64,000 nt of DNA from Bacteroidaceae bacterium (GTDB lineage Bacteria; Bacteroidota; Bacteroidia; Bacteroidales; Bacteroidaceae). This document shows positions 1 to 64,000 of this stretch, piece after piece (position 1 is the first letter of the stretch; every line of letters starts with the position of its first letter). Under the pieces are notes generated by a model. It ran no database searches. It saw nothing but the letters and a program-made list of their open reading frames with translations, and was not told the origin of the DNA. The translations under genes and the position numbers were made by a program. The DNA lies in contig JAILRU010000033.1 in the NCBI GenBank assembly GCA_024697945.1, forward strand, positions 1 to 64,000, read 5' to 3'.

Positions 1-28
1 TGGGAATAAAGACCCCAACCGTGATATA

Positions 29-96
29 GGAAACTGCTGTTCATCTTTTGTATTTATAGCTTGATCACTACAAATATACAAAAAACAGCGGTTTCC
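29..96. repeat. 68-bp inverted repeat in gene-free start of window
   Basis: The arms at 29-41 and 84-96 (GGAAACTGCTGTT and AACAGCGGTTTCC) are complementary in 12 of 13 positions. An inner pair, TTTTGTAT...TAG against CTA...ATACAAAA, extends the pairing, leaving a short loop near 60-68. It could fold as a long hairpin in RNA or as a cruciform. No T-tract follows on either strand, so a simple terminator is unlikely. Apart from this and the terminator at 252-284, positions 1-304 hold nothing I can identify as a gene. Confidence 0.55.
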
Positions 97-251
97 TTCT
101 TTTCATATTACAATATCACTCGAAATGTCGGATGAACCAAAAATAACATTTGTACCATAATTGTACCTTTTTCTGAAAAAAGTTTTTTTGTTATCCCGAT
201 GCCGACGACTGCTCTTCAATCCATATCTGAGACACCTGAAGCGGAAAATGA

Positions 252-284
252 AAAAGATGCAGGGCTAAGACTGTCCTGCATCTT
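252..284 (-). terminator. Rho-independent-like terminator after the 305-652 gene
   Basis: GATGCAGG at 256-263 pairs perfectly with CCTGCATC at 275-282, extended by flanking A/T pairs. Read on the minus strand the stem is followed by a T-rich run, and it lies about 20 bases past the stop of the minus-strand gene ending at 305. A T-rich run also follows on the plus side, so it may work in both directions. Confidence 0.6.
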
Positions 285-304
285 CTTCTTTGTTTTTCAC
301 CAAC

Positions 305-652
305 TCATATTGGTTCTACATCCTCCAGCTCATTGACAAGTTCAATCAATGGCTTGCCGTCAATGATAAACTGTTCCAGGGCTGTATTGCCGTCAGGAAA
401 GCGCTTATATTCCTCCGTATAATGATCATCGCAATATGCCACATGCTCTGAATCAGAGAGGAAATGATACGGCTTTCCCCTATAAGTGAAATAAAGGTCA
501 TATCTTTGAACAGCAAAATCATAGAAAAGAGTTTCCTCTGCCGAGTTCTTATAGCCATGATATAGGCTTCCATTCACTTCATAGTTAGGTGGATACTTGG
601 AATTGTACCAATAGCCAGCCAAGTCTTTCTTTACATAGTCTTTGTGTGCCAT
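305..652 (-). CDS. Small hypothetical protein, 115 aa
   Basis: I do not recognise this family. The protein is 115 residues, soluble and rich in Tyr, Asp and Glu, with no signal peptide or membrane segment. It starts MAHKDYVKKDLAGYWYNSKY. The codon use looks like real coding sequence and a terminator follows at 252-284. Eight bases upstream ends another short frame (661-783) that has lost its 5' end, so this may be the surviving second gene of a damaged two-gene unit. No promoter of the TAnnTTTG type is obvious immediately upstream. It could be an immunity protein or other small accessory protein, but nothing in the sequence decides this. Confidence 0.6.
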   Translation of the reverse strand: MAHKDYVKKDLAGYWYNSKYPPNYEVNGSLYHGYKNSAEETLFYDFAVQRYDLYFTYRGKPYHFLSDSEHVAYCDDHYTEEYKRFPDGNTALEQFIIDGKPLIELVNELEDVEPI

Positions 653-660
653 TTTTATTC

Positions 661-783
661 TTATTTGAAGTTTAAGACATCATCTATAAGTTTCTTCATA
701 CTATCTGTAAGCGGTTTGGCATCAAGAGGATGGAGGCTCAGCATTTCTGCCGAACCTCTCTTGCTTTCTAAAGAATAACAAAC
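661..783 (-). pseudogene. Possible 3' remnant of a truncated gene
   Basis: A minus-strand frame open from about 783 down to a TAA at 661-663 reads like the charged C-terminal end of a protein (ending DSMKKLIDDVLNFK). Its only ATG, at 742-744, would give just 27 residues. It stops eight bases before the next gene, an operon-like spacing. Upstream the frame runs straight into the end of the gene at 788. I read it as the tail of a gene whose 5' part was lost, but a genuine tiny gene cannot be excluded. Confidence 0.35.
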
Positions 784-787
784 GTAA

Positions 788-2566
788 TTACCTTAGGTAT
801 ATTTTTTGGGTCACTTGGGCATTCCTGTTGTGAGCTTTGACGATGTAGATTCCGCTGGGAAGACCAATGAGGGGCAGGGTTATGCAGTTCTCTCCGCTCA
901 ACATCTTCATGCCGGTTGTGCTAAAGACCTCGATATCGGCTTCGCGGTTGGTCACAAGCTCCCAGTTCTCGAACTTCACATCGAGAGTAGTGCCAGCCAT
1001 TTCGATGAAGCCAGTACTCTCCTCGCGGATGTATGTGGGCTGGAATTCATTGCCATATCGGTCCACCACAGAAACAGCAAACCGATAGCCGCTCAGACGA
1101 TTTTCGGGAATGAGGAAGGAATTGGTGTAACAGGTTTTCAGCAGATAGGTAGACAGGATTCCTCCTGCCGTACTGCGTTCTGCACTCGCATCGCTGATGT
1201 TGTCGGGAATGGCATAGACGGCATAGCGAACTCGACCCAGCGAGTCCCAAATGAGCGAATCATTCTCCCATCGGAGATTCTCTACAGAGCCGTATGAAGG
1301 TGCATCTTTCCAATCGATGGCAGGAGTAAGGGCTGGACGCTGATACTTGTTCCTTTTGAGCCATTCACCCAGTCCGCTTACCTTCTTGCCGTCGATGTCG
1401 CTAGCGGAATAATAGATTTGCCCGGGAGCAGCATTTTCCGTATATTGGCGAGAGTATTGCATCTGCTGCCCTACTTCACTCCAGTCGGAGCTGGTGTTGC
1501 TGGATTGCAGGAAGGTCAATGAGTGGCTGGCATAGTGATGGCGTCCGAACTGCTTTGCTACTGTGGACCACCACTGTGTCATAGGGCCGAAGGGATTGGT
1601 GCTGTGATTGGTCTTCCAGTAGATTTGTGGCGAGATGTAGTCGATGGTGCCCTCTTCGAGCCAAGCCACAGGGTCGGAGAAGATGCCGTTGTATTGCCAA
1701 TCGCTTGCCACAGGCATCCTCTCCACTCCATGGCTGGCTGCTACAGAGGCATTGGTGCAGGCCGCTCCAGCTGGCGAGATGCCAAACTTGCACGCCGGAT
1801 CTACCTCCTGAATCATCTCGTACACATCGGCCACCATCTTGTTGACGTTTGCCCGTCGCCAATCAGCGAAACTCAAGTCTGTACCGGAAGACTGCCAATC
1901 CTCGTAGTCGTCTGCCTCGCTCGTGGTCGGGATGCCGCTGGGATAGAAATAGTCGTCGAAGATGATGCCGTCGATGTCGTACTTCTCTATCAGCTCTCGG
2001 CAGACATTCACGATGCGCTCATTGGTTGCATCGAGGGCGGGATTGAGGATGATGGTGGTTGTGCCGCTGGAATTAGTGTAGCTGAGCAGCATCTTGGCAT
2101 TTTTGAGTCTGCGGTCTTGGGCTGTATTCCATCCTTCGGCAGTGGTAGACCACCTGTAGGGATTGACCCACGCATGGCACTCCAATCCGCGATTGTGGCA
2201 CTCTGCTACCATGAAAGCCAAAGGGTCCCAACCTGGATTCTTACCTCGCTGCCCGGTCAGATAACTGGACCAAGGCTCATAGCTGGACTTGTAGAAGGCA
2301 TCGCACATCGGGCGAACCTGAAAATAGACGGCGTTGAAGTTGTTTTCCTGAAGCACGTCCAAATACCGAATCATCTCCTCCTTTTGCTGATTGCGAATGT
2401 TGATAGTATAGCCAGTCGTGCTCGGCCAATCGATGCCATAGACGGTTGCCATCCAGACGCCGCGCACTTCGCGCTTGACAAATCTGTCTGCACCCCAGGC
2501 AGAAAAGATGAAAAGGTGAAAAAGTGAAAAGGTGAAAAGATAAAAATGCCAGAAAGTGAATCGCAT
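788..2566 (-). CDS. Secreted family-10-like glycosyl hydrolase (DUF187/GHL10) with type IX sorting tail
   Basis: The 592-residue protein has a signal peptide of about 26 residues followed by the GHL10/DUF187 TIM-barrel signature RGVWMATVYGIDWPS, then FQVRPMCDAFY and CHAWVNPYR, over about residues 30-380. Members are thought to act on cell-wall or host glycans; the substrate is unknown. The last 70 residues, ending GIYIVKAHNRNAQVTQKIYLR-like, resemble a type IX secretion C-terminal sorting domain, which fits the PorE-like protein at 57.6 kb. The hydrophobic core of the signal peptide is encoded by the simple repeat at about 2512-2552, of the kind that fills gaps between genes elsewhere. It is the last gene of an operon, five bases after the esterase gene. 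Confidence 0.8.
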   Translation of the reverse strand: MRFTFWHFYLFTFSLFHLFIFSAWGADRFVKREVRGVWMATVYGIDWPSTTGYTINIRNQQKEEMIRYLDVLQENNFNAVYFQVRPMCDAFYKSSYEPWSSYLTGQRGKNPGWDPLAFMVAECHNRGLECHAWVNPYRWSTTAEGWNTAQDRRLKNAKMLLSYTNSSGTTTIILNPALDATNERIVNVCRELIEKYDIDGIIFDDYFYPSGIPTTSEADDYEDWQSSGTDLSFADWRRANVNKMVADVYEMIQEVDPACKFGISPAGAACTNASVAASHGVERMPVASDWQYNGIFSDPVAWLEEGTIDYISPQIYWKTNHSTNPFGPMTQWWSTVAKQFGRHHYASHSLTFLQSSNTSSDWSEVGQQMQYSRQYTENAAPGQIYYSASDIDGKKVSGLGEWLKRNKYQRPALTPAIDWKDAPSYGSVENLRWENDSLIWDSLGRVRYAVYAIPDNISDASAERSTAGGILSTYLLKTCYTNSFLIPENRLSGYRFAVSVVDRYGNEFQPTYIREESTGFIEMAGTTLDVKFENWELVTNREADIEVFSTTGMKMLSGENCITLPLIGLPSGIYIVKAHNRNAQVTQKIYLR

Positions 2567-2571
2567 AGCTT

Positions 2572-3432
2572 TTATTCTATATATTTGCTAAAGAACGTCC
2601 AAATCTCTTCGCCTGTATCAATGTCGTGGTCGAACCAGCTGTGGGGGCCGTTCACGACTTCATAGAGCCAAACCTCGCATCCCGTGGGACCGCCTGTGTA
2701 TTTGTGCTTGATGATGGAGCGGCCATTCTCTTTGTTGAGTCCATTGACGTGCTCTGCGGTCTCGCATTCGCACTTGTTCTTGGCAATCCAATAACCGATG
2801 GCGATAGGAACAGACATGTAAGCTCCCCACCCTCCTTTGTTCTCGAGGTCGCCGTCCCATTCAGAGGTGTGGTCAGCTGTTCCGTGAATCTCGAAGAGCG
2901 GCATGGGCTTGGGAGCATCCATCGTTCGATAAATCCATTCCATCGTCAAGCCCGAGACGGGAGCCACAGCCTTGAAGGTCTTCTGCTTGCTGTAGGCAGT
3001 CAGGTAGCACATCTCGCCACCATTCGACATTCCTGTCATAAACGTGTTCTTGCGGCTGAGGTGGTATTTCTTCTGAACATACTTGGCGAGCTGCTCCATG
3101 CCAGCCACTTCATCCACCTTCCAGCCTTCCTGAAAGGGATAGCCCACGTTCCAAGATGGCTTGCCCTTGGGGTCTTTCCAGCCTTGAGGCACGCAGACGG
3201 CAAACTTGTGTTTCTCGGCGGCCTTGTTCATCCAAGTCTCTTTATTTCCCGGATTGCCGTAGCCGTGCAGCACGAACACCAGCGGCGCATCCTTCTGTAT
3301 GCCTTCGGGCATATACATCCAGAACCGGCGCATCTGCCCTTGTATTTTCAGGGAATCCTCCACGAACTGCTGTGCCATGATAATGGAACAGGGAGCAAGG
3401 AGCAAGAAGAGAGAGAAAAGTCTTTTCTTCAT
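2572..3432 (-). CDS. Secreted alpha/beta-hydrolase esterase (PHB depolymerase/feruloyl esterase-like)
   Basis: A secreted hydrolase of about 286 residues with a signal peptide (MKKRLFSLFLLLAPCSIIMAQ). The oxyanion region is PLVFVLHGYG, the nucleophile Ser lies in GMSNGG near residue 145, an acidic residue lies in HGTADHTSEWDGD and the catalytic His in GPHSWF. This is the pattern of LpqC/CE1-like esterases that remove acyl or feruloyl groups from plant polysaccharides; the actual substrate is not shown. An in-frame ATG three codons upstream (3441) is possible, but the internal ATG gives a better signal peptide. It is co-transcribed between the DUF4301 gene, 16 or more bases upstream, and the GHL10 gene, five bases downstream. 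Confidence 0.75.
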   Translation of the reverse strand: MKKRLFSLFLLLAPCSIIMAQQFVEDSLKIQGQMRRFWMYMPEGIQKDAPLVFVLHGYGNPGNKETWMNKAAEKHKFAVCVPQGWKDPKGKPSWNVGYPFQEGWKVDEVAGMEQLAKYVQKKYHLSRKNTFMTGMSNGGEMCYLTAYSKQKTFKAVAPVSGLTMEWIYRTMDAPKPMPLFEIHGTADHTSEWDGDLENKGGWGAYMSVPIAIGYWIAKNKCECETAEHVNGLNKENGRSIIKHKYTGGPTGCEVWLYEVVNGPHSWFDHDIDTGEEIWTFFSKYIE

Positions 3433-3456
3433 ATCTCTCATTTTAAGCTCACCCTA

Positions 3457-4977
3457 TCACTTCTGATGCTGCGGACGAAGCAGGTCGTTGACCGTCTTGA
3501 CGGGGTTGAAGGTCGTGAGCGGCACTTCGACCATGATGGTATTCCATTTGCTCATGGCACCATTCCAAAGGCCGGGCAGCTCCAATGCTTTCAGTTCCTT
3601 GCCATCTTTGCTCTTGTAGGAGATGAAGCCCGTGGCGGGGTCGACATGGTCGGGCAAGTTGAACTTCTCGCCCTTGTAGTTGCGGACAGCGCAAACCAAA
3701 TCCACGGGATTGAAGTGTGTGCCCTGCGTGAACATCTTCATGTACTCCGGGTTGTTCTGGTCAATCTGGCTGCTCTCCAGTATCTGCAACGAGATGCTGC
3801 CATCGGGGTTATAGGCGAGGAAGGGACCGCCGCCGGGTTCGCCTATGTTCTTCACAACTCCGCAGACACGAGTTGGGCGGTTGAGCATCTTCTTCAGGAA
3901 AATATGCAGCTCGGTGTCCTCCAAGTTCTTCAAGCCTGGCACGTCGCTGTTTAGCGTATGGCGCACGAAGCGGATGATTTCCTCGAGGTCGTCGTGACTG
4001 AAGTTGCCGCTGTCGAGCATACGCAGATATGCGAAGATTTTCCTCTGCGTATCGACCAGCACGCCTGCGATGACCTGCTTCCAAAAGATGGTGTCGGGCT
4101 TCAGGCGGTCGGGTACCACATTGTCTATGTTCTTGATGAAGATGATGTCGCTCTGCAAATCATTGAGGTTCTCGATGAGTGCGCCGTGACCGCCCGGACG
4201 GAACAGAAGCTTGTCGTCGGCGGTGCGGAAGGGCGTGTTGTCCATGTTGACGGCAATGGTGTCCGTGCTCAGCTTCTGTTCGCTCAAAGAGACCTTGTAG
4301 CTAATCTTGTACTTGTCTTGGGCTTCGGGCAGGACGCGGCTGATGAGGTCCTCGAAGAGTTCCCTGTGTTCGCCGCTAACGGTGAAGTGAACTTCTGCCT
4401 CTCCCCTGCTGCTTGCATAGAGGGCGGCTTCCGTGAGGTGCTCTTCGACAGGCGTCTTGGCGCAGTCGTCGTAGCTGTGGAACTGCAACAAGCCCTTGGG
4501 CAGCTGCCCGTAGTTCAAGCCGTCCACCCCCAGCATATTGGCGACAACCGCTTTATAGTCCCCCTCCTCGATGAGTGCATCAACGCCTTTTCCTTCGTTC
4601 AGGAAGCAGGCATCGTTCAGGGCGTCGAAGAAAGCGAAGTCGTGGATGCGTGCGAAGAATGTCTTCTCGAAGTCCGTGGTGGGGACGTCGTAGTCGGCAT
4701 CAAGGAACTCGAACATATTCTTGAACATGCGGCTTGCAGCGCCGCTGGCAGGGACGAACTTGGTAATCCTGTGCCCTTCTGCTTTATAGTCGTTCCAAGT
4801 CTTGATGTAAGCCTCTGCCTCGTCTTCTGTCGGAGCCATGATGCCGTCGCCCACAGCAGCAGCACCTTTCAACTTGAGGAACTCAAAGCCCTTGCGGAAA
4901 CACTCCAACTGCGCCTCTATCTGCGCCACAGTCATTCCTTTCTGCTCTATCTGCAGAATGTCTTCTTTGCTGAACAT
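3457..4977 (-). CDS. DUF4301 family protein
   Basis: A cytoplasmic protein of 506 residues matching the Bacteroidetes family DUF4301, whose function is not known to me. Distinctive segments are ITKFVPASGAASRMFKNMFE (about 72-91), LLFRPGGHGALIENLNDL (about 260-277) and IIFIKNIDNVVPDRLKPDT. The glycine-rich N-terminal motif with Lys and Arg, and the later FRPGGHGAL, look like a nucleotide-sugar pyrophosphorylase-type nucleotidyltransferase, but that is inference. It has its own well-formed promoter at 5005-5035, is divergent from relA, and is first in an operon with the two secreted enzymes. Confidence 0.75.
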   Translation of the reverse strand: MFSKEDILQIEQKGMTVAQIEAQLECFRKGFEFLKLKGAAAVGDGIMAPTEDEAEAYIKTWNDYKAEGHRITKFVPASGAASRMFKNMFEFLDADYDVPTTDFEKTFFARIHDFAFFDALNDACFLNEGKGVDALIEEGDYKAVVANMLGVDGLNYGQLPKGLLQFHSYDDCAKTPVEEHLTEAALYASSRGEAEVHFTVSGEHRELFEDLISRVLPEAQDKYKISYKVSLSEQKLSTDTIAVNMDNTPFRTADDKLLFRPGGHGALIENLNDLQSDIIFIKNIDNVVPDRLKPDTIFWKQVIAGVLVDTQRKIFAYLRMLDSGNFSHDDLEEIIRFVRHTLNSDVPGLKNLEDTELHIFLKKMLNRPTRVCGVVKNIGEPGGGPFLAYNPDGSISLQILESSQIDQNNPEYMKMFTQGTHFNPVDLVCAVRNYKGEKFNLPDHVDPATGFISYKSKDGKELKALELPGLWNGAMSKWNTIMVEVPLTTFNPVKTVNDLLRPQHQK

Positions 4978-5004
4978 GGTTTCTAAACTTTTTTAATTTC
5001 CCTG

Positions 5005-5035
5005 CAAAAGTATAAAAAAACAAGCAAAAAACAAA
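5005..5035 (-). promoter_or_regulatory. Bacteroidetes promoter for the DUF4301 operon
   Basis: On the minus strand, TTTG (plus 5032-5035) is separated by 19 bases from TACTTTTG (plus 5005-5012), matching the TTTG-N19-TAnnTTTG consensus. The DUF4301 start lies about 28 bases downstream. Confidence 0.75.
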
Positions 5036-5041
5036 TATATA

Positions 5042-5073
5042 TTTGGTCTTTCGTCAAAAACATTGTACTTTTG
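5042..5073 (+). promoter_or_regulatory. Bacteroidetes promoter for relA-luxS; fixes the relA start
   Basis: TTTG at 5042-5045, a 20-base spacer and TACTTTTG at 5066-5073 form a textbook promoter. The longest open frame would begin at 5063, inside the -7 box, so translation must start later, at the ATG at 5102. The -33 boxes of this promoter and the divergent one are only six bases apart. Confidence 0.8.
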
Positions 5074-5101
5074 CACTACGCATCATATAAAACGACTTGA
5101 A

Positions 5102-7312
5102 ATGGAGGTGACAAAGTTCTTTACCGAAGAGGAGCATGTGCGCATCAAAGCTGTGCAAAGGGAACTGTTCTCGCTGGCCGAGGACGTGATGCGGGAGGGC
5201 GACGAGGAGAAGCTTTCCGCATACTTGCAGCGCGCGACGGAGCAAGGGATGCTTCAAAGGGACGTCTTCGGCATCAACCCGATTGTGAAGGACACAGAGA
5301 CGGCGCTCATCGTCGGGCAGGAAATCGGACTGACCAGAGGCAGCGTGGTGAGTGTACTTCTCTGGTCAATGGTGAAAAGCGGTGCCGCTTCTCTCGAAGA
5401 AATCAAGAAGGACTTCGGCGAGGAAGTGGCGAAGATACTGCACGGACTGATGCGCATCCGCGAACTCTATACAAAGAGCGCGACAGTGGGCAGCGAGAAC
5501 TTCCGCAGCCTGCTCGTCACCTTTGCCGAGGATATGCGCGTCATCCTCATCATGATTGCCAACCGCGTCTGCGTGATGCGTCAGATAAAGGACACGACGA
5601 ACGTCGAGGCACAGCGCAAGGTGGCGATGGAAGCCGCTTATCTCTATGCTCCCCTCGCCCACAAGCTCGGTCTTTACAAGCTCAAGAGCGAACTGGAAGA
5701 CCTCAGCCTCAAATACCTTGAGCGCGACGCCTACTACCACATCAAGGACAAGCTCAACGAGACGAAACGCAACCGCGACGCCTACATCGAGCGTTTCCTG
5801 AAGCCCATCGACGAGAAGCTCAAGGCTGCCGGGCTGCACTATCACATGAAGGGACGCACCAAGAGCATCCACAGCATCTGGCAGAAGATGCAGAAGCAGC
5901 ACGTCGATGTGGACGGCGTCTATGACCTCTTCGCCATTCGCATCATCCTCGACTCGCCTCCAGAGCGCGAGAAGATGGAGTGCTGGCAGGTGTTCAGCAT
6001 CATTACCGATATGTACCAAAGCAATCCGAAGCGTATGCGCGACTGGCTTTCTGTACCCAAGAGCAACGGCTACGAAAGCCTCCACATCACCGTTCTCGGC
6101 CCTGAGCAGAAGTGGGTGGAGGTGCAGATAAGGACGGAGCGCATGGACGATATTGCCGAGCACGGACTCGCGGCGCACTGGCGCTACAAGGGCATCAAGG
6201 GCGGGCAAAGCAGCATCGAGGAATGGCTGGCCGGTGTCAGAAGCGCTTTGGAGACAAACGACGACGCACAGCTCATGGACCAGTTCCGCCTCGACCTGAA
6301 GGAGGACGAGGTGTTCGTCTTCACGCCCAAGGGCGACATCTTCAAGCTGCCGATGGGCGCCACGGTGCTCGACTTCGCCTATCACATCCATTCGAAGGTG
6401 GGCAACCAGTGCGTCGGCGCACGCATCGGCAACAAGAATGTCACAATCAGGCAGAAACTCCAGAGCGGCGACCAAGTCGAAATCCTTACCAGCAGCAACC
6501 AGTCGCCCAAGCAGGACTGGCTCAACATCGTCACCACGACGCGGGCAAGGGCGAAGGTGCGGCAGAGCCTCAAGGAAATGGAGAGCAAACAGGCTCTCCT
6601 TGCCAAGGAGGAGCTGGAGCGCAAGATGAAGAACAAGAAGCTCGACTACGAAGAGCCTGTGCTGATGCATACCATGACGAAGCTCGGCTACAAGGTTGTC
6701 ACGGACTTCTATGCCGCCCTCGCCGACGGCAAGCTCGACACGAACACCGTCCTCGAGACTTACGCCCAGCTGCAAAAGCCCTCTTCAAACCTACCCCCCG
6801 AGGGGAGGCTTTCTGCCGACCAGTTTGTGATGCAAGACGAGGCACTCCCCCAAAGGGGGAGCGGGGAGGGGGCTATCGTTATCGACCAGAACCTCAAAGG
6901 CCTCGACTTCCAGATGGCGAAGTGCTGCCAGCCTGTCTATGGCGACGCCGTCTTTGGTTTCGTCACAAGCGGAGGCGGCATCAAGATACATCGCGAGGAC
7001 TGCCCCAACGCGCCGCAGCTCCGCCAACGCTTCGGCTACAGGATCGTTCGTGCGAAATGGGCGGGCAAGCAAGGCAGCCAGTACCCCGTCACCCTTCGTG
7101 TCATTGGTAACGACGACATAGGCATCGTCAGCAACATCACTAATATAATAAGTAAGGAGGAGAAGATACTGCTCCGCAGCATCAGCATTGACAGCCACGA
7201 CGGCCTCTTCAACGGCACCCTCACCGTTATGCTCGACGATACCAGTCACCTCCAGCAACTCATCAAGAAACTCAAAACAGTTAAAGGCGTCAAGAACGTC
7301 ACAAGAAGTTAG
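5102..7312 (+). CDS. relA: RelA/SpoT family (p)ppGpp synthetase with degenerate hydrolase domain
   Basis: A long RSH alarmone enzyme of 736 residues. The order is an N-terminal HD-like domain (about 30-190), a synthetase domain (GRTKSIHSIWQKMQ near 249, then DLFAIRII), TGS (DEVFVFTPKGD, about 401-460), a zinc-finger region (CCQPVYGDAVFG near 607, HREDCPN) and a C-terminal ACT domain. The hydrolase motifs are gone: where SpoT has LLHDVVED this has LLWSMVKSG, and where it has DRTHNMR this has NRVCVMR. It should therefore make but not degrade (p)ppGpp, which requires a hydrolase elsewhere in the genome. Residues about 560-591 are encoded by two GC-rich repeats (6781-6812 and 6843-6874) inserted between the helical and zinc-finger regions. 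luxS follows 15 bases downstream. Confidence 0.93.
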   Translation: MEVTKFFTEEEHVRIKAVQRELFSLAEDVMREGDEEKLSAYLQRATEQGMLQRDVFGINPIVKDTETALIVGQEIGLTRGSVVSVLLWSMVKSGAASLEEIKKDFGEEVAKILHGLMRIRELYTKSATVGSENFRSLLVTFAEDMRVILIMIANRVCVMRQIKDTTNVEAQRKVAMEAAYLYAPLAHKLGLYKLKSELEDLSLKYLERDAYYHIKDKLNETKRNRDAYIERFLKPIDEKLKAAGLHYHMKGRTKSIHSIWQKMQKQHVDVDGVYDLFAIRIILDSPPEREKMECWQVFSIITDMYQSNPKRMRDWLSVPKSNGYESLHITVLGPEQKWVEVQIRTERMDDIAEHGLAAHWRYKGIKGGQSSIEEWLAGVRSALETNDDAQLMDQFRLDLKEDEVFVFTPKGDIFKLPMGATVLDFAYHIHSKVGNQCVGARIGNKNVTIRQKLQSGDQVEILTSSNQSPKQDWLNIVTTTRARAKVRQSLKEMESKQALLAKEELERKMKNKKLDYEEPVLMHTMTKLGYKVVTDFYAALADGKLDTNTVLETYAQLQKPSSNLPPEGRLSADQFVMQDEALPQRGSGEGAIVIDQNLKGLDFQMAKCCQPVYGDAVFGFVTSGGGIKIHREDCPNAPQLRQRFGYRIVRAKWAGKQGSQYPVTLRVIGNDDIGIVSNITNIISKEEKILLRSISIDSHDGLFNGTLTVMLDDTSHLQQLIKKLKTVKGVKNVTRS

Positions 7313-7327
7313 GAAATTTTCTACATC

Positions 7328-7822
7328 ATGGAAGTAATACAAAGCTTTACAATCGACCACACACACCTGAAGCCCGGCATTTATGTGTCGCGCGTGGACA
7401 AGGGATTCACCACATTCGACCTGCGCATGACCGAACCCAACAAAGAGCCTGCCGTCGCTCCCGCCGCTATCCACAGCATCGAGCACTTGATGGCAACGTG
7501 GTTCCGCAACTCGCAGGTGAAGGACGATGTCGTCTATGTCGGTCCGATGGGTTGCCTCACAGGCATGTATATCATCATGACCGGCTCGTACAGCGTCGAG
7601 GATATGCGCCGCCTCACCATCGAGTGCCTGGAGTGGATGCTAACACAAACAGAAGTCCCGGCCACGACACCCGAGACTTGCGGCAACCATCTGCTCCACG
7701 ACCTTCCCATGTGCCATTGGGAATGCCGCCGCTACCTCGACCGCCTCAGAAACGACTTCCATTCGGAATACACCAAGCTCCAAGTCACTCTCCCCGACGG
7801 CCGCACCTTCGCCGACGCATAA
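7328..7822 (+). CDS. luxS: S-ribosylhomocysteine lyase LuxS
   Basis: A 164-residue protein of normal LuxS length. It cleaves S-ribosylhomocysteine to homocysteine and DPD, the precursor of autoinducer 2, in the activated methyl cycle. The metal ligands are visible: HSIEH near residues 49-53 and the Cys of LPMCHWEC near 127; GPMGCLTGMY supplies the catalytic Cys. It lies 15 bases after relA with no promoter between, so it is probably transcribed with the (p)ppGpp synthetase. The downstream gene has its own -7 element at 7882. Confidence 0.95.
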   Translation: MEVIQSFTIDHTHLKPGIYVSRVDKGFTTFDLRMTEPNKEPAVAPAAIHSIEHLMATWFRNSQVKDDVVYVGPMGCLTGMYIIMTGSYSVEDMRRLTIECLEWMLTQTEVPATTPETCGNHLLHDLPMCHWECRRYLDRLRNDFHSEYTKLQVTLPDGRTFADA

Positions 7823-7881
7823 GAAAGCTGTCAGGATACAAAAATCAAGCCTTCGTATTCCTTTATATTAAATATATTGTG

Positions 7882-7889
7882 TAACTTTG
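7882..7889 (+). promoter_or_regulatory. -7 element for the AbiEii-type toxin-antitoxin pair
   Basis: TAACTTTG followed by C matches TAnnTTTG. No clear TTTG lies 20 bases upstream, so strength is uncertain. It overlaps the earliest possible start (7887) of the next gene and so favours the ATG at 7917. Confidence 0.55.
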
Positions 7890-7916
7890 CGCAGTCTAAT
7901 CTATAATCAAGTCCAA

Positions 7917-8222
7917 ATGGGAAAGGAAAGTTTCATAAAACGATTGTCTCCTGTGATATTCTGGGATATTGACAAGGAACAGTTTGACCCTGATTTGTAC
8001 CCGTCTCATCTCATCTTGCGTGTGTTGGAATATGGTACGCTTGAAGATTGGCGGCTTGTCAGGTCGTTCTATGGAATGGACAAGATTGTTGATGTGTGTA
8101 AGAAAGCCAGGACGTTGGATGCCGTCAGCCTTGCCTTCGTCTGTGCTATGTCAGGAACTCAAAAAGAAGATTACAGATGCTATCGTATCAGACAATCGAA
8201 CCCAACATTCTGGAACTCCTGA
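7917..8222 (+). CDS. Putative antitoxin (DUF6922-like) of a nucleotidyltransferase toxin
   Basis: About 101 residues starting MGKESFIKRLSPVIFWDID. The pattern FWDID...DP...HLILRVLEYGTLEDW resembles the DUF6922-type proteins found directly upstream of AbiEii-type nucleotidyltransferase genes, where they act as the antitoxin or cognate partner. The start was placed at 7917 because the -7 box at 7882-7889 overlaps the upstream ATG. The 3' end overlaps the toxin gene by 46 bases, indicating tight translational coupling. No DNA-binding domain is obvious, as expected for type IV systems in which the antitoxin counteracts the toxin's effect rather than binding it. Confidence 0.65.
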   Translation: MGKESFIKRLSPVIFWDIDKEQFDPDLYPSHLILRVLEYGTLEDWRLVRSFYGMDKIVDVCKKARTLDAVSLAFVCAMSGTQKEDYRCYRIRQSNPTFWNS

Positions 8223-8791
8223 GACTTCTCATGAAAGAACCGTCTCTTGCAGAAACACGCTTGGTCGGAGGAACTTCGTTAGCCCTGCAATACGGGCATC
8301 GGTCATCGGTTGACCTTGATTTGTTCGGGCAGATAAACACTTCCTCAGAAACTTTGCTTCGTACTTTCGGGCAATGGGGCGAAGTAGAAAAATTAAGTTC
8401 TGGCGACAAGATAAAATGCTTCCGTATCAACAATGTAAAGGTTGACATTGTGGACTATGATTATCCTTGGATTGACGAGGTCGTCACAGAGGATGGTTTG
8501 AGACTTGCATCGCCCATAGACATTGCTGCCATGAAGATTTATGCCATTGAAAATCGTGGGTCGCGCAAGGACTTCATTGACATGTATTTCCTCCTCAAGC
8601 ACTATTCATTGTCCGAGATACTTCAATTCTACAAACGCAAGTACCCCGAGCATTCTGAATTTGTGGCCTTGCGAAGTCTCACCTATTTCGAGGACGCGGA
8701 GACATACGGTATACCGCCCATGTTCGCCGAAATGAACTGGGAAGAACTTAAACGCTCAATCATCAAGGCCGTCAACGATTATACGGCATAA
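8177..8791 (+). CDS. AbiEii-type nucleotidyltransferase toxin
   Basis: A 204-residue protein of the nucleotidyltransferase AbiEii/AbiGii family. The catalytic signature is complete: RLVGGTSLALQYGHRSSVD followed by LDLF, with the paired acidic residues, then VKVDIVDYDYPW carrying the third acidic position, and the helix IAAMKIYAIENRGSRKDFID typical of the family. Such toxins transfer nucleotides to RNA targets, including tRNA, and can cause abortive phage infection. The gene overlaps the upstream partner by 46 bases. It ends just before a convergent minus-strand gene with no terminator visible. Confidence 0.8.
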   Translation: MLSYQTIEPNILELLRLLMKEPSLAETRLVGGTSLALQYGHRSSVDLDLFGQINTSSETLLRTFGQWGEVEKLSSGDKIKCFRINNVKVDIVDYDYPWIDEVVTEDGLRLASPIDIAAMKIYAIENRGSRKDFIDMYFLLKHYSLSEILQFYKRKYPEHSEFVALRSLTYFEDAETYGIPPMFAEMNWEELKRSIIKAVNDYTA

Positions 8792-8824
8792 TCTGCCGTC
8801 AAGGGTCTCAGAGATTCTCAGAGG

Positions 8825-9421
8825 CTAATCATTCGGATAAAGCTTCTCGAACACCTTTGTCAGGGACTCGACCTCAGGCAGTAATGACTTCAGCTCCTCC
8901 TCGTCCTGGTTCCTGACAGCGGTCATGGCTTTCTCCAGCACATCCGCCAGCCTCCTGCAGTTGCTGCCACGACCAGGCGACCATATTGTGGCCAGACGAT
9001 AATCTCCAAAGAAGTAACGGGTTCCGTCGAGTCCCCTCCGTTCGTCATTGAACATACATGTGGCGACGGCATGTTCAATCAGGTTGCAGAACGCCAATGC
9101 CGTAGCCTTGTCTGTCTTGATCTCTAAAGAGTCCAACCTCAGTTTCGGCTCATCCGGCTCGGCATCCTTGTTCACCTCGCACCACTTCACCTGCAACCGT
9201 TCGCTTTCCTCATAACCGTAATACACATACAGGGCTGAGGGGAAGTCAAAAGATGGGAATATAAGCATCTGCTGGCTTGCCCTTTTCGACAGCCAAGTCC
9301 CGAAATACTTTTCTCCCCACAGCTTCTGCTGAGTTTGTGTCATCGGTTCCAGTCTGCTCTGGGCCTGTGCGCCAATGGCGGCCGCCATTAGCATCACTAA
9401 TGTAATGATCTGCTTTTTCAT
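8825..9421 (-). CDS. Exported hypothetical protein, last gene of the sigma-factor operon
   Basis: A protein of 198 residues starting MKKQIITLVMLMAAAIGAQAQ, a clear Sec signal peptide. An upstream ATG at 9451 would add ten residues before the signal and overlap the previous gene, so 9421 is preferred. The mature part has no domain I recognise. It is charged, mixed alpha/beta in appearance, with KYFGTWLSKRASQQMLIFPSF and GTRYFFGDYRLATIWSPGRG as memorable stretches. It follows the anti-sigma-like gene by 22 bases on the same strand, so it probably acts in the envelope process governed by that ECF sigma factor. Confidence 0.6.
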   Translation of the reverse strand: MKKQIITLVMLMAAAIGAQAQSRLEPMTQTQQKLWGEKYFGTWLSKRASQQMLIFPSFDFPSALYVYYGYEESERLQVKWCEVNKDAEPDEPKLRLDSLEIKTDKATALAFCNLIEHAVATCMFNDERRGLDGTRYFFGDYRLATIWSPGRGSNCRRLADVLEKAMTAVRNQDEEELKSLLPEVESLTKVFEKLYPND

Positions 9422-9443
9422 TGTATTTATAATAATGGGGGTA

Positions 9444-10505
9444 TTATTCAAACGATATATTTTTTATTACCTTCTTTGCGTCTTTGGTGAGTCGCATACG
9501 AATTGTCAGGGGTTTGTCCGTTGGCTTAAGTTCGACAACTTTATAGAAGCCAACGTACGAGAAGCGAATCTTGACGCCTGTGCGTGGAGCCCAAAAGGCG
9601 AAATGACCCGTGGAGTCTGCTGTCTCGCTGCCCCAAATCTTATTTCCTTCTTTCACTACGGCAATCATTGTATGAGGAAGTGGCTTATTGTCTTCATCAA
9701 GAACAATACCAGAGATACGGTAACGGCTTGCTTTCAGTTCCTCGTGCTGGTTCATGTAGTAGTCGCAAAGCGTGTCTGGCGATGTTGTGATATTTATAAC
9801 ACCATATTGGGCCAAATCCCCAAATTTCTCCATGTATGGATGTCGTGCTTCCTCCTCTTTCAGCACTTTTATATTTTCAAGCTCTTGGTGACGTTGTTTG
9901 AAGAATTTAACAAAAAATTTATCAAGGTGACCGATTTCCGTATTATTCAATGTTTGTTTAACGCTGTCTGGAAATAATTCCCCATTGATTAGCAGAAGTG
10001 GCTCACCATCAGGGATACGATATTTGTATCCCAGATTCCTCATAACATAACCTGACCCTAAATTTATCACTTGCGGAGGCAGATCATTAAATCCTGCGAT
10101 TTGGCCTTGTAAGGATTTGTCCAGATCTTTAAGCGACTCTGGTTTTATGTCCTGATTCTTTGCAAGAAGTTCTTGCCTTCTTATTTTAACCTGCTTTGTT
10201 GGGGAAGTTTTAGCAATCAATTCGGTTGGCTTTTCCGAGGACGATGGCTCTGATACGACGTCATGGGAAATGGGGTGTTCGGATATTTCTGTCAGTATCT
10301 GTTCTGTTTCTTTGGAATCGTGATTCAGAAAGAAGAGACCAGCTACGATAACGACGGATGCTGCGATGGCGAAACTTCCAATCCAAGAGTATAAAGAGCG
10401 CTTGCTAGCCTTGGTTTCCTTGCCAATGACTTCTTGCTCGAAACGTGCCCACTCTGCATCTACGTCGGGCATGCCTATTCTTTTATCAATATCTTCTGTT
10501 TTCAT
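9444..10505 (-). CDS. Anti-sigma-like membrane protein with TonB-plug-like and carboxypeptidase-regulatory domains
   Basis: About 353 residues in three parts. The N-terminal 40 residues are cytoplasmic (MKTEDIDKRIG...EWARFEQEV), as in short anti-sigma domains. One membrane helix follows (SWIGSFAIAASVVIVAGLFF, about 40-60). The periplasmic part has a plug-like segment (PLLLINGELFPDS ... IKVLKEEEA ... YGVINITT) and a C-terminal CarboxypepD-regulatory-like beta domain (ISGIVLDEDNKPLPHTMIAV ... STGHFAFWAP). The ATG at 10503-10505 follows the sigma-factor stop by one base; an upstream TTG at 10517 would overlap it. Its place next to the sigma gene suggests it holds the sigma factor until an envelope signal arrives. 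Having receptor-like domains on an anti-sigma protein is uncommon. Confidence 0.65.
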   Translation of the reverse strand: MKTEDIDKRIGMPDVDAEWARFEQEVIGKETKASKRSLYSWIGSFAIAASVVIVAGLFFLNHDSKETEQILTEISEHPISHDVVSEPSSSEKPTELIAKTSPTKQVKIRRQELLAKNQDIKPESLKDLDKSLQGQIAGFNDLPPQVINLGSGYVMRNLGYKYRIPDGEPLLLINGELFPDSVKQTLNNTEIGHLDKFFVKFFKQRHQELENIKVLKEEEARHPYMEKFGDLAQYGVINITTSPDTLCDYYMNQHEELKASRYRISGIVLDEDNKPLPHTMIAVVKEGNKIWGSETADSTGHFAFWAPRTGVKIRFSYVGFYKVVELKPTDKPLTIRMRLTKDAKKVIKNISFE

Positions 10506-10506
10506 C

Positions 10507-11019
10507 TTACTTAGCAATTTTGAGGGTTGTTCTTATCTTTGCCAAAGAGCGTGTAATGTGCTTGTTGACTGCCGACGAACTGATGCCAAGCGCAGAGGCC
10601 GTTTCTTCGTAGGTCAACTCGTCCTCATAGTGCAGCTTGAGCACTCGGCGGTCCTGTTCTGTCAGGTTGCCCTCGATGACTTGCTGCAATTGCTGCATAA
10701 GTTCTTCTCGCTCCTCGTCTTTCTGTTCGGCTGTCTCCCGTTGGAGTTCTTCCTCCATCCGCCTTTGCAGTTGCCGGTCGCGCAGGATGTGCAGACATTG
10801 GTTGCGAGTGGCAGCCAGCAGATAGCCTCTGGTGCAGTCCTCGCCAATCTGGGGTTTGCCTCGCCAGATTTGGGCGAACGCCTGATGGACGGCATCCTTG
10901 GCATCGTCGGCATTCTGTACCATCGAGAATGCCATGCGATACATGTGCGGATAGTTGTCCTTGAACAGGCGTTCAAACTTGGTTTTATTGTAATCCATAA
11001 ATGTCTCTTTGGTCTTCAT
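10507..11019 (-). CDS. ECF-family RNA polymerase sigma factor
   Basis: A 170-residue ECF sigma factor. Region 2 spans FERLFKDNYPHMYRMAFSMV and ADDAKDAVHQAFAQIW (about 15-65). Region 4 is LTEQDRRVLKLHYEDELTYE followed by ETASALGISSSAVNKHITRS (about 115-165), a clear helix-turn-helix that reads -35 sequences. An internal ATG at 10998 (MDYNKTKF) is an alternative start. A -7 element lies at 11157-11164, giving a leader of about 130 bases. The stop is one base before the anti-sigma-like gene, so the pair is translationally coupled. The regulon cannot be told from sequence alone. Confidence 0.88.
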   Translation of the reverse strand: MKTKETFMDYNKTKFERLFKDNYPHMYRMAFSMVQNADDAKDAVHQAFAQIWRGKPQIGEDCTRGYLLAATRNQCLHILRDRQLQRRMEEELQRETAEQKDEEREELMQQLQQVIEGNLTEQDRRVLKLHYEDELTYEETASALGISSSAVNKHITRSLAKIRTTLKIAK

Positions 11020-11156
11020 TCATCTATAAGACCCTCCAGTCGGTATATCAAATACCCCTGCTATGCAAAAAAGTTCCTGTATCATCGTTATTCTTTAAAA
11101 CAGGAAGCAGATATTGCAGTCGTCAAGTTTCCTCAGCGAGAGGAATAGTTATGATG

Positions 11157-11164
11157 CAAAGGTA
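11157..11164 (-). promoter_or_regulatory. -7 element for the sigma-factor operon
   Basis: The minus strand reads TACCTTTG followed by C. No TTTG is found at the usual distance, which may mean control by an alternative sigma factor or a weak promoter. Confidence 0.5.
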
Positions 11165-11259
11165 CGAAATATAATTAAGAATTAAGAGTTAAGAGTTAAG
11201 AAAAATACATAAAGAGAAAAACTATGATGCTTTATCTCTGTAAAGTCAACTATTTTTTG

Positions 11260-11267
11260 TATCTTTG
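11260..11267 (+). promoter_or_regulatory. -7 element for the kinase-like gene
   Basis: TATCTTTG followed by C, with a near-match TCTG 19 bases upstream (11237-11240). It lies downstream of the longest-frame start at 11224, so translation must begin after it. Confidence 0.6.
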
Positions 11268-11296
11268 CACGCAGATATATGAAATGACAATGAATC

Positions 11297-11928
11297 ATGA
11301 CTTACCTCAATCAGTTCCACAAGGAAGCTACGGAGCGCAAGATCCGGAAAATAGAAGAATCCTCCAAGTCGCCAATGAGCTCCGAGGACTTTGCCAAGTA
11401 TATGAAACACAATGTAGAGTTGGCAAAAAAAATGTAGATAGATTCGAAACGGAACTACGTTGTACAGAGCAATACGCCAAGGAGCATGGTTGCTGGATTC
11501 CGATGGAACACATCTTTGAACTTGGCGTACCAGGACCGAGCGGTAACGAGAATGACACATACGTTACTGACGATGCTGTCTTCAAGGTGAACAACTTGAT
11601 GAATAGCGCCAGTGTCGTGGCATTGCTTGAAAAGGTTCAGATGCACAATCTCCTCTTTCCTGATACAGCTTATAAGCTACATGGGTTTGCAGGCTTTGAA
11701 GGGCGAATAGTTCATCCCGTTCTTCGTCAAAAGCGGGTTGCCAATGCCCAACCTGCCACACAGGTGATGATTGACACTTATATGGCTGCACTTGGTTTCA
11801 CAAAGACCGAACTCGAAGGTCATTTTGCCAACGGCACATACGAAGCATGGGATTTGCTGCCTCGCAATGTGCTGGTTGACAAGGACGGGGACCTCTATGT
11901 GGTAGATGCTGAAATTAAACGACTTTAA
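11297..11928 (+). CDS. Polyvalent-protein-kinase-like gene split by a -1 frameshift at A8
   Basis: Two frames appear to form one protein of about 210 residues. The first (11297-11437) reads MTYLNQFHKEATERKIRKIE ... EDFAKYMKHNVELAKK and hits TAG three bases after a run of eight A at 11425-11432. The second frame continues NVDRFETELRCTEQYAKEHG to 11928. Nine A would join them. The rest resembles the kinase-like domain of bacterial and phage polyvalent proteins: TYVTDDAVFKVNNL, then LLPRNVLVDKDGDLYVVDAE with Asp/Asn positions similar to a kinase active site. The run reads A AAA AAA in the first frame, a classic slippery heptamer, so -1 frameshifting or transcriptional slippage could restore the protein. 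Mutation or sequencing error are the alternatives. The function is unknown. Confidence 0.6.
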
Positions 11929-11948
11929 ATAATAAATATCATTCATTT

Positions 11949-14441
11949 ATGCGTAATATACTATTCTCCCTGCTCTTTCTGCCGGCATTGATGGCAGCGG
12001 AAACAATTGATGTTAATAAGATTCGTCTGGTTGGGCCCTACCCTATGACGAAGCCTTTTATGACGGATACACTCGATTCGGAAGGGAATCGGATTGATTT
12101 GGATGAAGATTTCTTAATTCATAATTCTTCGCAAAGCTCAGGCGCAGGCGGAACACAATTCACAATTCATAATTCTAAAGGGGCCGGAAGAGAAGTTAAA
12201 GGAGATGAAGGCTTTGTGCTCTCTGTTGAGGCAGATGGGGGTAAGGCTCTTTATGTCGCCGGCTTCACCATGCAGAACACGGGTTTTGCGAAGGGTAAGG
12301 TCAACGTGAAGTGCGAGAGCAAGCACAAGCTCTTCATTGACGGCAATGAGCAGGGCGGCGACTTCGAGTTGGTTCCTGGGAGGCACGAGGTGAGCATTAA
12401 GTTGCTTCAAAAGGGCGACAAGCCTGATACACTCAGTGTTTCTGTGGAAAGTGAGCAGCCTATCGAAATCAATCCTGATGGCAAGCGTTATTGGACGAAT
12501 GCCGACATGATGCATGGCGAACGCATCAATGGCGTGGAGCTCTCCAGTTCGGCCAAGTATGTCCGCATCCATAAGAGCATTACCTACAAGGGCGGCGAGA
12601 CAGGAAGCAAGGACATCTTTATCGACCTCACGACAGGCAAGGAGTTCAACCTCGACGGCTTCCAGTACTGGTTGCCAGATGGCGACCGCTATCTGCGTTC
12701 TTATCGCGAGGCGGAGGGCACTTGGTGCTACGAGACGGTGGACATAAAGACGGGCGAAAAGACCTTTGTCGGCAAATACACAGGCAAGGGACACGCCTAC
12801 CCGACCAAGGACCTGAAGCACTTCCTTGTGACCATCGACGAGAAAGTGCCAGAGGAGAAGAACAAAGACGTGCATCAGATACTTGAGCCCGATGACCGTC
12901 AGCCCGGCTGGCGTAATCGCCGCAACTACTCGCTCTACGACATCGAGACGGGTATCACGACGCCCATCACAAAAGGCGCTCGCAATGTCTATGTCACTCC
13001 AAACAAGAACGCAAGCCGCTATTTGATTTCCATTCGCACAGAACAACTGACAGAGCGTCCCTTCGAGTTCACTGACCTGCTTCTGCTCGACGCAGCCACA
13101 GGAAAGGTCGATACGCTGGTTCGTCACGACGGTTTCATTGGCTCGTTCCAGTTCTCACCAGACGAGAAATATGTCTCTCTGACAGGTAGCCCTGAGGCTC
13201 TCGGTGGCATAGGCAACACACTTCCCAAAGGCGTTACGCCAAGCAGCTACGAGTACGAGTTGTTTCTCATTGACCTTCAGACAAAAGAGAAACATTGCTT
13301 GACGCGTGACTTCGACCCGTCCGTCACGTCTTATCAATGGTCGGAACAGGATGGCATGATTTATGCGCTTTGCGAAAACCGCGACACAAAGAGCATGTAT
13401 CGCATCAATCCGAAGGACGGGGCCGCTGAGCTTTTGTCTCTCTCCGAGCCCTATATATATAGTAGCTTCAGTCTGGCAAAGGAGAAGCCCTTCCTAGCCT
13501 ATATCGGTGAGAGCAGCATGAGCACAGACCGGTGCTGGCTTCGCGACCTCAAGACAGGAAAAGAAAAAGTGCTTTGTGACCTGAACCCCACTCGACTCAA
13601 GGACATCCTGCTTGGCGAGTGCCGCGACTGGAACTTCAAGGCAGAGCGAGGCGATACCATCTATGGTTGCTACTACTTGCCGCCTTTCTTCGACGAGACA
13701 AAGCAATACCCGATGCTCGTCTATTACTATGGCGGTTGCTCGCCTGTAGGCCGATACCTCGACAGCTACTACAACTATCAGGAATGGGCAGCTATGGGCT
13801 ACGTGGTCTATGTGATTCAGCCTTCAGGTTGCAGTGGTTTCGGTCAAGAGTTCGCTTCCAGGCATGTGAATGCATACGGCGACTATACAGCCGACGATAT
13901 CATTCAGGGCACCAAACAATTCTGCAAGGAACATCCGTACGTCAAGGCAGACAAGATAGGATGTATGGGTGCGAGCTACGGAGGCTTCATGACGATGTAC
14001 CTGCAAACTGTGACCGACATCTTCGCTGCTGCCATGAGTCATGCAGGCATCAGTAATCCTGCCAGCTATTGGGGCTACGGCTACTGGGGCTACTCCTACA
14101 GTACGACCTCTGCGGCTCACTCCTACCCCTGGAACAACATGGAACTATACAGCGGACATGCCCCGCTCTTCAATGCCGACAAGGTGCACACGCCCATCCT
14201 TTTCATGCATGGCGGAGCAGATACGAACGTGCCCATCAACGAGAGCATTCAGATGTTCACAGCACTCAAACTGCTCGGCCGGGAGTGTGCTTTCATTACG
14301 GTTGAAGGTGAGAACCACCATATCCTTAACTACGACAAGCGCATTCGTTGGCATGACAGCATCATGGCTTGGTTTGCCCGTTGGCTGCAGGACGACCCAA
14401 CTTGGTGGAACTCGATGTATCCAGAGAAAAACCTGAAGTAA
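11949..14441 (+). CDS. Secreted S9 family prolyl oligopeptidase/dipeptidyl peptidase
   Basis: An 830-residue serine peptidase with a signal peptide (MRNILFSLLFLPALMAAE), a beta-propeller-like middle (KYVSLTGSPEA, PDGDRYLRSY) and a C-terminal alpha/beta-hydrolase domain. The triad is visible: Ser in CMGASYGGFM near residue 675, Asp in GGADTNVP near 755, and His in GENHHIL near 788. It probably trims peptides in the periplasm, like DPP-type S9 enzymes of Bacteroidales. Residues about 55-77 are encoded by two copies of an AATTCATAATTC-type repeat (12112-12128 and 12155-12177) that also occurs between genes. The stop overlaps the mutS2 start by one base (TAATG), so the two genes are coupled. Confidence 0.87.
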   Translation: MRNILFSLLFLPALMAAETIDVNKIRLVGPYPMTKPFMTDTLDSEGNRIDLDEDFLIHNSSQSSGAGGTQFTIHNSKGAGREVKGDEGFVLSVEADGGKALYVAGFTMQNTGFAKGKVNVKCESKHKLFIDGNEQGGDFELVPGRHEVSIKLLQKGDKPDTLSVSVESEQPIEINPDGKRYWTNADMMHGERINGVELSSSAKYVRIHKSITYKGGETGSKDIFIDLTTGKEFNLDGFQYWLPDGDRYLRSYREAEGTWCYETVDIKTGEKTFVGKYTGKGHAYPTKDLKHFLVTIDEKVPEEKNKDVHQILEPDDRQPGWRNRRNYSLYDIETGITTPITKGARNVYVTPNKNASRYLISIRTEQLTERPFEFTDLLLLDAATGKVDTLVRHDGFIGSFQFSPDEKYVSLTGSPEALGGIGNTLPKGVTPSSYEYELFLIDLQTKEKHCLTRDFDPSVTSYQWSEQDGMIYALCENRDTKSMYRINPKDGAAELLSLSEPYIYSSFSLAKEKPFLAYIGESSMSTDRCWLRDLKTGKEKVLCDLNPTRLKDILLGECRDWNFKAERGDTIYGCYYLPPFFDETKQYPMLVYYYGGCSPVGRYLDSYYNYQEWAAMGYVVYVIQPSGCSGFGQEFASRHVNAYGDYTADDIIQGTKQFCKEHPYVKADKIGCMGASYGGFMTMYLQTVTDIFAAAMSHAGISNPASYWGYGYWGYSYSTTSAAHSYPWNNMELYSGHAPLFNADKVHTPILFMHGGADTNVPINESIQMFTALKLLGRECAFITVEGENHHILNYDKRIRWHDSIMAWFARWLQDDPTWWNSMYPEKNLK

Positions 14442-16930
14442 TGACACTCGAAGAGAAGATAGGTTTTAATGAGGTTCGTGCGATGCTGCACGGCTACTGC
14501 CTCAGTCCTTTGGGGCATGAGCGTGTGGATGCTATGCAGTTCCAAACCAATCATGAGACAATCACAACACTTCACCTGCAACTTGCAGAGATTGGCTTTA
14601 TTCTTCAGACTTCCACAGAATTACCAGACCAGGATTTCTTCGACCTGCGACCAGACATTCACCGCATCCACATTGAAGGGACCTACCTCGAAGAGCAGAC
14701 GCTCTGGGAATTGTTGCGGACGTTGCGGACACTTCATGGTTGGGTGGCGATTGCAAGAGAGACCCCTGCCCTCGAGAAACTTGCCGAAGGTGTCTTTACC
14801 TTCCTCACCGTTACGCGTCGCCTTGAACAGATACTCGACAAGTTCGGGCATATCAAGGACGAAGCAAGCAAAGAGCTTTTGTCTATTCGTCATGAGCTGA
14901 AGCGAGCAGAGGGTAGTGTCAGTCGGACTTTGACAAGCATTCTTAAGTCAGCTCAAGCTGAGGGTTTAGTTGAGAAAGATGTCACGCCAGCCATTCGCGA
15001 CGGACGATTGGTTATTCCCGTAGCTCCGGCTTTAAAACGCCGTATCAAAGGTATCATCCACGATGAGAGTGCGACAGGCAAGACGGTATTCATTGAGCCT
15101 GCCGAAGTGGTGGAAGCCAACAACCGCATCCGCGAACTGGAGGGCGAGGAGAAGAGAGAAGTCATCCGCATCCTGCGTGAGTTCACAGAGCAACTGCGTC
15201 CCAACATAAAGGAACTGCTGCGAGGCTTCGAGTTCCTTGCCGACATAGAGTTCCTACTCGCAAAGCATCACCTGACGAAATCCATCGCCGGTCTTTCTCC
15301 AGAGATATATTCTACGCCTCTTATCGACTGGTACGATGCCCGGCATCCGCTTCTCGAAGCAAAGTTACGCAAGCAAGACTCGAAAATAGTGCCGCTCACC
15401 ATTGCCCTGACCAAGAGGCAACGCATCCTTATCATCAGTGGACCGAATGCAGGTGGCAAGAGTGTTTGCCTAAAGACAGTCGGTCTCTTGCAATACATGT
15501 TGCAATGCGGCCTGCCTGTCCCGATGGCAGACGGTTCGAGGGCAGGTATCTTCCAGCAAATCTTTATCGACATCGGTGACGAACAGAGCATTGAGGACGA
15601 CCTGAGCACATACAGTAGCCACCTGCTCAACATGAAGCGCATGATGGCTGGCTGCATGCCTTCTTCACTCCTGCTTATCGACGAGTTTGGTGGTGGTACA
15701 GAGCCTACCATTGGTGGAGCAATAGCAGAAGCTGTGTTGAAGCGTTTCGTTGAGAAGGGAGCCTTTGGTGTCATCACGACTCACTACCAGAACCTCAAGC
15801 ATTTCGCTGAAGACACGCCTGGTGTGGTGAATGGTGCAATGCTTTATGACAGGCAGAAGATGGCAGCACTCTTCCAGTTGCAGATAGGCAACCCAGGCAG
15901 CAGCTTTGCAGTGGAGATTGCCCGAAAGATTGGTATTCCTGAAGATGTCATAGCCGATGCGACAGAGCTCGTAGGACGTGAATACGTCAATGCAGACAAG
16001 TACCTGCTTGATATTACACGCGACAAGCGCTATTGGGAAGGCAAGCGGCAGACGATTCACTCTCAGGAAAAGCAGATGGTTCAGACTATCGAGCAATACG
16101 AGAAGGAGATAGATGAGCTGCGAACAAAGCGTAAGGAAATCATTCGCGAGGCAAAGGCAGAGGCCGACAAGATTATTGCTGCTGCCAATGCTCAAATAGA
16201 AAACACCATTCGCGAAATCAAAGAAGCGCAGGCAGATAAGGAAAGGACGCGTTCTGCAAGGCAGCAGCTGCAGACCTTCCGCGAAGAGGTAGGGCAGATG
16301 AGTCAGGAAGAGCTTGATGCATACGTGGAGAAGAAACGACAACAGATAGAAGCAAGAAGGCAGAGGCATAAGGAAAGGCTGGCAGCCAAGCAAAAAGCCT
16401 CTTCAGAGGAAATTAAAAATGAAAAATTAAAAATTAAAAAGGATTCTTTTGAAGAGGCACTTTCCGTAGGGGCTTTCGTTCGTATCAAGGGGCAAACCTC
16501 AGTCGGCACTATTACTGCCATCGAGGGCAAGCAGGCAACGGTCACATTTGGTGTGATGCGAACACTAGTTGACCTCAAACGGTTAGAACAAGCGACAAAG
16601 CCTTCCCCATCGGAAGAGACAGGGGGTAGCCATTCTTTCCTCACACGCCAGACTCAGGACAGCATTCGCCAGAAGCATCTCGACTTCAAGCAAGAGATAG
16701 ATGTACGAGGCATGCGAGCTGACGAAGCGTTGCGGGCTGTGACTTATTTCATTGACGATGCCCTTCTAGTCAATGTTTCTCGCGTCCGTATCCTTCACGG
16801 CACAGGTACAGGGGCATTACGGCAGGTCATCCGTCAGTATCTGGCAACTGTGCCAGGTGTCGTCAGAGTTCACGACGAACATGTTCAGTTTGGCGGAGCA
16901 GGCATCACTGTTATAGAATTCAGAGAATAA
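14441..16930 (+). CDS. mutS2: Endonuclease MutS2
   Basis: An 829-residue MutS2. Walker A is SGPNAGGKS near 331, Walker B is LLLIDEFGGGTEP near 410, followed by a long coiled coil (about 510-650) and a C-terminal Smr nuclease domain with DVRGMRADEA and HGTGTGALR (about 750-829). MutS2 acts on recombination intermediates and, in other bacteria, on collided ribosomes, rather than in mismatch repair. The ATG at 14441 overlaps the upstream stop; longer starts lie inside the peptidase gene. An AT-rich repeat at about 16411-16441 encodes EEIKNEKLKIKK and is bracketed by the inverted pair GCCTCTTCA/TGAAGAGGC (16397-16455). A GC-rich repeat follows at about 16600-16632. Confidence 0.93.
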   Translation: MTLEEKIGFNEVRAMLHGYCLSPLGHERVDAMQFQTNHETITTLHLQLAEIGFILQTSTELPDQDFFDLRPDIHRIHIEGTYLEEQTLWELLRTLRTLHGWVAIARETPALEKLAEGVFTFLTVTRRLEQILDKFGHIKDEASKELLSIRHELKRAEGSVSRTLTSILKSAQAEGLVEKDVTPAIRDGRLVIPVAPALKRRIKGIIHDESATGKTVFIEPAEVVEANNRIRELEGEEKREVIRILREFTEQLRPNIKELLRGFEFLADIEFLLAKHHLTKSIAGLSPEIYSTPLIDWYDARHPLLEAKLRKQDSKIVPLTIALTKRQRILIISGPNAGGKSVCLKTVGLLQYMLQCGLPVPMADGSRAGIFQQIFIDIGDEQSIEDDLSTYSSHLLNMKRMMAGCMPSSLLLIDEFGGGTEPTIGGAIAEAVLKRFVEKGAFGVITTHYQNLKHFAEDTPGVVNGAMLYDRQKMAALFQLQIGNPGSSFAVEIARKIGIPEDVIADATELVGREYVNADKYLLDITRDKRYWEGKRQTIHSQEKQMVQTIEQYEKEIDELRTKRKEIIREAKAEADKIIAAANAQIENTIREIKEAQADKERTRSARQQLQTFREEVGQMSQEELDAYVEKKRQQIEARRQRHKERLAAKQKASSEEIKNEKLKIKKDSFEEALSVGAFVRIKGQTSVGTITAIEGKQATVTFGVMRTLVDLKRLEQATKPSPSEETGGSHSFLTRQTQDSIRQKHLDFKQEIDVRGMRADEALRAVTYFIDDALLVNVSRVRILHGTGTGALRQVIRQYLATVPGVVRVHDEHVQFGGAGITVIEFRE

Positions 16931-16951
16931 ACAGTAAAACAGTAAACTAAC

Positions 16952-17899
16952 ATGGAATACAGAACTCTTGGAAAAACAGGATTGCAGGTCTCAGCACTGA
17001 GTTTTGGTGCCTCCTCGCTGGGCGGCGTCTTCCACAGCATTGACGAAGGACGTGCCATAGAGGCTGTCTTTACGGCTTTGGATGGTGGCATGAACCTCAT
17101 TGACGTCTCGCCTTACTATGGTCATTACAAGGCAGAGACGGTGCTGGGTAAGGCATTGCGGCAGATTAAGCGCGAACGATACATCCTTTCCACTAAGGTG
17201 GGACGCTACGGCAAGGACGGTGTGAATACCTGGGACTACAGCGGACGGCGAGCGCAGGAGAGCGTCTATGAAAGTATGGACCGACTGGGCGTGGAGCACA
17301 TCGACCTGATTCACGTTCACGACATAGAGTTTCAGGCTTCGCTTCCTGGCGGCTTGCAGAAGGTAGTGGAGGAAACGTTGCCAGCACTTTTGGAGTTGAA
17401 GGAGAAAGGACTCGTCAGTCACGTGGGCATCACGGATCTTCAAATTCCCAATCTGCGCTGGGTAATTGACCACAGTCCGGAAGGGACTGTGGAGACCGTG
17501 CTGAACTTCTGCCACTACTGTCTGAATGATGATGCTTTGGCAGATAATCTGGATTACTTTGAAAGTCATGGCATAGGTCTCATCAATGCTTCACCGCTCA
17601 GCATGGGACTGCTGTCCATACGCGGTGTGCCCGACTGGCATCCTGCACCCAAGCCATTGGTTGAGGCTTGTCGTCGTGCTGCAGAGCATTGTGCCTCAAA
17701 GGGTTATCCCATCGAGAAGTTGGCTATGCAATATTCGGTAAGCAATCCCCGCATACCCTCAACCCTCTTCTCATCGGCCAACCCAGATAACGTATGCCGT
17801 AATCTCGAATACATCAGCGAGCCTATCGACTGGATATTGGTGAAGGAGGTTCAAGATATCATTGGTAATCAAAAACGTGTAACATGGGCAAACAGCTGA
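16952..17899 (+). CDS. Aldo/keto reductase, probable L-galactose/L-fucose 1-dehydrogenase
   Basis: A 315-residue NAD(P)-linked aldo/keto reductase (MEYRTLGKTGLQVSALSFGA). The catalytic tetrad is visible as Asp and Tyr in LIDVSPYYGHY (about 47-57), Lys in ILSTKVGRYG and His in IDLIHVHDIE. It resembles L-galactose and L-fucose dehydrogenases, which oxidise the sugar to its lactone. It opens a seven-gene plus-strand operon and overlaps the lactonase gene by 16 bases, the same order as the L-galactose genes I recall from Bacteroides vulgatus. It begins 21 bases after mutS2 with no promoter between them. Confidence 0.82.
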   Translation: MEYRTLGKTGLQVSALSFGASSLGGVFHSIDEGRAIEAVFTALDGGMNLIDVSPYYGHYKAETVLGKALRQIKRERYILSTKVGRYGKDGVNTWDYSGRRAQESVYESMDRLGVEHIDLIHVHDIEFQASLPGGLQKVVEETLPALLELKEKGLVSHVGITDLQIPNLRWVIDHSPEGTVETVLNFCHYCLNDDALADNLDYFESHGIGLINASPLSMGLLSIRGVPDWHPAPKPLVEACRRAAEHCASKGYPIEKLAMQYSVSNPRIPSTLFSSANPDNVCRNLEYISEPIDWILVKEVQDIIGNQKRVTWANS

Positions 17900-18783
17900 T
17901 TATTGATGCGCATAGCCATCTGTGGTTGGAGCAGGATACTGTGGTGGATGGGTGCCCCATTCGCACGCTCCAGCCGAATGGCAGCCGCTCGGAATTCTTT
18001 GGAGAAGAACGCCAGATGTTGCCACCCTTCATGATTGACGGCAAGAATACCGCAGAAGTGTTCCTCAGTAACATGGATTATGCGCAGGTTGCTGCTGCTG
18101 TGGTGGTTCAGGAAGTCATAGACGGCAACCAGAATGCCTACCTCACCGAAGTGCAGGCAAAATATCCAGAGCGTTTCTTCTGTATGGGTATGGCATGGAC
18201 ACTGGAAGAAGCCAAGGCGGTACAAAAGGCCGGATTGAGAGGCATTGCCTTTCCTGGACACCGCATGAAGGAATCGCTGCATACGCTCATGCCCATTTTT
18301 AAGTTTATGGAGGAGCAGGGCCTTGTATTGTCGATGTGCTTGGGCGAAGACCCAAGGCAGATAGCCGAGATGGCTGAGGTGATACATGAATGTCCTCGGT
18401 TGAAGGTGGCCATCGGTCATTTCGGGATGGTAACGACAGAGGCTTTTGAAAGTCAGGTGAAGTTGGCACGAGAAGGCCAATATGTGATGATTGAGAGCGG
18501 TGGTATTACCTGGCTTTTCAACTCCGAGTTCTACCCCTACCCTTCTGCTATGCACAGCATCCGACAGGCTGCAGATTGGGTGGGCATTGACCGCCTGATG
18601 TGGGGCTCCGACTACCCCCGCACCATTACCGCAATAACCTACCGCATGTCCTACGACTTCCTCTTCCGCAGCACACTCCTCCTTCCTGAAGAGATGGCTG
18701 CTTTCTTGGGAGAGAACGCTGCCCGTTTCTACGACTTCAAGAATCTACCGGAGCTACCTTATATAAAGAATATGAGTGAATAA
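17884..18783 (+). CDS. Amidohydrolase-family sugar lactonase (COG3618), probable L-galactono/L-fuconolactonase
   Basis: A 299-residue amidohydrolase. The metal-binding HxH is in IIDAHSHLW at the N terminus, a His in VAIGHFGMV near 180, and the catalytic Asp in LMWGSDYPRT near 243. This is the COG3618 pattern, whose characterised members open L-fucono- and L-galactono-lactones. It should hydrolyse the lactone made by the upstream dehydrogenase to L-galactonate or L-fuconate. The 16-base overlap with that gene supports a coupled pair. The exact lactone cannot be read from the sequence. Confidence 0.8.
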   Translation: MGKQLIIDAHSHLWLEQDTVVDGCPIRTLQPNGSRSEFFGEERQMLPPFMIDGKNTAEVFLSNMDYAQVAAAVVVQEVIDGNQNAYLTEVQAKYPERFFCMGMAWTLEEAKAVQKAGLRGIAFPGHRMKESLHTLMPIFKFMEEQGLVLSMCLGEDPRQIAEMAEVIHECPRLKVAIGHFGMVTTEAFESQVKLAREGQYVMIESGGITWLFNSEFYPYPSAMHSIRQAADWVGIDRLMWGSDYPRTITAITYRMSYDFLFRSTLLLPEEMAAFLGENAARFYDFKNLPELPYIKNMSE

Positions 18784-18825
18784 TCCATCATAATAATGAA
18801 ATAACGTAATAACAACTAAAACCTT

Positions 18826-20646
18826 ATGAATAACTATCCTAAGATTGGCATTCGCCCGACTATCGACGGTCGCCAAGGTGGTGTCCGCGAAAGCCTTGAA
18901 GAGAAAACAATGGCCCTTGCAAAGGCTGTGGCTGAATTGATAACAAAGAATCTACGTAATGGTGATGGTTCGCCCGTGGAGTGCGTCATCGCAGATTCAA
19001 CCATTGGCCGTGTGGCAGAAAGTGCTGCCTGCGCTGAGAAGTTCGAGCGCGAGGGCGTCGGTTCTACCATTACTGTCACCAGTTGTTGGTGTTATGGTTC
19101 TGAGACCATGGACATGAACCCACACTACCCGAAGGCCGTGTGGGGTTTCAATGGCACGGAACGACCGGGCGCCGTCTATTTGGCTGCTGTTCTCGCTGCT
19201 CATGCCCAGAAGGGTTTGCCAGCATTCGGTATTTACGGCCACAACGTGCAGGACCTCGACGATAACACCATTCCCGCAGACGTGGCGGAGAAGATACTGC
19301 GCTTTGCTCGCGCTGCTCAGGCTGTCGCTACCATGAAGGGCAAAAGCTACCTCTCGCTGGGTAACACCTGCATGGGTATTGCGGGTTCTATTGTGGATGC
19401 TGACTTCCTGCAGCACTACCTCGGAATGCGCACGGAGTATGTTTCCCTCGTGGAGATTCTGCGCCGCGTCGATTTCAATATCTTTGACCCTGAAGAGTTC
19501 AAGAAAGCGATGGCTTGGGTAGAGAGATACTGCAAACCACAAGAGGGCCATGACTACAACGAGGATCGTCCTCTCTTCCCTGGCACACCCATGGCTTCCT
19601 TCAATGGAAAGGGTAAAGGCAAGAATCGTGAGGAGAAGGATGCCGACTGGGAATTCACCGTGAAGACAATGATGATTATCCGCGACCTGATGCACGGCAA
19701 CCCGCGCCTGCTCGAAATGGGTTACAAGGAAGAGGCGCTAGGTCATAATGCCCTCTTCGGCGGCGTGCAGGGCCAGCGCCAATGGACCGACTACCGCCCG
19801 AACTTCGATTTCCCCGAGTCGATGTTGTGTACCAGCTTCGATTGGAACGGCATCCGCGAGGCTGATGTGCTCGCTACCGAGAACGACTTCCTCAATGGCC
19901 TCTCGATGCTCTTTGGTCACCTGTTGACCAATCGCGGCGTGATGTTCTCTGATATCCGTACTTACTGGAGCCCTGAGGCCGTGGAACGTGTGGCAGGTAA
20001 GAAACCCGAGGGTCAGGCTGCTGGCGGTTTCATACATCTTATTAATAGTGGTGCTACTACCCTCGATGCTACAGGTGCTATGACAGCTGCTGATGGTCAA
20101 CCCACGATGAAGGAGCCCTGGAACATTACCGATGCCGACGTGGAAGCCTGCTTGAAAGCCACCAGTTGGATGCCTGCTGACCGCGATTACTTCCGCGGTG
20201 GAGGCTACAGCTCGCACTTCGTTACCAAGGGCGGCATGCCCATGACCATGATGCGCGTGAACCGTGTAGCCGGCCTCGGTCCAGTGCTGCAATTAGCTGA
20301 GGGTTGGACTGTTGAACTCGATCCGAAGACCCATAACATCCTCGACAAGCGCACCGACCCGACATGGCCCACCACGTGGTTTGTACCTCGTCTTGACTCC
20401 TCGAAGGACTGCTTCAAGGATGTCTATAGCGTGATGAACTGCTGGGGCGCTAATCACGGTGCCATCGCCTACGGACACATTGGTGCTGACCTCATCACAC
20501 TGTGCTCCATTGTCCGCATCCCTGTATGCATGCACAACGTCGCCGACGCCGACATCTTCCGTCCTGCCGCATGGAACGCCTTCGGCATGGACAAGGAGGG
20601 TGCCGATTACCGCGCCTGCCAGAACTTTGGTCCGATTTATAAATAA
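18826..20646 (+). CDS. fucI: L-fucose isomerase
   Basis: A 606-residue protein close to the E. coli FucI length. It carries the family hallmarks [42 protein letters not shown] and [13 protein letters not shown], which hold the manganese ligands and catalytic acids. FucI interconverts L-fucose with L-fuculose, and the same enzyme type acts on D-arabinose and can act on L-galactose. It lies between the lactonase and the FucP transporter. No fuculokinase or fuculose-phosphate aldolase is present in the window, so the usual fucose route is incomplete here. The isomerase may connect to genes elsewhere or serve L-galactose. Confidence 0.93.
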
Positions 20647-20656
20647 GTAATGTTCA

Positions 20657-21967
20657 ATGAATAAGAAACCATTAGTTGAGAAGAAGTACCTCCTCACCTT
20701 CATTCTCATTACCTCGCTTTTCGCACTGTGGGGCTTTGCCAACGACATCACGAATCCGATGGTGGCAGCGTTCCAGACATTAATGGAAATTTCAGCTGCT
20801 AAGGCCTCGATGGTACAGTTTGCCTTTTATGGCGGTTACGCCACAATGGCAGTGCCGGCTGCACTGTTCATCCGCAAGTATTCGTACAAGGTGGGTGTGC
20901 TCATCGGCCTCGGTCTCTACGCGGTGGGTGCCTTCTTATTCATTCCCGCTGCCCAGTTTCAGGAGTTCAAATTCTTCTGCGTATCGCTTTACATCCTCAC
21001 CTTCGGCCTGGCCTTTCTTGAGACCAGTGCTAATCCCTTTATTCTCTCGCTAGGTGACAAGAGTAACTCTACGCGTCGATTGAATCTGGCGCAGGCCTTC
21101 AACCCCATCGGTTCGCTTTCAGGTATGGCTGTCGCTTCATTCATTGTGCTGCCCAATCTTCTCTCCGACAAACGCGATGCCGCCGGTCAGATTCTCTATC
21201 ACAGCTTAAGTGAGGCTGAGAAGGCTGACATCCGGTTGCATGACCTCGCCGTCATCCGCGACCCGTACGTCGCCATTGGTCTGGTGGTCCTCGTGATGTT
21301 CATCATCATCGCTCTTACCAAGATGCCATCGCTTAAAGGCGATCAGGATGGGCAGACCAAAGCCAGCACAACCCTCTCGCGCCTGTGGCACAACAAGATT
21401 TACCGTAATGGTGTGTTCGCTCAGGTGCTCTACGTCGCTGCCCAAATCATGGTATGGACGTTCATTATCCAATATGCTGACCACTTGGGCATCGACAAGG
21501 CCACGGCACAGCGTTGGAACATCCTAGCTATGTCGCTGTCGTTGACGGGTCGTTTTGTGGGCACCTATATCATGAAGTACGTCAACCAGCGCCGCCTCCT
21601 GGCCATCTTCGGCGTGGGCGCGTCGATTTGCACGCTTGGTGCTATATGTATCGAAGGTATGTGGGGCCTCTACTCTTTAGTATGCATCAGCTTGTTTATG
21701 TCCATCATGTTCCCCAGCATTTATGGCATTGCGCTTGAGAATGTCAAGAGCGAAGACACCTCCCTCGGAGCTGCCTTCTTGGTGATGGCCATAGTGGGGG
21801 GAGCCTTGATGCCGCCACTTCAAGGTCATCTCATTGACCAGCAGGTCATCTTCGGCTGGCCCGCTGTCAACTTCTCGTTTGTGCTGCCACTCATCTGCTT
21901 CTTATTAATAACCATTTATGGCTACCAGACATTTCGGCAGGTAAAATCGTTAAATGTTCAATCGTAA
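20657..21967 (+). CDS. fucP: L-fucose/L-galactose:H+ symporter (MFS)
   Basis: A 436-residue inner-membrane MFS transporter with about twelve helices. The residues linked to proton and sugar binding in FucP are present: Asp in WGFANDITNPMV near residue 30 and Glu in FLETSANPF near 120. FucP carries L-fucose and also L-galactose and D-arabinose, so it suits either reading of this operon. It starts ten bases after fucI and the zinc dehydrogenase gene follows ten bases after its stop. Confidence 0.9.
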   Translation: MNKKPLVEKKYLLTFILITSLFALWGFANDITNPMVAAFQTLMEISAAKASMVQFAFYGGYATMAVPAALFIRKYSYKVGVLIGLGLYAVGAFLFIPAAQFQEFKFFCVSLYILTFGLAFLETSANPFILSLGDKSNSTRRLNLAQAFNPIGSLSGMAVASFIVLPNLLSDKRDAAGQILYHSLSEAEKADIRLHDLAVIRDPYVAIGLVVLVMFIIIALTKMPSLKGDQDGQTKASTTLSRLWHNKIYRNGVFAQVLYVAAQIMVWTFIIQYADHLGIDKATAQRWNILAMSLSLTGRFVGTYIMKYVNQRRLLAIFGVGASICTLGAICIEGMWGLYSLVCISLFMSIMFPSIYGIALENVKSEDTSLGAAFLVMAIVGGALMPPLQGHLIDQQVIFGWPAVNFSFVLPLICFLLITIYGYQTFRQVKSLNVQS

Positions 21968-21976
21968 AATATACCC

Positions 21977-22993
21977 ATGAAAGCATTACAGATTACTGAT
22001 ACAAAGAGGCTCGATGTTATTGAGCTTACCATTCCGCAGCCCACTGAAGGCGAAGTGTTGTTACACGTCAATTATGGGGGCTTTTGCGGCTCGGATCTCA
22101 ACACGTTTCGAGGTCGCAATGCACTGGCTCTGAAACCAGTCATTCCTGGTCATGAGATTAGTGCCACCGTGGAGAATATGGGCAGCGATGTACCCGCCAA
22201 CATTGCAGTGGGGCAGCTCGTGACCGTTGACCCCTACACAGCTTGCGGCAACTGCCCCAGTTGTCGCCGTCGCCGTTTTAATGCCTGCCAGCACAACGAG
22301 ACTTTAGGAGTTCAGCGCCACGGAGCGATGTGTGAGTATATTTGCGTGCCATGGCAGAAAGTGATTCCTGCAGAGGGCCTTGCGTCTCAAGATATTGCCC
22401 TGATAGAACCTATGAGTGTTGGCTTCCATGCTGTAGATCGTGGTCAGGTGACAGATGCCGACACGGTCCTAGTCGTCGGTTGTGGTATGATTGGAGTTGG
22501 TGCCATCGTAAGGGCTAGCCTTCGTGGTGCCACCGTCATTGCCATGGATCTCGACGATGAGAAACTTGAGTTGGCACGAGAACTAGGTGCTTCAGCAACT
22601 GTCAACAGCGGCATGGACGATGTTCATGCTTGTTTGCAAAAACTGACTGGAGGTGCAGGTCCCGATGTGGTCATCGAGGCTGTAGGCGCAGCTCCCACCT
22701 ATAATATTGCTGTTAACGAGGTCGCCTTCACAGGCCGCATTGTCTGCATTGGCTATGCCCCTGGCGATGTTGCTCTGCCCACCCGCTTCTTTGTGCAGAA
22801 AGAATTGGACATTCGCGGCTCGCGCAATGCCCTCCCCGACGATTTCCGTGCTGTCATCCGCTACTTGCGTCGTGGCACCTGTCCCACCGCCCGTCTCATC
22901 TCTGGCATCGTAAAACCCGAGGAGGCTGCTGAGGCTATGGTCGCATGGGATGCCACACCTGGGAAGGTGTTCCGTATTCTTGTGAATTTTTAG
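21977..22993 (+). CDS. Zinc-dependent alcohol dehydrogenase, probable L-galactonate 5-dehydrogenase
   Basis: A 338-residue medium-chain dehydrogenase. Catalytic zinc ligands are Cys in GGFCGSDLN (near 36) and His-Glu in PGHE (near 58). The structural zinc site is CGNCPSCRRRRFNAC (about 88-102). The Rossmann motif is VVGCGMIGVGA. By context it resembles LgoD-type enzymes that oxidise L-galactonate to D-tagaturonate. That product is the substrate of the next gene, uxaB, and no other gene in this operon would supply it. A sorbitol or L-idonate dehydrogenase role is the main alternative. A small hairpin (22995-23019) lies after the stop. Confidence 0.8.
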   Translation: MKALQITDTKRLDVIELTIPQPTEGEVLLHVNYGGFCGSDLNTFRGRNALALKPVIPGHEISATVENMGSDVPANIAVGQLVTVDPYTACGNCPSCRRRRFNACQHNETLGVQRHGAMCEYICVPWQKVIPAEGLASQDIALIEPMSVGFHAVDRGQVTDADTVLVVGCGMIGVGAIVRASLRGATVIAMDLDDEKLELARELGASATVNSGMDDVHACLQKLTGGAGPDVVIEAVGAAPTYNIAVNEVAFTGRIVCIGYAPGDVALPTRFFVQKELDIRGSRNALPDDFRAVIRYLRRGTCPTARLISGIVKPEEAAEAMVAWDATPGKVFRILVNF

Positions 22994-22994
22994 G

Positions 22995-23019
22995 CGTTAT
23001 ACCGTAATACTTTATAACG
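22995..23019. repeat. Small hairpin between dehydrogenase and uxaB
   Basis: CGTTATA at 22995-23001 pairs with TATAACG at 23013-23019 across an 11-base loop. No U-tract follows, so it may process or stabilise mRNA rather than terminate it. The 57-base gap is the largest inside the operon. Confidence 0.4.
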
Positions 23020-23050
23020 GGAAAATGACAGTAGTAATAACGAAAAAACT

Positions 23051-24526
23051 ATGCAACCATTAAATAGTACTACCGCTCCCAAGACTCAGCGCCCGGAGCG
23101 TATCATACAGTTCGGTGAAGGCAACTTCCTTCGCGCTTTCGTTGATTGGATTGTATGGCAGATGGACAAGAAGACCGACTTCAATGCCAGTGTTGTCATT
23201 GTTCAGCCCATCGCACAGGGCATGGCCGACCGCCTGCAGGAGCAGGACTGTCTCTATCATGTCAACCTGCAGGGCCTCATAGATGGGAAGCCCGTCAACT
23301 CGCTCGAGATGATTGACAGCGTCAGCCGCGCCCTCAACCCCTATGAGAACTACGAAGCCTATATTGAATTGGCCGAACAGCCGGAGATTCGCTTTGTTAT
23401 TTCTAACACCACCGAGGCTGGCATCGCCATCGATCCTACTTGTCGCTTTGCCGACACGCCGCCTGCGTCCTACCCAGCCAAACTCACACAGTTGTTGTAC
23501 CATCGCTTCTGCGCTTTCAATGGCGACCCTGAGAAGGGTCTCATTATCATGCCATGTGAACTCATTTTCCAGAACGGACACCACCTCGTTGATTGCATCC
23601 GCAAATACATCGAGCTGTGGCGCAAGGACCTTGGCGCAGATTTCGAGGTGTTCCGTTCATGGTTCGAGCAGTCGTGCTACGTATGTACCACACTTGTGGA
23701 CCGTATAGTTCCAGGTTTTCCTCGCAAGGATATCGAAGCCATCCAGCAAAAGGTGAATTATGCCGACAATATGGTAGTTCAAGCCGAGGCTTTCCATCTT
23801 TGGGTTATCGAGACCGCTCCTAACCTGTCGTTGGAGCAGCTTGTCAAAGAATTCCCCGCTGATAAAGCAGGACTGCACGTAATCATGACCCACGACGAAT
23901 CACCCTACCACGAGCGTAAGGTGACCCTACTGAATGGTCCTCATACTGTACTTTCGCCTGTGGCTTTTCTTGCTGGCTTGAACATTGTTCGCAATGCTTG
24001 CCAACACGAAGTAATTGGACCCTTTGTCCGTCGCGTGATGTACGATGAACTGCTGCCTACCCTGAACCTGCCCGAGAACGAACTGCGCCGCTTCGCTGAC
24101 GACGTAATGGAGCGCTTCTGTAATCCTTTCGTTGATCATCAGCTCACGAGCATTATGCTCAATAGTTTTTCCAAATTCCAGACGCGCGATTTGCCTGGTC
24201 TGAAAACTTATCTCCAGCGTAAGGGTCAACTGCCTAAGGGAATAGTTCTCGGCCTTGCTGCCATCTGCGTTTATTACAAGGGGGGACAACGTGCCGATGG
24301 CACACTCATCCAACCCAACGATGATTCCCGCATCATGCAGTTGCTTACCGACCTGTGGGCAACGGGCGATGCACGGAAAGTGGCCGAAGGCGTTTTGGCT
24401 GCCAAAGACCTTATCTGGCATGAGCAGGGCGACCACAACAATATCCCGGGCCTCACCGACCTGCTGACCGAGAGCATCACTAGCATCCTCAACAACGGCA
24501 TGATGGAAACAGTGAAAAAAACATGA
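23051..24526 (+). CDS. uxaB: Tagaturonate reductase
   Basis: A 491-residue protein of the mannitol dehydrogenase family, recognisable as UxaB from IIQFGEGNFLRAFVDWIVWQ at the start and HDESPYHERKVTLLNGPHT in the C-terminal half, which carries the catalytic Lys, Asn and His region. It reduces D-tagaturonate to D-altronate with NADH. Tagaturonate normally comes from galacturonate by UxaC, but no uxaC is in the window. Here the upstream zinc dehydrogenase probably supplies it from L-galactonate. The stop overlaps the uxaA start (ATGA). Confidence 0.92.
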   Translation: MQPLNSTTAPKTQRPERIIQFGEGNFLRAFVDWIVWQMDKKTDFNASVVIVQPIAQGMADRLQEQDCLYHVNLQGLIDGKPVNSLEMIDSVSRALNPYENYEAYIELAEQPEIRFVISNTTEAGIAIDPTCRFADTPPASYPAKLTQLLYHRFCAFNGDPEKGLIIMPCELIFQNGHHLVDCIRKYIELWRKDLGADFEVFRSWFEQSCYVCTTLVDRIVPGFPRKDIEAIQQKVNYADNMVVQAEAFHLWVIETAPNLSLEQLVKEFPADKAGLHVIMTHDESPYHERKVTLLNGPHTVLSPVAFLAGLNIVRNACQHEVIGPFVRRVMYDELLPTLNLPENELRRFADDVMERFCNPFVDHQLTSIMLNSFSKFQTRDLPGLKTYLQRKGQLPKGIVLGLAAICVYYKGGQRADGTLIQPNDDSRIMQLLTDLWATGDARKVAEGVLAAKDLIWHEQGDHNNIPGLTDLLTESITSILNNGMMETVKKT

Positions 24527-25980
24527 AAAAGTTCCTCCAAATACACCCAGCTGATACGGTGGCGGTAGCCCTGCAAGAACTTTCCGGCATCCCTGCCGGT
24601 CATAAGTTTGCCCTCCGCGATATCGATGCAGGCGAGGAGATTATAAAATATGGCTATCCCATTGGTCACGCCATTCGAGTCATTCGTAAAGGCGAGCTCG
24701 TAGATAATAACAACATTACTACCAACCTAAATGGTATTTTGGATTATAGTAACATAAAGTGGGACGTTAAACCAACTCTCAACTCTAAACTCTCAACACT
24801 CAACTTTGAAGGCTATCTCCGTCCTGACGGCCAAGTAGGTATTCGCAACGACATCTGGGTCATTCCTACCGTTGGTTGCGCTAACACAATCTGCCGCCAA
24901 ATTGTTGAGAAAGTAAGAGAGTCTCTCAACTCTCAACCTTCAACTCTTAACTTTATCCATTTCCCACATAACTACGGCTGCTCACAATTGGGTGACGATC
25001 ATGAGAATACACGTAAAATACTGCGTGACATGGTGTTGCACCCAAACGCTAGTGGCGTCCTTATTGTAGGTCTTGGCTGCGAGAACAATCAGCCCAAGGA
25101 GTTCGAGAAGTTGCTGGGTGACTATGACCGTCAGCGTATTCGTTTCCTCATCGCACAAGAAGAAGAAGGAGATGAGGTGGAGGCTGGTGTGAAGATTGTC
25201 AAGGAACTTTATGAGCAGGCTCAGACCTACGAGCGTGTGCCGGTACCGATATCTAATTTACGTGTGGGTCTGAAATGCGGCGGCTCCGACGGATTTTCTG
25301 GTATCACCGCTAACCCGTTACTCGGCGCTTTCTCCGATTGGCTCTGTGCGCAAGGCGGCACCACTATCCTAACTGAAGTACCCGAGATGTTTGGTGCCGA
25401 ACACCTGCTCATGCGTCGCGCTATTTCAGAGAATGTCCTGCAAGACATCATACGTCTCATCAATGATTTCAAAGAATACTACCTTAGCCACGGACAGCCT
25501 GTTGGCGAAAACCCTTCGCCCGGAAACAAGGCTGGCGGTATCTCCACGCTCGAAGAGAAAGCCCTCGGCTGTACCCAGAAATCAGGTTCATCTCCTGTAT
25601 ATGGTGTCTTGAAATATGGCGAACATCTTTCCGCAGAATCTTCAGGACTTCACCTTCTCTCTGCCCCTGGCAACGACCTTGTAGCCTCTACAGCTCTTGC
25701 TGCCGCCGGTTGCCAACTTGTCCTGTTCACCACTGGCCGTGGCACACCCTTCTCCACCTTTGTTCCTACGCTAAAAGTATCGACGAACAGCAATTTGTCG
25801 CGTCGCAAGCCTCAATGGATTGACTTCAATGCAGGCGTCCTATTGGAAACACAAACTATGGAAGATACCCTGCGTGATTTCTGTCGGCTGATTATAGACG
25901 TAGCGAGCGGCCAGCCTGTTCATGCGGAACAGACCGGCACATCGGAAATCTCAATCTGGAAGAACGGAGTAACGCTATAA
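24523..25980 (+). CDS. uxaA: Altronate dehydratase
   Basis: A 485-residue UxaA. An N-terminal SAF domain (about 1-70) precedes the catalytic part with HNYGCSQLGDDHENT, GLGCENNQ, GLKCGGSDGFSGITANP and LGCTQKSG; its conserved Cys and His residues match the iron-dependent lyase family. It dehydrates D-altronate to 2-keto-3-deoxygluconate. Two in-frame repeat segments interrupt the usual sequence: about 24772-24808 (encoding LNSKLSTLNF) and about 24920-24953 (encoding LNSQPSTLNF). They are related to each other and to the ACTCTAAAC repeats at 28650-28697. The 3' end overlaps the convergent DUF1080 gene by six bases. Confidence 0.92.
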   Translation: MKKFLQIHPADTVAVALQELSGIPAGHKFALRDIDAGEEIIKYGYPIGHAIRVIRKGELVDNNNITTNLNGILDYSNIKWDVKPTLNSKLSTLNFEGYLRPDGQVGIRNDIWVIPTVGCANTICRQIVEKVRESLNSQPSTLNFIHFPHNYGCSQLGDDHENTRKILRDMVLHPNASGVLIVGLGCENNQPKEFEKLLGDYDRQRIRFLIAQEEEGDEVEAGVKIVKELYEQAQTYERVPVPISNLRVGLKCGGSDGFSGITANPLLGAFSDWLCAQGGTTILTEVPEMFGAEHLLMRRAISENVLQDIIRLINDFKEYYLSHGQPVGENPSPGNKAGGISTLEEKALGCTQKSGSSPVYGVLKYGEHLSAESSGLHLLSAPGNDLVASTALAAAGCQLVLFTTGRGTPFSTFVPTLKVSTNSNLSRRKPQWIDFNAGVLLETQTMEDTLRDFCRLIIDVASGQPVHAEQTGTSEISIWKNGVTL

Positions 25981-26748
25981 CGGGCGAATCCAGATGTTTC
26001 GGAAGCTGATGGGTTGGCTGGGGTCGCCGTGCGATTGCAGACGAATGGGGCCATCGTCGTGCTTTACTGTACGCGGGAAACCAATGTACTCCGTCGTACC
26101 TTGTATCTCCGTATGGTTTTGCAGGACAACACCGTTATGTATCACCGTTACGAAGGGATGGTAAAGGTATGTGCCGTCTTCCTTGAAGATAGGGGCTGTG
26201 TATATGATGTCATACACGTTCCATTCGCCTGGACCTCGCATCGCGTTAACCAAAGGCGGCGTTTGCTTATAGATGCTGCCCGTCATTCCGTTCACGTAGG
26301 TCTCGTTCTGGAAACAGTCCAGAATCTGCACTTCGTACATGTCCTGCAGGAAAACGCCACTGTTGCCTCTCGCCTGGCTTTCACCCGTGATGCCCTTGGG
26401 TATGCACCATTCCAGATGTAGCTGGAAGCTGCCGAACTTTTGCCTGGTCACGATGTCACCCTTCGACTTGTCAACGGTCATCACACCGTTCTTCACAGTC
26501 CATTCTGCATCCCCTTCATTGGAATTCATCCATGCTGAAAGGTCTTTCCCGTCGAAGAGCACTATGGCATCACTGGGAGCGGTGTTTGTCTTGATGTCGC
26601 CCGGCGTAATCACTTTGGGCTGGGGCGTCCAGTACTCCGACATACCCGGACGCATTGCCTCGGGCTTCGGATAATCATTTTTCTCTTGTGCTTGAGCAGA
26701 AGCACACCATGCAGCAATGGCAAATGCTGTCAGAAATAGTTTCCTCAT
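25975..26748 (-). CDS. Secreted DUF1080 (3-keto-disaccharide hydrolase-like) protein
   Basis: A 257-residue protein with a signal peptide (MRKLFLTAFAIAAWCASAQAQ) and a concanavalin-like DUF1080 fold: IVLFDGKDLSAWMNS, EWTVKNGVMTV, SFQLHLEWCIP, GNSGVFLQDMYEVQILD and GPGEWNVYDI. Members act on glycosides, some on 3-keto-glycosides formed by Gfo/Idh oxidoreductases. It is the last of three minus-strand genes after GH2 and the sugar epimerase, 51 bases after GH2. No Gfo/Idh oxidoreductase is nearby, so the 3-keto pathway is only hinted at. It converges with uxaA and overlaps it by six bases. Confidence 0.8.
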   Translation of the reverse strand: MRKLFLTAFAIAAWCASAQAQEKNDYPKPEAMRPGMSEYWTPQPKVITPGDIKTNTAPSDAIVLFDGKDLSAWMNSNEGDAEWTVKNGVMTVDKSKGDIVTRQKFGSFQLHLEWCIPKGITGESQARGNSGVFLQDMYEVQILDCFQNETYVNGMTGSIYKQTPPLVNAMRGPGEWNVYDIIYTAPIFKEDGTYLYHPFVTVIHNGVVLQNHTEIQGTTEYIGFPRTVKHDDGPIRLQSHGDPSQPISFRNIWIRPL

Positions 26749-26799
26749 AAATATATATTCTTATATCGGATTATCTATTAAGGTTTTATGGTCTTTTGT

Positions 26800-28620
26800 T
26801 CATTGCTTTCTTTCATACCATTCGCGCAATATGTAGAAAGCCTTCTTGCGCTGTCCTTGGTCGGAGAAGAGTCCCTTGCGATTGAAGCCGTCCTGAATGC
26901 CGGGCAGGGGGCGACGGGGTGAACGGAAGTCCTTGAGTACCCACGGACATGTACCGGCAAGGCCCTCTATCTTGTCGAGCATTGCCAGGTTCTCGCGGTA
27001 TAGGTTCTCCTGAAACTCCTCTGTCCAACGCTGACCTTTGTCGCCATGCAGTCCTGCTCTCGCGCCACCTCCGAACTCACTAATGATAACGGGCTTCTCA
27101 TAGGGAATCTCCCACTTCATCTTCGGTGCGTCGTTCACGTCGCGATACCATCCGATATACTGATTGAAGCTGACAATATCAACATATTTATTCATGTTGT
27201 CCTGCAGACGGTTCACGTAGTTCGAGGCACCAGTCACTTCCATCGCCATCGAGATGAGGCGGGTGCTGTCAAGTCCTCGGGCAGTAGTGGCAAGACGGCC
27301 CAGGAATATGTCGCGTGCATCGCTGTGGGGTGTCTCGTTTGCCAACGACCAGATGATAATGGCTGCGCGGTTGTGGTCGCGACGAATCATGTCTGTAAGC
27401 TGCCTCTCGGCATTGGTGTAGGTGTTTTCATTCTGCCATGAAATGGTCCAATAGACGGGAATCTCCGACCACAGCAAGAAGCCCAGACGTTCCGCCTCAC
27501 GCACGGCATGTTCGTTGTGAGGATAATGGGCCAAACGGATGAAGTTACAACCCAGTTGGCGTGCCCAACCGAGCAGAGTGTCGGCATCGGCGGCACAGTT
27601 GCAACGGCGGCTCGTGTAGGCTGTCTCCTCGTGAGAACAAACGCCCCTCAGGAAGATGGGCTTGCCATTGAGTAACAGTTGTTTGCCGCGTGTCTCAATG
27701 GTACGGAAACCAATTTCGTCCTTAATCAGTTCGCCTTCACGGGCAATCTCCACAGCATATAACTTGGGTGTTTCAGGAGACCAGAGCTTCAATTGGGAAT
27801 TGGAAACAGAGAACTGGGAATTGACTTTTCCCTCAGAATCCGTAGTGAATTTCTGCTTTACCTTCAGTTCAGGGATGGAGAGAGTGACTTCCTCGCCAGC
27901 CACAGACTGATTCAGTGCCAGCGAGAAGTTGATAGTGCGTTTCTTGCCAACGGTGGCTTTGTCGAGTTGGAGCGTATAGTCGTCGATATAGGTTTCGCCG
28001 ACGCTGAGCAGCAGCACGTCGCGGGTAATGCCGCCATAGTTCCACCAATCGAAAATCTGTGTTGGCACATTGTCAGCGTGACGTTTGTTATCGACCTTCA
28101 CAACGACGAAGTTGTTACCTTCCTTCACCAGATCGGTCACGTCGTAGCAGAAAGGCGTGAAACCGCCCACGTGCCGTCCTGCCAACTTGCCATTCACATA
28201 GACGATGGCTTCGTAGTTTACAGCCCCGAAGTACAACAGGTGTCTTGATTTCGAATTGTCAATTCTGAAGTCTTTCTTAAACCACACAGTTCCCTCATAC
28301 AGGAACAGCTGCTCGTCCTGTGTGTTCCAGTCGCCTGGCACGCGCATTGTGGGACAGGCGTCGAAGTCATACTCCACCAAATCCGACGGACTCTTTGGCT
28401 TTGCATTGATGAAATAGCCCCACCGAGTGGGATTCATGCGGTAGTCGTAGTAGCCCTGCTCCTGCGGGTCTGCGAAATAGTTCCAGTCACCGTTGAGCGA
28501 CACACTCTGCCTGGCGTAAACATTCTGTGGTGCCGGCACCTCTTTCTGTGCGAAAGTCCCGCCTGACATACTGACGAGCAAGACAAACGCTAATAAACGT
28601 GATGATAAGTTCCTTTGCAT
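26800..28620 (-). CDS. Secreted GH2 glycoside hydrolase (beta-galactosidase/glucuronidase type)
   Basis: About 606 residues starting MQRNLSSRLLAFVLLVSMSG, a signal peptide. A jelly-roll domain (SLNGDWNYFADP, RVPGDWN, GGFTPFCYDVTD) and an Ig-like domain precede the TIM barrel with RLAHYPHNEHA, the acid/base Glu in IWSLANETP and the nucleophile Glu in ISEFGGGARAG. Length and motifs resemble beta-glucuronidase-like GH2 enzymes; the substrate is not settled. An upstream ATG at 28641 lies in an AATTCAT-type repeat and precedes the signal peptide, so 28620 was chosen. An in-frame repeat at about 27788-27825 encodes NSQFSVSNSQLK in the Ig-like domain. Confidence 0.87.
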   Translation of the reverse strand: MQRNLSSRLLAFVLLVSMSGGTFAQKEVPAPQNVYARQSVSLNGDWNYFADPQEQGYYDYRMNPTRWGYFINAKPKSPSDLVEYDFDACPTMRVPGDWNTQDEQLFLYEGTVWFKKDFRIDNSKSRHLLYFGAVNYEAIVYVNGKLAGRHVGGFTPFCYDVTDLVKEGNNFVVVKVDNKRHADNVPTQIFDWWNYGGITRDVLLLSVGETYIDDYTLQLDKATVGKKRTINFSLALNQSVAGEEVTLSIPELKVKQKFTTDSEGKVNSQFSVSNSQLKLWSPETPKLYAVEIAREGELIKDEIGFRTIETRGKQLLLNGKPIFLRGVCSHEETAYTSRRCNCAADADTLLGWARQLGCNFIRLAHYPHNEHAVREAERLGFLLWSEIPVYWTISWQNENTYTNAERQLTDMIRRDHNRAAIIIWSLANETPHSDARDIFLGRLATTARGLDSTRLISMAMEVTGASNYVNRLQDNMNKYVDIVSFNQYIGWYRDVNDAPKMKWEIPYEKPVIISEFGGGARAGLHGDKGQRWTEEFQENLYRENLAMLDKIEGLAGTCPWVLKDFRSPRRPLPGIQDGFNRKGLFSDQGQRKKAFYILREWYERKQ

Positions 28621-28621
28621 A

Positions 28622-28697
28622 TTTAACAATTCATAATTCATTATTTCTTAACTCTAAACTCTAAACTTTTTACTCTAAACTTTTTACTCTAAACTTT
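28622..28697. repeat. Simple-repeat spacer between GH2 and the epimerase gene
   Basis: This gap is almost wholly repeat: AATTCATAATTCATTATTTC, then several imperfect copies of a TTTTTACTCTAAAC unit. Related copies lie in frame inside uxaA (24772-24808, 24920-24953) and the S9 peptidase gene (12112-12177). Confidence 0.7.
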
Positions 28698-29621
28698 TTA
28701 CCGAGTTGTCTTTTGTACCGCGCGGAAGTAGCCTACACTCTCGGCAATGCCGTTGAAGGGGTCGTTCATGTCCTTCTCGTACTCCAGACTTACTGAGCCC
28801 TTGTAACCTACTTTCCGAAGCATCTTGATGAAGAGCGGGAAGTCGATGATGCCGCGTCCCAGCTCAATGGCATGTCCTGCTTTTGTGGGGGCTGTGACAT
28901 CCTTCAGGTGAATGTCTAACACCCGCTTTGCGTAGCGCTTCAGGTCACGAATCGAGTCACTTCCATATCGCAGGTTATGCCCGATGTCGAGACACATGCC
29001 CATACGGGGGTCGCGGTCCTTGACATCCTCCCAAATGGAAGTGGCATCGGGATAGAGCGCCATATCGGGACCATGCAGGTGAATGGCGAGTCGGATGTTC
29101 GTCTCACGAACCTTCTGCTCAATGCGGTCGAGTACCTCGCGGTTGGGTGCCGTATCGCCCCAAGTGCCGGGAACGCCTACCAACAGATCCACACCGACCC
29201 TCTGCGCGTAGGCATAGGCTATATCGACTGCAGCCACATCCTTCATATAAATGGGTCCGACGGCATAGCCGATGACGTTGGCAGCAGCAAGCTTCGCCTT
29301 GAAGGCTGCTATCTGCTCGGCATTGGCATCCAGTGGAAGATGGAAGTCCTTGATGCAAAGGTAGTGAACGTCTATCTTCTGCATGAAGGCAAGCGTGGTG
29401 TCGAGGTCGAACTTGTTGAATGTGTAGCCTGCCATTCCTAGATGAAAGTCATCGTCGGGCACAGGGGACTTGATGGTAGAGTTACCAGCCCCCTCCTTCC
29501 CCTCCGAAGACGGGGCAAACAAAAGGGACATCTCTGCCTCTCTTTTGGAGAAGGCTGGGGTGAGGCTTAGCAGTGCTGCACTGGCTAAACTACTGCGGAG
29601 AAATGTTCTGCGATTAACCAT
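28698..29621 (-). CDS. Exported sugar phosphate isomerase/epimerase-like TIM barrel protein
   Basis: About 307 residues. MVNRRTFLRSSLASAALLSL is a Tat-like signal peptide with the RRTFLR motif. The barrel carries metal-site patterns IHLHGPD, CLDIGHN, DIHLKDV and SLEYEKD, as in the AP-endonuclease-2-like sugar isomerase/epimerase family. Just after the signal, residues about 27-50 (APSSEGKEGAG) are encoded by a GC-rich repeat at about 29480-29575 related to those in relA and the methyltransferase gene. It is first of a three-gene set with GH2 and DUF1080. In other Bacteroidales such proteins take part in glycoside oxidation or epimerisation; the substrate is unknown. Confidence 0.77.
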   Translation of the reverse strand: MVNRRTFLRSSLASAALLSLTPAFSKREAEMSLLFAPSSEGKEGAGNSTIKSPVPDDDFHLGMAGYTFNKFDLDTTLAFMQKIDVHYLCIKDFHLPLDANAEQIAAFKAKLAAANVIGYAVGPIYMKDVAAVDIAYAYAQRVGVDLLVGVPGTWGDTAPNREVLDRIEQKVRETNIRLAIHLHGPDMALYPDATSIWEDVKDRDPRMGMCLDIGHNLRYGSDSIRDLKRYAKRVLDIHLKDVTAPTKAGHAIELGRGIIDFPLFIKMLRKVGYKGSVSLEYEKDMNDPFNGIAESVGYFRAVQKTTR

Positions 29622-29635
29622 ACGATATACCATTT

Positions 29636-29776
29636 AATCATTTACTATTTACCATTTGTTCCACAAAAATATAAAATAATTTTGGATTCTGGAATAAGGA
29701 TTAAAGATTATTTCGTATATTTGCAAGCAAATGATAAAAATGTAAATAGTAAATGGCAAATGATTAAATAGTAAAT
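29636..29776. repeat. Inverted repeat flanking the TIR-module promoter
   Basis: AATCATTTACTATTTACCAT at 29636-29655 is mirrored by copies around 29740-29776 (AAATAGTAAATGGCAAATGA). Similar units lie at 48520-48545 and 48755-48795 next to the restriction-like genes. The -7 element at 29716-29723 lies between the arms. Confidence 0.55.
29716..29723 (+). promoter_or_regulatory. -7 element for the TIR-AAA-DUF4435 operon
   Basis: TATATTTG followed by C matches TAnnTTTG. The -33 position lacks TTTG, which suggests a weak or specially regulated promoter. Confidence 0.5.
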
Positions 29777-29781
29777 GTAAG

Positions 29782-30309
29782 ATGAACAGACATAAAACCT
29801 ATGTTGCTTACGATGCCACAGGCGTACTTGACCACGAGAACAGCAACCTGCGCACTTTCCATCAGCTCCATGCCTGGCAGAAGATGCATCCCGAACGTTT
29901 CCACTTCCTGAACATGGAGGAAATCAACTTCTCTTCCGAGCACGACGACCTTGTCGATAGTACCGTCAAGAGTGTTCTCCTCAAGGTCATGGCAAAGGCA
30001 GACAATCTCCTGGTACTTGTCTCAAAAGTTACAAACGTGGAGAGTCCCATGCTGAATTGGCAAATCAGCAAGGCCGTGAACCGCTTCCACCTGCCGGTCA
30101 TCATCGCATACGTTGGGAAGCAGCACCTCGAAGATACTGCGGTGGAGGACAACTGGAGCCGTTTGCCCAATAAGATACGCAAGTACATCGGCCGCGACAG
30201 TGCCCGTATGTGTCACATTCCCCTCACGCAGGACAAGTTGGAACGTGCCCTCGGCACCTTCGCCGTCGGCTCTCAGACATATCCCTGGAACTCAACAACA
30301 ATCTTTTAA
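29782..30309 (+). CDS. TIR-like domain protein (MTH538/ThsB-like)
   Basis: A 175-residue soluble protein (MNRHKTYVAYDATGVLDHEN). The layout of a first beta strand YVAYDA, a helix with acidic residues, then NLLVLVSKVT, WQISKAVNR and LPVIIAYVG matches the MTH538/ThsB class of TIR-like domains, in which WxI and the following strands are typical. In Thoeris, ThsB makes a nucleotide signal from NAD+. Whether this one has such activity is unknown, since the catalytic residue is not obvious. It begins a three-gene plus-strand unit with an ABC-type ATPase and a DUF4435 protein, lying between two opposed sugar clusters. Confidence 0.65.
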   Translation: MNRHKTYVAYDATGVLDHENSNLRTFHQLHAWQKMHPERFHFLNMEEINFSSEHDDLVDSTVKSVLLKVMAKADNLLVLVSKVTNVESPMLNWQISKAVNRFHLPVIIAYVGKQHLEDTAVEDNWSRLPNKIRKYIGRDSARMCHIPLTQDKLERALGTFAVGSQTYPWNSTTIF

Positions 30310-30378
30310 AATAAGAAATTGTGAAAATAAGACATCAAGAAAAAGTCTCTTCATTTCTACATTTCTAATTTTCTCTAT

Positions 30379-31194
30379 ATGAACGGACAATACATTAAAC
30401 GCATTGAGATAGATGCTCTGTGGAATGGGCGCAAGCACATCTGCTGGGACTTGCAGCCGGGTGTCAACATTTTGAGCGGCGTAAACGGCGTGGGCAAGAG
30501 CACCATCCTGAACCGTGTCATCATGCATTTGCTGGATGTCGATAAGGAAGTGCGCAGGAACGACGGTGTACACCTCACAATCTTTCCAAGTGAGGCAAAG
30601 TCCGTCGATTTCCAGGTCATCCGCTCCTTCGACCGCCCTATTCTCTCCAGCGACTTGATGAAAAAGCTCACCGACACGCAAATGCAGACCGAGCTGGATT
30701 TGCACATCTATCATCTTCAGCGCAAGTGGCTCGATTATCAGGTCAACCTCTCGAACCGCATGGTGGAACTCTTCACCAACCAAGACCCTGAAGCCGCAGC
30801 AAAGGTGCAGGAGTTGGCAAACGAGAAGACACATTTCATGGACATCGTCGATGACCTGTTCAGCGAGACGGGAAAGACTATCAAGCGCGACCAGAACGAG
30901 ATTTACTTCAACTCATATGGCGAGACATTGTCCGCATACAAGCTCTCTTCGGGCGAGAAGCAGATGCTCATCATCCTGCTCACAGTCCTCGTCCAAGATA
31001 AGCGTCCCTTCGTGCTCTTCATGGACGAACCCGAAGTCAGCCTACACGTGGAGTGGCAGCAACGTCTGCTCGACCTCCTGGTGGACCTTAACCCCAACGC
31101 ACAGATCATCCTCACGACCCACAGTCCCGCCGTCATCATGAATGGCTGGAGCGACCGTGTCACAGATGTCGAAGACATAGAAATTAAGAATTAA
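30379..31194 (+). CDS. ABC/AAA-type ATPase (OLD-like, AAA_15/21)
   Basis: A 271-residue ATPase with Walker A GVNGVGKST near residue 36, signature LSSGEKQML near 196, Walker B FVLFMDEPEVSLH near 214 and the switch LTTHSP near 240. The spacing and the ABC-type signature match the ATPase half of OLD-family and SMC-like defence ATPases. There is no TOPRIM domain in this protein; that role may be played by the DUF4435 protein encoded next. It is separated from the TIR-like gene by 69 bases and from the DUF4435 gene by 53 bases of AAATTAAAA-type repeat. Confidence 0.8.
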   Translation: MNGQYIKRIEIDALWNGRKHICWDLQPGVNILSGVNGVGKSTILNRVIMHLLDVDKEVRRNDGVHLTIFPSEAKSVDFQVIRSFDRPILSSDLMKKLTDTQMQTELDLHIYHLQRKWLDYQVNLSNRMVELFTNQDPEAAAKVQELANEKTHFMDIVDDLFSETGKTIKRDQNEIYFNSYGETLSAYKLSSGEKQMLIILLTVLVQDKRPFVLFMDEPEVSLHVEWQQRLLDLLVDLNPNAQIILTTHSPAVIMNGWSDRVTDVEDIEIKN

Positions 31195-31247
31195 ACAATT
31201 GAAAAATTAAAAAATTAAAACACCTTTTAAACGACTCACCTTTTTAT

Positions 31248-32285
31248 ATGGCAAAGCGGCTGCAGGAACATCTCAACTCCACGTATGTAGAGCTCGCTTC
31301 GCGACTACGTCCGAAGAGCGCTGCACGAAAGATTGTGGCATACGTGGAGAGCTACGACGACGTCTTCTTCTGGCGTTCCGTCCTGCAGGACTTCGAGACC
31401 GACCAACTCAAGTTCGAGGTGATGCTGCCCTCGCGCCGCACGCTCAGCAAAGGCAAGAAGGCTGCACTCATGAATCGTCTGGGACTCTCTTTGGGCGAAT
31501 ACATGATTGCCTGCGTGGATGCAGACTACGACTATCTCGTGCAGGGTGCCACTGCTGTGAGCCGCACGCTCCTCTCCTCCCCTTTCATTCTACACACCTA
31601 CGCCTATGCCATCGAGAACTACCAGTGCTATGCCCCTGCCCTACACACCGCTTGCGTCATGAGCACCCTCAACGACCGTACCATCATTTCCTTCGAGGCC
31701 TTCATGGAGCAGTACAGTCTTACCATCTGGCCGCTCTTCGTATGGAGCATCTGGGCGCACCGGTACGGACAGGCAAGCATTTACAGCATCACGGACTTTG
31801 CACAGACAGTCACTTTCCACGACATCAATCCATGGCATCCCGAAAACGTCCTCGAACGCCTGCGAGAACGTGTCAACAAGCAAATAGGCTGGTTGCAGCG
31901 CAAATTTCCAAAGGCCAAGGATACCTACTTGAAACTGCGAAAGAGCCTACAGGAAGAGCTCGACATCCGTCCCTCGGAAACATATCTCTATATCCAAGGG
32001 CACGCCCTCATGGAGGGTGTCGTGCTGCCCCTGCTTACCCCTGTTTGCAACATACTCCGTAGGGAACGGGAGAAAGAGATATCACAATTGGCTCTACACG
32101 GACAGCAGAAGCAGAACGAGTTGTCTGGCTACCGTCATAGCCAGTCCCCCATCGACCTCATGCTGCGCAAAAGCACAGCCTTCAAGCAAAGCACCCCCTA
32201 CCAAAAACTCCGCAAGGACGTAGAACGCCTCACGGAGAAAATCCAGAAGAAAGCCTCACAGAATCCTCCCACAGGCCTCACATAG
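31248..32285 (+). CDS. DUF4435 (TOPRIM-like) protein
   Basis: A 345-residue protein matching DUF4435. Near residue 30 VAYVESYDDVFFWRSVL carries a Glu, and near 85 MIACVDADYDYL carries a DxD, together resembling the metal-binding E...DxD of TOPRIM nucleases such as OLD. Later parts, IENYQCYAPALH and IQGHALMEGVVLPLL, are family features. With the preceding ATPase it would form a split OLD-like ATPase-nuclease, guided or triggered by the TIR-like protein. The last eleven codons and the stop lie within a ten-copy 11-bp tandem repeat (32253-32362), so the C terminus is repeat-derived. Confidence 0.72.
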   Translation: MAKRLQEHLNSTYVELASRLRPKSAARKIVAYVESYDDVFFWRSVLQDFETDQLKFEVMLPSRRTLSKGKKAALMNRLGLSLGEYMIACVDADYDYLVQGATAVSRTLLSSPFILHTYAYAIENYQCYAPALHTACVMSTLNDRTIISFEAFMEQYSLTIWPLFVWSIWAHRYGQASIYSITDFAQTVTFHDINPWHPENVLERLRERVNKQIGWLQRKFPKAKDTYLKLRKSLQEELDIRPSETYLYIQGHALMEGVVLPLLTPVCNILRREREKEISQLALHGQQKQNELSGYRHSQSPIDLMLRKSTAFKQSTPYQKLRKDVERLTEKIQKKASQNPPTGLT

Positions 32286-32362
32286 GCCTCGCATACCCTG
32301 CTCATAAGATCCTCAAAGGGTCCTCATAGTACTCTCATAGGATCCTCATAGGATGCTCATAC
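32253..32362. repeat. Tandem array: ten copies of an 11-bp unit
   Basis: Ten consecutive 11-base units, consensus near GATCCTCATAG, run from 32253 to 32362. The first three, up to 32285, lie in the end of the DUF4435 gene, and the stop TAG is part of the third unit. The later copies are the most alike. Because 11 is not a multiple of three, gain or loss of a unit before the stop would change the protein end. The last unit runs into a perfect hairpin. Confidence 0.8.
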
Positions 32363-32376
32363 TTCAAGGGTATGAG
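32356..32376. repeat. Perfect 7-bp hairpin after the tandem array
   Basis: CTCATAC at 32356-32362 pairs with GTATGAG at 32370-32376 over a seven-base loop. Its left arm is the end of the last 11-bp unit. No T-tract follows. Confidence 0.5.
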
Positions 32377-32413
32377 AGCGCTATGAAAATTTTACTGCTA
32401 CGCGCTGGGATAC

Positions 32414-32437
32414 TTTTTACTACGCACTATGTAAAAA
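32414..32437. terminator. Possible bidirectional terminator between convergent operons
   Basis: TTTTTAC at 32414-32420 pairs with GTAAAAA at 32431-32437. The A/T-rich stem gives a U-run on both strands. It lies between the ends of the DUF4435 gene (32285) and the kinase gene (32454), where a shared terminator is expected, but the stem is weak. Confidence 0.4.
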
Positions 32438-32453
32438 CTTGGGAACGAGATTA

Positions 32454-33665
32454 CTACACTTGCTTGAGATACTGGTCGTAGAGCCCTTGCAGGTGAGACA
32501 GTTTCTCGCCTTCAGTCTGTTCGAGGTATGTGCCGCCGTAGTAGAAACAAGCAAATCCACCTGAGACGATGCCCCAACGGCAAGCCTCCTTTATATTTAA
32601 TTGACAATTGACAATTGAGAATTGACAATCATCTTTTGCTTGCGTATTGGCTATCTGTCTTGCAAGGGAGCCGATGACACCTCCGGCGAAGTTGTCGCCG
32701 CAACCGGTGCTGTCACCCTTTTTGCCTTGCTTCAGGGCCTCTCCTACTGCTGCGGATACTGGCATCGTCTGCTCCTCCACTATGCCAAACAGGGGGCTGT
32801 CGGACCAAAGACTAACGTTCTTGGCTCCGTTGGTAACGAGTACGGCTCCGGTTCCCTTCTCGCGGAAGAAAGCAATGGCAGATGATATCTCTGCCTGGCC
32901 ACTCAGACGAAGTGCTTCCTCATGATCGACGATGAGCAAATCAATGTATCGATAGCTTTTGTCACTGTCACCCATAGGCCAGCGCTGCTCCGGATTCTCC
33001 TTCTCGTTGAGGAAATCATAGACGGTGTTGACAATGGTGATGCTGCCATGCTGCTTGGCACTTTTGAGCATTGTGCTCAGTCCCTGATGGATTCGGGGTA
33101 CGAGGGCCGTTCCACCAAAGACGCAGATGTCAGAGTCGTAGAAACTGTCATCCACTTCTCCGGGCAGATAGTGCCAGGAGGCACCGATGGTGTTCACGAA
33201 GGTGCGCTCGCCGTGTCCGTTGTCATAATCAGGGTCAGAGAGAACACTTGTAGAGGCTGTCTCACTATCCTTCTGGATGCGGAATTGGCTCAGGTCGAGG
33301 TTTGTTTGCTGTAGTCTCTGTAACAAATCATCCCCTACTCCATCGTCACCTCTGCAGCCATAGAAGCTGACTATGCTCTCCCTACAGGCAAGTTGAGCGG
33401 CGTTGATGAGAGCCACGATGCAGGGACCGCCTATATTCTCCTTGTCCGCTTTGCGTCCCTCTGTGAGTTGAGGAAGGATTTTCGTTACAAAGCTATCCCC
33501 GGAGAACTGCTCCAGTTCCTCTTCGAATGTGAGTTTCCCTGGTTCCAATCCACCATCACCTGCCTTCTTGCTTAGGTACTGACGGAAACAATCCGACTGA
33601 AAATTCACCTTATCGTAGATGCGGTCCATGAGGCAGCAGCCTACACCGCTAATTCGAACTTTCAT
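32454..33665 (-). CDS. PfkB-family carbohydrate kinase
   Basis: A 403-residue ribokinase/PfkB-type kinase. The N terminus MKVRISGVGCCLMDRIYD, the mid-section VNTVYDFLNEKE and the anion-hole motif GDSTGCGDNFAGG near residue 325 identify the fold; the Asp of GCGD is the catalytic base. An insert at about 32591-32634 encodes CQFSIVNCQLNIK and comes from an AATTGACAATTGA repeat, also found in the glycosyltransferase gene at 44.5 kb. It is the last gene of an operon: aldolase, GH92, isomerase, kinase. Its substrate is probably the ketose made by the isomerase (fructose or xylulose). Confidence 0.82.
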   Translation of the reverse strand: MKVRISGVGCCLMDRIYDKVNFQSDCFRQYLSKKAGDGGLEPGKLTFEEELEQFSGDSFVTKILPQLTEGRKADKENIGGPCIVALINAAQLACRESIVSFYGCRGDDGVGDDLLQRLQQTNLDLSQFRIQKDSETASTSVLSDPDYDNGHGERTFVNTIGASWHYLPGEVDDSFYDSDICVFGGTALVPRIHQGLSTMLKSAKQHGSITIVNTVYDFLNEKENPEQRWPMGDSDKSYRYIDLLIVDHEEALRLSGQAEISSAIAFFREKGTGAVLVTNGAKNVSLWSDSPLFGIVEEQTMPVSAAVGEALKQGKKGDSTGCGDNFAGGVIGSLARQIANTQAKDDCQFSIVNCQLNIKEACRWGIVSGGFACFYYGGTYLEQTEGEKLSHLQGLYDQYLKQV

Positions 33666-33677
33666 AGAGTTGTCCTT

Positions 33678-34352
33678 TTAAAGAAACTTTGGATAATCGG
33701 AGCAGAGGAGGTGTAGTGGCGCTTCGTCTTCTTCGATATCCGGGAAGCGGCCTACGGGATTGTAGAAGCGGTTGTCTGTGTTATCATCGTTGCACTGGCT
33801 TACCTCTCCTACCATGACCTTACCCTTGCCGGGTTCGCCGTAGAAGCGGTGATAGAGGTACTGCTCCATGCAGATGCTCTGTCCCGGGTGCAGGATCAGT
33901 TTTCCACCGGGCTCCATCACATGCTCTATGCCGTCGATACGATAGTGTACGGGCGTATCTGCGAACTGTTCGTCCTTGTCGGCATTATAAAGTTCTATGA
34001 CCAGATTGCCGCCACCACGGTTGATGATATCCTCCATCTTGGACCAGTGGAAGTGCATGGGTGTCTCCTGGTTCTCCTCTACAATCATAATCTTCTCGGC
34101 ATAGGGTTTCTTATCGACGCCGTACTTGCCGTTGCGGATGGTGAACAGGAAGAGACCGCAGCGCTGGAAGTCGCCCGACCCGAAGTCTGTGATGTCCCAG
34201 CCAAGCATACGCTCTACGATGTAATCTACTTTGTCTCGGTTAGCTTTCCAGTCGGAAAGACTCCACTCTGCCCATTCGGGCAATACAAACTGCCTTGATG
34301 CCAGGAACTCCTTGGCCTCGCGGAGAATCTGATTAATCTCGCTACGTTTCAT
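33678..34352 (-). CDS. D-lyxose/D-mannose isomerase (cupin type)
   Basis: A 224-residue protein matching the D-lyxose isomerase family. Metal ligands are in MHFHWSKMEDI (two His and the Glu) and MEQYLYHRFYGEPG (His), on a cupin barrel. Characterised members interconvert D-lyxose with D-xylulose and D-mannose with D-fructose. Lying 13 bases before the PfkB kinase and 72 bases after a GH92 mannosidase, it most likely converts mannose released by GH92 to fructose. A D-lyxose role is possible but there is no lyxose source among the neighbours. Confidence 0.82.
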   Translation of the reverse strand: MKRSEINQILREAKEFLASRQFVLPEWAEWSLSDWKANRDKVDYIVERMLGWDITDFGSGDFQRCGLFLFTIRNGKYGVDKKPYAEKIMIVEENQETPMHFHWSKMEDIINRGGGNLVIELYNADKDEQFADTPVHYRIDGIEHVMEPGGKLILHPGQSICMEQYLYHRFYGEPGKGKVMVGEVSQCNDDNTDNRFYNPVGRFPDIEEDEAPLHLLCSDYPKFL

Positions 34353-34424
34353 GATGATTTGATTTTCTATAATTGGTTATTATGTTATGACGACTCTTTT
34401 AGGTGGTAGCAAGTTATTCCCTTT

Positions 34425-36608
34425 TCACTTTTCCTTTTTCCCTTTTAACGGCTTGCACCCCATCTGCAGTTCCAGGGTTCCTCCTGCTGTCAGTTGTTCG
34501 TGGGTGAGGAAAGGCTCTGTCAGAGGTTTGCCGTTCAGCCGTGCACTTTGGATGAACTTGTTCTCTTCTGTGAGGTCCTTTGCCTTGATGGTGAATGACT
34601 TGCCGTCTGGCAGATGGAGTGTGGTCTTCTCGAAGAAGGGGCTACCTATTGCGTATGTCGTAGTACCAGGTGTAACGGGGAAAAATCCCATCATGGAGAA
34701 CACCACGAATGCTGACATACCGCCTCCGTCCTCATCACCCGGCATACCCAGGTAGGAGTCGATGAAGTAAGTATCGATAAGGCTGTGGATGTACTTCTGA
34801 GTCTTCCAGGGCACACCAACATAGTCATATAAATAAGGTATATGGAAGCTGGGTTCGTTGCCCATCTGGAACATGCCCATGAGTCCGGTGGCATCGGGCA
34901 GGACGTTATAGAAGCGGAACTTAGCTGTGCCTACGCCCATATGGAAGAGCTCGTCCAGCTTGGCTTCGGCCTTCTCGTGTCCGCCCATCAGTGTAAACAG
35001 TCCCTCCAGGTCGTGCTTCACGTCCCAGTTGAAGATGTAGGCGTTGTTCTCTGTGAAGTAGGCCCGTCCGTCGTGCATTGGGTTGAAGGGTTCCACCCAT
35101 TCGCCCTTGTCGTCCTTGGGCCACATCATCTGGCGGTCTTGGCGGAAGACGTTACGGTAGAACTTCGAGCGTTCCGTGAACAGTTGCTCGTCCTCGGTCT
35201 TGCCCAGAATCTTAGCCATTTGTGCAATGCACCAGTCGGAATAGCTGTTGACGGTTGTCAGCGAAACGCATTGACGGCGCTCCCAGTTGGTATCCACCTC
35301 GGGTATTGTCTCTGTTTCTCCTGGCCGGAGAGCGGGATAGTAGCCGTGGGCATTGTAGAAGGTATCGAGCGGAGTGGCAGGTCCTGTGCGCCAAGGCAAC
35401 ATGGTACGTTCCAGCGAATTCTTGCGGAAGCCTTCGTAGGCTGTCTCCAAGTCGAAGCGTAAACCCTTAGCCCATGCGTCCATCATCCAGACAGCCGCGA
35501 AGTTGCCCGTCATAGCAGCCCATTCTCCCGATGTCAGTGCAAAGCGTGGCATGATGCCGCTCTCCTTGTACATCTCGATGAAGGAGTTTATCTTCTGCAA
35601 CTCCATATCGGGGTTCAGGATGGTATGCAGAGGCTCCAGAGCGATGTGGGTGTCCCACACCCAGTTATCCACGAAGAAAGGCTCCTCCGACTCGTGTACC
35701 TTGCGGTCCCATGCACTGAAGAAACGTCCGTACTCGTTGATGTCAACCATGCGTTCCGAACAACGATAGAGTGCTGTATAGAAGGTACGCTTATGTGCTT
35801 CCGTACCGCCGCTCACCTCTATCTGTCCCAGTCGCTTCTCCCACGTGTTCTTGGCATCTTTCCTGACACGGTCGAAGTCGGACTGCGGAATCTCGCGCTC
35901 CATGTTGGCACGTGCCTGTTCCTTGTCAATGTACGAGATGCCGTAACGCATTGTCACCACATTCGCACCGCCGTCGTCTGCTATCAGCATCATGTTCTTG
36001 TCATCATCTGAAAGATTGAGGTCGAGCATGTCGCAGTCAAACTCGGCAAAGAGATACGCCGTCATGTTCTCCTTCGTCTCAGGCTGACCGAACTCGGCAG
36101 TGCCGGTCACAATGCGTTTGCTCTCATGGTCGTAGGAGCCGAAGAGTGTACGGTTGCGGAAGCGCATTAGGTGCTGACCCTCGCCGTCGAAGGTCATACG
36201 GATGATGCCGCTCTTCTTTGCAGGGGCGAACTCGAAGGTCACGCCGTCCAGTTGGGCGCGGTAGTAGTGGGGATGCGTCTCTTCGTTGTCGCAAATGCCA
36301 GGATCCGTCCATACACTTTCAGGGTCTGGTGTACAGAAGGGCATAAAGCCGAACACCCAGTGCCGACGGTGGTTAGGCATCTGCAAGGCAAAATCCTCTA
36401 TCCAGTCGTCCAGCATGCTGCTCCGCAGGGGAACGAAGCGCAACATCTCGTTGGGCAGGTGTATGGTCTGACGGGTTGTCTCAAGCAGGACGCTCACGCC
36501 GCCAATAGTCGGGTCGGCATAATCGGTCAGGGATTTCTTGGAGTCACCTCCACAAGCAAGCATCGTCAAGCAGATGCCTAATATCAGAGAAGAATATCTG
36601 AATGCCAT
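34425..36608 (-). CDS. GH92 alpha-mannosidase, lipoprotein
   Basis: A 727-residue GH92 enzyme. The N terminus MAFRYSSLILGICLTMLACG ends in a lipobox (LAC), so it is anchored in a membrane. Family landmarks are VWDTHIALEPLHTILNPDM near 315, GNEPSFHIPYLYDYVGVPWK near 595, then MPGDEDGGGMSAFVVFSMMG near 635, where most relatives have GNDD instead of GDED. It removes terminal mannose from N-glycans or yeast mannan using calcium. The last codons (KGKKEK) and the TGA stop come from an AAAAGTGAAAAGG repeat at about 34425-34446. It lies between the aldolase and the isomerase genes in one operon. Confidence 0.87.
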   Translation of the reverse strand: MAFRYSSLILGICLTMLACGGDSKKSLTDYADPTIGGVSVLLETTRQTIHLPNEMLRFVPLRSSMLDDWIEDFALQMPNHRRHWVFGFMPFCTPDPESVWTDPGICDNEETHPHYYRAQLDGVTFEFAPAKKSGIIRMTFDGEGQHLMRFRNRTLFGSYDHESKRIVTGTAEFGQPETKENMTAYLFAEFDCDMLDLNLSDDDKNMMLIADDGGANVVTMRYGISYIDKEQARANMEREIPQSDFDRVRKDAKNTWEKRLGQIEVSGGTEAHKRTFYTALYRCSERMVDINEYGRFFSAWDRKVHESEEPFFVDNWVWDTHIALEPLHTILNPDMELQKINSFIEMYKESGIMPRFALTSGEWAAMTGNFAAVWMMDAWAKGLRFDLETAYEGFRKNSLERTMLPWRTGPATPLDTFYNAHGYYPALRPGETETIPEVDTNWERRQCVSLTTVNSYSDWCIAQMAKILGKTEDEQLFTERSKFYRNVFRQDRQMMWPKDDKGEWVEPFNPMHDGRAYFTENNAYIFNWDVKHDLEGLFTLMGGHEKAEAKLDELFHMGVGTAKFRFYNVLPDATGLMGMFQMGNEPSFHIPYLYDYVGVPWKTQKYIHSLIDTYFIDSYLGMPGDEDGGGMSAFVVFSMMGFFPVTPGTTTYAIGSPFFEKTTLHLPDGKSFTIKAKDLTEENKFIQSARLNGKPLTEPFLTHEQLTAGGTLELQMGCKPLKGKKEK

Positions 36609-36676
36609 GATTTCAGTTTATTATTTCGACATTTCGTCATTACGTTATTTCGACGTTATTACGTTTTGCGGCCCGC

Positions 36677-37510
36677 CTATAGTCTCCCGTCGCTTTCGAA
36701 GAGTCGGATGTGCTCGCTTACCACTTCCCGCGAGGCATCAATCATCAACTGTTTCAGAGGAATGTATCCCTCGTCGGGTTTCTGTGCCAGACGTTTGTTA
36801 ATGCGCATCATGATGCCGCGCTGGATGGCTGTAGCAACATTAATCTTGCAGATGCCGTTGTGGATGCATGCCTTGAAGTCCTCCACGCTGGTGCCGCTGC
36901 CACCGTGCAGCACTAAGGGCAGACGGTTCGCCTCATGTATCTCAATAAGACGCTGGATGTTCAGTTGCGGAGTGTGGACATAGTGTCCGTGCAGGTTACC
37001 GATGGCAACTGCCAGGGCATCGATGCCCGTCTCTCCGACGAAGCGTACCGACTCCTCCACATCCGTGAAGACATCAGCGGTATCTACGCCAGAGTCACCC
37101 ACCTTGCCTAGCTCTGCCTCCACATCCACGCCGGCTGCTTTGGCGATACGGGTCACCTCACGGCTCGCTGCCACGTTCTCCTCGAAGGGAAGAGCCGCGC
37201 CGTCGAACATCACGGAGGTGAAGCCCAACCGTATGGCCCGGACGCAGGTCTCAAGGCTCTGGCCGTGGTCCAGGTGTACGCAGACGGGGACGGACGACCG
37301 CTTGGCGGCTTCGAGATAGAGCGGAGCCATCAGCTCCATCGGAGCTTCAGGGAACTGTACCTCAGCCAGTTGTAGGATAATCGGAGAACGCAGTTCCTCG
37401 GCAGCCTCGATGGCGCCCATCACGTTCTCTAAACTAAGACAGTTGAATGCACCAACGGCATAATGTCGCTCATTGGCGTCTTTCAGTATTTCACTCAGTG
37501 TAACAAGCAT
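36677..37510 (-). CDS. Class II ketose-bisphosphate aldolase
   Basis: A 277-residue zinc aldolase (MLVTLSEILKDANERHYAVG). Zinc His residues are in CVHLDHGQS near 85, NLHGHYVH near 178 and LHGGSGTS near 205; EAELGKVGDSG carries the conserved Glu. It belongs to the fructose/tagatose bisphosphate aldolase family. As the first gene of the GH92-isomerase-kinase operon, it probably cleaves the sugar phosphate formed by the PfkB kinase. Whether that is fructose 1-phosphate, a bisphosphate or another ketose phosphate is open. The 65-base gap before the M23 gene is all AT-rich repeat. Confidence 0.85.
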   Translation of the reverse strand: MLVTLSEILKDANERHYAVGAFNCLSLENVMGAIEAAEELRSPIILQLAEVQFPEAPMELMAPLYLEAAKRSSVPVCVHLDHGQSLETCVRAIRLGFTSVMFDGAALPFEENVAASREVTRIAKAAGVDVEAELGKVGDSGVDTADVFTDVEESVRFVGETGIDALAVAIGNLHGHYVHTPQLNIQRLIEIHEANRLPLVLHGGSGTSVEDFKACIHNGICKINVATAIQRGIMMRINKRLAQKPDEGYIPLKQLMIDASREVVSEHIRLFESDGRL

Positions 37511-37575
37511 GGTATAAGTTTATGATTTATAAGTTAATTAGTTTTTGAGTATATAAGTTTATAAGTTCATGAGTT

Positions 37576-38214
37576 CTACTCTACTTCATGGGCGGAGAAT
37601 TTCAGGGTGCCGTTCTTCTGTTTTGTGACGACGAAGATCTGGCGGCGAAGGGCCCTGTTGGGATGGTCGTAGATGCGCTCGGAGTCGAAAGCCTTGCCCT
37701 TGACTCGGACTTCAAAATGCAGATGGTCGGTCGTGGCACGGCCTGTGCGTCCTTCTATGCCGATGGGGTCGCCCGCGTGCAGCCACTGCCCTACCTTGAC
37801 GAGGTTGCGGGAATGGTGGCTGTAGAGCGTCTCAAGTCCATTGGCGTGCCTCAGGATGACGCAATACCCGTAGCCGTAGTGAGGTCCGGAGAGAATCACT
37901 TCGCCTGGAAAAGCGGCGCGGGTGGTGTCACCCGCAAAAGTCTTGATGTCTGTACCTCCATGATGGCGGTCTCCTCCGAATGGACTAATGACCTTGCCTC
38001 CAGGAAGCGGATAGCACCATTCTTCTATGGTATAGTTGGCGAAGTTGATGGTGAACTGGTCGCCGTGAGCGAAGGGGTCCTTCGCCGCTGCAACCTTCAT
38101 CACCTGCCACTCGTCGATGTCGGGAAGGTCGTCCTGAGCATATACAAACGAATAAGTTAAAAAGTTAAAATGTAAAAACGTGAAGATGAGTAATAATAAT
38201 TGCAGTCGTTTCAT
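37576..38214 (-). CDS. Exported M23 family metallopeptidase
   Basis: A 212-residue LytM-type peptidoglycan endopeptidase. The zinc site is intact: HHGGTDIK (His and Asp, near 90-97) and DHLHFEVR (HxH, near 163-170). It has a signal peptide, whose hydrophobic core (FTFLHFNFLTYSF) is encoded by a TTTTTACATTTTAACTTTTT repeat at about 38150-38195 of the kind found between genes. It would cut peptide cross-links in the cell wall. It is last in the run hpt, adk, obg, pgeF, M23. Confidence 0.87.
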   Translation of the reverse strand: MKRLQLLLLIFTFLHFNFLTYSFVYAQDDLPDIDEWQVMKVAAAKDPFAHGDQFTINFANYTIEEWCYPLPGGKVISPFGGDRHHGGTDIKTFAGDTTRAAFPGEVILSGPHYGYGYCVILRHANGLETLYSHHSRNLVKVGQWLHAGDPIGIEGRTGRATTDHLHFEVRVKGKAFDSERIYDHPNRALRRQIFVVTKQKNGTLKFSAHEVE

Positions 38215-38239
38215 TTCTTTATATTTTAATTTTTAACTT

Positions 38240-38881
38240 TTAATCTTTTATAAAGATTCCATTGTAGTTGCGTCCGGTGTTTATGGTCTCGCGACGGGCG
38301 CTATAGAAATCCATTGACGAACGGGTGCATATTCCTTCGATGAAGATGTCTGTAATGCCTTCCTGCTCGAGGAGCCATCGGTTGGCGTCCCAAAGGTCGA
38401 TGTGCCAAGTCCCCACCCTCTTTGAGATGCGTTCCATCGGGAACCCTTCTGCCTGGAATGCCTCATAGACTTCGTCACCTACTTCGAACCAGTCAATCGA
38501 GATACCCGGTCCGATGATGGCGTGCAAGTCGCCGGGACTTTGAGGCTGCATCTGTCTGACGGTCTTCTGCACTATTCGGGCTACTGTTCCTCGCCAACCG
38601 GCATGAACGGCGGCCACGATGCGCTTCCTCGTATCGTATAATAGAATGGGAATGCAATCGGCTGTCTTGACACAGACGCAGAGCCCGGGCTGGTCGGTGA
38701 TGACGGCATCGGTCTGTTCGGGTCGGCCAGGCTCCCTCATCCAGCAGATATTGTCGGAGTGTACCTGTCGCGGCAAAGCGAGGTCCTTGAGGCGAAGTCC
38801 CAACGCCTCTACCCCACTGTCCCTGCCGGTCGTGAAGGCCGTGAGCCAGTCGGGAGTATGGTAGATGATGAGGTTATTCAT
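38240..38881 (-). CDS. pgeF: Purine nucleoside phosphorylase/laccase-domain protein PgeF (YfiH)
   Basis: About 213 residues starting [12 protein letters not shown]. Zinc ligands of the YfiH family are in [16 protein letters not shown] and [20 protein letters not shown] is another family mark. Members act as purine nucleoside phosphorylase/adenosine deaminase and as a peptidoglycan-editing factor. The ATG at 38881 overlaps the end of obg by eight bases; longer starts (38890, 38935) would lie deeper within obg. An M23 peptidase follows, consistent with a link to the cell wall. Confidence 0.87.
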
Positions 38882-40046
38882 CGTCTTCATATACAAAGTC
38901 CTCCAACTCGTCCACATCCTCAATGGCATCAGCATCGAGGATTTCTATTTCTTCGTCCTCGCCTTCGTCGAGCATCTCCTGTTGGAAGGTAGAGATATCC
39001 TTGTTACGGTGAACGATTCGTTCCTGTTGAGTGATGGCGGCAATCTTGTTGCTTTCGCTGTTCATGGTCGTCCAAAGGAGGTCCTTGAGCCTGTCGAGTC
39101 CGTTTCCCGTCACAGCGCTGATGAAGACGTGCGGCAAGTCCTCGGGCAGGTCTTCGGAGAGCATTTGCTGCAGTTCGTCGTCCAGGAGGTCAGTCTTGGT
39201 GATGGCGAGGACGCGCTGCTTGTCGAGCATCTCAGGATTGAAGTTGCGCAGTTCGCCAAGCAGGACCTCGTACTCATGCCGTATGTCGTCGGTATCGCCA
39301 GGTACCATGAAGAGCAACAGGGAGTTACGCTCTATATGACGCAGGAAACGGAGCCCAAGTCCACGGCCTTCGGAAGCACCCTCTATGATACCTGGAATAT
39401 CGGCCATCACAAACGACTGACCGCCTCTGTATGGCACGATGCCGAGCGATGGCTCCATCGTCGTGAAGGGATAGCCGGCAATCTTCGGTCTCGCACTGGA
39501 GAGGGCACTTAGCAAGGTGCTCTTCCCTGCATTAGGGAAGCCTACGAGTCCCACATCGGCCAGGAGTTTGAGTTCGAGTATGACGGTGCGTTCCATCATC
39601 GGTTCGCCAGGTTGGGCATAACGCGGAGCCTGATTGGTGGCGGTGGCGAAGTGCTTGTTGCCCATACCGCCACGACCGCCCTTGAGGAGCATCACTATCT
39701 GTCCGTCGTCGGTTACGTCGCAAAGATATTCACCTGTCTCAGCATCATATACGACGGTACCGCATGGGACGTCGATGTAGCGGTCCTCACCGTCGGCACC
39801 TGTACTGCCGCTTGGTCCTCCGTTGCCTCCGTGCCCGGCAAAAACGTGCCGTTCGTAGCGAAGATGCAGAAGCGTCCAGTAGTTGTGGTTGCCTCGCAGA
39901 TAGACGTGTCCGCCTCTGCCTCCGTCGCCGCCGTCCGGCCCGCCATTGGGGACATACTTGGCGCGATGCATGTGCATAGAGCCGCGACCGCCCTTGCCCG
40001 AGCGGCAGCAAATCTTGACGTAATCTACGAAGTTGCTTTCGCTCAT
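38874..40046 (-). CDS. obg: Obg/CgtA ribosome-assembly GTPase
   Basis: A 390-residue GTPase. The glycine-rich Obg fold (about 1-158: [20 protein letters not shown]) precedes the G domain with G1 GFPNAGKST near 168, switch TTMEPSLG, G3 DIPGIIEGA and G4 TKTDLLDD, and ends in an acidic tail (VYEDDE). It acts in 50S subunit maturation and responds to (p)ppGpp, which links it to the RelA encoded at 5.1 kb. It overlaps adk by four bases and pgeF by eight. Confidence 0.95.
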
Positions 40047-40624
40047 CCTTCCACTTTATCCAGTAACTCGAAGATAGAGGCAATCATACCTTCTTTTGTG
40101 GGGGTGTTGGACCAGTAGAAGGTGTTGCGGATGCCTTCGCGCTCGAACCACTCAATCAGGGGAGCGGTCTGCTTTTGGTAAACCTCGAAGCGCTTCTTGA
40201 TAGTCTCTTCGTTGTCGTCGGCACGACCCTGTTCCTTGGCGCGACGCAACAGACGGAACATGAGGATGTCCTCTTCTACCACCAGTTCAATCATGATTCC
40301 CAACTCGTGGCCGCGTTCTGCAAGCATCTTCTTCAGGGCCTCGGCCTGTGCGATGGTACGAGGGAAGCCGTCGAAGATGACACCCTTGCCGGCAGGCTGA
40401 GCGTCGTAGGTCTTGGCCAGAATGTCAATCATGAGCTCGTCTGGGATGAGCTGGCCGTTGGAGATATATCCCTGGGCAATTTTACCCAGTTCTGTACCGT
40501 TCTTGATTTCTGCACGCAGCACGTCACCGGTACTGATGTGACCCATGCCGTAACGTTCTACAATCGCATCGCTGTAGGTGCCTTTGCCCGAACCTGGGGC
40601 ACCAAAGATAATAATATTCTTCAT
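40043..40624 (-). CDS. adk: Adenylate kinase
   Basis: A 193-residue short-form adenylate kinase: P-loop [12 protein letters not shown] at 8-19, [25 protein letters not shown] near 83 and [20 protein letters not shown] as the short LID. It interconverts ATP, ADP and AMP. No zinc-binding LID is present, normal for this group. It overlaps obg by four bases. The 24-base gap after hpt holds TTTTGAA repeats like those inside dxs. Confidence 0.95.
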
Positions 40625-40648
40625 TATATTGTGTTTTGAATTTTGAAT

Positions 40649-41200
40649 TTACTGATTTTGAATTATAGTATATATATCCTTTGTGTTACGTCCAAAGCCA
40701 TCATAGTCCAAGCCAAAGCCAACGACGAAGTCATCGGGAATCTCCTTGCAGCAGTAGCGGATATCGAGCTTGACCTGCAGCTTTGTCGGCTTAAGCAGAA
40801 GCGTGCAGATGTCGATGCTCGCGGGATTGTGCCCTTTCAGCGTATCGAGCATGTGAGCCATTGTGAGACCCGTATCGACAATATCCTCTACGATGATGAC
40901 GGGGCGGTCGGTGATGTCGATGTTCAGTCCGATTACTTCGCGAATGCTGCCAGTCGAGTTCGTGCCTTGATAGGATGCAAGCTTGACGAAAGAAATCTCG
41001 CAGGGCAAATCAATCTCCCTGAGGAGGTCTGCAGCAAAAATGAAGGAGCCATTGAGGACTGCGAGAAAGACGGGCTGACGTCCTGCATAGTCGCGGGTAA
41101 TCTCGTCGGCAACACGCTTTATCTGCTGCTTTAGTTCCAATTCCGGAATGGAGATGGCGAATGTCTTGTCCTTCACTTGAATGGTTTCTTGTTTTTGCAT
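40649..41200 (-). CDS. hpt: Hypoxanthine phosphoribosyltransferase
   Basis: A 183-residue PRTase with the PRPP-binding loop VIIVEDIVDTGLTM near 98-111, the flexible loop SFVKLASYQGTNSTG near 70 and the C-terminal VVGFGLDYDG that recognises the purine. It salvages hypoxanthine and guanine. First of the hpt-adk-obg-pgeF-M23 run. The Crp-like regulator gene ends 11 bases upstream, so it may be part of the same transcript. Confidence 0.93.
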   Translation of the reverse strand: MQKQETIQVKDKTFAISIPELELKQQIKRVADEITRDYAGRQPVFLAVLNGSFIFAADLLREIDLPCEISFVKLASYQGTNSTGSIREVIGLNIDITDRPVIIVEDIVDTGLTMAHMLDTLKGHNPASIDICTLLLKPTKLQVKLDIRYCCKEIPDDFVVGFGLDYDGFGRNTKDIYTIIQNQ

Positions 41201-41211
41201 AGGGTATTGAT

Positions 41212-41811
41212 TTATTTTGTGTTTGTGTGTGTTCCTATTGAAGCTCCGCGAACGCGGCTAAGCGTCTCTGGTGTCATCTGCAGGAAGCTGGCGATATGTA
41301 CCATCGGAGCCCGCAGGATGATTTCCGGTTTCTCGCGCAGGAGGCGGTCGTAGCGCTCTGCGGCATTTTCGAAGCGCTGGCTGTCAGCGTGTTCCTGACT
41401 GCTGATGGCAACGTGCTCCAGAATCTTGCGGTAGAGCATTTCAATCTCCTGATTGCGTTCCATCAGGTTGTGGAGCTTATCGTATGGAATGGCATAGAGC
41501 GTCGTGTTCTCGAGTGCCTCGACGATGAGGCGGCTGGGCTCCTGCTTGAGGAAACTCTCGATGCAGAAGACGATTCGTCCCTCGAACGAGAAGTGTTCGG
41601 TGACATCCTTCTTGTTCTTGTAGTAGTACTGCCGCACCATTCCCTTCTCCACGAAATAGAGGTCGCGGCACACCTTTCCTTCCTCCAGAATGGTATCGCC
41701 TTTCTGAAACTTCATAGGAATTAGGATGCTGCCCAATATCTCGATTCCGGAGAAACTCATGGGGCAGTAGATACGAGTGATTTCCCGTGCAATATCGCGA
41801 CAACTATTCAT
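41212..41811 (-). CDS. Crp/Fnr-family transcription regulator
   Basis: A 199-residue protein with a cyclic-nucleotide-binding-type barrel (FQKGDTILEEGKVCRDLYFV, about 33-120) and a short C-terminal helix-turn-helix (MVHIASFLQMTPETLSRVRG, about 168-188). No cysteine cluster for an iron-sulphur centre is evident. The ligand and targets are unknown. It is encoded just upstream of hpt on the same strand. The 60-base gap to lepA (41812-41871) is nearly all TTTTTAACTTTTT/TTTTCACCTTTTC repeat. Confidence 0.83.
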   Translation of the reverse strand: MNSCRDIAREITRIYCPMSFSGIEILGSILIPMKFQKGDTILEEGKVCRDLYFVEKGMVRQYYYKNKKDVTEHFSFEGRIVFCIESFLKQEPSRLIVEALENTTLYAIPYDKLHNLMERNQEIEMLYRKILEHVAISSQEHADSQRFENAAERYDRLLREKPEIILRAPMVHIASFLQMTPETLSRVRGASIGTHTNTK

Positions 41812-41871
41812 CTTTTAACTTTTTAACTTTTTCACATTTTTTTTCACCTTTTCAACTTTTGTGTAAGGTCC

Positions 41872-43674
41872 TTAATCCAACTTCAGCACAGCGAGGAATG
41901 CTTTCTGCGGTACCTGTACATTACCTATCTGCTTCATGCGCTTCTTACCTCGTTTCTGCTTTTCCAAGAGTTTGCGTTTGCGGCTCACATCACCTCCGTA
42001 GCACTTGGCAAGGACGTCCTTTCGCACTTGCTTGACCGTCTCGCGGGCGATAATCTTCGCTCCGATGGCTGCCTGGATGGCTATGTCGAACTGCTGTCTC
42101 GGCAACAGTTCCTTCAGCTTCTCGCACATCCTTCTGCCGAAGGTCTCAGCATTGTCGAAATGAGTCAGCGTGGAGAGCGCATCGACGGGTTCGCCGTTGA
42201 GCAGGATATCCATCTTGACCAGCTTGCTGGGGCGATAGCCGTCCTGATGATAGTCGAAGGAGGCATAGCCCTTCGAGATGCTCTTGAGCTTGTCGTAGAA
42301 GTCAATGACGATTTCACCCAGAGGCATTGCGTATTGCAGCTCCACGCGGTTACCGCTGATGTATTCCTGTTTGAGGAGCTCGCCCCGCTTGCCGAGACAG
42401 AGCGTCATGATGGGACCGATGAAGTTTGCCGTCGTAATGACGGAGGCATGTATGTAGGGCTCCTCTATGTGGTCGATGAGAGTCTGGTCGGGCATACCGC
42501 TCGGGTTGTGCACCTCCTGCATGTTTCCCTGCTTGTCATAGACAAGGTAGGAAACGTTGGGGACGGTGGTAATGACGTCCATGTCGAACTCACGGTCGAG
42601 GCGTTCCTGAATGATTTCCATGTGCAGCAGGCCGAGGAATCCGCAGCGGAACCCGAAGCCGAGGGCAACGGAGCTCTCCGGCTGGAAGGTGAGGGAGGCA
42701 TCGTTGAGTTGCAGCTTCTCGAGCGAGGCACGCAGGTTCTCGAAGTCCTCCGTCTCAATGGGATAGACGCCTGCAAAGACCATCGGCTTCACCTCCTCGA
42801 AGCCCGAAATGGCTTCCTTGCAAGGATTTTCCACTGTTGTTATCGTATCGCCCACCTTGACCTCCGTAGCAGTCTTGATGCCCGAGACGATGTAGCCCAC
42901 GTCGCCACAATGCAGCACCTGTTTGGGCACCATGTCCATCTTCAGCACACCGATTTCGTCGGCTTTGTATTCCTTGCCGGTATTGATGAACTGCACCTGG
43001 TCGCCGCTCCTCATCGTACCGTTCACAATCTTGAAGTAAGCGATGATGCCTCGGAAGCTGTTGAAGACGGAGTCGAAGATGAGTGCCTGGAGTGGAGCCT
43101 TTTCGTCACCCTTCGGACAGGGGATGCGCTCCACAACAGCCCTCAGGATGTCCTCTACGCCCATACCCGTCTTGCCGCTGGCACGAATGATTTCCTCGCG
43201 TTTGCAGCCGATGAGGTCAACAATCTCGTCCTCCACCTCTTCTGGCATAGCGTTGGGCATATCGCACTTGTTGATGACGGGTATGATTTCCAGGTCGTGG
43301 TCGATGGCCATATAGAGGTTGCTGATGGTCTGAGCCTGAACGCCTTGGGTGGCATCCACAACCAGCAGCGCCCCTTCGCAGGCTGCAATGCTTCGGCTCA
43401 CTTCGTAGCTGAAGTCCACATGTCCCGGAGTATCGATAAGGTTGAGGATGTATTTGCCTTTTTCAATTTGTCCGTTGTCACCCTGGTAGTCGTACTCCAT
43501 CTGGATGGCGTGACTCTTGATGGTGATACCACGTTCCTGCTCCAGATCCATGTCGTCGAGCATTTGCCCCTTCGTCACAGCAATCGTCTTGGTGTATTCC
43601 AGCAGACGGTCTGCCAAGGTGCTTTTCCCGTGGTCTATATGAGCGATGATGCAGAAATTGCGTATATGTTGCAT
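41872..43674 (-). CDS. lepA: Elongation factor 4 (LepA)
   Basis: A 600-residue translational GTPase of standard LepA length. G1 AHIDHGKST at 10-18, then [18 protein letters not shown] and NKCDMPNA; the C-terminal LepA-specific domain ends in [20 protein letters not shown]. It can back-translocate ribosomes and aids growth under ionic stress. A well-formed promoter lies at 43697-43727. Confidence 0.96.
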
Positions 43675-43696
43675 GGAGAATATATATTACGTGCCG

Positions 43697-43727
43697 CAAA
43701 TGTACAAAAAAAAAATGACTTGGCAAA
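43697..43727 (-). promoter_or_regulatory. Bacteroidetes promoter for lepA
   Basis: On the minus strand, TTTG (plus 43724-43727), a 19-base spacer and TACATTTG (plus 43697-43704). The lepA start is about 23 bases downstream. Confidence 0.75.
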
Positions 43728-43788
43728 CTCATTAACTCATAAACTCATAAACTTTTTAATTTTTTTTACATTTTCACCTTTTTACCTT

Positions 43789-44721
43789 TTATAATGCTTT
43801 CGCTAATGAAGCAATGATAAGGTAGCGCAACGAATACCATCGTAGAGGCAAAGGCATGAAACCCTCGGCACGAAGTTCGCGACTGCGTTTGCGCAACTCC
43901 CGTAGGCTGTGAGTCAGCGTCCAGGTTTTCTGAAGGAAATCCACCGTCAGTTGTCTTATACGCCGTTCAAGCAACGGTTCTTCCAATGATTGTAATTGTT
44001 TAAGGATAAAGTGAATATCGTTCAGTCTCTTTTGTATTTTCCGGGCGGTGTCCGAGTGGGTAATAGTACCTTCGTGCTGCCGGTAGAAGTAGGCTTTGAC
44101 ATCCAGTTCGCAGACGTTCCCTGCCCTCAGGAACAACAGCGGCGTAAACAGCTCGTCTTCGTGCAGAAGGTTGGGATAGAAGCGCAAGTCGCCCAGGATG
44201 TCTCGACGAAAAACGTATGCACAGGCACCCGCCCGAAGATTGCGGTTAAGGAGAAAAGATTGCGAGTTTATGAGATTGTGAGTTTGTGAGTTTGTAAATA
44301 TACAATATAACTTAAAAAATAATGAACTTAAGAACTTATAAACTAATGAACTTAAAAACTTATCAACTCCAGTTGTCATCCTGAACAACATGATGTCAGC
44401 TGCATCCTTTCGCACCTGTTCCAGAACAATTTCGTATGCTGAGGGGACGAGGCAGTCATCAGCATCCACGAACTGAATGTATCGCCCCTGGGCCTCGCTG
44501 ATACCCGTGTTGCGAGCCACAGAAAGCCCAGACTGATCCTGTTGAATCAATTGATAATTGACAATTGATAATTGATAATTGAGGGTCTTTCCATCATCCA
44601 CCACGATAATCTCCCTCTCGTCCTCAGCAAGTGGGAGAGCCTGAATACTCTCGATACAAGCCTGCACCCAAGCCTCCGGCTCGTTGTGATAGGTGATGAT
44701 GAAAGATATAAGTGGCGTCAT
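43789..44721 (-). CDS. Family 2 glycosyltransferase with two repeat-derived inserts
   Basis: A 310-residue GT2 enzyme: SFIITYHNEPEAWVQACIES at the start, DDG near 40, SGLSVARNTGISEAQGRYIQ then FVDADDC (the DxD metal site), and LLHEDELFTPLLF near 198. It probably extends a surface polysaccharide. Two segments look foreign: NYQLSIVNYQLI (about 44546-44582) right after the DDG strand, and about 40 residues (KFLSSLVYKFLSSL ... INSQSFLLN) from the repeat block at about 44250-44368. Both keep the frame but lie close to the active site. The following gap up to lepA is the same type of repeat. Confidence 0.8.
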   Translation of the reverse strand: MTPLISFIITYHNEPEAWVQACIESIQALPLAEDEREIIVVDDGKTLNYQLSIVNYQLIQQDQSGLSVARNTGISEAQGRYIQFVDADDCLVPSAYEIVLEQVRKDAADIMLFRMTTGVDKFLSSLVYKFLSSLFFKLYCIFTNSQTHNLINSQSFLLNRNLRAGACAYVFRRDILGDLRFYPNLLHEDELFTPLLFLRAGNVCELDVKAYFYRQHEGTITHSDTARKIQKRLNDIHFILKQLQSLEEPLLERRIRQLTVDFLQKTWTLTHSLRELRKRSRELRAEGFMPLPLRWYSLRYLIIASLAKAL

Positions 44722-44729
44722 AGTGAGTG

Positions 44730-44737
44730 CAAAAGTA
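44730..44737 (-). promoter_or_regulatory. -7 element close to the glycosyltransferase start
   Basis: The minus strand reads TACTTTTG followed by C. It lies only nine bases before the ATG at 44721, so a transcript from here would have almost no leader. No -33 TTTG is seen at the usual distance. Confidence 0.4.
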
Positions 44738-44788
44738 CAAAGAAAAAATGAAAAAATAAAAAAATGAAAGAATGAAAAATGAAGAATC

Positions 44789-45805
44789 TTACCATTTGAT
44801 TTCCTCCATTAGCTTTCGTGCCACTTCTGGTCGGTAGTGGCTTTCTTCGTAATAATTGTGGTAATCGGATGTAATATCACTCTTGCCAGAGAAGTCATAG
44901 ACGTTGTCCTGTCCGAAGATATTCTGAAGCGTCTGCAAATCTTCAGGGTTGAACTTAATTTGGTCGTATAGGGGGCTGATAACCACCTTATACCGAGTGT
45001 GATGCATGGACAATATGTGAGCTATTTCGTGTAGCATTTCTATGTTCTTATCATGAAGAACAGGGGAAGATATGCTGTCAGGTTGTTGCATATTTTGAAA
45101 TCGAAGCATTCTTTTTTCCGTATAAAAGGTGCCGTCTGCGATAGCTTTGTTGAACAAGGAATCAACAACCTCGTTCGTGTCTGCATTATAAACAACAGGC
45201 TGTTCGAACAGGTATCTTTCCAGCATATAAGGTCTTAGCGTCTTATTCAGCCTGAAATCTGTGTAGGATAAGACAAAGATGGGATGTAGAAAGGCAAAGA
45301 AATTTGTTGCGTGGAAATTAATGAAGTTCCGATAATGGACAACCTTGGGAGGAGTGCAAAACAAATGTCCGTGTTTCGCTTCTGTCTGGCTGAGCAGGGT
45401 CGCATCTACAACAAATATCGCGTAGTCAATACTGTTGCCACAGCTATGAACGAACTTGATGTTTTTCATCATGCCGAAAAGCGTTTCTCCGTTGCCATAA
45501 TAGTGGTAGCAGCGGGCATCATTGCCAATGTGTCGTTGCCAGTCTTCCGTCTGCCAGTATTGTGAGCGTGAGTTACCAAAAATGAAGGCATTGTAGTTCT
45601 GGGCGGGATTCTTGTTTATGAAGTTCTCGGTACTGACATAGTCCATATTCATTCCCACATGGGCGATATGATTTTCATAATAGCTATCATAGTGCCATAT
45701 TACCTTGAATGGGTCCATCAGCAAGTAGCAGACAATGACGAAACCCAGGGGTAATGATAGGATGAGAAGTTTTCTCAGGAAACGGTATATTTCTTTATTG
45801 TACAT
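44789..45805 (-). CDS. Membrane-anchored SGNH-like partner of an MBOAT acyltransferase
   Basis: About 338 residues, one N-terminal membrane helix (LLILSLPLGFVIVCYLLMDP) and a large exported part. AFIFGNSRSQYW near 73 looks like the Gly-x-Ser block of SGNH hydrolases and SDYHNYYEESHYRPEVARKL near the C terminus like the Asp/His block of DltD- and AlgX-type proteins. I infer that it transfers acyl groups delivered by the MBOAT protein encoded just upstream (gap of a few bases). This family assignment is tentative. ATG codons at 45814 and 45805 are both possible. The DNA here is more AT-rich than the flanking housekeeping genes. Confidence 0.6.
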   Translation of the reverse strand: MYNKEIYRFLRKLLILSLPLGFVIVCYLLMDPFKVIWHYDSYYENHIAHVGMNMDYVSTENFINKNPAQNYNAFIFGNSRSQYWQTEDWQRHIGNDARCYHYYGNGETLFGMMKNIKFVHSCGNSIDYAIFVVDATLLSQTEAKHGHLFCTPPKVVHYRNFINFHATNFFAFLHPIFVLSYTDFRLNKTLRPYMLERYLFEQPVVYNADTNEVVDSLFNKAIADGTFYTEKRMLRFQNMQQPDSISSPVLHDKNIEMLHEIAHILSMHHTRYKVVISPLYDQIKFNPEDLQTLQNIFGQDNVYDFSGKSDITSDYHNYYEESHYRPEVARKLMEEIKW

Positions 45806-45817
45806 TGACTGCAACTA

Positions 45818-47242
45818 TTAGAATTGGAAATAGATAAAAGATTCTTGTCTGGCGGACAATTCAAACAGGGCAATAAGAATGGTGTAATAAACAATGGCTC
45901 TCACACATGGAGAGGCAAACAACCTTGAATTGCCAAAGTCCAACGTGTATTCATGGTTGCGCTGAACCCATTCGACAGCCAGACAGATGATTGATGTAAG
46001 AATTGCTGTTATACCAGAGAAATCAGCAAAGGTTAGTTCCTGTGTCAGCATATTGGACAGGTAACCGATTGCGCTCTGTAAATCGGGCGCTCGAAAGATT
46101 ATCCATCCAATGTTGACCAGGAGAAATGTTAATAATATAGACGGTATATGTCGCATGAAAAACATTGACATATCTGTCGTATTTTTGGTCTTAATGTCAA
46201 ATAGAACATATACCATCGAAAGCAGGGCGTGATATAAGCCCCAAACTATAAAAGTATAATTAGCTCCATGCCAAAGTCCACTAAGCAAGAAGACAACGAA
46301 CACATTGCGTATGGTAATTGCTTTGCCTCTACGACTGCCGCCGAGGGGAATATAAATATAGGTACGGAACCAGTTCATCAGGGAGATGTGCCAACGCCGC
46401 CAGAACTCAGGGATGCTGGTGGAGAAGTACGGCATCTTGAAATTGTTTATAAGGTCAATGCCGAACAACTTGGCCGAACCAATGGCAATGTCCGAGTAAC
46501 CAGAGAAATCGCAATAAATCTGGATGGTGAAAAGTAATGATGCCACAGCCAGCATTACGGGTGAAAAATGCGTGTAGTCATTCCATACCATATCTACGGT
46601 AGGGGCACAGTTGTCAGCTACTATCATTTTCTTGAAGAGGCCCCATAGTATCATGCGAGAGCCTTTAACAGCTTCTTCGTAGCGAAACCTTCGTGGCTGC
46701 TGGAATTGTGGAAGCAGATGCGATGCTGGCTCAATAGGACCTGCCACCAACTGTGGGAAAAAGCATATAAAAGAGGCAAAGCAGACCAAGTCGCGACAAG
46801 GATTCAAACGGCGGCAGAAAACATCAATGCTATAACCGATAGCCTGAAAGGTGTAAAAACTGATACCAACAGGCAATATGATGTTCAGCGTAGGGAAGTC
46901 GGCATTTATGCCAACAGATGCAAGCAGCGCAGAGAAGCTGTCGGCAAAGAAGTTAAAGTATTTGAAGAACCCCAGTATGATTAGGTTTAGTACGACATTG
47001 CATGTCATTATCATACGACAGGCACGTTTATTCTTGCCGAATCGCTCCATTAAAAGCCCAGATTCCCAACTGCATAGGGTCGTCACCAGTATCAGCGAAA
47101 GGAAACGCCAATCCCAGCAGGCATAGAAAAAATAGCTTGCACCAACGATAAACAAGTTCTGGACCTTTAGATTCCTTGTCGCCCAATAAACAAAAAAGAC
47201 AAAGGTCAAAAAGAAAAAATAATCTATAGAGTTGAATAGCAT
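45818..47242 (-). CDS. MBOAT-family O-acyltransferase (AlgI-like)
   Basis: A 474-residue polytopic membrane protein. MBOAT landmarks are CDFSGYSDIAIGSAKLFGID, EFWRRWHISLMNWFRTYIYI, PLGGSRRGK and the catalytic His in SGLWHGANYTFIVWGLYH. It would move acetyl groups across the inner membrane for O-acetylation of a polysaccharide, with the gene product of 44789-45805 as probable exported partner and the nearby GT2 as part of the same pathway. A -7 element lies 21 bases upstream. Confidence 0.9.
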   Translation of the reverse strand: MLFNSIDYFFFLTFVFFVYWATRNLKVQNLFIVGASYFFYACWDWRFLSLILVTTLCSWESGLLMERFGKNKRACRMIMTCNVVLNLIILGFFKYFNFFADSFSALLASVGINADFPTLNIILPVGISFYTFQAIGYSIDVFCRRLNPCRDLVCFASFICFFPQLVAGPIEPASHLLPQFQQPRRFRYEEAVKGSRMILWGLFKKMIVADNCAPTVDMVWNDYTHFSPVMLAVASLLFTIQIYCDFSGYSDIAIGSAKLFGIDLINNFKMPYFSTSIPEFWRRWHISLMNWFRTYIYIPLGGSRRGKAITIRNVFVVFLLSGLWHGANYTFIVWGLYHALLSMVYVLFDIKTKNTTDMSMFFMRHIPSILLTFLLVNIGWIIFRAPDLQSAIGYLSNMLTQELTFADFSGITAILTSIICLAVEWVQRNHEYTLDFGNSRLFASPCVRAIVYYTILIALFELSARQESFIYFQF

Positions 47243-47262
47243 ATTCAGGGCTGATTTCCATG

Positions 47263-47270
47263 CAAAGGTA
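47263..47270 (-). promoter_or_regulatory. -7 element for the MBOAT operon
   Basis: The minus strand reads TACCTTTG followed by C, 21 bases before the MBOAT ATG. No -33 TTTG at the usual distance. Confidence 0.5.
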
Positions 47271-47305
47271 CGAACTATTTTCTGTACCTCTAAACTTTTC
47301 TCATA

Positions 47306-48520
47306 TTATTTTTCCAATATCAAGCCCAAGTGATATTCTACAATACCTTCGTGGTAAGTTATGTCTGTCACTTGTACTAAAGCACTTTCCCTATCTTTAT
47401 TATAACCCACAAAAAGGCGAAGGGCATCGTAACGACGCAGATAGCGCTTGCCATCAGACTCATCCAAATAGGTGTACTTATTGAGTGTTGACTGTTTCAG
47501 TTCCCTATACTCTATTTTCTTTTCGCCCCTCATAATCTCATCAAAATAAATCTTCTTGATGTTTAATGACAACACCTTTAAGCCAGAAATATCGAATGTT
47601 GATTTAGTCTTAACAACACGTTTCTCCAGACATTCCATCTGAGGATTATACGTATAACCCACAATGCTACCATCCATAATCTTCTGGATAATAACATCTA
47701 CAACCGGTAGAGGGACAACAAACCATTCCTGTGGTTCGTGTTCTATGCCTTTTTCATCAAATACAGAAACCTGGAACTGCACAGGCTTCAACAACTGATG
47801 AACCAAGTCTTCAAACTTCTGTGAATTCATATTCACCACCTTATAGGAAGCCACTATCTTTACTGGTGCCATCAAGTATGTGGGCTCCTTTTCTGCGTTA
47901 GCGATACGGCCTTCCACATTATCCGTGGTAAAACCAATTTTATACAGATTCTTTTCTGTCTTGATGTCTGGGTTGTCAGACAGAGAAGAAAGTACATAAA
48001 TGTAGCCTGTCACTTTATCATCTGAAACAATATCCGAATTGTTAAAGAACTGGCTATCTGTTTCTTCTTGAAGCTCTGAAATAGCATAGCCGTCGCCCAC
48101 CACATTCTTACGCAGCGTTTGCAACAGGATATCCGATTCGGTCCCATCCTCATAGATACAACGTGTTCTGGCATCAGGCAGAAAATTGCTACTTTGCTTT
48201 AGTTCGCCTATTTTCTCCAGCAGAAGCATCTGTCCACTCACATAATAATATCTGCCAACAGCAAGTGTTGCTGTCTTGTTGATTTTTATCAGCGAGCATT
48301 TACCTTCTTTCAGTTCCTGATGAACCTTGTCAAAAAGGGGCTTGTATGCTTCAAAGTTCTCACACAACTTACGCTGAGCCACATAGTCAGGTTTCTTTTT
48401 GGCTATTACCTTTCGCATATCCTGAGGAATATCAAATAGTCTTTCCTCCTCTTCACTCATCTTCAGCAGAGGGTCGTCAAAGATAGCTTCCAGTTCCTTA
48501 TCTATATTCATCTTATCCAT
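47306..48520 (-). CDS. GIY-YIG (T5orf172/MUG113) nuclease with ASCH-like C-terminal domain
   Basis: A 404-residue protein. After an N-terminal helical part (EAIFDDPLL), the middle (about 170-260) has the GIY-YIG pattern of T5orf172/MUG113: GYIYVLSSLSDNP ... LYKIGFTT ... RIANAEKEPTYL, with Tyr, Gly and Arg in place. The C-terminal 90 residues (KVLSLNIKKIYFDEIMRGEK followed by KIEYREL) look like an ASCH/PUA-type nucleic-acid-binding domain. It is encoded downstream of a helicase and a methyltransferase, as in B. subtilis yeeABC, and is the likely nuclease of this system. An internal ATG at 48511 is also possible. Confidence 0.75.
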   Translation of the reverse strand: MDKMNIDKELEAIFDDPLLKMSEEEERLFDIPQDMRKVIAKKKPDYVAQRKLCENFEAYKPLFDKVHQELKEGKCSLIKINKTATLAVGRYYYVSGQMLLLEKIGELKQSSNFLPDARTRCIYEDGTESDILLQTLRKNVVGDGYAISELQEETDSQFFNNSDIVSDDKVTGYIYVLSSLSDNPDIKTEKNLYKIGFTTDNVEGRIANAEKEPTYLMAPVKIVASYKVVNMNSQKFEDLVHQLLKPVQFQVSVFDEKGIEHEPQEWFVVPLPVVDVIIQKIMDGSIVGYTYNPQMECLEKRVVKTKSTFDISGLKVLSLNIKKIYFDEIMRGEKKIEYRELKQSTLNKYTYLDESDGKRYLRRYDALRLFVGYNKDRESALVQVTDITYHEGIVEYHLGLILEK

Positions 48521-48535
48521 TTACTATTTGACGAT

Positions 48536-48757
48536 TTACAATTTGTTTCTTAATGCTATCATGGCTGCATACATCATTTTCTCTTTCAGGTCACCATCCT
48601 TTCTTGGTTCCCTTCCATTCTTGGCAATCCACTCGTTCACCTCTGCCAGCTTCTGTTGCATTCTGTCATTGGGCGTGGGAGCTGCCACTTTGGGACGAAC
48701 ACCATCCAACAGAGGGTCGTCAAATAACTCTAACAATTCCTTTGGCCATTCTACCAT
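48536..48757 (-). CDS. Small helix-rich protein related to the nuclease N terminus
   Basis: A 73-residue protein (MVEWPKELLELFDDPLLDGV). It shares the FDDPLL motif and hydrophobic lead-in with the start of the next gene (IDKELEAIFDDPLLKMSE), so the two may have come from duplication or from splitting of a longer nuclease gene. The rest (DRMQQKLAEVNEWIAKNGRE) is a helical segment I associate with T5orf172-type nucleases. Flanked on both sides by ATTTACAATTTG repeats. The function is unknown; it could be a specificity or assembly subunit. Confidence 0.6.
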   Translation of the reverse strand: MVEWPKELLELFDDPLLDGVRPKVAAPTPNDRMQQKLAEVNEWIAKNGREPRKDGDLKEKMMYAAMIALRNKL

Positions 48758-48791
48758 ACCATTTACAATTTGAGAATTTACAATTTACAAT

Positions 48792-50804
48792 TTATTTCTC
48801 TTCGTAATTTAAACCCATCATGTGGCGGATTTTCTCATTCTTGATTTTCTGCAAGGCGATTCCCAGTTCTCTTACCTTTGGGTCGGGGTCATCCACAGAC
48901 GGCACCTTCCCATTATGTGCCGCCACATATTCTTTCAACGGTCCCTTAAAGAGCGTAATTGCTTGCTCCAGCGTCATATCATATTTCTGTTCTGCAATGG
49001 TATCCTGAATAATCTTCAAGGTCTTGGCATCCACAGATTTGGAAATCACTTCGTAAGCTCTTTGGAATGGATTGATAGTATCTATCAGGTTGATGCTTAG
49101 CTTGTCTATATTGATAAACCTATTGGCAATCTTAATCATTCTGTTCCCTTCACTGGGTTGGTCATCGTTGTCAGGAATCGAAGAAATCGGATTGCCCTTA
49201 TCATCTACAATGTCATTACCTTTTATAATTGTGTCGAGCAACACACGCTGACGAACTTCCTCTACTTCCCCTTCTGATAGTTCAGGATAACGTTCACGTA
49301 TCACCTTTGGTATCAAGTGTTGGGTGATTGTTTCTGCTGTGGTAGAGCCGCTTAATGCTTTCACCACCATATCATCTTGTAAGATAGCCGCTTTCAAATC
49401 ATCTAACTGACTTTCCACAATGGTCTGTGTCTTTACGCTCGACAAGGGTTTCAGACCTTCAACCACGATGGTATGCGCCAAGTCTTCTCCTGGCTTATCC
49501 TCGTCCTTTATGGTCTTGAACTTCCAACTGGGTGCCATCACCTGCTCCATCAGTAGCGAGGCAGTGATAGCTTTCAGGAAATCGTTCACAGCCACCTTCA
49601 CCTCGGCTTGTTCTGCTTCAGGCATTGCTATCATATTCACAAATCGGGCCGTTTCCTTCCCTTCGCAGTCGCGTGTACATCTTCCTATTATTTGAATGAC
49701 CTCAGTAAGTGAGCCACGAACGCCAATAGTCAGGCACATCTCGCACCATTGCCAGTCAAACCCTTCCTTGGCTGTTCCGAGGGCAATAATAATATCCATG
49801 TCGTCACGACTCTTCATCTTCTGCAGATAGTCCTGCACCATATTACGCTCTTTCTGCTCATCCTCTACCAGGTCAGCCACTTTAAGCACTCTTCCATCCT
49901 TTGTCTTGACGAAGTAGATACCTGTGTAGATGTCCTTATGGTCTATGTTACCAATCTCCTTGATGATTTCAGACGTTTCCTGATATTTGCCTAAGCCCGT
50001 TGAAGCTCTTTGGTTCACGCTGGGAATGTGTATGATAGTCTTCTTTCTGGTGTCGAGCACTTCGCCAATGTGGTCCAGATACGAACCATGATAGAAGTGA
50101 TAGCCCAGCACAAGGTTCTTCAGATACTTATAGCCATTCAACTGCTGATAATAGTTATAGGTAATTGGGAAGAACTTAGCTTCGTCCTCTGCCCTGAGTA
50201 CAGGAATACCATCACCCCTGAAGTAAGAGCCCGTCATAGCTACAATATGTCCTGAAGAGTTGTTCATCACTCGTCGAACCACATCGCCAAGGTTCGAGTT
50301 TGCATCTGCGCTGGTATGGTGGAATTCGTCAATAGCCAATAGCGCATCATTGAACGTCTCGTCTGGCAGTTCCTTCATGGCATTACGTAGCGTAGCATGG
50401 GCACAGACCAGCACTTTGGCACTATGCGAAAAGAATTCAATGAAACGTCCCTTCTTGTCCTGTTCATTCTTCACGTCGGTCAGGTTAAAGTATGGTGCCA
50501 CCTTCCAGTTCGCAAAGAAGCCGCCCGTCATCAGGTCTGTGTTCTTGAACGAGCGTCCGATGCTCTTCTCTGGCACAGCTACCACCACTTTCTTGATACC
50601 TTGATGAGCAAGCTTATCCAAAGCGATATACATCAGCGCACGACTTTTACCAGATGCTGGCGGAGCCTTGATAAGCAGGAACCTCTTGTTTCGATGTTCA
50701 TAGGCCAAAGCCTGCATTTCACGCATTCCCAATGTGTCAGTAGCAGTTGCTTTTCCTGTTTGCAGGTAATGAATATCTACGATTTTGTTGCTATTTTGTT
50801 CCAT
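48792..50804 (-). CDS. SF2 DEAD/DEAH helicase of a restriction-like system
   Basis: About 670 residues starting MEQNSNKIVDIHYLQTGKAT. Walker A APPASGKSRA near 48, Walker B AIDEFHHTSA near 158, motif III AMTGSYF, motif V GTAKEGFDW and motif VI QIIGRCTRD define an SF2 translocase of the type III/ISP restriction class. It lacks a nuclease domain of its own. It lies between the methyltransferase gene upstream and the small protein and GIY-YIG genes downstream, all on the minus strand, but a plus-strand toxin-antitoxin pair separates it from the methyltransferase gene. The ATG at 50822 is an alternative start. Confidence 0.82.
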   Translation of the reverse strand: MEQNSNKIVDIHYLQTGKATATDTLGMREMQALAYEHRNKRFLLIKAPPASGKSRALMYIALDKLAHQGIKKVVVAVPEKSIGRSFKNTDLMTGGFFANWKVAPYFNLTDVKNEQDKKGRFIEFFSHSAKVLVCAHATLRNAMKELPDETFNDALLAIDEFHHTSADANSNLGDVVRRVMNNSSGHIVAMTGSYFRGDGIPVLRAEDEAKFFPITYNYYQQLNGYKYLKNLVLGYHFYHGSYLDHIGEVLDTRKKTIIHIPSVNQRASTGLGKYQETSEIIKEIGNIDHKDIYTGIYFVKTKDGRVLKVADLVEDEQKERNMVQDYLQKMKSRDDMDIIIALGTAKEGFDWQWCEMCLTIGVRGSLTEVIQIIGRCTRDCEGKETARFVNMIAMPEAEQAEVKVAVNDFLKAITASLLMEQVMAPSWKFKTIKDEDKPGEDLAHTIVVEGLKPLSSVKTQTIVESQLDDLKAAILQDDMVVKALSGSTTAETITQHLIPKVIRERYPELSEGEVEEVRQRVLLDTIIKGNDIVDDKGNPISSIPDNDDQPSEGNRMIKIANRFINIDKLSINLIDTINPFQRAYEVISKSVDAKTLKIIQDTIAEQKYDMTLEQAITLFKGPLKEYVAAHNGKVPSVDDPDPKVRELGIALQKIKNEKIRHMMGLNYEEK

Positions 50805-50853
50805 GATAAAATTATTTTTCACTTTTCACTTTTCACTTTCCATTTTTTTGTTG

Positions 50854-50861
50854 TACCTTTG
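50854..50861 (+). promoter_or_regulatory. -7 element for the toxin-antitoxin pair
   Basis: TACCTTTG, 25 bases before the antitoxin ATG. The upstream sequence is TTTTCACTTTTCAC repeat with no TTTG at the usual distance. Confidence 0.55.
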
Positions 50862-50886
50862 TGGTCAGAATAAATAAGATATAGTT

Positions 50887-51123
50887 ATGAATGCTACGAT
50901 AGATATCACCTACAATCAGGTTTTGCAACTTGTCCAGCAATTACCCATTCGTTCCCAATTACGTTTGGGTAAGTATTTGCACAACCTCGTGGCTAAGAAG
51001 AAAGATCCTACGCTATTTACCAAAGAAGAGTTCTTCCATCGTATTGACGAGGCCAAGAAAGGTCCTTCATATGAATTAAAAGAAGATGAAACCCTTGAGG
51101 ATTTAATTGAACGTGTAGGATAA
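50887..51123 (+). CDS. Antitoxin of a YoeB/Txe-type pair
   Basis: A 78-residue protein (MNATIDITYNQVLQLVQQLP). An N-terminal beta strand and helix precede a charged tail (FFHRIDEAKKGPSYELKEDE) of the kind that wraps around RelE-type toxins. The stop and the toxin ATG share one base (TAATG), so translation is coupled. I call it the antitoxin from its position, size and acidic C terminus; the family itself is not certain. It is on the plus strand between two minus-strand restriction-type genes. Confidence 0.7.
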   Translation: MNATIDITYNQVLQLVQQLPIRSQLRLGKYLHNLVAKKKDPTLFTKEEFFHRIDEAKKGPSYELKEDETLEDLIERVG

Positions 51124-51398
51124 TGGCATATACAATCAGGTATAAGAAGCAGGCTATCGAGGATGCCAAGAAACTGAGGGATGAAGAACCAAAGGCTTTT
51201 CAAAAGCTCCTGAAGTTGGAAGCTGAATTGAAGGAACATCCTCGTACCGGCACAGGCAAGCCAGAACCACTTTCTGCTAATCGAGGAGGACAATGGAGCC
51301 GTCGGATCACCAAGAAGCATCGTCTTGTGTATGAAATTCACGACACTGAAATCGTGGTGCTCATACTTACCGCCTATGGTCATTATGATGACAAGTGA
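51123..51398 (+). CDS. YoeB/Txe-type RelE-superfamily mRNA interferase toxin
   Basis: A 91-residue toxin. The pattern HPRTGTGKPEPLSANRGGQW, SRRITKKHRLVYEIHDTEI and ILTAYGHYDDK is that of YoeB/Txe: the Arg of SRRI, the Glu of VYEI and the His-Tyr at the C-terminal YGHY correspond to catalytic positions. It would cut mRNA on the ribosome when the antitoxin is degraded. It may stabilise the surrounding restriction-type locus or add abortive defence. It converges on the methyltransferase gene, 17 bases from its stop. Confidence 0.85.
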   Translation: MAYTIRYKKQAIEDAKKLRDEEPKAFQKLLKLEAELKEHPRTGTGKPEPLSANRGGQWSRRITKKHRLVYEIHDTEIVVLILTAYGHYDDK

Positions 51399-51415
51399 CA
51401 TCATCCCTTTATTTC

Positions 51416-54169
51416 TCATTTCTTTGTCATTTTTTCGTAGAGCTTGAAGAGGCATTCCAGACGGGCTTCGTCTGAGGCGAAGGGATAGCCTGGGTAGCAG
51501 CTTTCCACAATATCATCCAGTTTGGCGTGAGCCTCACGCAAATCATCTGGCATTTTGTCTGGGTCATAAAGTTCTGCCAAAGTCTTTTCTGGATAATTTT
51601 CTCTTGTTATCAATACGTTCTCGGCTGCTTCCTTTATCTCTTGCTTCTTGTCAGAAGAGATTTTGGGGAATGGGAAGGTGTTGTAAACGATACTTGCAGA
51701 ATAAGCATATCGCATTTCAAGTCTACCACAAACGGCTTTCATCCACACATTATGGATGTATGATGAAACAATGCCAAAGACATAAGCATTTGCATTGGGA
51801 ATCATCTGAGCATTTGTGTTTGCAACAATTTCCTTTGAATTATAAGCGACTGGAACATAAATACGTCTTTCTGAGGAAACCACAGGCAATATTAAATAAT
51901 CAGAATCTGGTTGTCTGTCTTCTGTAAATAGATGAGGATAAGAAGCCCATTTCCTTGTTGCTTCCTTCGTACTTTCATTTCTTGTTACCCTAACGCCTTG
52001 AAGTCTTTTTATAATTTCAGGACAAGTCTCTATAATATCTATAGGGCATTCTTTTAACCAAAAACAGTATCTCTGCTTACCATTTATTAAATCATCAGCT
52101 CCCATATACTGACGAATATATGGCCTAAGATATGGATACTTATCTTCAACTTCTGCCTTTTTCATACTATCCATCAACAAAAATCCTCCATCTGTTGGTT
52201 GACTACCTTTAGTCATAATTGGTAATTCAGAAAGAGGATTGCTTCTATGATGTACTATTATGTTGGGCGCATCAAGTAGATAATAATTTATATTACTTGC
52301 CTTTGTCTTTATGTTGGAATAGATGTATTTATCTTCACTTGGTTGGGATGTCATACCAATAATAACACATGTAACTCCAGCATTATTTTTCGCATTGTTT
52401 TCCCATTTAAATGAAGTATGACAAAAATTTATCTGCACTCCAAATTCTTCAACATATGGCCAAAGAGCGAAAACTTGTTCGCCTTGACATATTGAGTTTG
52501 TACTTACGAATGCAAATTTAGCTTTACTTCTTTGAATATAATTTGCTCCAAGTACGAACCAACAAGAGATATAGTCCAAAGTCCTCCTTACCGGATTTGA
52601 AGGCATTACAATATCAACATCTGTTTTCTGTTCTTCCTGTTGCCATTTCGTTCCCAAATACGGTGGATTACCAAATATAAAGACTTCTTCCTCTGGGGTA
52701 TGAGGACAAACAACGTTCCAGTCGAGGCGACAAGCGTTGCCACAAACAATCTGAGTGATATTCTTCAGAGGTAGGGCTTTGGTGTTGACGCCAAAGTTTT
52801 CGTTGAGTTTTGTATTCATCTGATGCTCTGCCAACCAAAGCGACAACATCGCCACTTCGTGAGGGAAGTCGAGCAACTCAATGCCGTAGAACTGGCTTAA
52901 CTGAATCACGCTAGCATCAACCAAAAGCAATTCCCCCTGTGGGGTACACTTCTGCATCAAACGCAGAATGTCCATTTCAATGAAACGCAGGCACTTGTAG
53001 CTAATGATGAGGAAGTTGCCACTACCACAAGCTGGGTCGAAGAACTTCATCTTACTCATGCGCACCAGCAAAGCCCGACACTTCTTGATGATAGTTTTCA
53101 TCTCATCGTCGAACTGCTTCCTGGTCAAAGCGCCAATCTCCTTCATCTGGCGGCGACTTTCGTAAAGTTCGTTTAGCTTGTTGTACTCACCTCTTAACTC
53201 ATCGAGGAACAATGGGTTGATAACCTTCATAATGTTCGGCACAGAGGTATAGTGCATTCCCTGGTTAGCACGTTCCTCAGGGTTCACAACAGCCTGAATC
53301 ATACTTCCAAAGATGTCTGGATTGATGTCTTTCCAATCCAGCTCACCACATTCAAGTATGAGTTTGCGGGCCTTCATACCCATCTTGGGTATCTGAATAC
53401 GTTTGGAGAAGAGGCCACCATTCACGTATGGGAACTGCTTGACAATACTGGGGATGCTGGACTGACGGAAGGAAATATCCATGATGTTGAATGTCTCGTT
53501 CAGGTAGACAGTCAAATCAGAACCATCTTCTTTGGTGAACCGTCGAACGGATGATGTAAAGAGGTTGTCTTCGAAAATGCCTGTATCTTCCGCGAAAAAA
53601 CAGAACAAAAGACGACTGATAAAGATATTCAGGTCGCGCAGATCATCGTCGCTACGGAACTCGTTGTAGGCACGCAATTCGTCGTGCAACTTGGCCAGTT
53701 TCTCTGCCGCTTTGATGTCGGCAGGGCTTTCCTCCACATAATGCACACGCTCCACATCCATCAGGGGATAGAAGAAGGCGAAGTCGCTGGGCATACGTTC
53801 CAACAGGTTCTCGTAAGTATCCTTCTCGCGAAGGTCGTAGGCTAATAGGGTCTTGCCATCACTTACAGCAATAATTTTGGGAGCTGCCTTGATGACCTGC
53901 TGGTCGTGCTTCAGCCGTTCCAATCGTTCCGTCAGTTGTGTTGTGGGCGCAGCTTGATAGCAGAAAAGGCCTTTGATGAGCAATCCATCAAAAGTCTTCA
54001 AGACACCTTTACCTTCCTTGTAACGTTCAATGTCGCGTTCGCTTTTGCCAAAGGAGTGAAGCAACCAAAAGGCGACTTCCATACTCCCCTCGCCCCTTGA
54101 AGAGGGGTTGGGGGTGAGGCTGAGCCGTTGCTCTATCTCCCTATAGCCAAGTTGTAGTTTCTTTGCCAT
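51416..54169 (-). CDS. N6-adenine DNA methyltransferase (MmeI/YeeA-like) with target-recognition domain
   Basis: About 917 residues. SAM-binding motif I FDPACGSGNFL near 376 and catalytic NPPYLG near 499 mark a class I N6-adenine methyltransferase. About 620-830 is a target-recognition region, and the C-terminal ERASYP-like helical part resembles MmeI/YeeA proteins. The N-terminal 200 residues show no PD-(D/E)XK nuclease, so cleavage probably needs the GIY-YIG protein. DNA at 51.7-52.7 kb, coding for the recognition region, is clearly more AT-rich than the rest. MAKKLQLGY at 54169 is the likely start; the longest frame begins at 54235. A GC-rich repeat (54082-54122) encodes SLTPNPSSRGEGS near the N terminus. 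Confidence 0.85.
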   Translation of the reverse strand: MAKKLQLGYREIEQRLSLTPNPSSRGEGSMEVAFWLLHSFGKSERDIERYKEGKGVLKTFDGLLIKGLFCYQAAPTTQLTERLERLKHDQQVIKAAPKIIAVSDGKTLLAYDLREKDTYENLLERMPSDFAFFYPLMDVERVHYVEESPADIKAAEKLAKLHDELRAYNEFRSDDDLRDLNIFISRLLFCFFAEDTGIFEDNLFTSSVRRFTKEDGSDLTVYLNETFNIMDISFRQSSIPSIVKQFPYVNGGLFSKRIQIPKMGMKARKLILECGELDWKDINPDIFGSMIQAVVNPEERANQGMHYTSVPNIMKVINPLFLDELRGEYNKLNELYESRRQMKEIGALTRKQFDDEMKTIIKKCRALLVRMSKMKFFDPACGSGNFLIISYKCLRFIEMDILRLMQKCTPQGELLLVDASVIQLSQFYGIELLDFPHEVAMLSLWLAEHQMNTKLNENFGVNTKALPLKNITQIVCGNACRLDWNVVCPHTPEEEVFIFGNPPYLGTKWQQEEQKTDVDIVMPSNPVRRTLDYISCWFVLGANYIQRSKAKFAFVSTNSICQGEQVFALWPYVEEFGVQINFCHTSFKWENNAKNNAGVTCVIIGMTSQPSEDKYIYSNIKTKASNINYYLLDAPNIIVHHRSNPLSELPIMTKGSQPTDGGFLLMDSMKKAEVEDKYPYLRPYIRQYMGADDLINGKQRYCFWLKECPIDIIETCPEIIKRLQGVRVTRNESTKEATRKWASYPHLFTEDRQPDSDYLILPVVSSERRIYVPVAYNSKEIVANTNAQMIPNANAYVFGIVSSYIHNVWMKAVCGRLEMRYAYSASIVYNTFPFPKISSDKKQEIKEAAENVLITRENYPEKTLAELYDPDKMPDDLREAHAKLDDIVESCYPGYPFASDEARLECLFKLYEKMTKK

Positions 54170-54192
54170 AGTGGTTGATATTGAAGAAAGCG

Positions 54193-54207
54193 AACGGGAT
54201 TCGTTCA
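54193..54207 (-). promoter_or_regulatory. Small hairpin just upstream of the methyltransferase start
   Basis: GAACG and CGTTC (54193-54197 and 54203-54207) pair over a five-base loop, 24-38 bases before the ATG at 54169. It could limit ribosome access. Confidence 0.35.
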
Positions 54208-54265
54208 GAAACGCAGACACCAGCCAAGCGCGCATAAAAAAAACGTGGACAGTTTATACTTATCC

Positions 54266-54388
54266 AACGTCTCAGGCGCTTGGCCGGTGCCTACTACAAC
54301 AGATAAGATAAACGCCCACGCTATTGCGTGAGCATCCACTTATTATTCTGTTGTAGCGTCTATTTCGCGGCCAAGCTTAAGAGACGTT
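54266..54388 (-). promoter_or_regulatory. Long structured leader of the restriction-like operon
   Basis: Nested inverted repeats form a 123-base hairpin with four perfect stems: AACGTCTC/GAGACGTT (54266-54273, 54381-54388), GCTTGGCCG/CGGCCAAGC (54278-54286, 54368-54376), CTACAACAG/CTGTTGTAG (54294-54302, 54348-54356) and an apical CACGC/GCGTG (54317-54321, 54326-54330). It lies between the promoter at 54491-54521 and the methyltransferase start, so it would be in the mRNA leader. A palindrome AAGCGTACGCTT follows at 54398-54409. A regulatory RNA, a DNA recognition site or a small mobile hairpin are all possible. Confidence 0.6.
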
Positions 54389-54490
54389 TTGAATAAAAAG
54401 CGTACGCTTCAGTTTTTTTCAGTAAGTTTAATTGGGCCCCTCCGCTGAGGTTTTTGCTCCACAAGGACGCATTTTATGCCCATTTGCTTG

Positions 54491-54521
54491 CAAAGATACG
54501 AATTATCTGGCATACTGCAAA
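54491..54521 (-). promoter_or_regulatory. Bacteroidetes promoter for the methyltransferase gene
   Basis: On the minus strand, TTTG (plus 54518-54521), a 19-base spacer and TATCTTTG followed by C (plus 54491-54498). Transcription from here would give a leader of about 310 bases including the hairpin at 54266-54388. Confidence 0.72.
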
Positions 54522-54557
54522 ATAATTCAATTTTTTTTTGTAAGACGGCAAGACCCC

Positions 54558-54718
54558 AAAACACCAAAACAAGTAAAACAAGTGTTTTCGAGAGAGACGG
54601 AGTAATACGAGCTGTCTCTATATTATATATTATAATTAACTCATGTAATGGGTAGTAGGTAAAAGCGAATGCAATGTGTGTCTGCAAAACAACTGTTTTA
54701 CTTGTTTTGTTGTTTTAG
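54558..54718. mobile_element. MITE-like element, copy 1 (161 bp)
   Basis: The left end (54558-54589, starting AAAACACCAAAACAAGTAAA) and right end (54686-54718, ending TTGTTTTGTTGTTTTAG) are imperfect inverted repeats of about 31 bases. The AT-rich centre contains CTATATTATATATTATAA and GTGTGTCTGC. There is no open frame. A second copy in the same orientation lies at 54933-55096. Such non-coding elements are usually moved by a transposase elsewhere; a structured RNA or protein-binding repeat is an alternative. Confidence 0.65.
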
Positions 54719-54932
54719 CATGTCATTTCAAATGGTACTACGTATATGCTAAAATTCTTTGAATTTTAATTTCGCGTTTTAAGGCCGTTCTAAGCGCGTT
54801 TCTCGGGCTGGGGTGGGCAATTATCCACCGAAGGGGTTAGAATCGATTTAAAGGCCGTTTCTGCGCGAAATAGAGGGTGTCTGGATTCGAGGCTGCAAGA
54901 TGTCAGGTAACAAAGTTACCTGTTACCTTCGT
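54719..54932. other. Gene-free spacer between the two MITE-like copies
   Basis: No gene is visible. TTTAAGGCCGTT-like sequence appears twice (about 54778 and 54850), each followed by CGCG-containing sequence, a possible partial duplication. A perfect hairpin AGGTAAC-AAA-GTTACCT lies at 54905-54921, just before copy 2. Confidence 0.5.
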
Positions 54933-55096
54933 AAAACACCAAAACAAGTAAAACAAGTGTTTTCAGAGAGAAATGCTTTTTTCGAAATCCACTATATTTT
55001 ATAAATATAATAATAGTCAACATTGATTAGTATTAGTAATAAATAGTGAATGCAGTGTGTCTGCAAAACAACTGTTTTACTTGTTTTGTTGTTTTA
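54933..55096. mobile_element. MITE-like element, copy 2 (164 bp)
   Basis: Ends at 54933-54964 and 55065-55096 match those of copy 1 almost base for base. The centre is similar (CTATATTTTATAAATATAAT, then GTGAATGCAGTGTGTCTGC) but diverged, which argues for two separate or old insertions rather than a recent tandem duplication. Confidence 0.65.
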
Positions 55097-55230
55097 GGGC
55101 TATATTGTGTCGAACCATGCTAAAAGAAATTTCGTTACAAATCTGACGGAATTCAGACGCAATTATACAGCTGTCTCCAAGTGTGTTACACCCCTTCATT
55201 TCCAATCTGGAAATGACAACCAGCTGGACA

Positions 55231-55282
55231 AATTTATTTCCTCGGCGGAGGAAAATTTTCCCTTCAGCCGAAGAGATAAATT
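55231..55282. repeat. Nested inverted repeat in the gap before topB
   Basis: AATTTATTTCCTCGGC (55231-55246) and GCCGAAGAGATAAATT (55267-55282) pair at 14 of 16 positions; an inner TTTCCTC/GAGGAAA offers an alternative fold. From 55283 to 55474 I see nothing recognisable. Confidence 0.5.
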
Positions 55283-55474
55283 AAATAAAAGAGGTCGGTA
55301 TGACTGACAGCTCAACTTTTGCTCTCAGATGCTGTTTGGCATCTATTATTATATTAGGAAATATCTTTACATATCCTAAAAATAATGTAATCGAAATTCT
55401 GTGTCTAAAATGGCAAAATGGCTTTAAAAATCCTCTGAGTCTCGCAGATAAGAATAGATTATATGCCGTTAGAT

Positions 55475-55505
55475 TTTGATTTTTGGATATAATTTCGTAA
55501 TTTTG
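55475..55505 (+). promoter_or_regulatory. Bacteroidetes promoter for topB
   Basis: TTTG at 55475-55478, 19 bases, then TAATTTTG followed by C at 55498-55505. The topB ATG is 44 bases after the -7 box, across an AAATCGTAAATCGTAAA repeat. Confidence 0.75.
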
Positions 55506-55548
55506 CAGACAAAATATCAAATCGTAAATCGTAAAATCGTAAATATAA

Positions 55549-57585
55549 ATGATAGTTTGCATTGCGGAGAAGCCATCTGTGGCTCGTGAGATTGCTCATG
55601 TGCTCGGAGCCAACACTCAGAAAGATGGCTACTTGGAGGGTAATGGCTATCAGGTGACCTGGACTTTCGGTCATCTGTGCGAGTTGAAGGAACCGCACGA
55701 CTATACGCCCATGTGGAAGAACTGGAGCCTGGGACAGTTGCCTATGATTCCACCTCGTTTCGGCATCAAACTCAAGCAGGACAAAGGGGTGGAAAAGCAG
55801 TTCCGCACCATTGAGGGACTTTTCCAGAATGCCGATGAAATCATCAACTGCGGTGATGCCGGCCAGGAAGGTGAACTCATCCAGCGCTGGGTGATGCAGA
55901 AGGCTGCGGCAAAGTGTCCCGTGAAGCGCCTGTGGGTGAACAGCCTGACAGAAGAGGCTATTCGCGAGGGATTCCGGACGCTCAAGGACCAAGACGTCTA
56001 TCAGGGTCTCTACGAAGCCGGCCTGATGCGAGCCATCGGCGACTGGCTGTTAGGCATAAACGCCACCCGCCTCTATACCCTGAAATATGCTGGCGGTAAG
56101 AATCAGGTCCTCAGCGTCGGAAGAGTGCAGACCCCTACCCTCGCCCTCGTCGTAGCACGACAAAGGGAGATTGACAACTTCGTGCCGCGCCAGTCGTGGG
56201 TGCTCTCTACGCTCTATCGCGACACGAAATTCAATGCGATTGTGCGCGACGAAGAGGCTGAAGCAGAGGATGCCGCCGCTGTTGCCGCTGCTGCGGAAAA
56301 GGGCAAGAAACAAAAGCCGAAGGGCATCATCTACAAGCCTTTGGAGTATGCCACGGAAGCCGAAGGAAAGGCTATTCTCGATGTGATTAAGGATAAGCCT
56401 TTCACGGTCCTCTCCGTCGAGAAGAAGAAGGGCACGGAGGCTCCTCCCAGACTCTACGACCTGACAGGATTGCAGGTGGATTGCAACAAGAAGCTGGGTC
56501 TTTCTGCCGAGCAGACCCTCTCCGTCATTCAGAGCCTGTACGAGAAGAAGGTTGCGACCTATCCGCGTGTCGATACGACCTTCCTGCCCGACGATGTCTA
56601 TGCCAAGTGTCCGCAGACGATGAACGGCCTCTACCAGACGAAGTTCGCAGGCGTGGCACCCTATGCCGACCTGATCCGACCGCTCGGAGGGGGCAAGGCT
56701 TTGCGCAAGTCCAAGAAGGTGTTCGACAACTCGAAAGTGACTGACCACCATGCCATCATCCCAACCGGAGTGATTCCGCAAGGCCTCACGGAACTGGAGC
56801 AGAAAGTCTTCGACCTCGTTGCCCGTTCCTTCATCGCTGCCTTCTATGACGACTGCCAGTTCGAGACGACAACCGTCCTGGGCGAGGTTTCTCTAACGGA
56901 CAACAGACAGCAGACTACAGACAACGTACAACAGACTACAGTCAACGGACAGCCTTCAATGTTTTCAGAGGGTTCTATCTTGTTCAGGACGACAGGCAAG
57001 GTGATTATTGAGGAAGGATGGAGGAAAGTATTTGCCAAAAATGAAGAATTAAAAATTAAAAATGAAGAATTAACCTCCGCGCAAAGCGGCACAGCTGAAG
57101 ATGGCAAGGCGGTAGCAGATTCTTCATTCTTCACTCTTCACTCTTCATTTTCAAAGGGCGAGAGCGGGCCACACACGCCTTCTCTCTCCGAGAAGTGGAC
57201 CACGCCGCCGAAACCCTACACCGATGCCACGTTGCTTCGGGCTATGGAGACGGCGGGCCGTTTCGTCGAGGACGAGGAACTGCGCGATGCCCTGAAGGAA
57301 AACGGAATCGGACGACCCAGTACGCGTGCTGCCATCATCGAGACCCTGATTCGCCGCCACTACATCCGTCGCGAGCGTTCTTCGCTACACCCCACTCCAA
57401 CAGGCTTTGAGCTTATCGACCTCATCCACGAGGCTCTGCTCAAGAGTGCGGAGCTTACAGGACGCTGGGAGAAGAAGCTGCGGCAGATAGAACGCCACGA
57501 GTATGAGGCCCGCACTTTCCTCGACGAACTCAAACAGATGGTTTCGGACATCGTTCTTGCAGTACTTCGCGAGCCTAAACAATAA
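55549..57585 (+). CDS. topB: DNA topoisomerase III (type IA)
   Basis: A 678-residue type IA topoisomerase. The TOPRIM start MIVCIAEKPSVAREIAHVLG, the DxE region NCGDAGQEGELIQRW near 102, GRVQTPTLALVV near 190 and the active-site Tyr in ATYPRVDTTFLP near 337 are present. It relaxes and decatenates DNA. Two inserts look repeat-derived: about 56894-56953 (encoding LTDNRQQTTDNVQQTT) and 57037-57152, where a NEELKIKNEEL-encoding repeat and a SSFFTLHSSF-encoding repeat form inverted ends around a unique centre. Both lie between the catalytic core and the C-terminal GRPSTRAAIIETLI motif. Confidence 0.92.
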   Translation: MIVCIAEKPSVAREIAHVLGANTQKDGYLEGNGYQVTWTFGHLCELKEPHDYTPMWKNWSLGQLPMIPPRFGIKLKQDKGVEKQFRTIEGLFQNADEIINCGDAGQEGELIQRWVMQKAAAKCPVKRLWVNSLTEEAIREGFRTLKDQDVYQGLYEAGLMRAIGDWLLGINATRLYTLKYAGGKNQVLSVGRVQTPTLALVVARQREIDNFVPRQSWVLSTLYRDTKFNAIVRDEEAEAEDAAAVAAAAEKGKKQKPKGIIYKPLEYATEAEGKAILDVIKDKPFTVLSVEKKKGTEAPPRLYDLTGLQVDCNKKLGLSAEQTLSVIQSLYEKKVATYPRVDTTFLPDDVYAKCPQTMNGLYQTKFAGVAPYADLIRPLGGGKALRKSKKVFDNSKVTDHHAIIPTGVIPQGLTELEQKVFDLVARSFIAAFYDDCQFETTTVLGEVSLTDNRQQTTDNVQQTTVNGQPSMFSEGSILFRTTGKVIIEEGWRKVFAKNEELKIKNEELTSAQSGTAEDGKAVADSSFFTLHSSFSKGESGPHTPSLSEKWTTPPKPYTDATLLRAMETAGRFVEDEELRDALKENGIGRPSTRAAIIETLIRRHYIRRERSSLHPTPTGFELIDLIHEALLKSAELTGRWEKKLRQIERHEYEARTFLDELKQMVSDIVLAVLREPKQ

Positions 57586-57638
57586 AAAGCGGCCTTTATT
57601 CGTTATATAAAAAGGTGAAAAAGTGAAAAAGTGAAAAG

Positions 57639-59921
57639 GTGAAAAAAGTGAAAAGGGACTATTGGCTGTTTGCTTTCTGCTGTCTTCTGCTGCTTTCTGC
57701 TTGCACGGCTGAGGTGCACGTGAAGAAGGGTGACCAGTTCTATGCTATCGGCGAGTACTATGATGCTGCTGCTGAATACAAGAAGGCTTATTCCCAGACA
57801 CAGACCACAGAGAAGTTGAAACGAGGTCAGCGTGCTTTCAAGATGGCACAATGCTACCGCCGCATCAACTACACGGCAAAAGCTATCGGTGGCTATCAGA
57901 ATGCCATCCGATACGGCCATCCCGATTCTATGGCCCTTCTCTATCTGGGTCAGCTTCAGCAGAAGAGCGGCGACTACAAGAGTGCCATCAAGTCCTATAA
58001 TGCTTTCCTTGAGAAAGTGCCTGGTGACACGTTGGCACTGAATGGGTTAAAGGGTTGCGAACTTGCTCCGAAATGGAAGGAACAGTTCTCGCTCTACAGC
58101 ATCAAGAAAGAGCCCATCCTGACCAGCCGAAGGAGCGATTTCTGTCCTGCCCTCTTAGGCGACGACAGCGATATGCTCTACTTCACTTCCACCAGAAATG
58201 ATGCCAAAGGTAACGAGATAAGCGGTATCACGGGTACCAAGAGTGCCGACGTTTTCTTCTCGCGGAAGGACGACAAGGGCAAATGGGAACAGCCCGAGCC
58301 GGCAGAAGGCGAACTCAACAGCGAATACGAGGAGGGAACCTGCTGCTTCTCGCCCGACGGCAAGACAATGTACCTGACACGCTGCACCTACGACTCAGAT
58401 TATCCCCGCTACGCGCAAATCTATACCAGCGCCCGCAGCGATGCCTCCTGGAGCAACCCTCAGCTGCTGCAAATCAGCAAGGACACACTCTCCAGCTATG
58501 CCCATCCTGCCGTTTCGCCCGACGGCCTCTGGCTCTACTTCGTCAGCGATATGCCAGGCGGATTGGGCGGGTTCGACATCTGGCGCATTGCCCTCACCGA
58601 CCACGGATTGGGCGGAGTGGAGAATGTGGGCTACCCCATCAATACTCCAGGCGACGAGATGTTTCCCGTGTTCCGTCCCAACGGCGAGTTCTACTTCTCC
58701 AGCAACGGTCATGTCGGCATGGGTGGTCTCGACATCATCAAGGGCGTGTGCGACAGCCTTGGTGTCTGGACGCTCGAAAACCTGAAATACCCGATGAATT
58801 CCAGCGGCGACGACTTCGGTATGACCTTTGAGGGACTGCACAACCGCGGCTTTTTCTCCACCAATCGTGGCGATGCCCGCGGATGGGACCACATTATGGC
58901 ATTCGAACATCCTGAGGTCATCCAGACGGTCAAGGGATGGGTCTATGAGAAGGATGGCTACGAGTTGCCGGAAGGCCTTGTCTATATGGTTGGCGACGAC
59001 GGCACCTATCTCAAAATCAGCGTTCGCGGTGACGGCTCCTTCGAACAGGAAGTGAAGCCGAAGGTCAACTACATCTTCCTCGGAACCTGCAAGGGCTACC
59101 TCAACCACAAAGAGGAGCTGAGCGTCGATACCAGCAGCGTGAGTCAGGAATTCACCCTACAGTTCCCCCTGGCCAGCATCACGAATCCCGTTCTCATCCG
59201 CAACATCTTCTATGAATTCGACTCCGCAGAACTGCTGGACAGCTCCACGATTGCGCTCGACAGCCTCGTGGTCTTGCTCAACGAGAATCCGAACGTCACC
59301 ATCGAACTTGCCGCGCATTGCGACTATCGTGGAAAGGACGAGTACAACGAACGCCTCTCGCAGCGAAGGGCAGAGAGTGTTGTCAACTATCTCATCGCGC
59401 ATGGAATCGACACACTCCGCCTCTCTCCGGTTGGTTATGGCGAGAAACGTCCGAAGATTGTAACACGCAGAATAGCAGCCACATACGATTTCCTCAACGA
59501 GGGCGACACCCTGACCGAAGCTTTCATCTTGCAGTTGGAGGATGAGGAAAAGCAGGAAATATGTAATGCCCTGAACCGCCGTACTGAGTTCAAGGTGCTG
59601 AGGACAACCTACAAGCTGTTCGAGCCCGAAACAAAGCCCGAGGCAGAGCAGCCTCCTTCTGACACGCCCGAAGGAGAGAATGGAGAAACTGGGGAAACCT
59701 TAGACGAGGGTCAGTCTCCAGATAAGCCCGAAGACGCAGAAAACGCCGCCCCAGAGGTTGTTCCAGAAGAGCCTAAGGAACCTGTTGAAGGGGAGAAACC
59801 CGAAGCCAAGACGGCTCCAAAAGAGAGGAGAATCCCAGAAAGACCCATCAGGGATAGGACAGCTGCCAGAGACAGCACGATGAAGGCAGTAAGGGCCCGC
59901 AGAGAAGCCGAAGCGCATTAG
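57639..59921 (+). CDS. porE: PorE-like type IX secretion lipoprotein (TPR-propeller-OmpA)
   Basis: A 760-residue outer-membrane-associated lipoprotein (LLLLSACTA lipobox). In order: TPR repeats (about 28-135), a PD40-type beta-propeller (about 160-430: MLYFTSTRN, GKTMYLTRC, LWLYFVSDMPGGLGGFDIW), a carboxypeptidase-regulatory-like domain (about 435-500), an OmpA peptidoglycan-binding domain (NIFYEFDSAELL near 521; SQRRAESVVNYL) and a Glu/Pro-rich tail. This matches PorE (PG1058) of P. gingivalis, which links the type IX apparatus to the cell wall. The start is GTG within a GTGAAAAAG repeat, which supplies the Lys-rich n-region MKKVKR. The end overlaps convergent trkA by four bases. Confidence 0.82.
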   Translation: MKKVKRDYWLFAFCCLLLLSACTAEVHVKKGDQFYAIGEYYDAAAEYKKAYSQTQTTEKLKRGQRAFKMAQCYRRINYTAKAIGGYQNAIRYGHPDSMALLYLGQLQQKSGDYKSAIKSYNAFLEKVPGDTLALNGLKGCELAPKWKEQFSLYSIKKEPILTSRRSDFCPALLGDDSDMLYFTSTRNDAKGNEISGITGTKSADVFFSRKDDKGKWEQPEPAEGELNSEYEEGTCCFSPDGKTMYLTRCTYDSDYPRYAQIYTSARSDASWSNPQLLQISKDTLSSYAHPAVSPDGLWLYFVSDMPGGLGGFDIWRIALTDHGLGGVENVGYPINTPGDEMFPVFRPNGEFYFSSNGHVGMGGLDIIKGVCDSLGVWTLENLKYPMNSSGDDFGMTFEGLHNRGFFSTNRGDARGWDHIMAFEHPEVIQTVKGWVYEKDGYELPEGLVYMVGDDGTYLKISVRGDGSFEQEVKPKVNYIFLGTCKGYLNHKEELSVDTSSVSQEFTLQFPLASITNPVLIRNIFYEFDSAELLDSSTIALDSLVVLLNENPNVTIELAAHCDYRGKDEYNERLSQRRAESVVNYLIAHGIDTLRLSPVGYGEKRPKIVTRRIAATYDFLNEGDTLTEAFILQLEDEEKQEICNALNRRTEFKVLRTTYKLFEPETKPEAEQPPSDTPEGENGETGETLDEGQSPDKPEDAENAAPEVVPEEPKEPVEGEKPEAKTAPKERRIPERPIRDRTAARDSTMKAVRARREAEAH

Positions 59922-61294
59922 AAAAGGTGGAGTCCGCTGCGTTTGCTGAAGAAGCGGTCCATCATCTTTATAAGCCCACTCTTACAGAATACAACGACAC
60001 GGTCGCCAGGCTGTAGTTTGGTGTTGCCATAAATGAGGGCTCCCTGGTCTGCTCCACGAACATAACCGCCAAGCGTGATGCCGGGCGGCAGGCGCAGTTC
60101 GCAAACAGGCTTCAAGCTGGCAGGACTGTCCTCGCCAACAACGACCTCGGCCACATCGGCGCTGGCAACGGTAAGGCACTTGACGTTGTGGGCATCCGTG
60201 TCGAGCATCATCTGATAGATACGACCTGCGGCTATCATCTTCTTGTTGATGATAGTGCCAATATCGAGCTTTTCAGCCATTGAGACATAGTCCATGTTAT
60301 CGACCAGGGCAACGGTCTTGCGAACGCCCATGCGCTTGGCTGCGAGACAGGCCAGAATGTTGGTCTCGGTCTCAGGTGTAAGGGCACAGAAAGCGTGCAT
60401 ATCGGAAAGACCCTCTTCGAGCAGGAGTGCCGTGTCGCGTCCGTCACCCTGAATAATGCGGATGTCGCTGTCCTCGAGGATTTCGTTGAGCTTGTGGCAA
60501 CGTTCCTCGTTCTGCTCGATGATTTTGATGTTGTAGAAATCAGGCTTGCCTTCAGCCACATGGACAGAAGTGCGTCCGCCTCCCATTATCATAACATTCC
60601 GGACGTCGGCATAGTCTTCCTTGCCAACTATCTCGCGGATATACTGGATGTGGCGCTTGGTGGTCATGAAGTAGGCTATGTCACCGTTGCGCAATTCGTC
60701 GTTACCAGATGGAATGATGGTGTCGTCGCCACGCTTGATTGCCACAATGCGGTAGGGCGTCTGAGCATCGCAGAGGTCACGAAGGGCAACGCCTGTGATC
60801 CGGGCCTTCTCGCGCAGTTTGATACCAAGCATAACAAGGGCACCGCCTGCCACTTCCCAGTATTGTCGTACCCAGGAGCGCTTGAGTCCGTCGAGTATTT
60901 CGCGGGCAGCAAGTCCCTCGGGATAGATGATGGAATCCACGCCCATCTGATGGAAGAGGTCGCTGTATTGGGGCATCGTGTACTCGGCTGTATCGACCCG
61001 AGCAATAGTCTTGCGGGCCCCAAGCGTGTGGGCAAGCATACAACAAGTGATGTTGCGCGTTTCCTCGGGTGTGACGGCGATGAAGAGGTCGCATTGATGC
61101 ACACCACCTTCCCGAAGGCCGCCAATGGAAGTAGGCGAGACGTTGAGCGTCATGAGGTCAAGGTCGCCGGAATTGAGAAGGCGAGCCGTCTTCTCAGGAC
61201 TCTCATCAATGAGAATGATGTCCTGATCTTCACGCGAAAGGAGTGCGGCAAGGTGTGACCCGACGGCTCCTGCTCCAGCAATGACGATTTTCAT
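59918..61294 (-). CDS. trkA: Potassium-uptake regulatory protein TrkA
   Basis: A 458-residue protein with two RCK units, each an NAD-binding Rossmann fold followed by TrkA_C. The first motif is MKIVIAGAGAVGSHLAALLS; the second begins NVMIMGGGRTSVHVAEG near 230. It gates the TrkH channel in response to nucleotides. The matching trkH is not in the window, though it often follows trkA. It is encoded 18 bases after dxs, across a TTTTGAATTTTGAATT repeat. Confidence 0.93.
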   Translation of the reverse strand: MKIVIAGAGAVGSHLAALLSREDQDIILIDESPEKTARLLNSGDLDLMTLNVSPTSIGGLREGGVHQCDLFIAVTPEETRNITCCMLAHTLGARKTIARVDTAEYTMPQYSDLFHQMGVDSIIYPEGLAAREILDGLKRSWVRQYWEVAGGALVMLGIKLREKARITGVALRDLCDAQTPYRIVAIKRGDDTIIPSGNDELRNGDIAYFMTTKRHIQYIREIVGKEDYADVRNVMIMGGGRTSVHVAEGKPDFYNIKIIEQNEERCHKLNEILEDSDIRIIQGDGRDTALLLEEGLSDMHAFCALTPETETNILACLAAKRMGVRKTVALVDNMDYVSMAEKLDIGTIINKKMIAAGRIYQMMLDTDAHNVKCLTVASADVAEVVVGEDSPASLKPVCELRLPPGITLGGYVRGADQGALIYGNTKLQPGDRVVVFCKSGLIKMMDRFFSKRSGLHLF

Positions 61295-61312
61295 CTTTGA
61301 ATTTTGAATTTA

Positions 61313-63235
61313 TTAATTTTGAATTGCCTTCTTTATGGCTTCCGCATCCAGTCCCACGAGGTGATAGAGCTCTTCGGGGGTCCCGTGTTCCACGAAATGG
61401 TCGGGCAGTCCGAGCCGAATGACCTCGGGATGTAGGTTATGGTCGGCCATATATTCAAGGACAGCGGAACCCAGTCCGCCTCGGATGACTCCGTCTTCCA
61501 CGGTGACTATGCGGCGACAGGTCGTGCCGACATCGTGGAGAATATCCTCGTCAATAGGTTTAAGGAAACGCATATCGTAGTGCCGGACGAGAATGCCTTC
61601 TTCGCGTAGCTCGCGAACGACACTTGCTACGACATTACCCAAGGGACCGAGACTAAGAACCGCCGTATCTTCTCCGTCGGAGAGCTTGCGTCCGCGTCCC
61701 ACAGGCAGTTCCTGCATCGGACAGCGCCAGTCGGTCAGGACGCCGCGACCTCGCGGATATCGGATAACGAACGGGCCTTTGTCGGGCAGCTGTGCCGTGT
61801 ACATGAGGCAGCGAAGCTCATGCTCGTCCATCGGCGAGGAAATAGTGAGGTTGGGTATGGGTCGCAGGGCTGCAAGGTCGAAGGCTCCGTGATGGGTAGC
61901 TCCGTCCTGCCCCACAAGTCCAGCTCGGTCGAAGCAGAAGACGACATGAAGGCGGCAAAGCGCCACGTCGTGAATGATATTGTCGAAGGCACGTTGGGCG
62001 AAGGAAGAATAGATGTTGCAGAAAGGAATCAGCCCCTCTTTCGCAAGTCCGCCGGAGAAGGTGACTGCGTGACCCTCGGCAATTCCGACGTCGAACGTGC
62101 GTTCGGGCATTTCCTTCATCATAATGGAAAGGCCGCAACCTGTTGCCATCGCGGGAGTGATGCCGACAATCTTGTCGTTCTGTCGCGCCAATTCAAGCAA
62201 TGTTTCGCCGAAAACATCCTGATACTTCGGCGGCAAATTTTGAATTTTGAATTTTGAATTTTGAATGTCTTCCAGACGTTTTCCTGTCTCAGGGTCGTAC
62301 TTACCAGGAGCATGGAAGACGATTGGATTCTTCTCTGCAGCCTTGAAGCCCTTGCCTTTGATGGTGTGCAGGTGCAACAGTTTGGGCCCCTTCATATCCT
62401 TTATCTGCTGAAGCGTATTCACAAGCTCGATGACATTGTGTCCGTCGATGGGGCCGAAATAACGAATGTTCATTCCTTCGAAGATGTTCTGCTGGCCAAC
62501 AAGCAGCGACTTGACGGAGTTGTTGAAACGTAGAATCTTCTGTCGCCTGTTATCACTAAGGAAACCCAACCGGACCAATTCTCTAGAAAGACGGAAACGA
62601 ACGTTGTTATAGAGTTTGGAAGTGTGTAACTGATGCAGATACTGCTTCATTCCGCCGACACTATGGTCGATGCTCATATTGTTGTCGTTCAGAATGATAA
62701 GCAAGTTGTTGGGTGTGCTGCTGGCATTGTTGAGACCCTCAAAAGCGAGTCCGCCACTCATACTGCCATCACCAATCACAGCCACAACCTTACGGTCTCT
62801 TTCACCTTTTGCCTTTTCACCTTTAATTGTAGTAGCCACCGCCATACCGAGAGCGGCTGAAATGCTGTTGGACGCATGGCCGCAGGCAAAGGTGTCGTAT
62901 TCACTCTCATCTGGCGAAGGGAATGGACGAAGTCCGCCCAAATGACGGTAAGTGGGAAAGGCCTCGCGGCGTCCTGTCAGTATCTTGTGGCCTGCTGCCT
63001 GATGCCCCACATCCCAAACAATACGGTCGTAGGGTGTATCGAAAACATAGTGCAGGGCAACCGTAAGTTCAACCACTCCAAGTCCGCTCGCGAAATGACC
63101 TGGATTGTTGGCCATCTCCTGTATGATTTCCTGACGGAGCTCGCTGCATACTTGAGGCAGTGCTTCGATGGGCATAGCACGTAGGTCAGCCGGCAACTTT
63201 ATCTTCGACAGCAGCTCTTGAGGCTTATTTTTCAC
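61313..63235 (-). CDS. dxs: 1-deoxy-D-xylulose-5-phosphate synthase
   Basis: About 640 residues. Thiamine-diphosphate motif [19 protein letters not shown] near 150, [20 protein letters not shown] near 45, GPIDGHN and [15 protein letters not shown] near 425 identify DXS, which joins pyruvate and glyceraldehyde 3-phosphate in isoprenoid synthesis. The longest frame starts at a TTG at 63259, but the -7 element at 63257-63264 overlaps it; the GTG at 63235 is the first usable start. Two repeat-derived segments are in frame: about 62797-62829 ([11 protein letters not shown]), only eleven or so residues before the cofactor motif, and about 62236-62266 ([10 protein letters not shown]), from TTTTGAA copies. 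Confidence 0.94.
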
Positions 63236-63256
63236 GCTTTTATACTTTTTTAAGTG

Positions 63257-63264
63257 CAAAGTTA
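63257..63264 (-). promoter_or_regulatory. -7 element for dxs-trkA; decides the dxs start
   Basis: The minus strand reads TAACTTTG followed by C, 22 bases before the GTG at 63235. A TTG-started reading at 63259 would begin inside this box. No -33 TTTG is seen at the usual distance. Confidence 0.6.
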
Positions 63265-63286
63265 ATCATTTTAGCGGAGTTTTATG

Positions 63287-63294
63287 TAATTTTG
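63287..63294 (+). promoter_or_regulatory. -7 element for the GSCFA gene
   Basis: TAATTTTG, 28 bases before the ATG at 63322, divergent from the dxs promoter. No clear -33 box. Confidence 0.5.
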
Positions 63295-63321
63295 TGGAAT
63301 AATTTTCATTTAGAACACAGA

Positions 63322-64000
63322 ATGAAGGACGTGGACAAGGCTTTCCGAACTATTGTGGAGGTGTCGAAGTGGGCAAACCCGATGCATCTCAACCAACGTT
63401 ATGTGTTACTCGGCTCATGCTTTGCACAGAACATCGGTGAACTATTCCAAAGCTACAGCTTGGATGCCGTCTGCAATCCTTTGGGTGTGACCTATAACCC
63501 CGCAAGTATTGCCATTCAAGTGCGTGAGGCACTTCACGCTTCACCCTCCACTCTTCGTTCATCATTCTTCCATTTCGACGGCAAGTGGCATTGCTGGTGG
63601 ACTGGAACGCTCTTGAACGATACTGACGAGGAAAGATTCGTCAAGACCGTTCTGGACACTTTCTCGCAACTTGGAGAAGCACTTCGTGAGGCGGACTACC
63701 TCTTCTTGACTTTAGGCACTAACGTCTGCTACAAACTGGTGGAAGGCCAAAGCGGTATGATTGTAACGAATTGCCATAAAGTTCCGGCTGCCAACTTCGA
63801 TGAAGTGATATTGGACTTCAAGGCGTGTGCAGACATCCTTTCTGACACAATGGACCTCCTCGTCAGGGAGTGTCCGAAGCTGAAAGTAGTCTTCACGGTC
63901 AGCCCCTATCGTTACAAGAAATACGGCTTTCACGGCAGCCAACTTGCAAAGGCCACTCTCCTTCTGACTGTCGAAGAATTATGCCGACGCTATCCCCAAA
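63322..64000 (+). CDS. GSCFA domain protein, 3' end beyond window
   Basis: The frame is open from ATG 63322 to the window edge (226 codons seen). It reads MKDVDKAFRTIVEVSKWANP, then LLGSCFAQNIGELF near 30, the name-giving motif of the GSCFA family, and LFLTLGTNVCYKL near 128, then VVFTVSPYRYKKYGFHGSQL near 195. GSCFA proteins are thought to be SGNH-like hydrolases of unknown substrate. The rest of the gene is not in the window. Confidence 0.85.
   Translation, partial: MKDVDKAFRTIVEVSKWANPMHLNQRYVLLGSCFAQNIGELFQSYSLDAVCNPLGVTYNPASIAIQVREALHASPSTLRSSFFHFDGKWHCWWTGTLLNDTDEERFVKTVLDTFSQLGEALREADYLFLTLGTNVCYKLVEGQSGMIVTNCHKVPAANFDEVILDFKACADILSDTMDLLVRECPKLKVVFTVSPYRYKKYGFHGSQLAKATLLLTVEELCRRYPQ

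Follow-up and report, generated by a model that had tools for sequence, protein, structure and literature searches.

Dispersed heptamer and octamer repeat arrays in the genes and intergenic gaps of a Bacteroidaceae genome

Short tandem arrays of seven- and eight-base units are scattered through the genome of a rumen Bacteroidaceae bacterium (GCA_024697945.1), both between genes and in frame within them, and the heptamer arrays surpass ordinary microsatellites in their preferred size and in the small number of units they share. A count inside and outside genes, of the kind proposed as a check in the original prediction, covered 872 kb of this genome in 54 stretches, 40 of which were not picked for arrays. 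It returned 186 arrays of heptamers, 83 of them within genes, and 55 of octamers, of which 8 are within genes; 150 of these 241 arrays lie in the 9% of the sequence outside called genes. We see about an even chance that they are tiny dispersed repeats which are copied between sites, altered by whole units, and filtered by the reading frame.

Repeat arrays in the window

The window, a stretch of 64,000 nucleotides (contig JAILRU010000033.1, positions 1 to 64,000), was scanned with a strict detector for periods 2-30, with five shuffles as a control. Genes were called with our own dicodon caller, named from Pfam, and given longest-ORF starts, so some N-terminal arrays may sit upstream of the true start. 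The strict scan found 12 arrays of period 7, eight of period 8, and one of period 11, and none at periods 2-6, 9, 10, 12, or 13; further strict matches fell at periods 14, 16, 21, 22, 24, and 28, and single ones at 17, 25, and 29. Averaged over the five shuffles, the count was 0.0 at all periods except 3 (0.2), and the repeats in the window are real and far above chance. The following arrays, including weaker ones, were located:

2502-2546, minus strand: octamer array near the start of the GHL10 protein gene (788-2566, minus strand), reading FYLFTFSLFHLFIF, in a signal-peptide-like position
11173-11201, plus strand: intergenic heptamer array AATTAAG/GAGTTAA, with a TAnnTTTG box 8 bp off the array end
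12116-12175, plus strand: two AATTCAY heptamer stretches, one on either side of a G+C-rich segment, lying in frame within the gene for the S9 peptidase (11949-14441)
12154-12175, plus strand: strict part of the S9 peptidase AATTCAY array
16410-16440, plus strand: heptamer array in mutS2 (14369-16930), reading IKNEKLKIK
24773-24804, plus strand: CAACTCT heptamer array in uxaA (24523-25980), reading TLNSKLSTLN
24923-24952, plus strand: second uxaA array, CTCAACT, 118 bp from the first, in a different variable loop, with a weaker score
28628-28667: intergenic array, AATTCAT then CTCTAAA
31179-31220: A-rich octamer array between genes 30379-31194 and 31248-32285
32251-32361: 11-bp arrays GCCTCACATAG and CTCATAGGATC, at the end of the DUF4435 gene and beyond
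32599-32629, minus strand: heptamer array in the pfkB-type kinase gene (32454-33665), reading CQFSIVNCQ
37526-37576: intergenic octamer array TATAAGTT, with gene 36677-37510 on one side and gene 37576-38214 on the other
40634-40664: irregular array of AATTTTG units, matching with 2 mismatches the irregular 26-mer that has 13 copies
41813-41840: octamer array TTTTAACT, in a gap
43726-43753: octamer array AACTCATA, in a gap
44264-44295, minus strand: octamer array in the GT2 glycosyltransferase gene (43789-44721), reading TNSQTHNLIN
44309-44368, minus strand: further octamer array, of period 8/24, in the GT2 glycosyltransferase gene
44549-44582, minus strand: heptamer array of five AATTGAY boxes, 34 bp long, also in the GT2 glycosyltransferase gene, reading NYQLSIVNYQ
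44742-44777, minus strand: octamer array GAAAAAAT, in a gap, with a TAnnTTTG box 4 bp off the array end
48757-48794: TACAATT heptamer array, in a gap
50816-50846, plus strand: 31-bp array of TTTTCAC type; a TACCTTTG box lies 7 bp off the array end
56895-56951, plus strand: degenerate heptamer array (period 7/21) in topB, reading within TDNRQQTTDNVQQTTVN
57040-57070, plus strand: heptamer array in topB, reading NEELKIKNEE
57119-57147, plus strand: heptamer array in topB, reading SSFFTLHSS, with flank GGCGGTAGCAG (CTGCTACCGCC on the opposite strand)
57610-57645, plus strand: octamer array AAAAGGTG, ahead of an OmpA-family gene
61300-61325: exact irregular 26-mer AATTTTGAATTTATTAATTTTGAATT, between dxs and a TrkA-domain gene
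62236-62266, minus strand: AATTTTG heptamer array in dxs (61313-63259)
62800-62824, minus strand: weak array in dxs

The original prediction had placed such repeats inside at least a dozen genes, which is too many: strict period-7 and period-8 arrays in window genes number 10 in eight genes (those for the GHL10 protein, S9 peptidase, mutS2, uxaA, the pfkB-type kinase, the GT2 glycosyltransferase, topB, and dxs), beside weaker in-gene arrays at about 12116, 24923, 44309, 56895, and 62800. Every place it quoted does hold a repeat of the kind described, some only as variants or on the opposite strand; the site quoted at 37515 is TATAAGTT, those at 31195 and 44745 are A-rich octamers, and the copy at 24920 is degenerate. 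That account did not mention the preferred length, the small set of shared unit families, the promoter abutment, or the sorting by location.

Preferred length and shared units

Heptamer arrays of 31-34 bp account for 92 of the 186 in the 54 stretches, and for 52 of the 115 in the 40 stretches not chosen for arrays. Runs of the box AATT at spacing 7 consist of three boxes in 30 cases, four in 7, five in 24, and six or more in 2 (four in 5 and five in 12 in the 40 stretches), five AATT boxes spanning 32 bp, that is, four units and four bases; when all 54 stretches were resampled in 2000 draws, five-box runs outnumbered four-box runs in a fraction of 0.995. Mismatch-free runs are 32 bp long in 12 cases, 31 bp in 3, and 33 bp in 1, and both these and the AATT arrays have their maximum at 32 bp, with no shoulder at 25 or 39. 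The open-ended, monotonic copy-number distribution expected of slippage microsatellites is thus not what the heptamer arrays of this genome display. The longest identical box run per array comprises four boxes in 57 arrays, five in 61, and six or more in 5. For runs of three to six boxes, TTTT gave 24, 13, 10, and 0, AAAA 13, 14, 10, and 0, and ATTC 3, 11, 2, and 0; the five-over-four excess is clear for AATT only, the other boxes showing just a sharp upper limit.

By place, the 31-34 bp class makes up 25 of 35 promoter-adjacent, 11 of 19 N-terminal, 16 of 25 C-terminal, and 21 of 39 mid-gene arrays, and the peak is weak in the remaining arrays (19 of 68). No single length peak was found for the octamer arrays of this genome. 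The preference is less sharp in relatives, where 30 of 96 arrays measure 31-34 bp with tails up to 73 bp and four identical boxes (33) outnumber five (24). AATT runs at 59 loci of relatives again favour five boxes (14 cases) over four (3). Stretches of other genera were mostly too sparse in arrays for a length test.

The arrays are A/T-rich (A 0.39, T 0.38, C 0.13, G 0.10; 77% A+T) and sort into 46 unit families, whereas random units matched in composition give 134 on average (112-149); the top five families hold 45%, against 13% for the random units. An irregular 26-mer recurs with at most 2 mismatches at 13 places (3 of them within one gene, 3 exact), and in this, as in the low number of families, the arrays depart from the local, independent origin of units expected of slippage microsatellites. 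The irregular 26-mer frequently continues an AATTTTG array, so its recurrence could be partly convergent. An exact 20-mer, AATTGACAATTGACAATTGA, occurs at 8 places (0 for the reversed control), and the flank TTGCTACCGCC or a variant is common to 5 of 16 AATGAAG-type places, where it may be the product of duplicated C-terminal-domain coding sequence. Genomes also have their own dialects, AACTATG being present at 42 of the 47 places listed for G022, from nine arrays. Neighbouring units resemble each other more than permuted units do (z 6 and 7), and a model in which every unit is drawn independently from a degenerate template was rejected because adjacent units are too alike. Inverted pairing was likewise rejected as the basic architecture: 39 same-period neighbour pairs within 250 bp comprise 18 inverted, 16 direct, and 5 ties. 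Replication-strand asymmetry gave no clear bias (intergenic 44 vs. 32, in genes 18 vs. 22).

Placement in proteins, promoters, and relatives

In-gene arrays are found where proteins tolerate them, with hydrophobic readings near the start and polar ones near the end. Among 91 such arrays, 21 are N-terminal (5.2 expected) and 28 C-terminal (9.1 expected), and the mean hydropathy of their readings is +0.94 at the N-terminus, -0.61 in mid-gene, and -1.23 at the C-terminus (N-terminal vs. mid-gene, P=4e-5). Many intergenic arrays adjoin a -7 promoter box in this genome, hardly so in relatives: its 150 intergenic arrays have 37 TAnnTTTG boxes 4-8 bp away (about 2.9 expected), compared with 3 of 61 arrays in relatives (0.8 expected). 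Where AATTTTG arrays have a nearby box, TTTG stands exactly 19 bp ahead of it in 4 of 6. Loci on putative viral contigs showed no promoter abutment (1 of 219 arrays, 1.1 expected).

Alignment with orthologues, another check proposed, supports the original idea that some process inserts or expands such sequences and that proteins tolerate them: the dxs and topB repeat peptides are absent from the relatives aligned and a loop of MutY is filled differently. The dxs stretch with the array at 62236-62266 has 36 residues here and 30-32 in 27 relatives, and the topB peptide NEELKIKNEE is missing from all 16 relatives aligned. The uxaA site reading TLNSKLSTLN is a variable loop with other sequence in relatives. 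In the kinase and MutY loops, sister species have other heptamer arrays or none: the kinase loop carries in G008 a 32-bp AATGGAA-type array, unlike the unit here, and in G020 a 20-bp remnant or seed, while the MutY loop holds AATTCAY here, AATGGCC/AATGGTC in G020 and G013, and no array in G005, G008, or a second copy in this genome. Whole-unit length changes of 14, 9, and 18 bp separate relatives, as expected of slippage microsatellites. A donor/recipient pair with a clean empty site was not found among these comparisons; in dxs about 33 bp stand in place of about 15 in relatives. In-frame stops reported in dxs relatives were set aside: those of L012, L015, and L016 (sense) lie upstream of the start region, and L014 and L019, printed antisense, were left out. 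A G+C-rich segment adjoining the array at L136 folds (z -4.93).

Origin of the arrays and related systems

The copying account, to which we give even chances, runs as follows. A heptamer array would typically consist of up to five copies of a 4-bp box set apart by 3-bp spacers, for a total of about 32 bp, and would spread because existing array sequence gets copied to other sites of the same genome, probably via short template-switch or gene-conversion-like repair, in addition to gaining or losing whole units. Insertions that break the frame would disappear, and survivors would be left in surface loops, linkers, and gaps, where sequence matters little, or where the repeat happens to function: T-rich readings may become hydrophobic stretches near protein starts that serve as signal-peptide cores, polar readings may become linkers close to the protein end, and the -33 region of promoters may be supplied by TTTTCAC or AATTTTG arrays.

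Pure local slippage would instead have each array grow in place from a short seed, bacterial polymerases slipping most at about 7 bp, and would explain the shared units by A/T-rich seeds and reading-frame selection. The whole-unit indels between relatives, the likeness of adjacent units, the 20-bp seed-like array in the G020 kinase loop, and the polymerase-footprint hypothesis put forward for heptamer excess (PMC4692102) all suit it, but the shoulderless 32-bp peak, the 46 unit families instead of about 134, the 13 places of the irregular 26-mer, and the genome-specific dialects do not, and we regard it as possible but doubtful. That the arrays, in-gene copies included, are selected five-box, 32-bp binding sites of a nucleoid or regulatory protein is improbable; the five-box mode among AATT arrays and, in this genome, their constant spacing from the -7 box would fit such sites, whereas 46 unit families, arrays in mid-gene loops, and missing or other units in sister orthologues would not. 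Nor would the load in 61 genomes of one genus, where pattern counts are at most 10 in 17 genomes and at least 200 in 15. In a pattern count with a backward control, the backward pattern gave 278 matches against 737 forward in this genome and exceeded the forward one in some genomes, probably because A/T heptamers contain reversed boxes too, so those counts are rough loads only.

Movement by a dedicated transposition enzyme (a REP-type Y1 transposase or a reverse transcriptase) appears less probable again. It would account for the repeated irregular copies and shared flanks; however, of the two families tested, RVT_1 (20 of 61 genomes) is tied to lower load (P 0.03) and Y1_Tnp (23 of 61) has no association with load (P 0.33), and the high-load genomes G005 and G029 lack both and G018 lacks Y1_Tnp, single absences being weak evidence in genomes that are 61-97% complete. 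An artefact of assembly or codon use is very unlikely: the genomes are metagenome assemblies and this one is listed at 4.33% contamination, but arrays with unlike units occur in records of several projects (RGIG, RUG, UBA, metaWRAP), the periods are 7 and 8 rather than 3, 6, or 9, and most arrays lie outside called genes.

In Rickettsia, palindromic elements likewise occur as one repeat both between genes and, in frame, within genes unrelated to each other, but they are palindromic, hairpin-forming, and longer. The resemblance to them originally proposed therefore extends to in-frame insertion tolerated in unrelated protein genes and not to architecture, the arrays here being direct 7- or 8-bp repeats, often of about 32 bp, rather than palindromes. 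Cyanobacterial STRR heptamers are very short dispersed DNA without genes of their own. REPINs, another class of very short dispersed DNA without its own genes, are described as hairpin doublets tied to RAYT transposases, other small dispersed repeats being cited alongside (PMC3116915); the arrays here differ in having no Y1_Tnp association, G005, G018, and G029 being loaded without a match, albeit as incomplete genomes.

A close parallel is offered by the G-rich heptamers of Xanthomonas and Nostoc, GGGAATC / GGGGA(C/T)T (PMC4692102). Xanthomonas units are conserved at positions 1-4 and 6, over half of the arrays there have four units, inverted pairs occur, most arrays are intergenic (7-11% intragenic), and length differs between relatives; the authors tied the four-unit preference to G-quadruplex formation. 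Nostoc repeats vary in length between 39 and 179 nt and thus do not demonstrate the size rule. Our arrays share with those of Xanthomonas the dispersed heptamers and a preference for about four units, less sharp in relatives, and differ in lacking G-tracts for a G-quadruplex, in their in-gene share, and in having no preference for inverted pairs. The TAACTGA repeats of Beggiatoaceae, Cyanobacteria, and five Bacteroidetes comprise one unit, against 46 families here, and preferred length, promoter abutment, and hydrophobic N-terminal readings are undescribed in the sections covered (PMC4679880). Borg repeats resemble ours in occupying gaps and ORFs and are A-rich, fast evolving, and often in disordered protein parts; within ORFs, however, every Borg unit has a length divisible by three and is almost unique to its locus (PMC9879509), whereas in-gene units here are 7 bp (83 arrays) or 8 bp (8) and common across the genome. 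Among the papers listed by our literature search, with subscription papers mostly outside its scope, none concerns heptamer arrays in rumen Bacteroidales by title and abstract; one of those listed deals with a minisatellite of Porphyromonas gingivalis (PMC4596501).

A wider proposal is offered tentatively: bacterial heptamer arrays might all be one widespread kind of minute copy-and-paste element whose length is built in (four to five boxes, about 32 bp). It would occur throughout Bacteroidales, would likely be what the four-unit heptamers of Xanthomonas are as well, and would spread by a copying reaction while steadily supplying promoter -33 regions, signal-peptide cores, and protein linkers. 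If so, a bacterial genome would be partly built from one repetitive stock, and one short block would become a promoter region, signal peptide, linker, or loop depending on its landing site. That A/T-rich arrays have a preferred length casts doubt on the G-quadruplex reading of four-unit heptamers and calls for a mechanism measuring about 32 bp. Within a single genus some genomes show no match to the pattern and others hundreds, so the cause could be traced by comparative genomics or by genetics. Putative viral contigs carry such arrays too: 74 stretches show the AATTGAY four-box pattern, and 276 heptamer arrays were counted on such contigs; 10 proteins were scanned, from 2 of the 74 stretches, and 7 match PHROGs, including one weak portal match (E 0.00065).

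Tandem arrays in the window and the genome

The window covers positions 1-64,000 of contig C77 in a genome of 3.68 Mb assembled in 138 contigs, and the nearest named relatives of its uxaA are rumen Bacteroidaceae/Prevotellaceae assemblies. A strict scan of the window at periods 2-30 detected 12 tandem arrays at period 7, 8 at period 8, and 1 at period 11, several further arrays at multiples, one each at periods 17, 25, and 29, and none at periods 2-6, 9, 10, 12, and 13; five shuffled controls yielded a mean of 0.0 arrays at all periods except 3. All repeats quoted in the original prediction were found, some as variants or on the opposite strand only, but its estimate of at least a dozen host genes was too high, as strict period-7/8 arrays number 10, in 8 genes. 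The 11-bp-unit arrays are composite blocks of two or three unlike units (window 32251-32361; fetched loci L122:5024-5286 and L125:19727-19939). The window also carries an MmeI-type restriction-methylation gene with five MmeI Pfam domains (51416-54235).

The wider survey covered 54 stretches of the same genome (872,315 bases), 14 of which (306 kb) were the window and contigs chosen for carrying an AATTGAC 20-mer, and it yielded 186 heptamer and 55 octamer arrays; the genomes analyzed are incomplete metagenome assemblies. The exact 20-mer occurs in 8 places (reversed-sequence control, 0). According to our own dicodon gene calls, which cover 91% of the surveyed sequence, genes hold 83 of the heptamer and 8 of the octamer arrays, and 103 and 47, respectively, lie between genes. 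Genes are depleted of arrays, yet far from empty, and the in-gene location is much more common for heptamer than for octamer arrays.

Preferred length, shared units, and slippage

Almost half of the heptamer arrays (92/186) measure 31-34 bp, and octamer arrays of this genome show no single length peak. Runs of the AATT box at spacing 7 (five boxes span 32 bp) comprise three boxes in 30 cases, four in 7, five in 24, and six or more in 2. In the 40 stretches taken without array-based selection, 52 of 115 heptamer arrays were 31-34 bp long and AATT runs of five outnumbered those of four (12 vs. 5). At lengths of 31, 32, and 33 bp, mismatch-free runs numbered 3, 12, and 1, and the longest run of any identical 4-bp box per array was four in 57 arrays, five in 61, and six or more in 5. 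The excess of five over four boxes is clear for AATT only; runs of three, four, five, and six numbered 24, 13, 10, and 0 for TTTT, 13, 14, 10, and 0 for AAAA, and 3, 11, 2, and 0 for ATTC. The 59 relative loci comprised stretches of genomes G005, G018, G029, and G250 and the uxaA loci L039-L076 and L115, whose sources are not necessarily of the host's genus; AATT runs of five again exceeded those of four (14 vs. 3), only 30 of 96 arrays measured 31-34 bp, and identical-box runs of four and five numbered 33 and 24. The length peak was seen in promoter-adjacent, N-terminal, mid-gene, and C-terminal arrays and was weak in the remaining intergenic ones (19/68).

Xanthomonas GGGAATC repeats, as described, likewise favor a set unit number, mostly four, with unit positions 1-4 and 6 conserved, a preference tied by the authors to G-quadruplexes; Nostoc repeats are given there as 39 to 179 nt long (PMC4692102). 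In contrast, the present arrays are 77% A+T, so a length rule common to both would need another cause, a suggestion that spans two studies and takes Xanthomonas from its published description.

Units fall into 46 families, compared with a mean of 134 (112-149) expected for random units of equal composition. The dominant unit differs by genome within one genus; in relative G022, AACTATG accounts for 42 of 47 listed places (nine arrays). As far as their descriptions go, TAACTGA repeats (PMC4679880) and Borg repeats (PMC9879509) are kin in kind, but the former have one unit, and the latter have ORF units divisible by three and near-unique per locus, whereas units here are 7 or 8 bp and common to many sites of the genome.

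The irregular 26-mer AATTTTGAATTTATTAATTTTGAATT recurs in 13 places at ≤2 mismatches (3 exact, 3 within one gene, 2 in the window), with unlike outer flanks and often a continuing AATTTTG array on the left. For an AATGAAG-type array, 5 of 16 matching places, including window 57119 in topB, have the common outside flank TTGCTACCGCC or a variant, which may derive partly from duplicated C-terminal-domain coding sequence. Besides the proposed copying of arrays between sites, slippage is at work, because relatives ~90-93% identical differ by whole units (14, 9, and 18 bp) and neighboring units resemble each other more than permuted ones. Among the fetched loci, no strain pair was close enough to display an insertion base by base.

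The G+C-rich segments CTTCGCAAAGCTCAGGCGCAGGCGGAAC and CCGCGACTACAATCGCGCCTTGGTGCTAAAGCATCCAAG, or variants, are common to several loci and adjoin arrays in genes and gaps; folding is good in L136 (z -4.93) and weaker in the window (z -2.28):

window 12128-12153, G+C-rich segment
L136:4632-4676 (MutY-like gene locus, own genome), G+C-rich segment
L187:15436-15480 (fetched locus), G+C-rich segment
L140:4876-4920 (fetched locus), G+C-rich segment

A cluster of 9-bp arrays with masked stretches in between occupies L202:1-1500 (G250); several are exactly 25 bp, i.e., three AATYCGT with 2-bp spacers.

Arrays within proteins

Read in sense, 42 of the 83 in-gene heptamer arrays are stop-free in every frame and 7 have stops in all three; in antisense, these numbers are 18 and 41. 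Both gene ends are enriched, with 21 of 91 in-gene arrays ≤75 bp from the called start (5.2 expected; called starts are longest-ORF starts, and some true starts may lie downstream of the array) and 28 ≤130 bp from the stop (9.1 expected). Mean hydropathy was +0.94 for N-terminal readings, which are thus hydrophobic (12/21 above 1), -0.61 for mid-gene ones (3/42), and -1.23 for C-terminal ones (0/28). The in-gene readings are exemplified by VSLSFIICHLSFSPAGAQ and CIIVNCQLSIVN. In several cases, C-terminal arrays directly precede a motif like IYDLSGR...GIYIVNGKKV, which we take to be a type IX-like sorting domain; the window's GHL10 protein, the one scanned among proteins with such a motif, matched Pfam Por_Secre_tail.

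The orthologue alignment proposed in the original prediction supported it for dxs and topB. The dxs repeat region has 36 residues here and 30-32 in all 27 relatives with the flanking motif (found in 27/29 fetched), and the topB peptides were seen in none of 16 aligned relatives, some of which hold other, longer sequence at these sites. The kinase loop contains a 32-bp array of a different unit with five AATG boxes in relative G008, a 20-bp array in G020, and longer non-repeat sequence in G013, and is short in G009 and G050. In the MutY-like gene (L136), the loop consists of AATTCAY units here, whereas G020 has AATGGCC/AATGGTC/AATCTTC units and G013 has AATGGTC units; it is short in G005, G008, and a second copy of the own genome. 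This second gene (G000:C121:21863-22810) shares 80% identity with the first, lacks the repeats, and may be a paralogue or assembly contamination.

In uxaA (32 relatives aligned), the matching variable loops hold other heptamer-like sequence or longer repeats reading SLTPNPSPVGEG...GGAGGEAF, or are short. In several of these relatives (loci L039-L076), the longer in-frame repeats read SLTPNPSPVGEGN...GGAGGEAF and SPPALPFREGAVTNDSE...SAPSRKGRAGGES and look like palindromic-element peptides.

Promoter abutment and distribution across genomes

For 150 intergenic arrays, 37 TAnnTTTG boxes start 4-8 bp past the array, compared with ~2.9 expected from random intergenic positions. Among 27 cases listed, TTTT lies 19 bp upstream of the box in 12 and 20 bp in 10, and the six AATTTTG arrays that have a box close by include four in which TTTG precedes the box by exactly 19 bp. 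We read the box and upstream element as a promoter, presuming the -33/-7 consensus. Relatives show weak abutment (3/61 arrays; 0.8 expected) and viral-contig loci none above expectation (1/219; 1.1 expected), which suggests that it is particular to this lineage.

Across Bacteroidales, a four-box AAYT pattern matched 147 of 198 genomes, the number of matches per genome ranging from zero to hundreds; within the genus, it matched 56 of 61 (≤10 in 17, ≥200 in 15). These counts are rough loads only, because the backward-read control also matches (278 vs. 737 forward in the own genome) and exceeds the forward pattern in some genomes. Neither reverse transcriptase nor Y1 transposase explained array load across genomes. 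Heptamer arrays are also dense in contigs classed as viral, putative phages (276 arrays across 74 loci, L237 and L268 among them).
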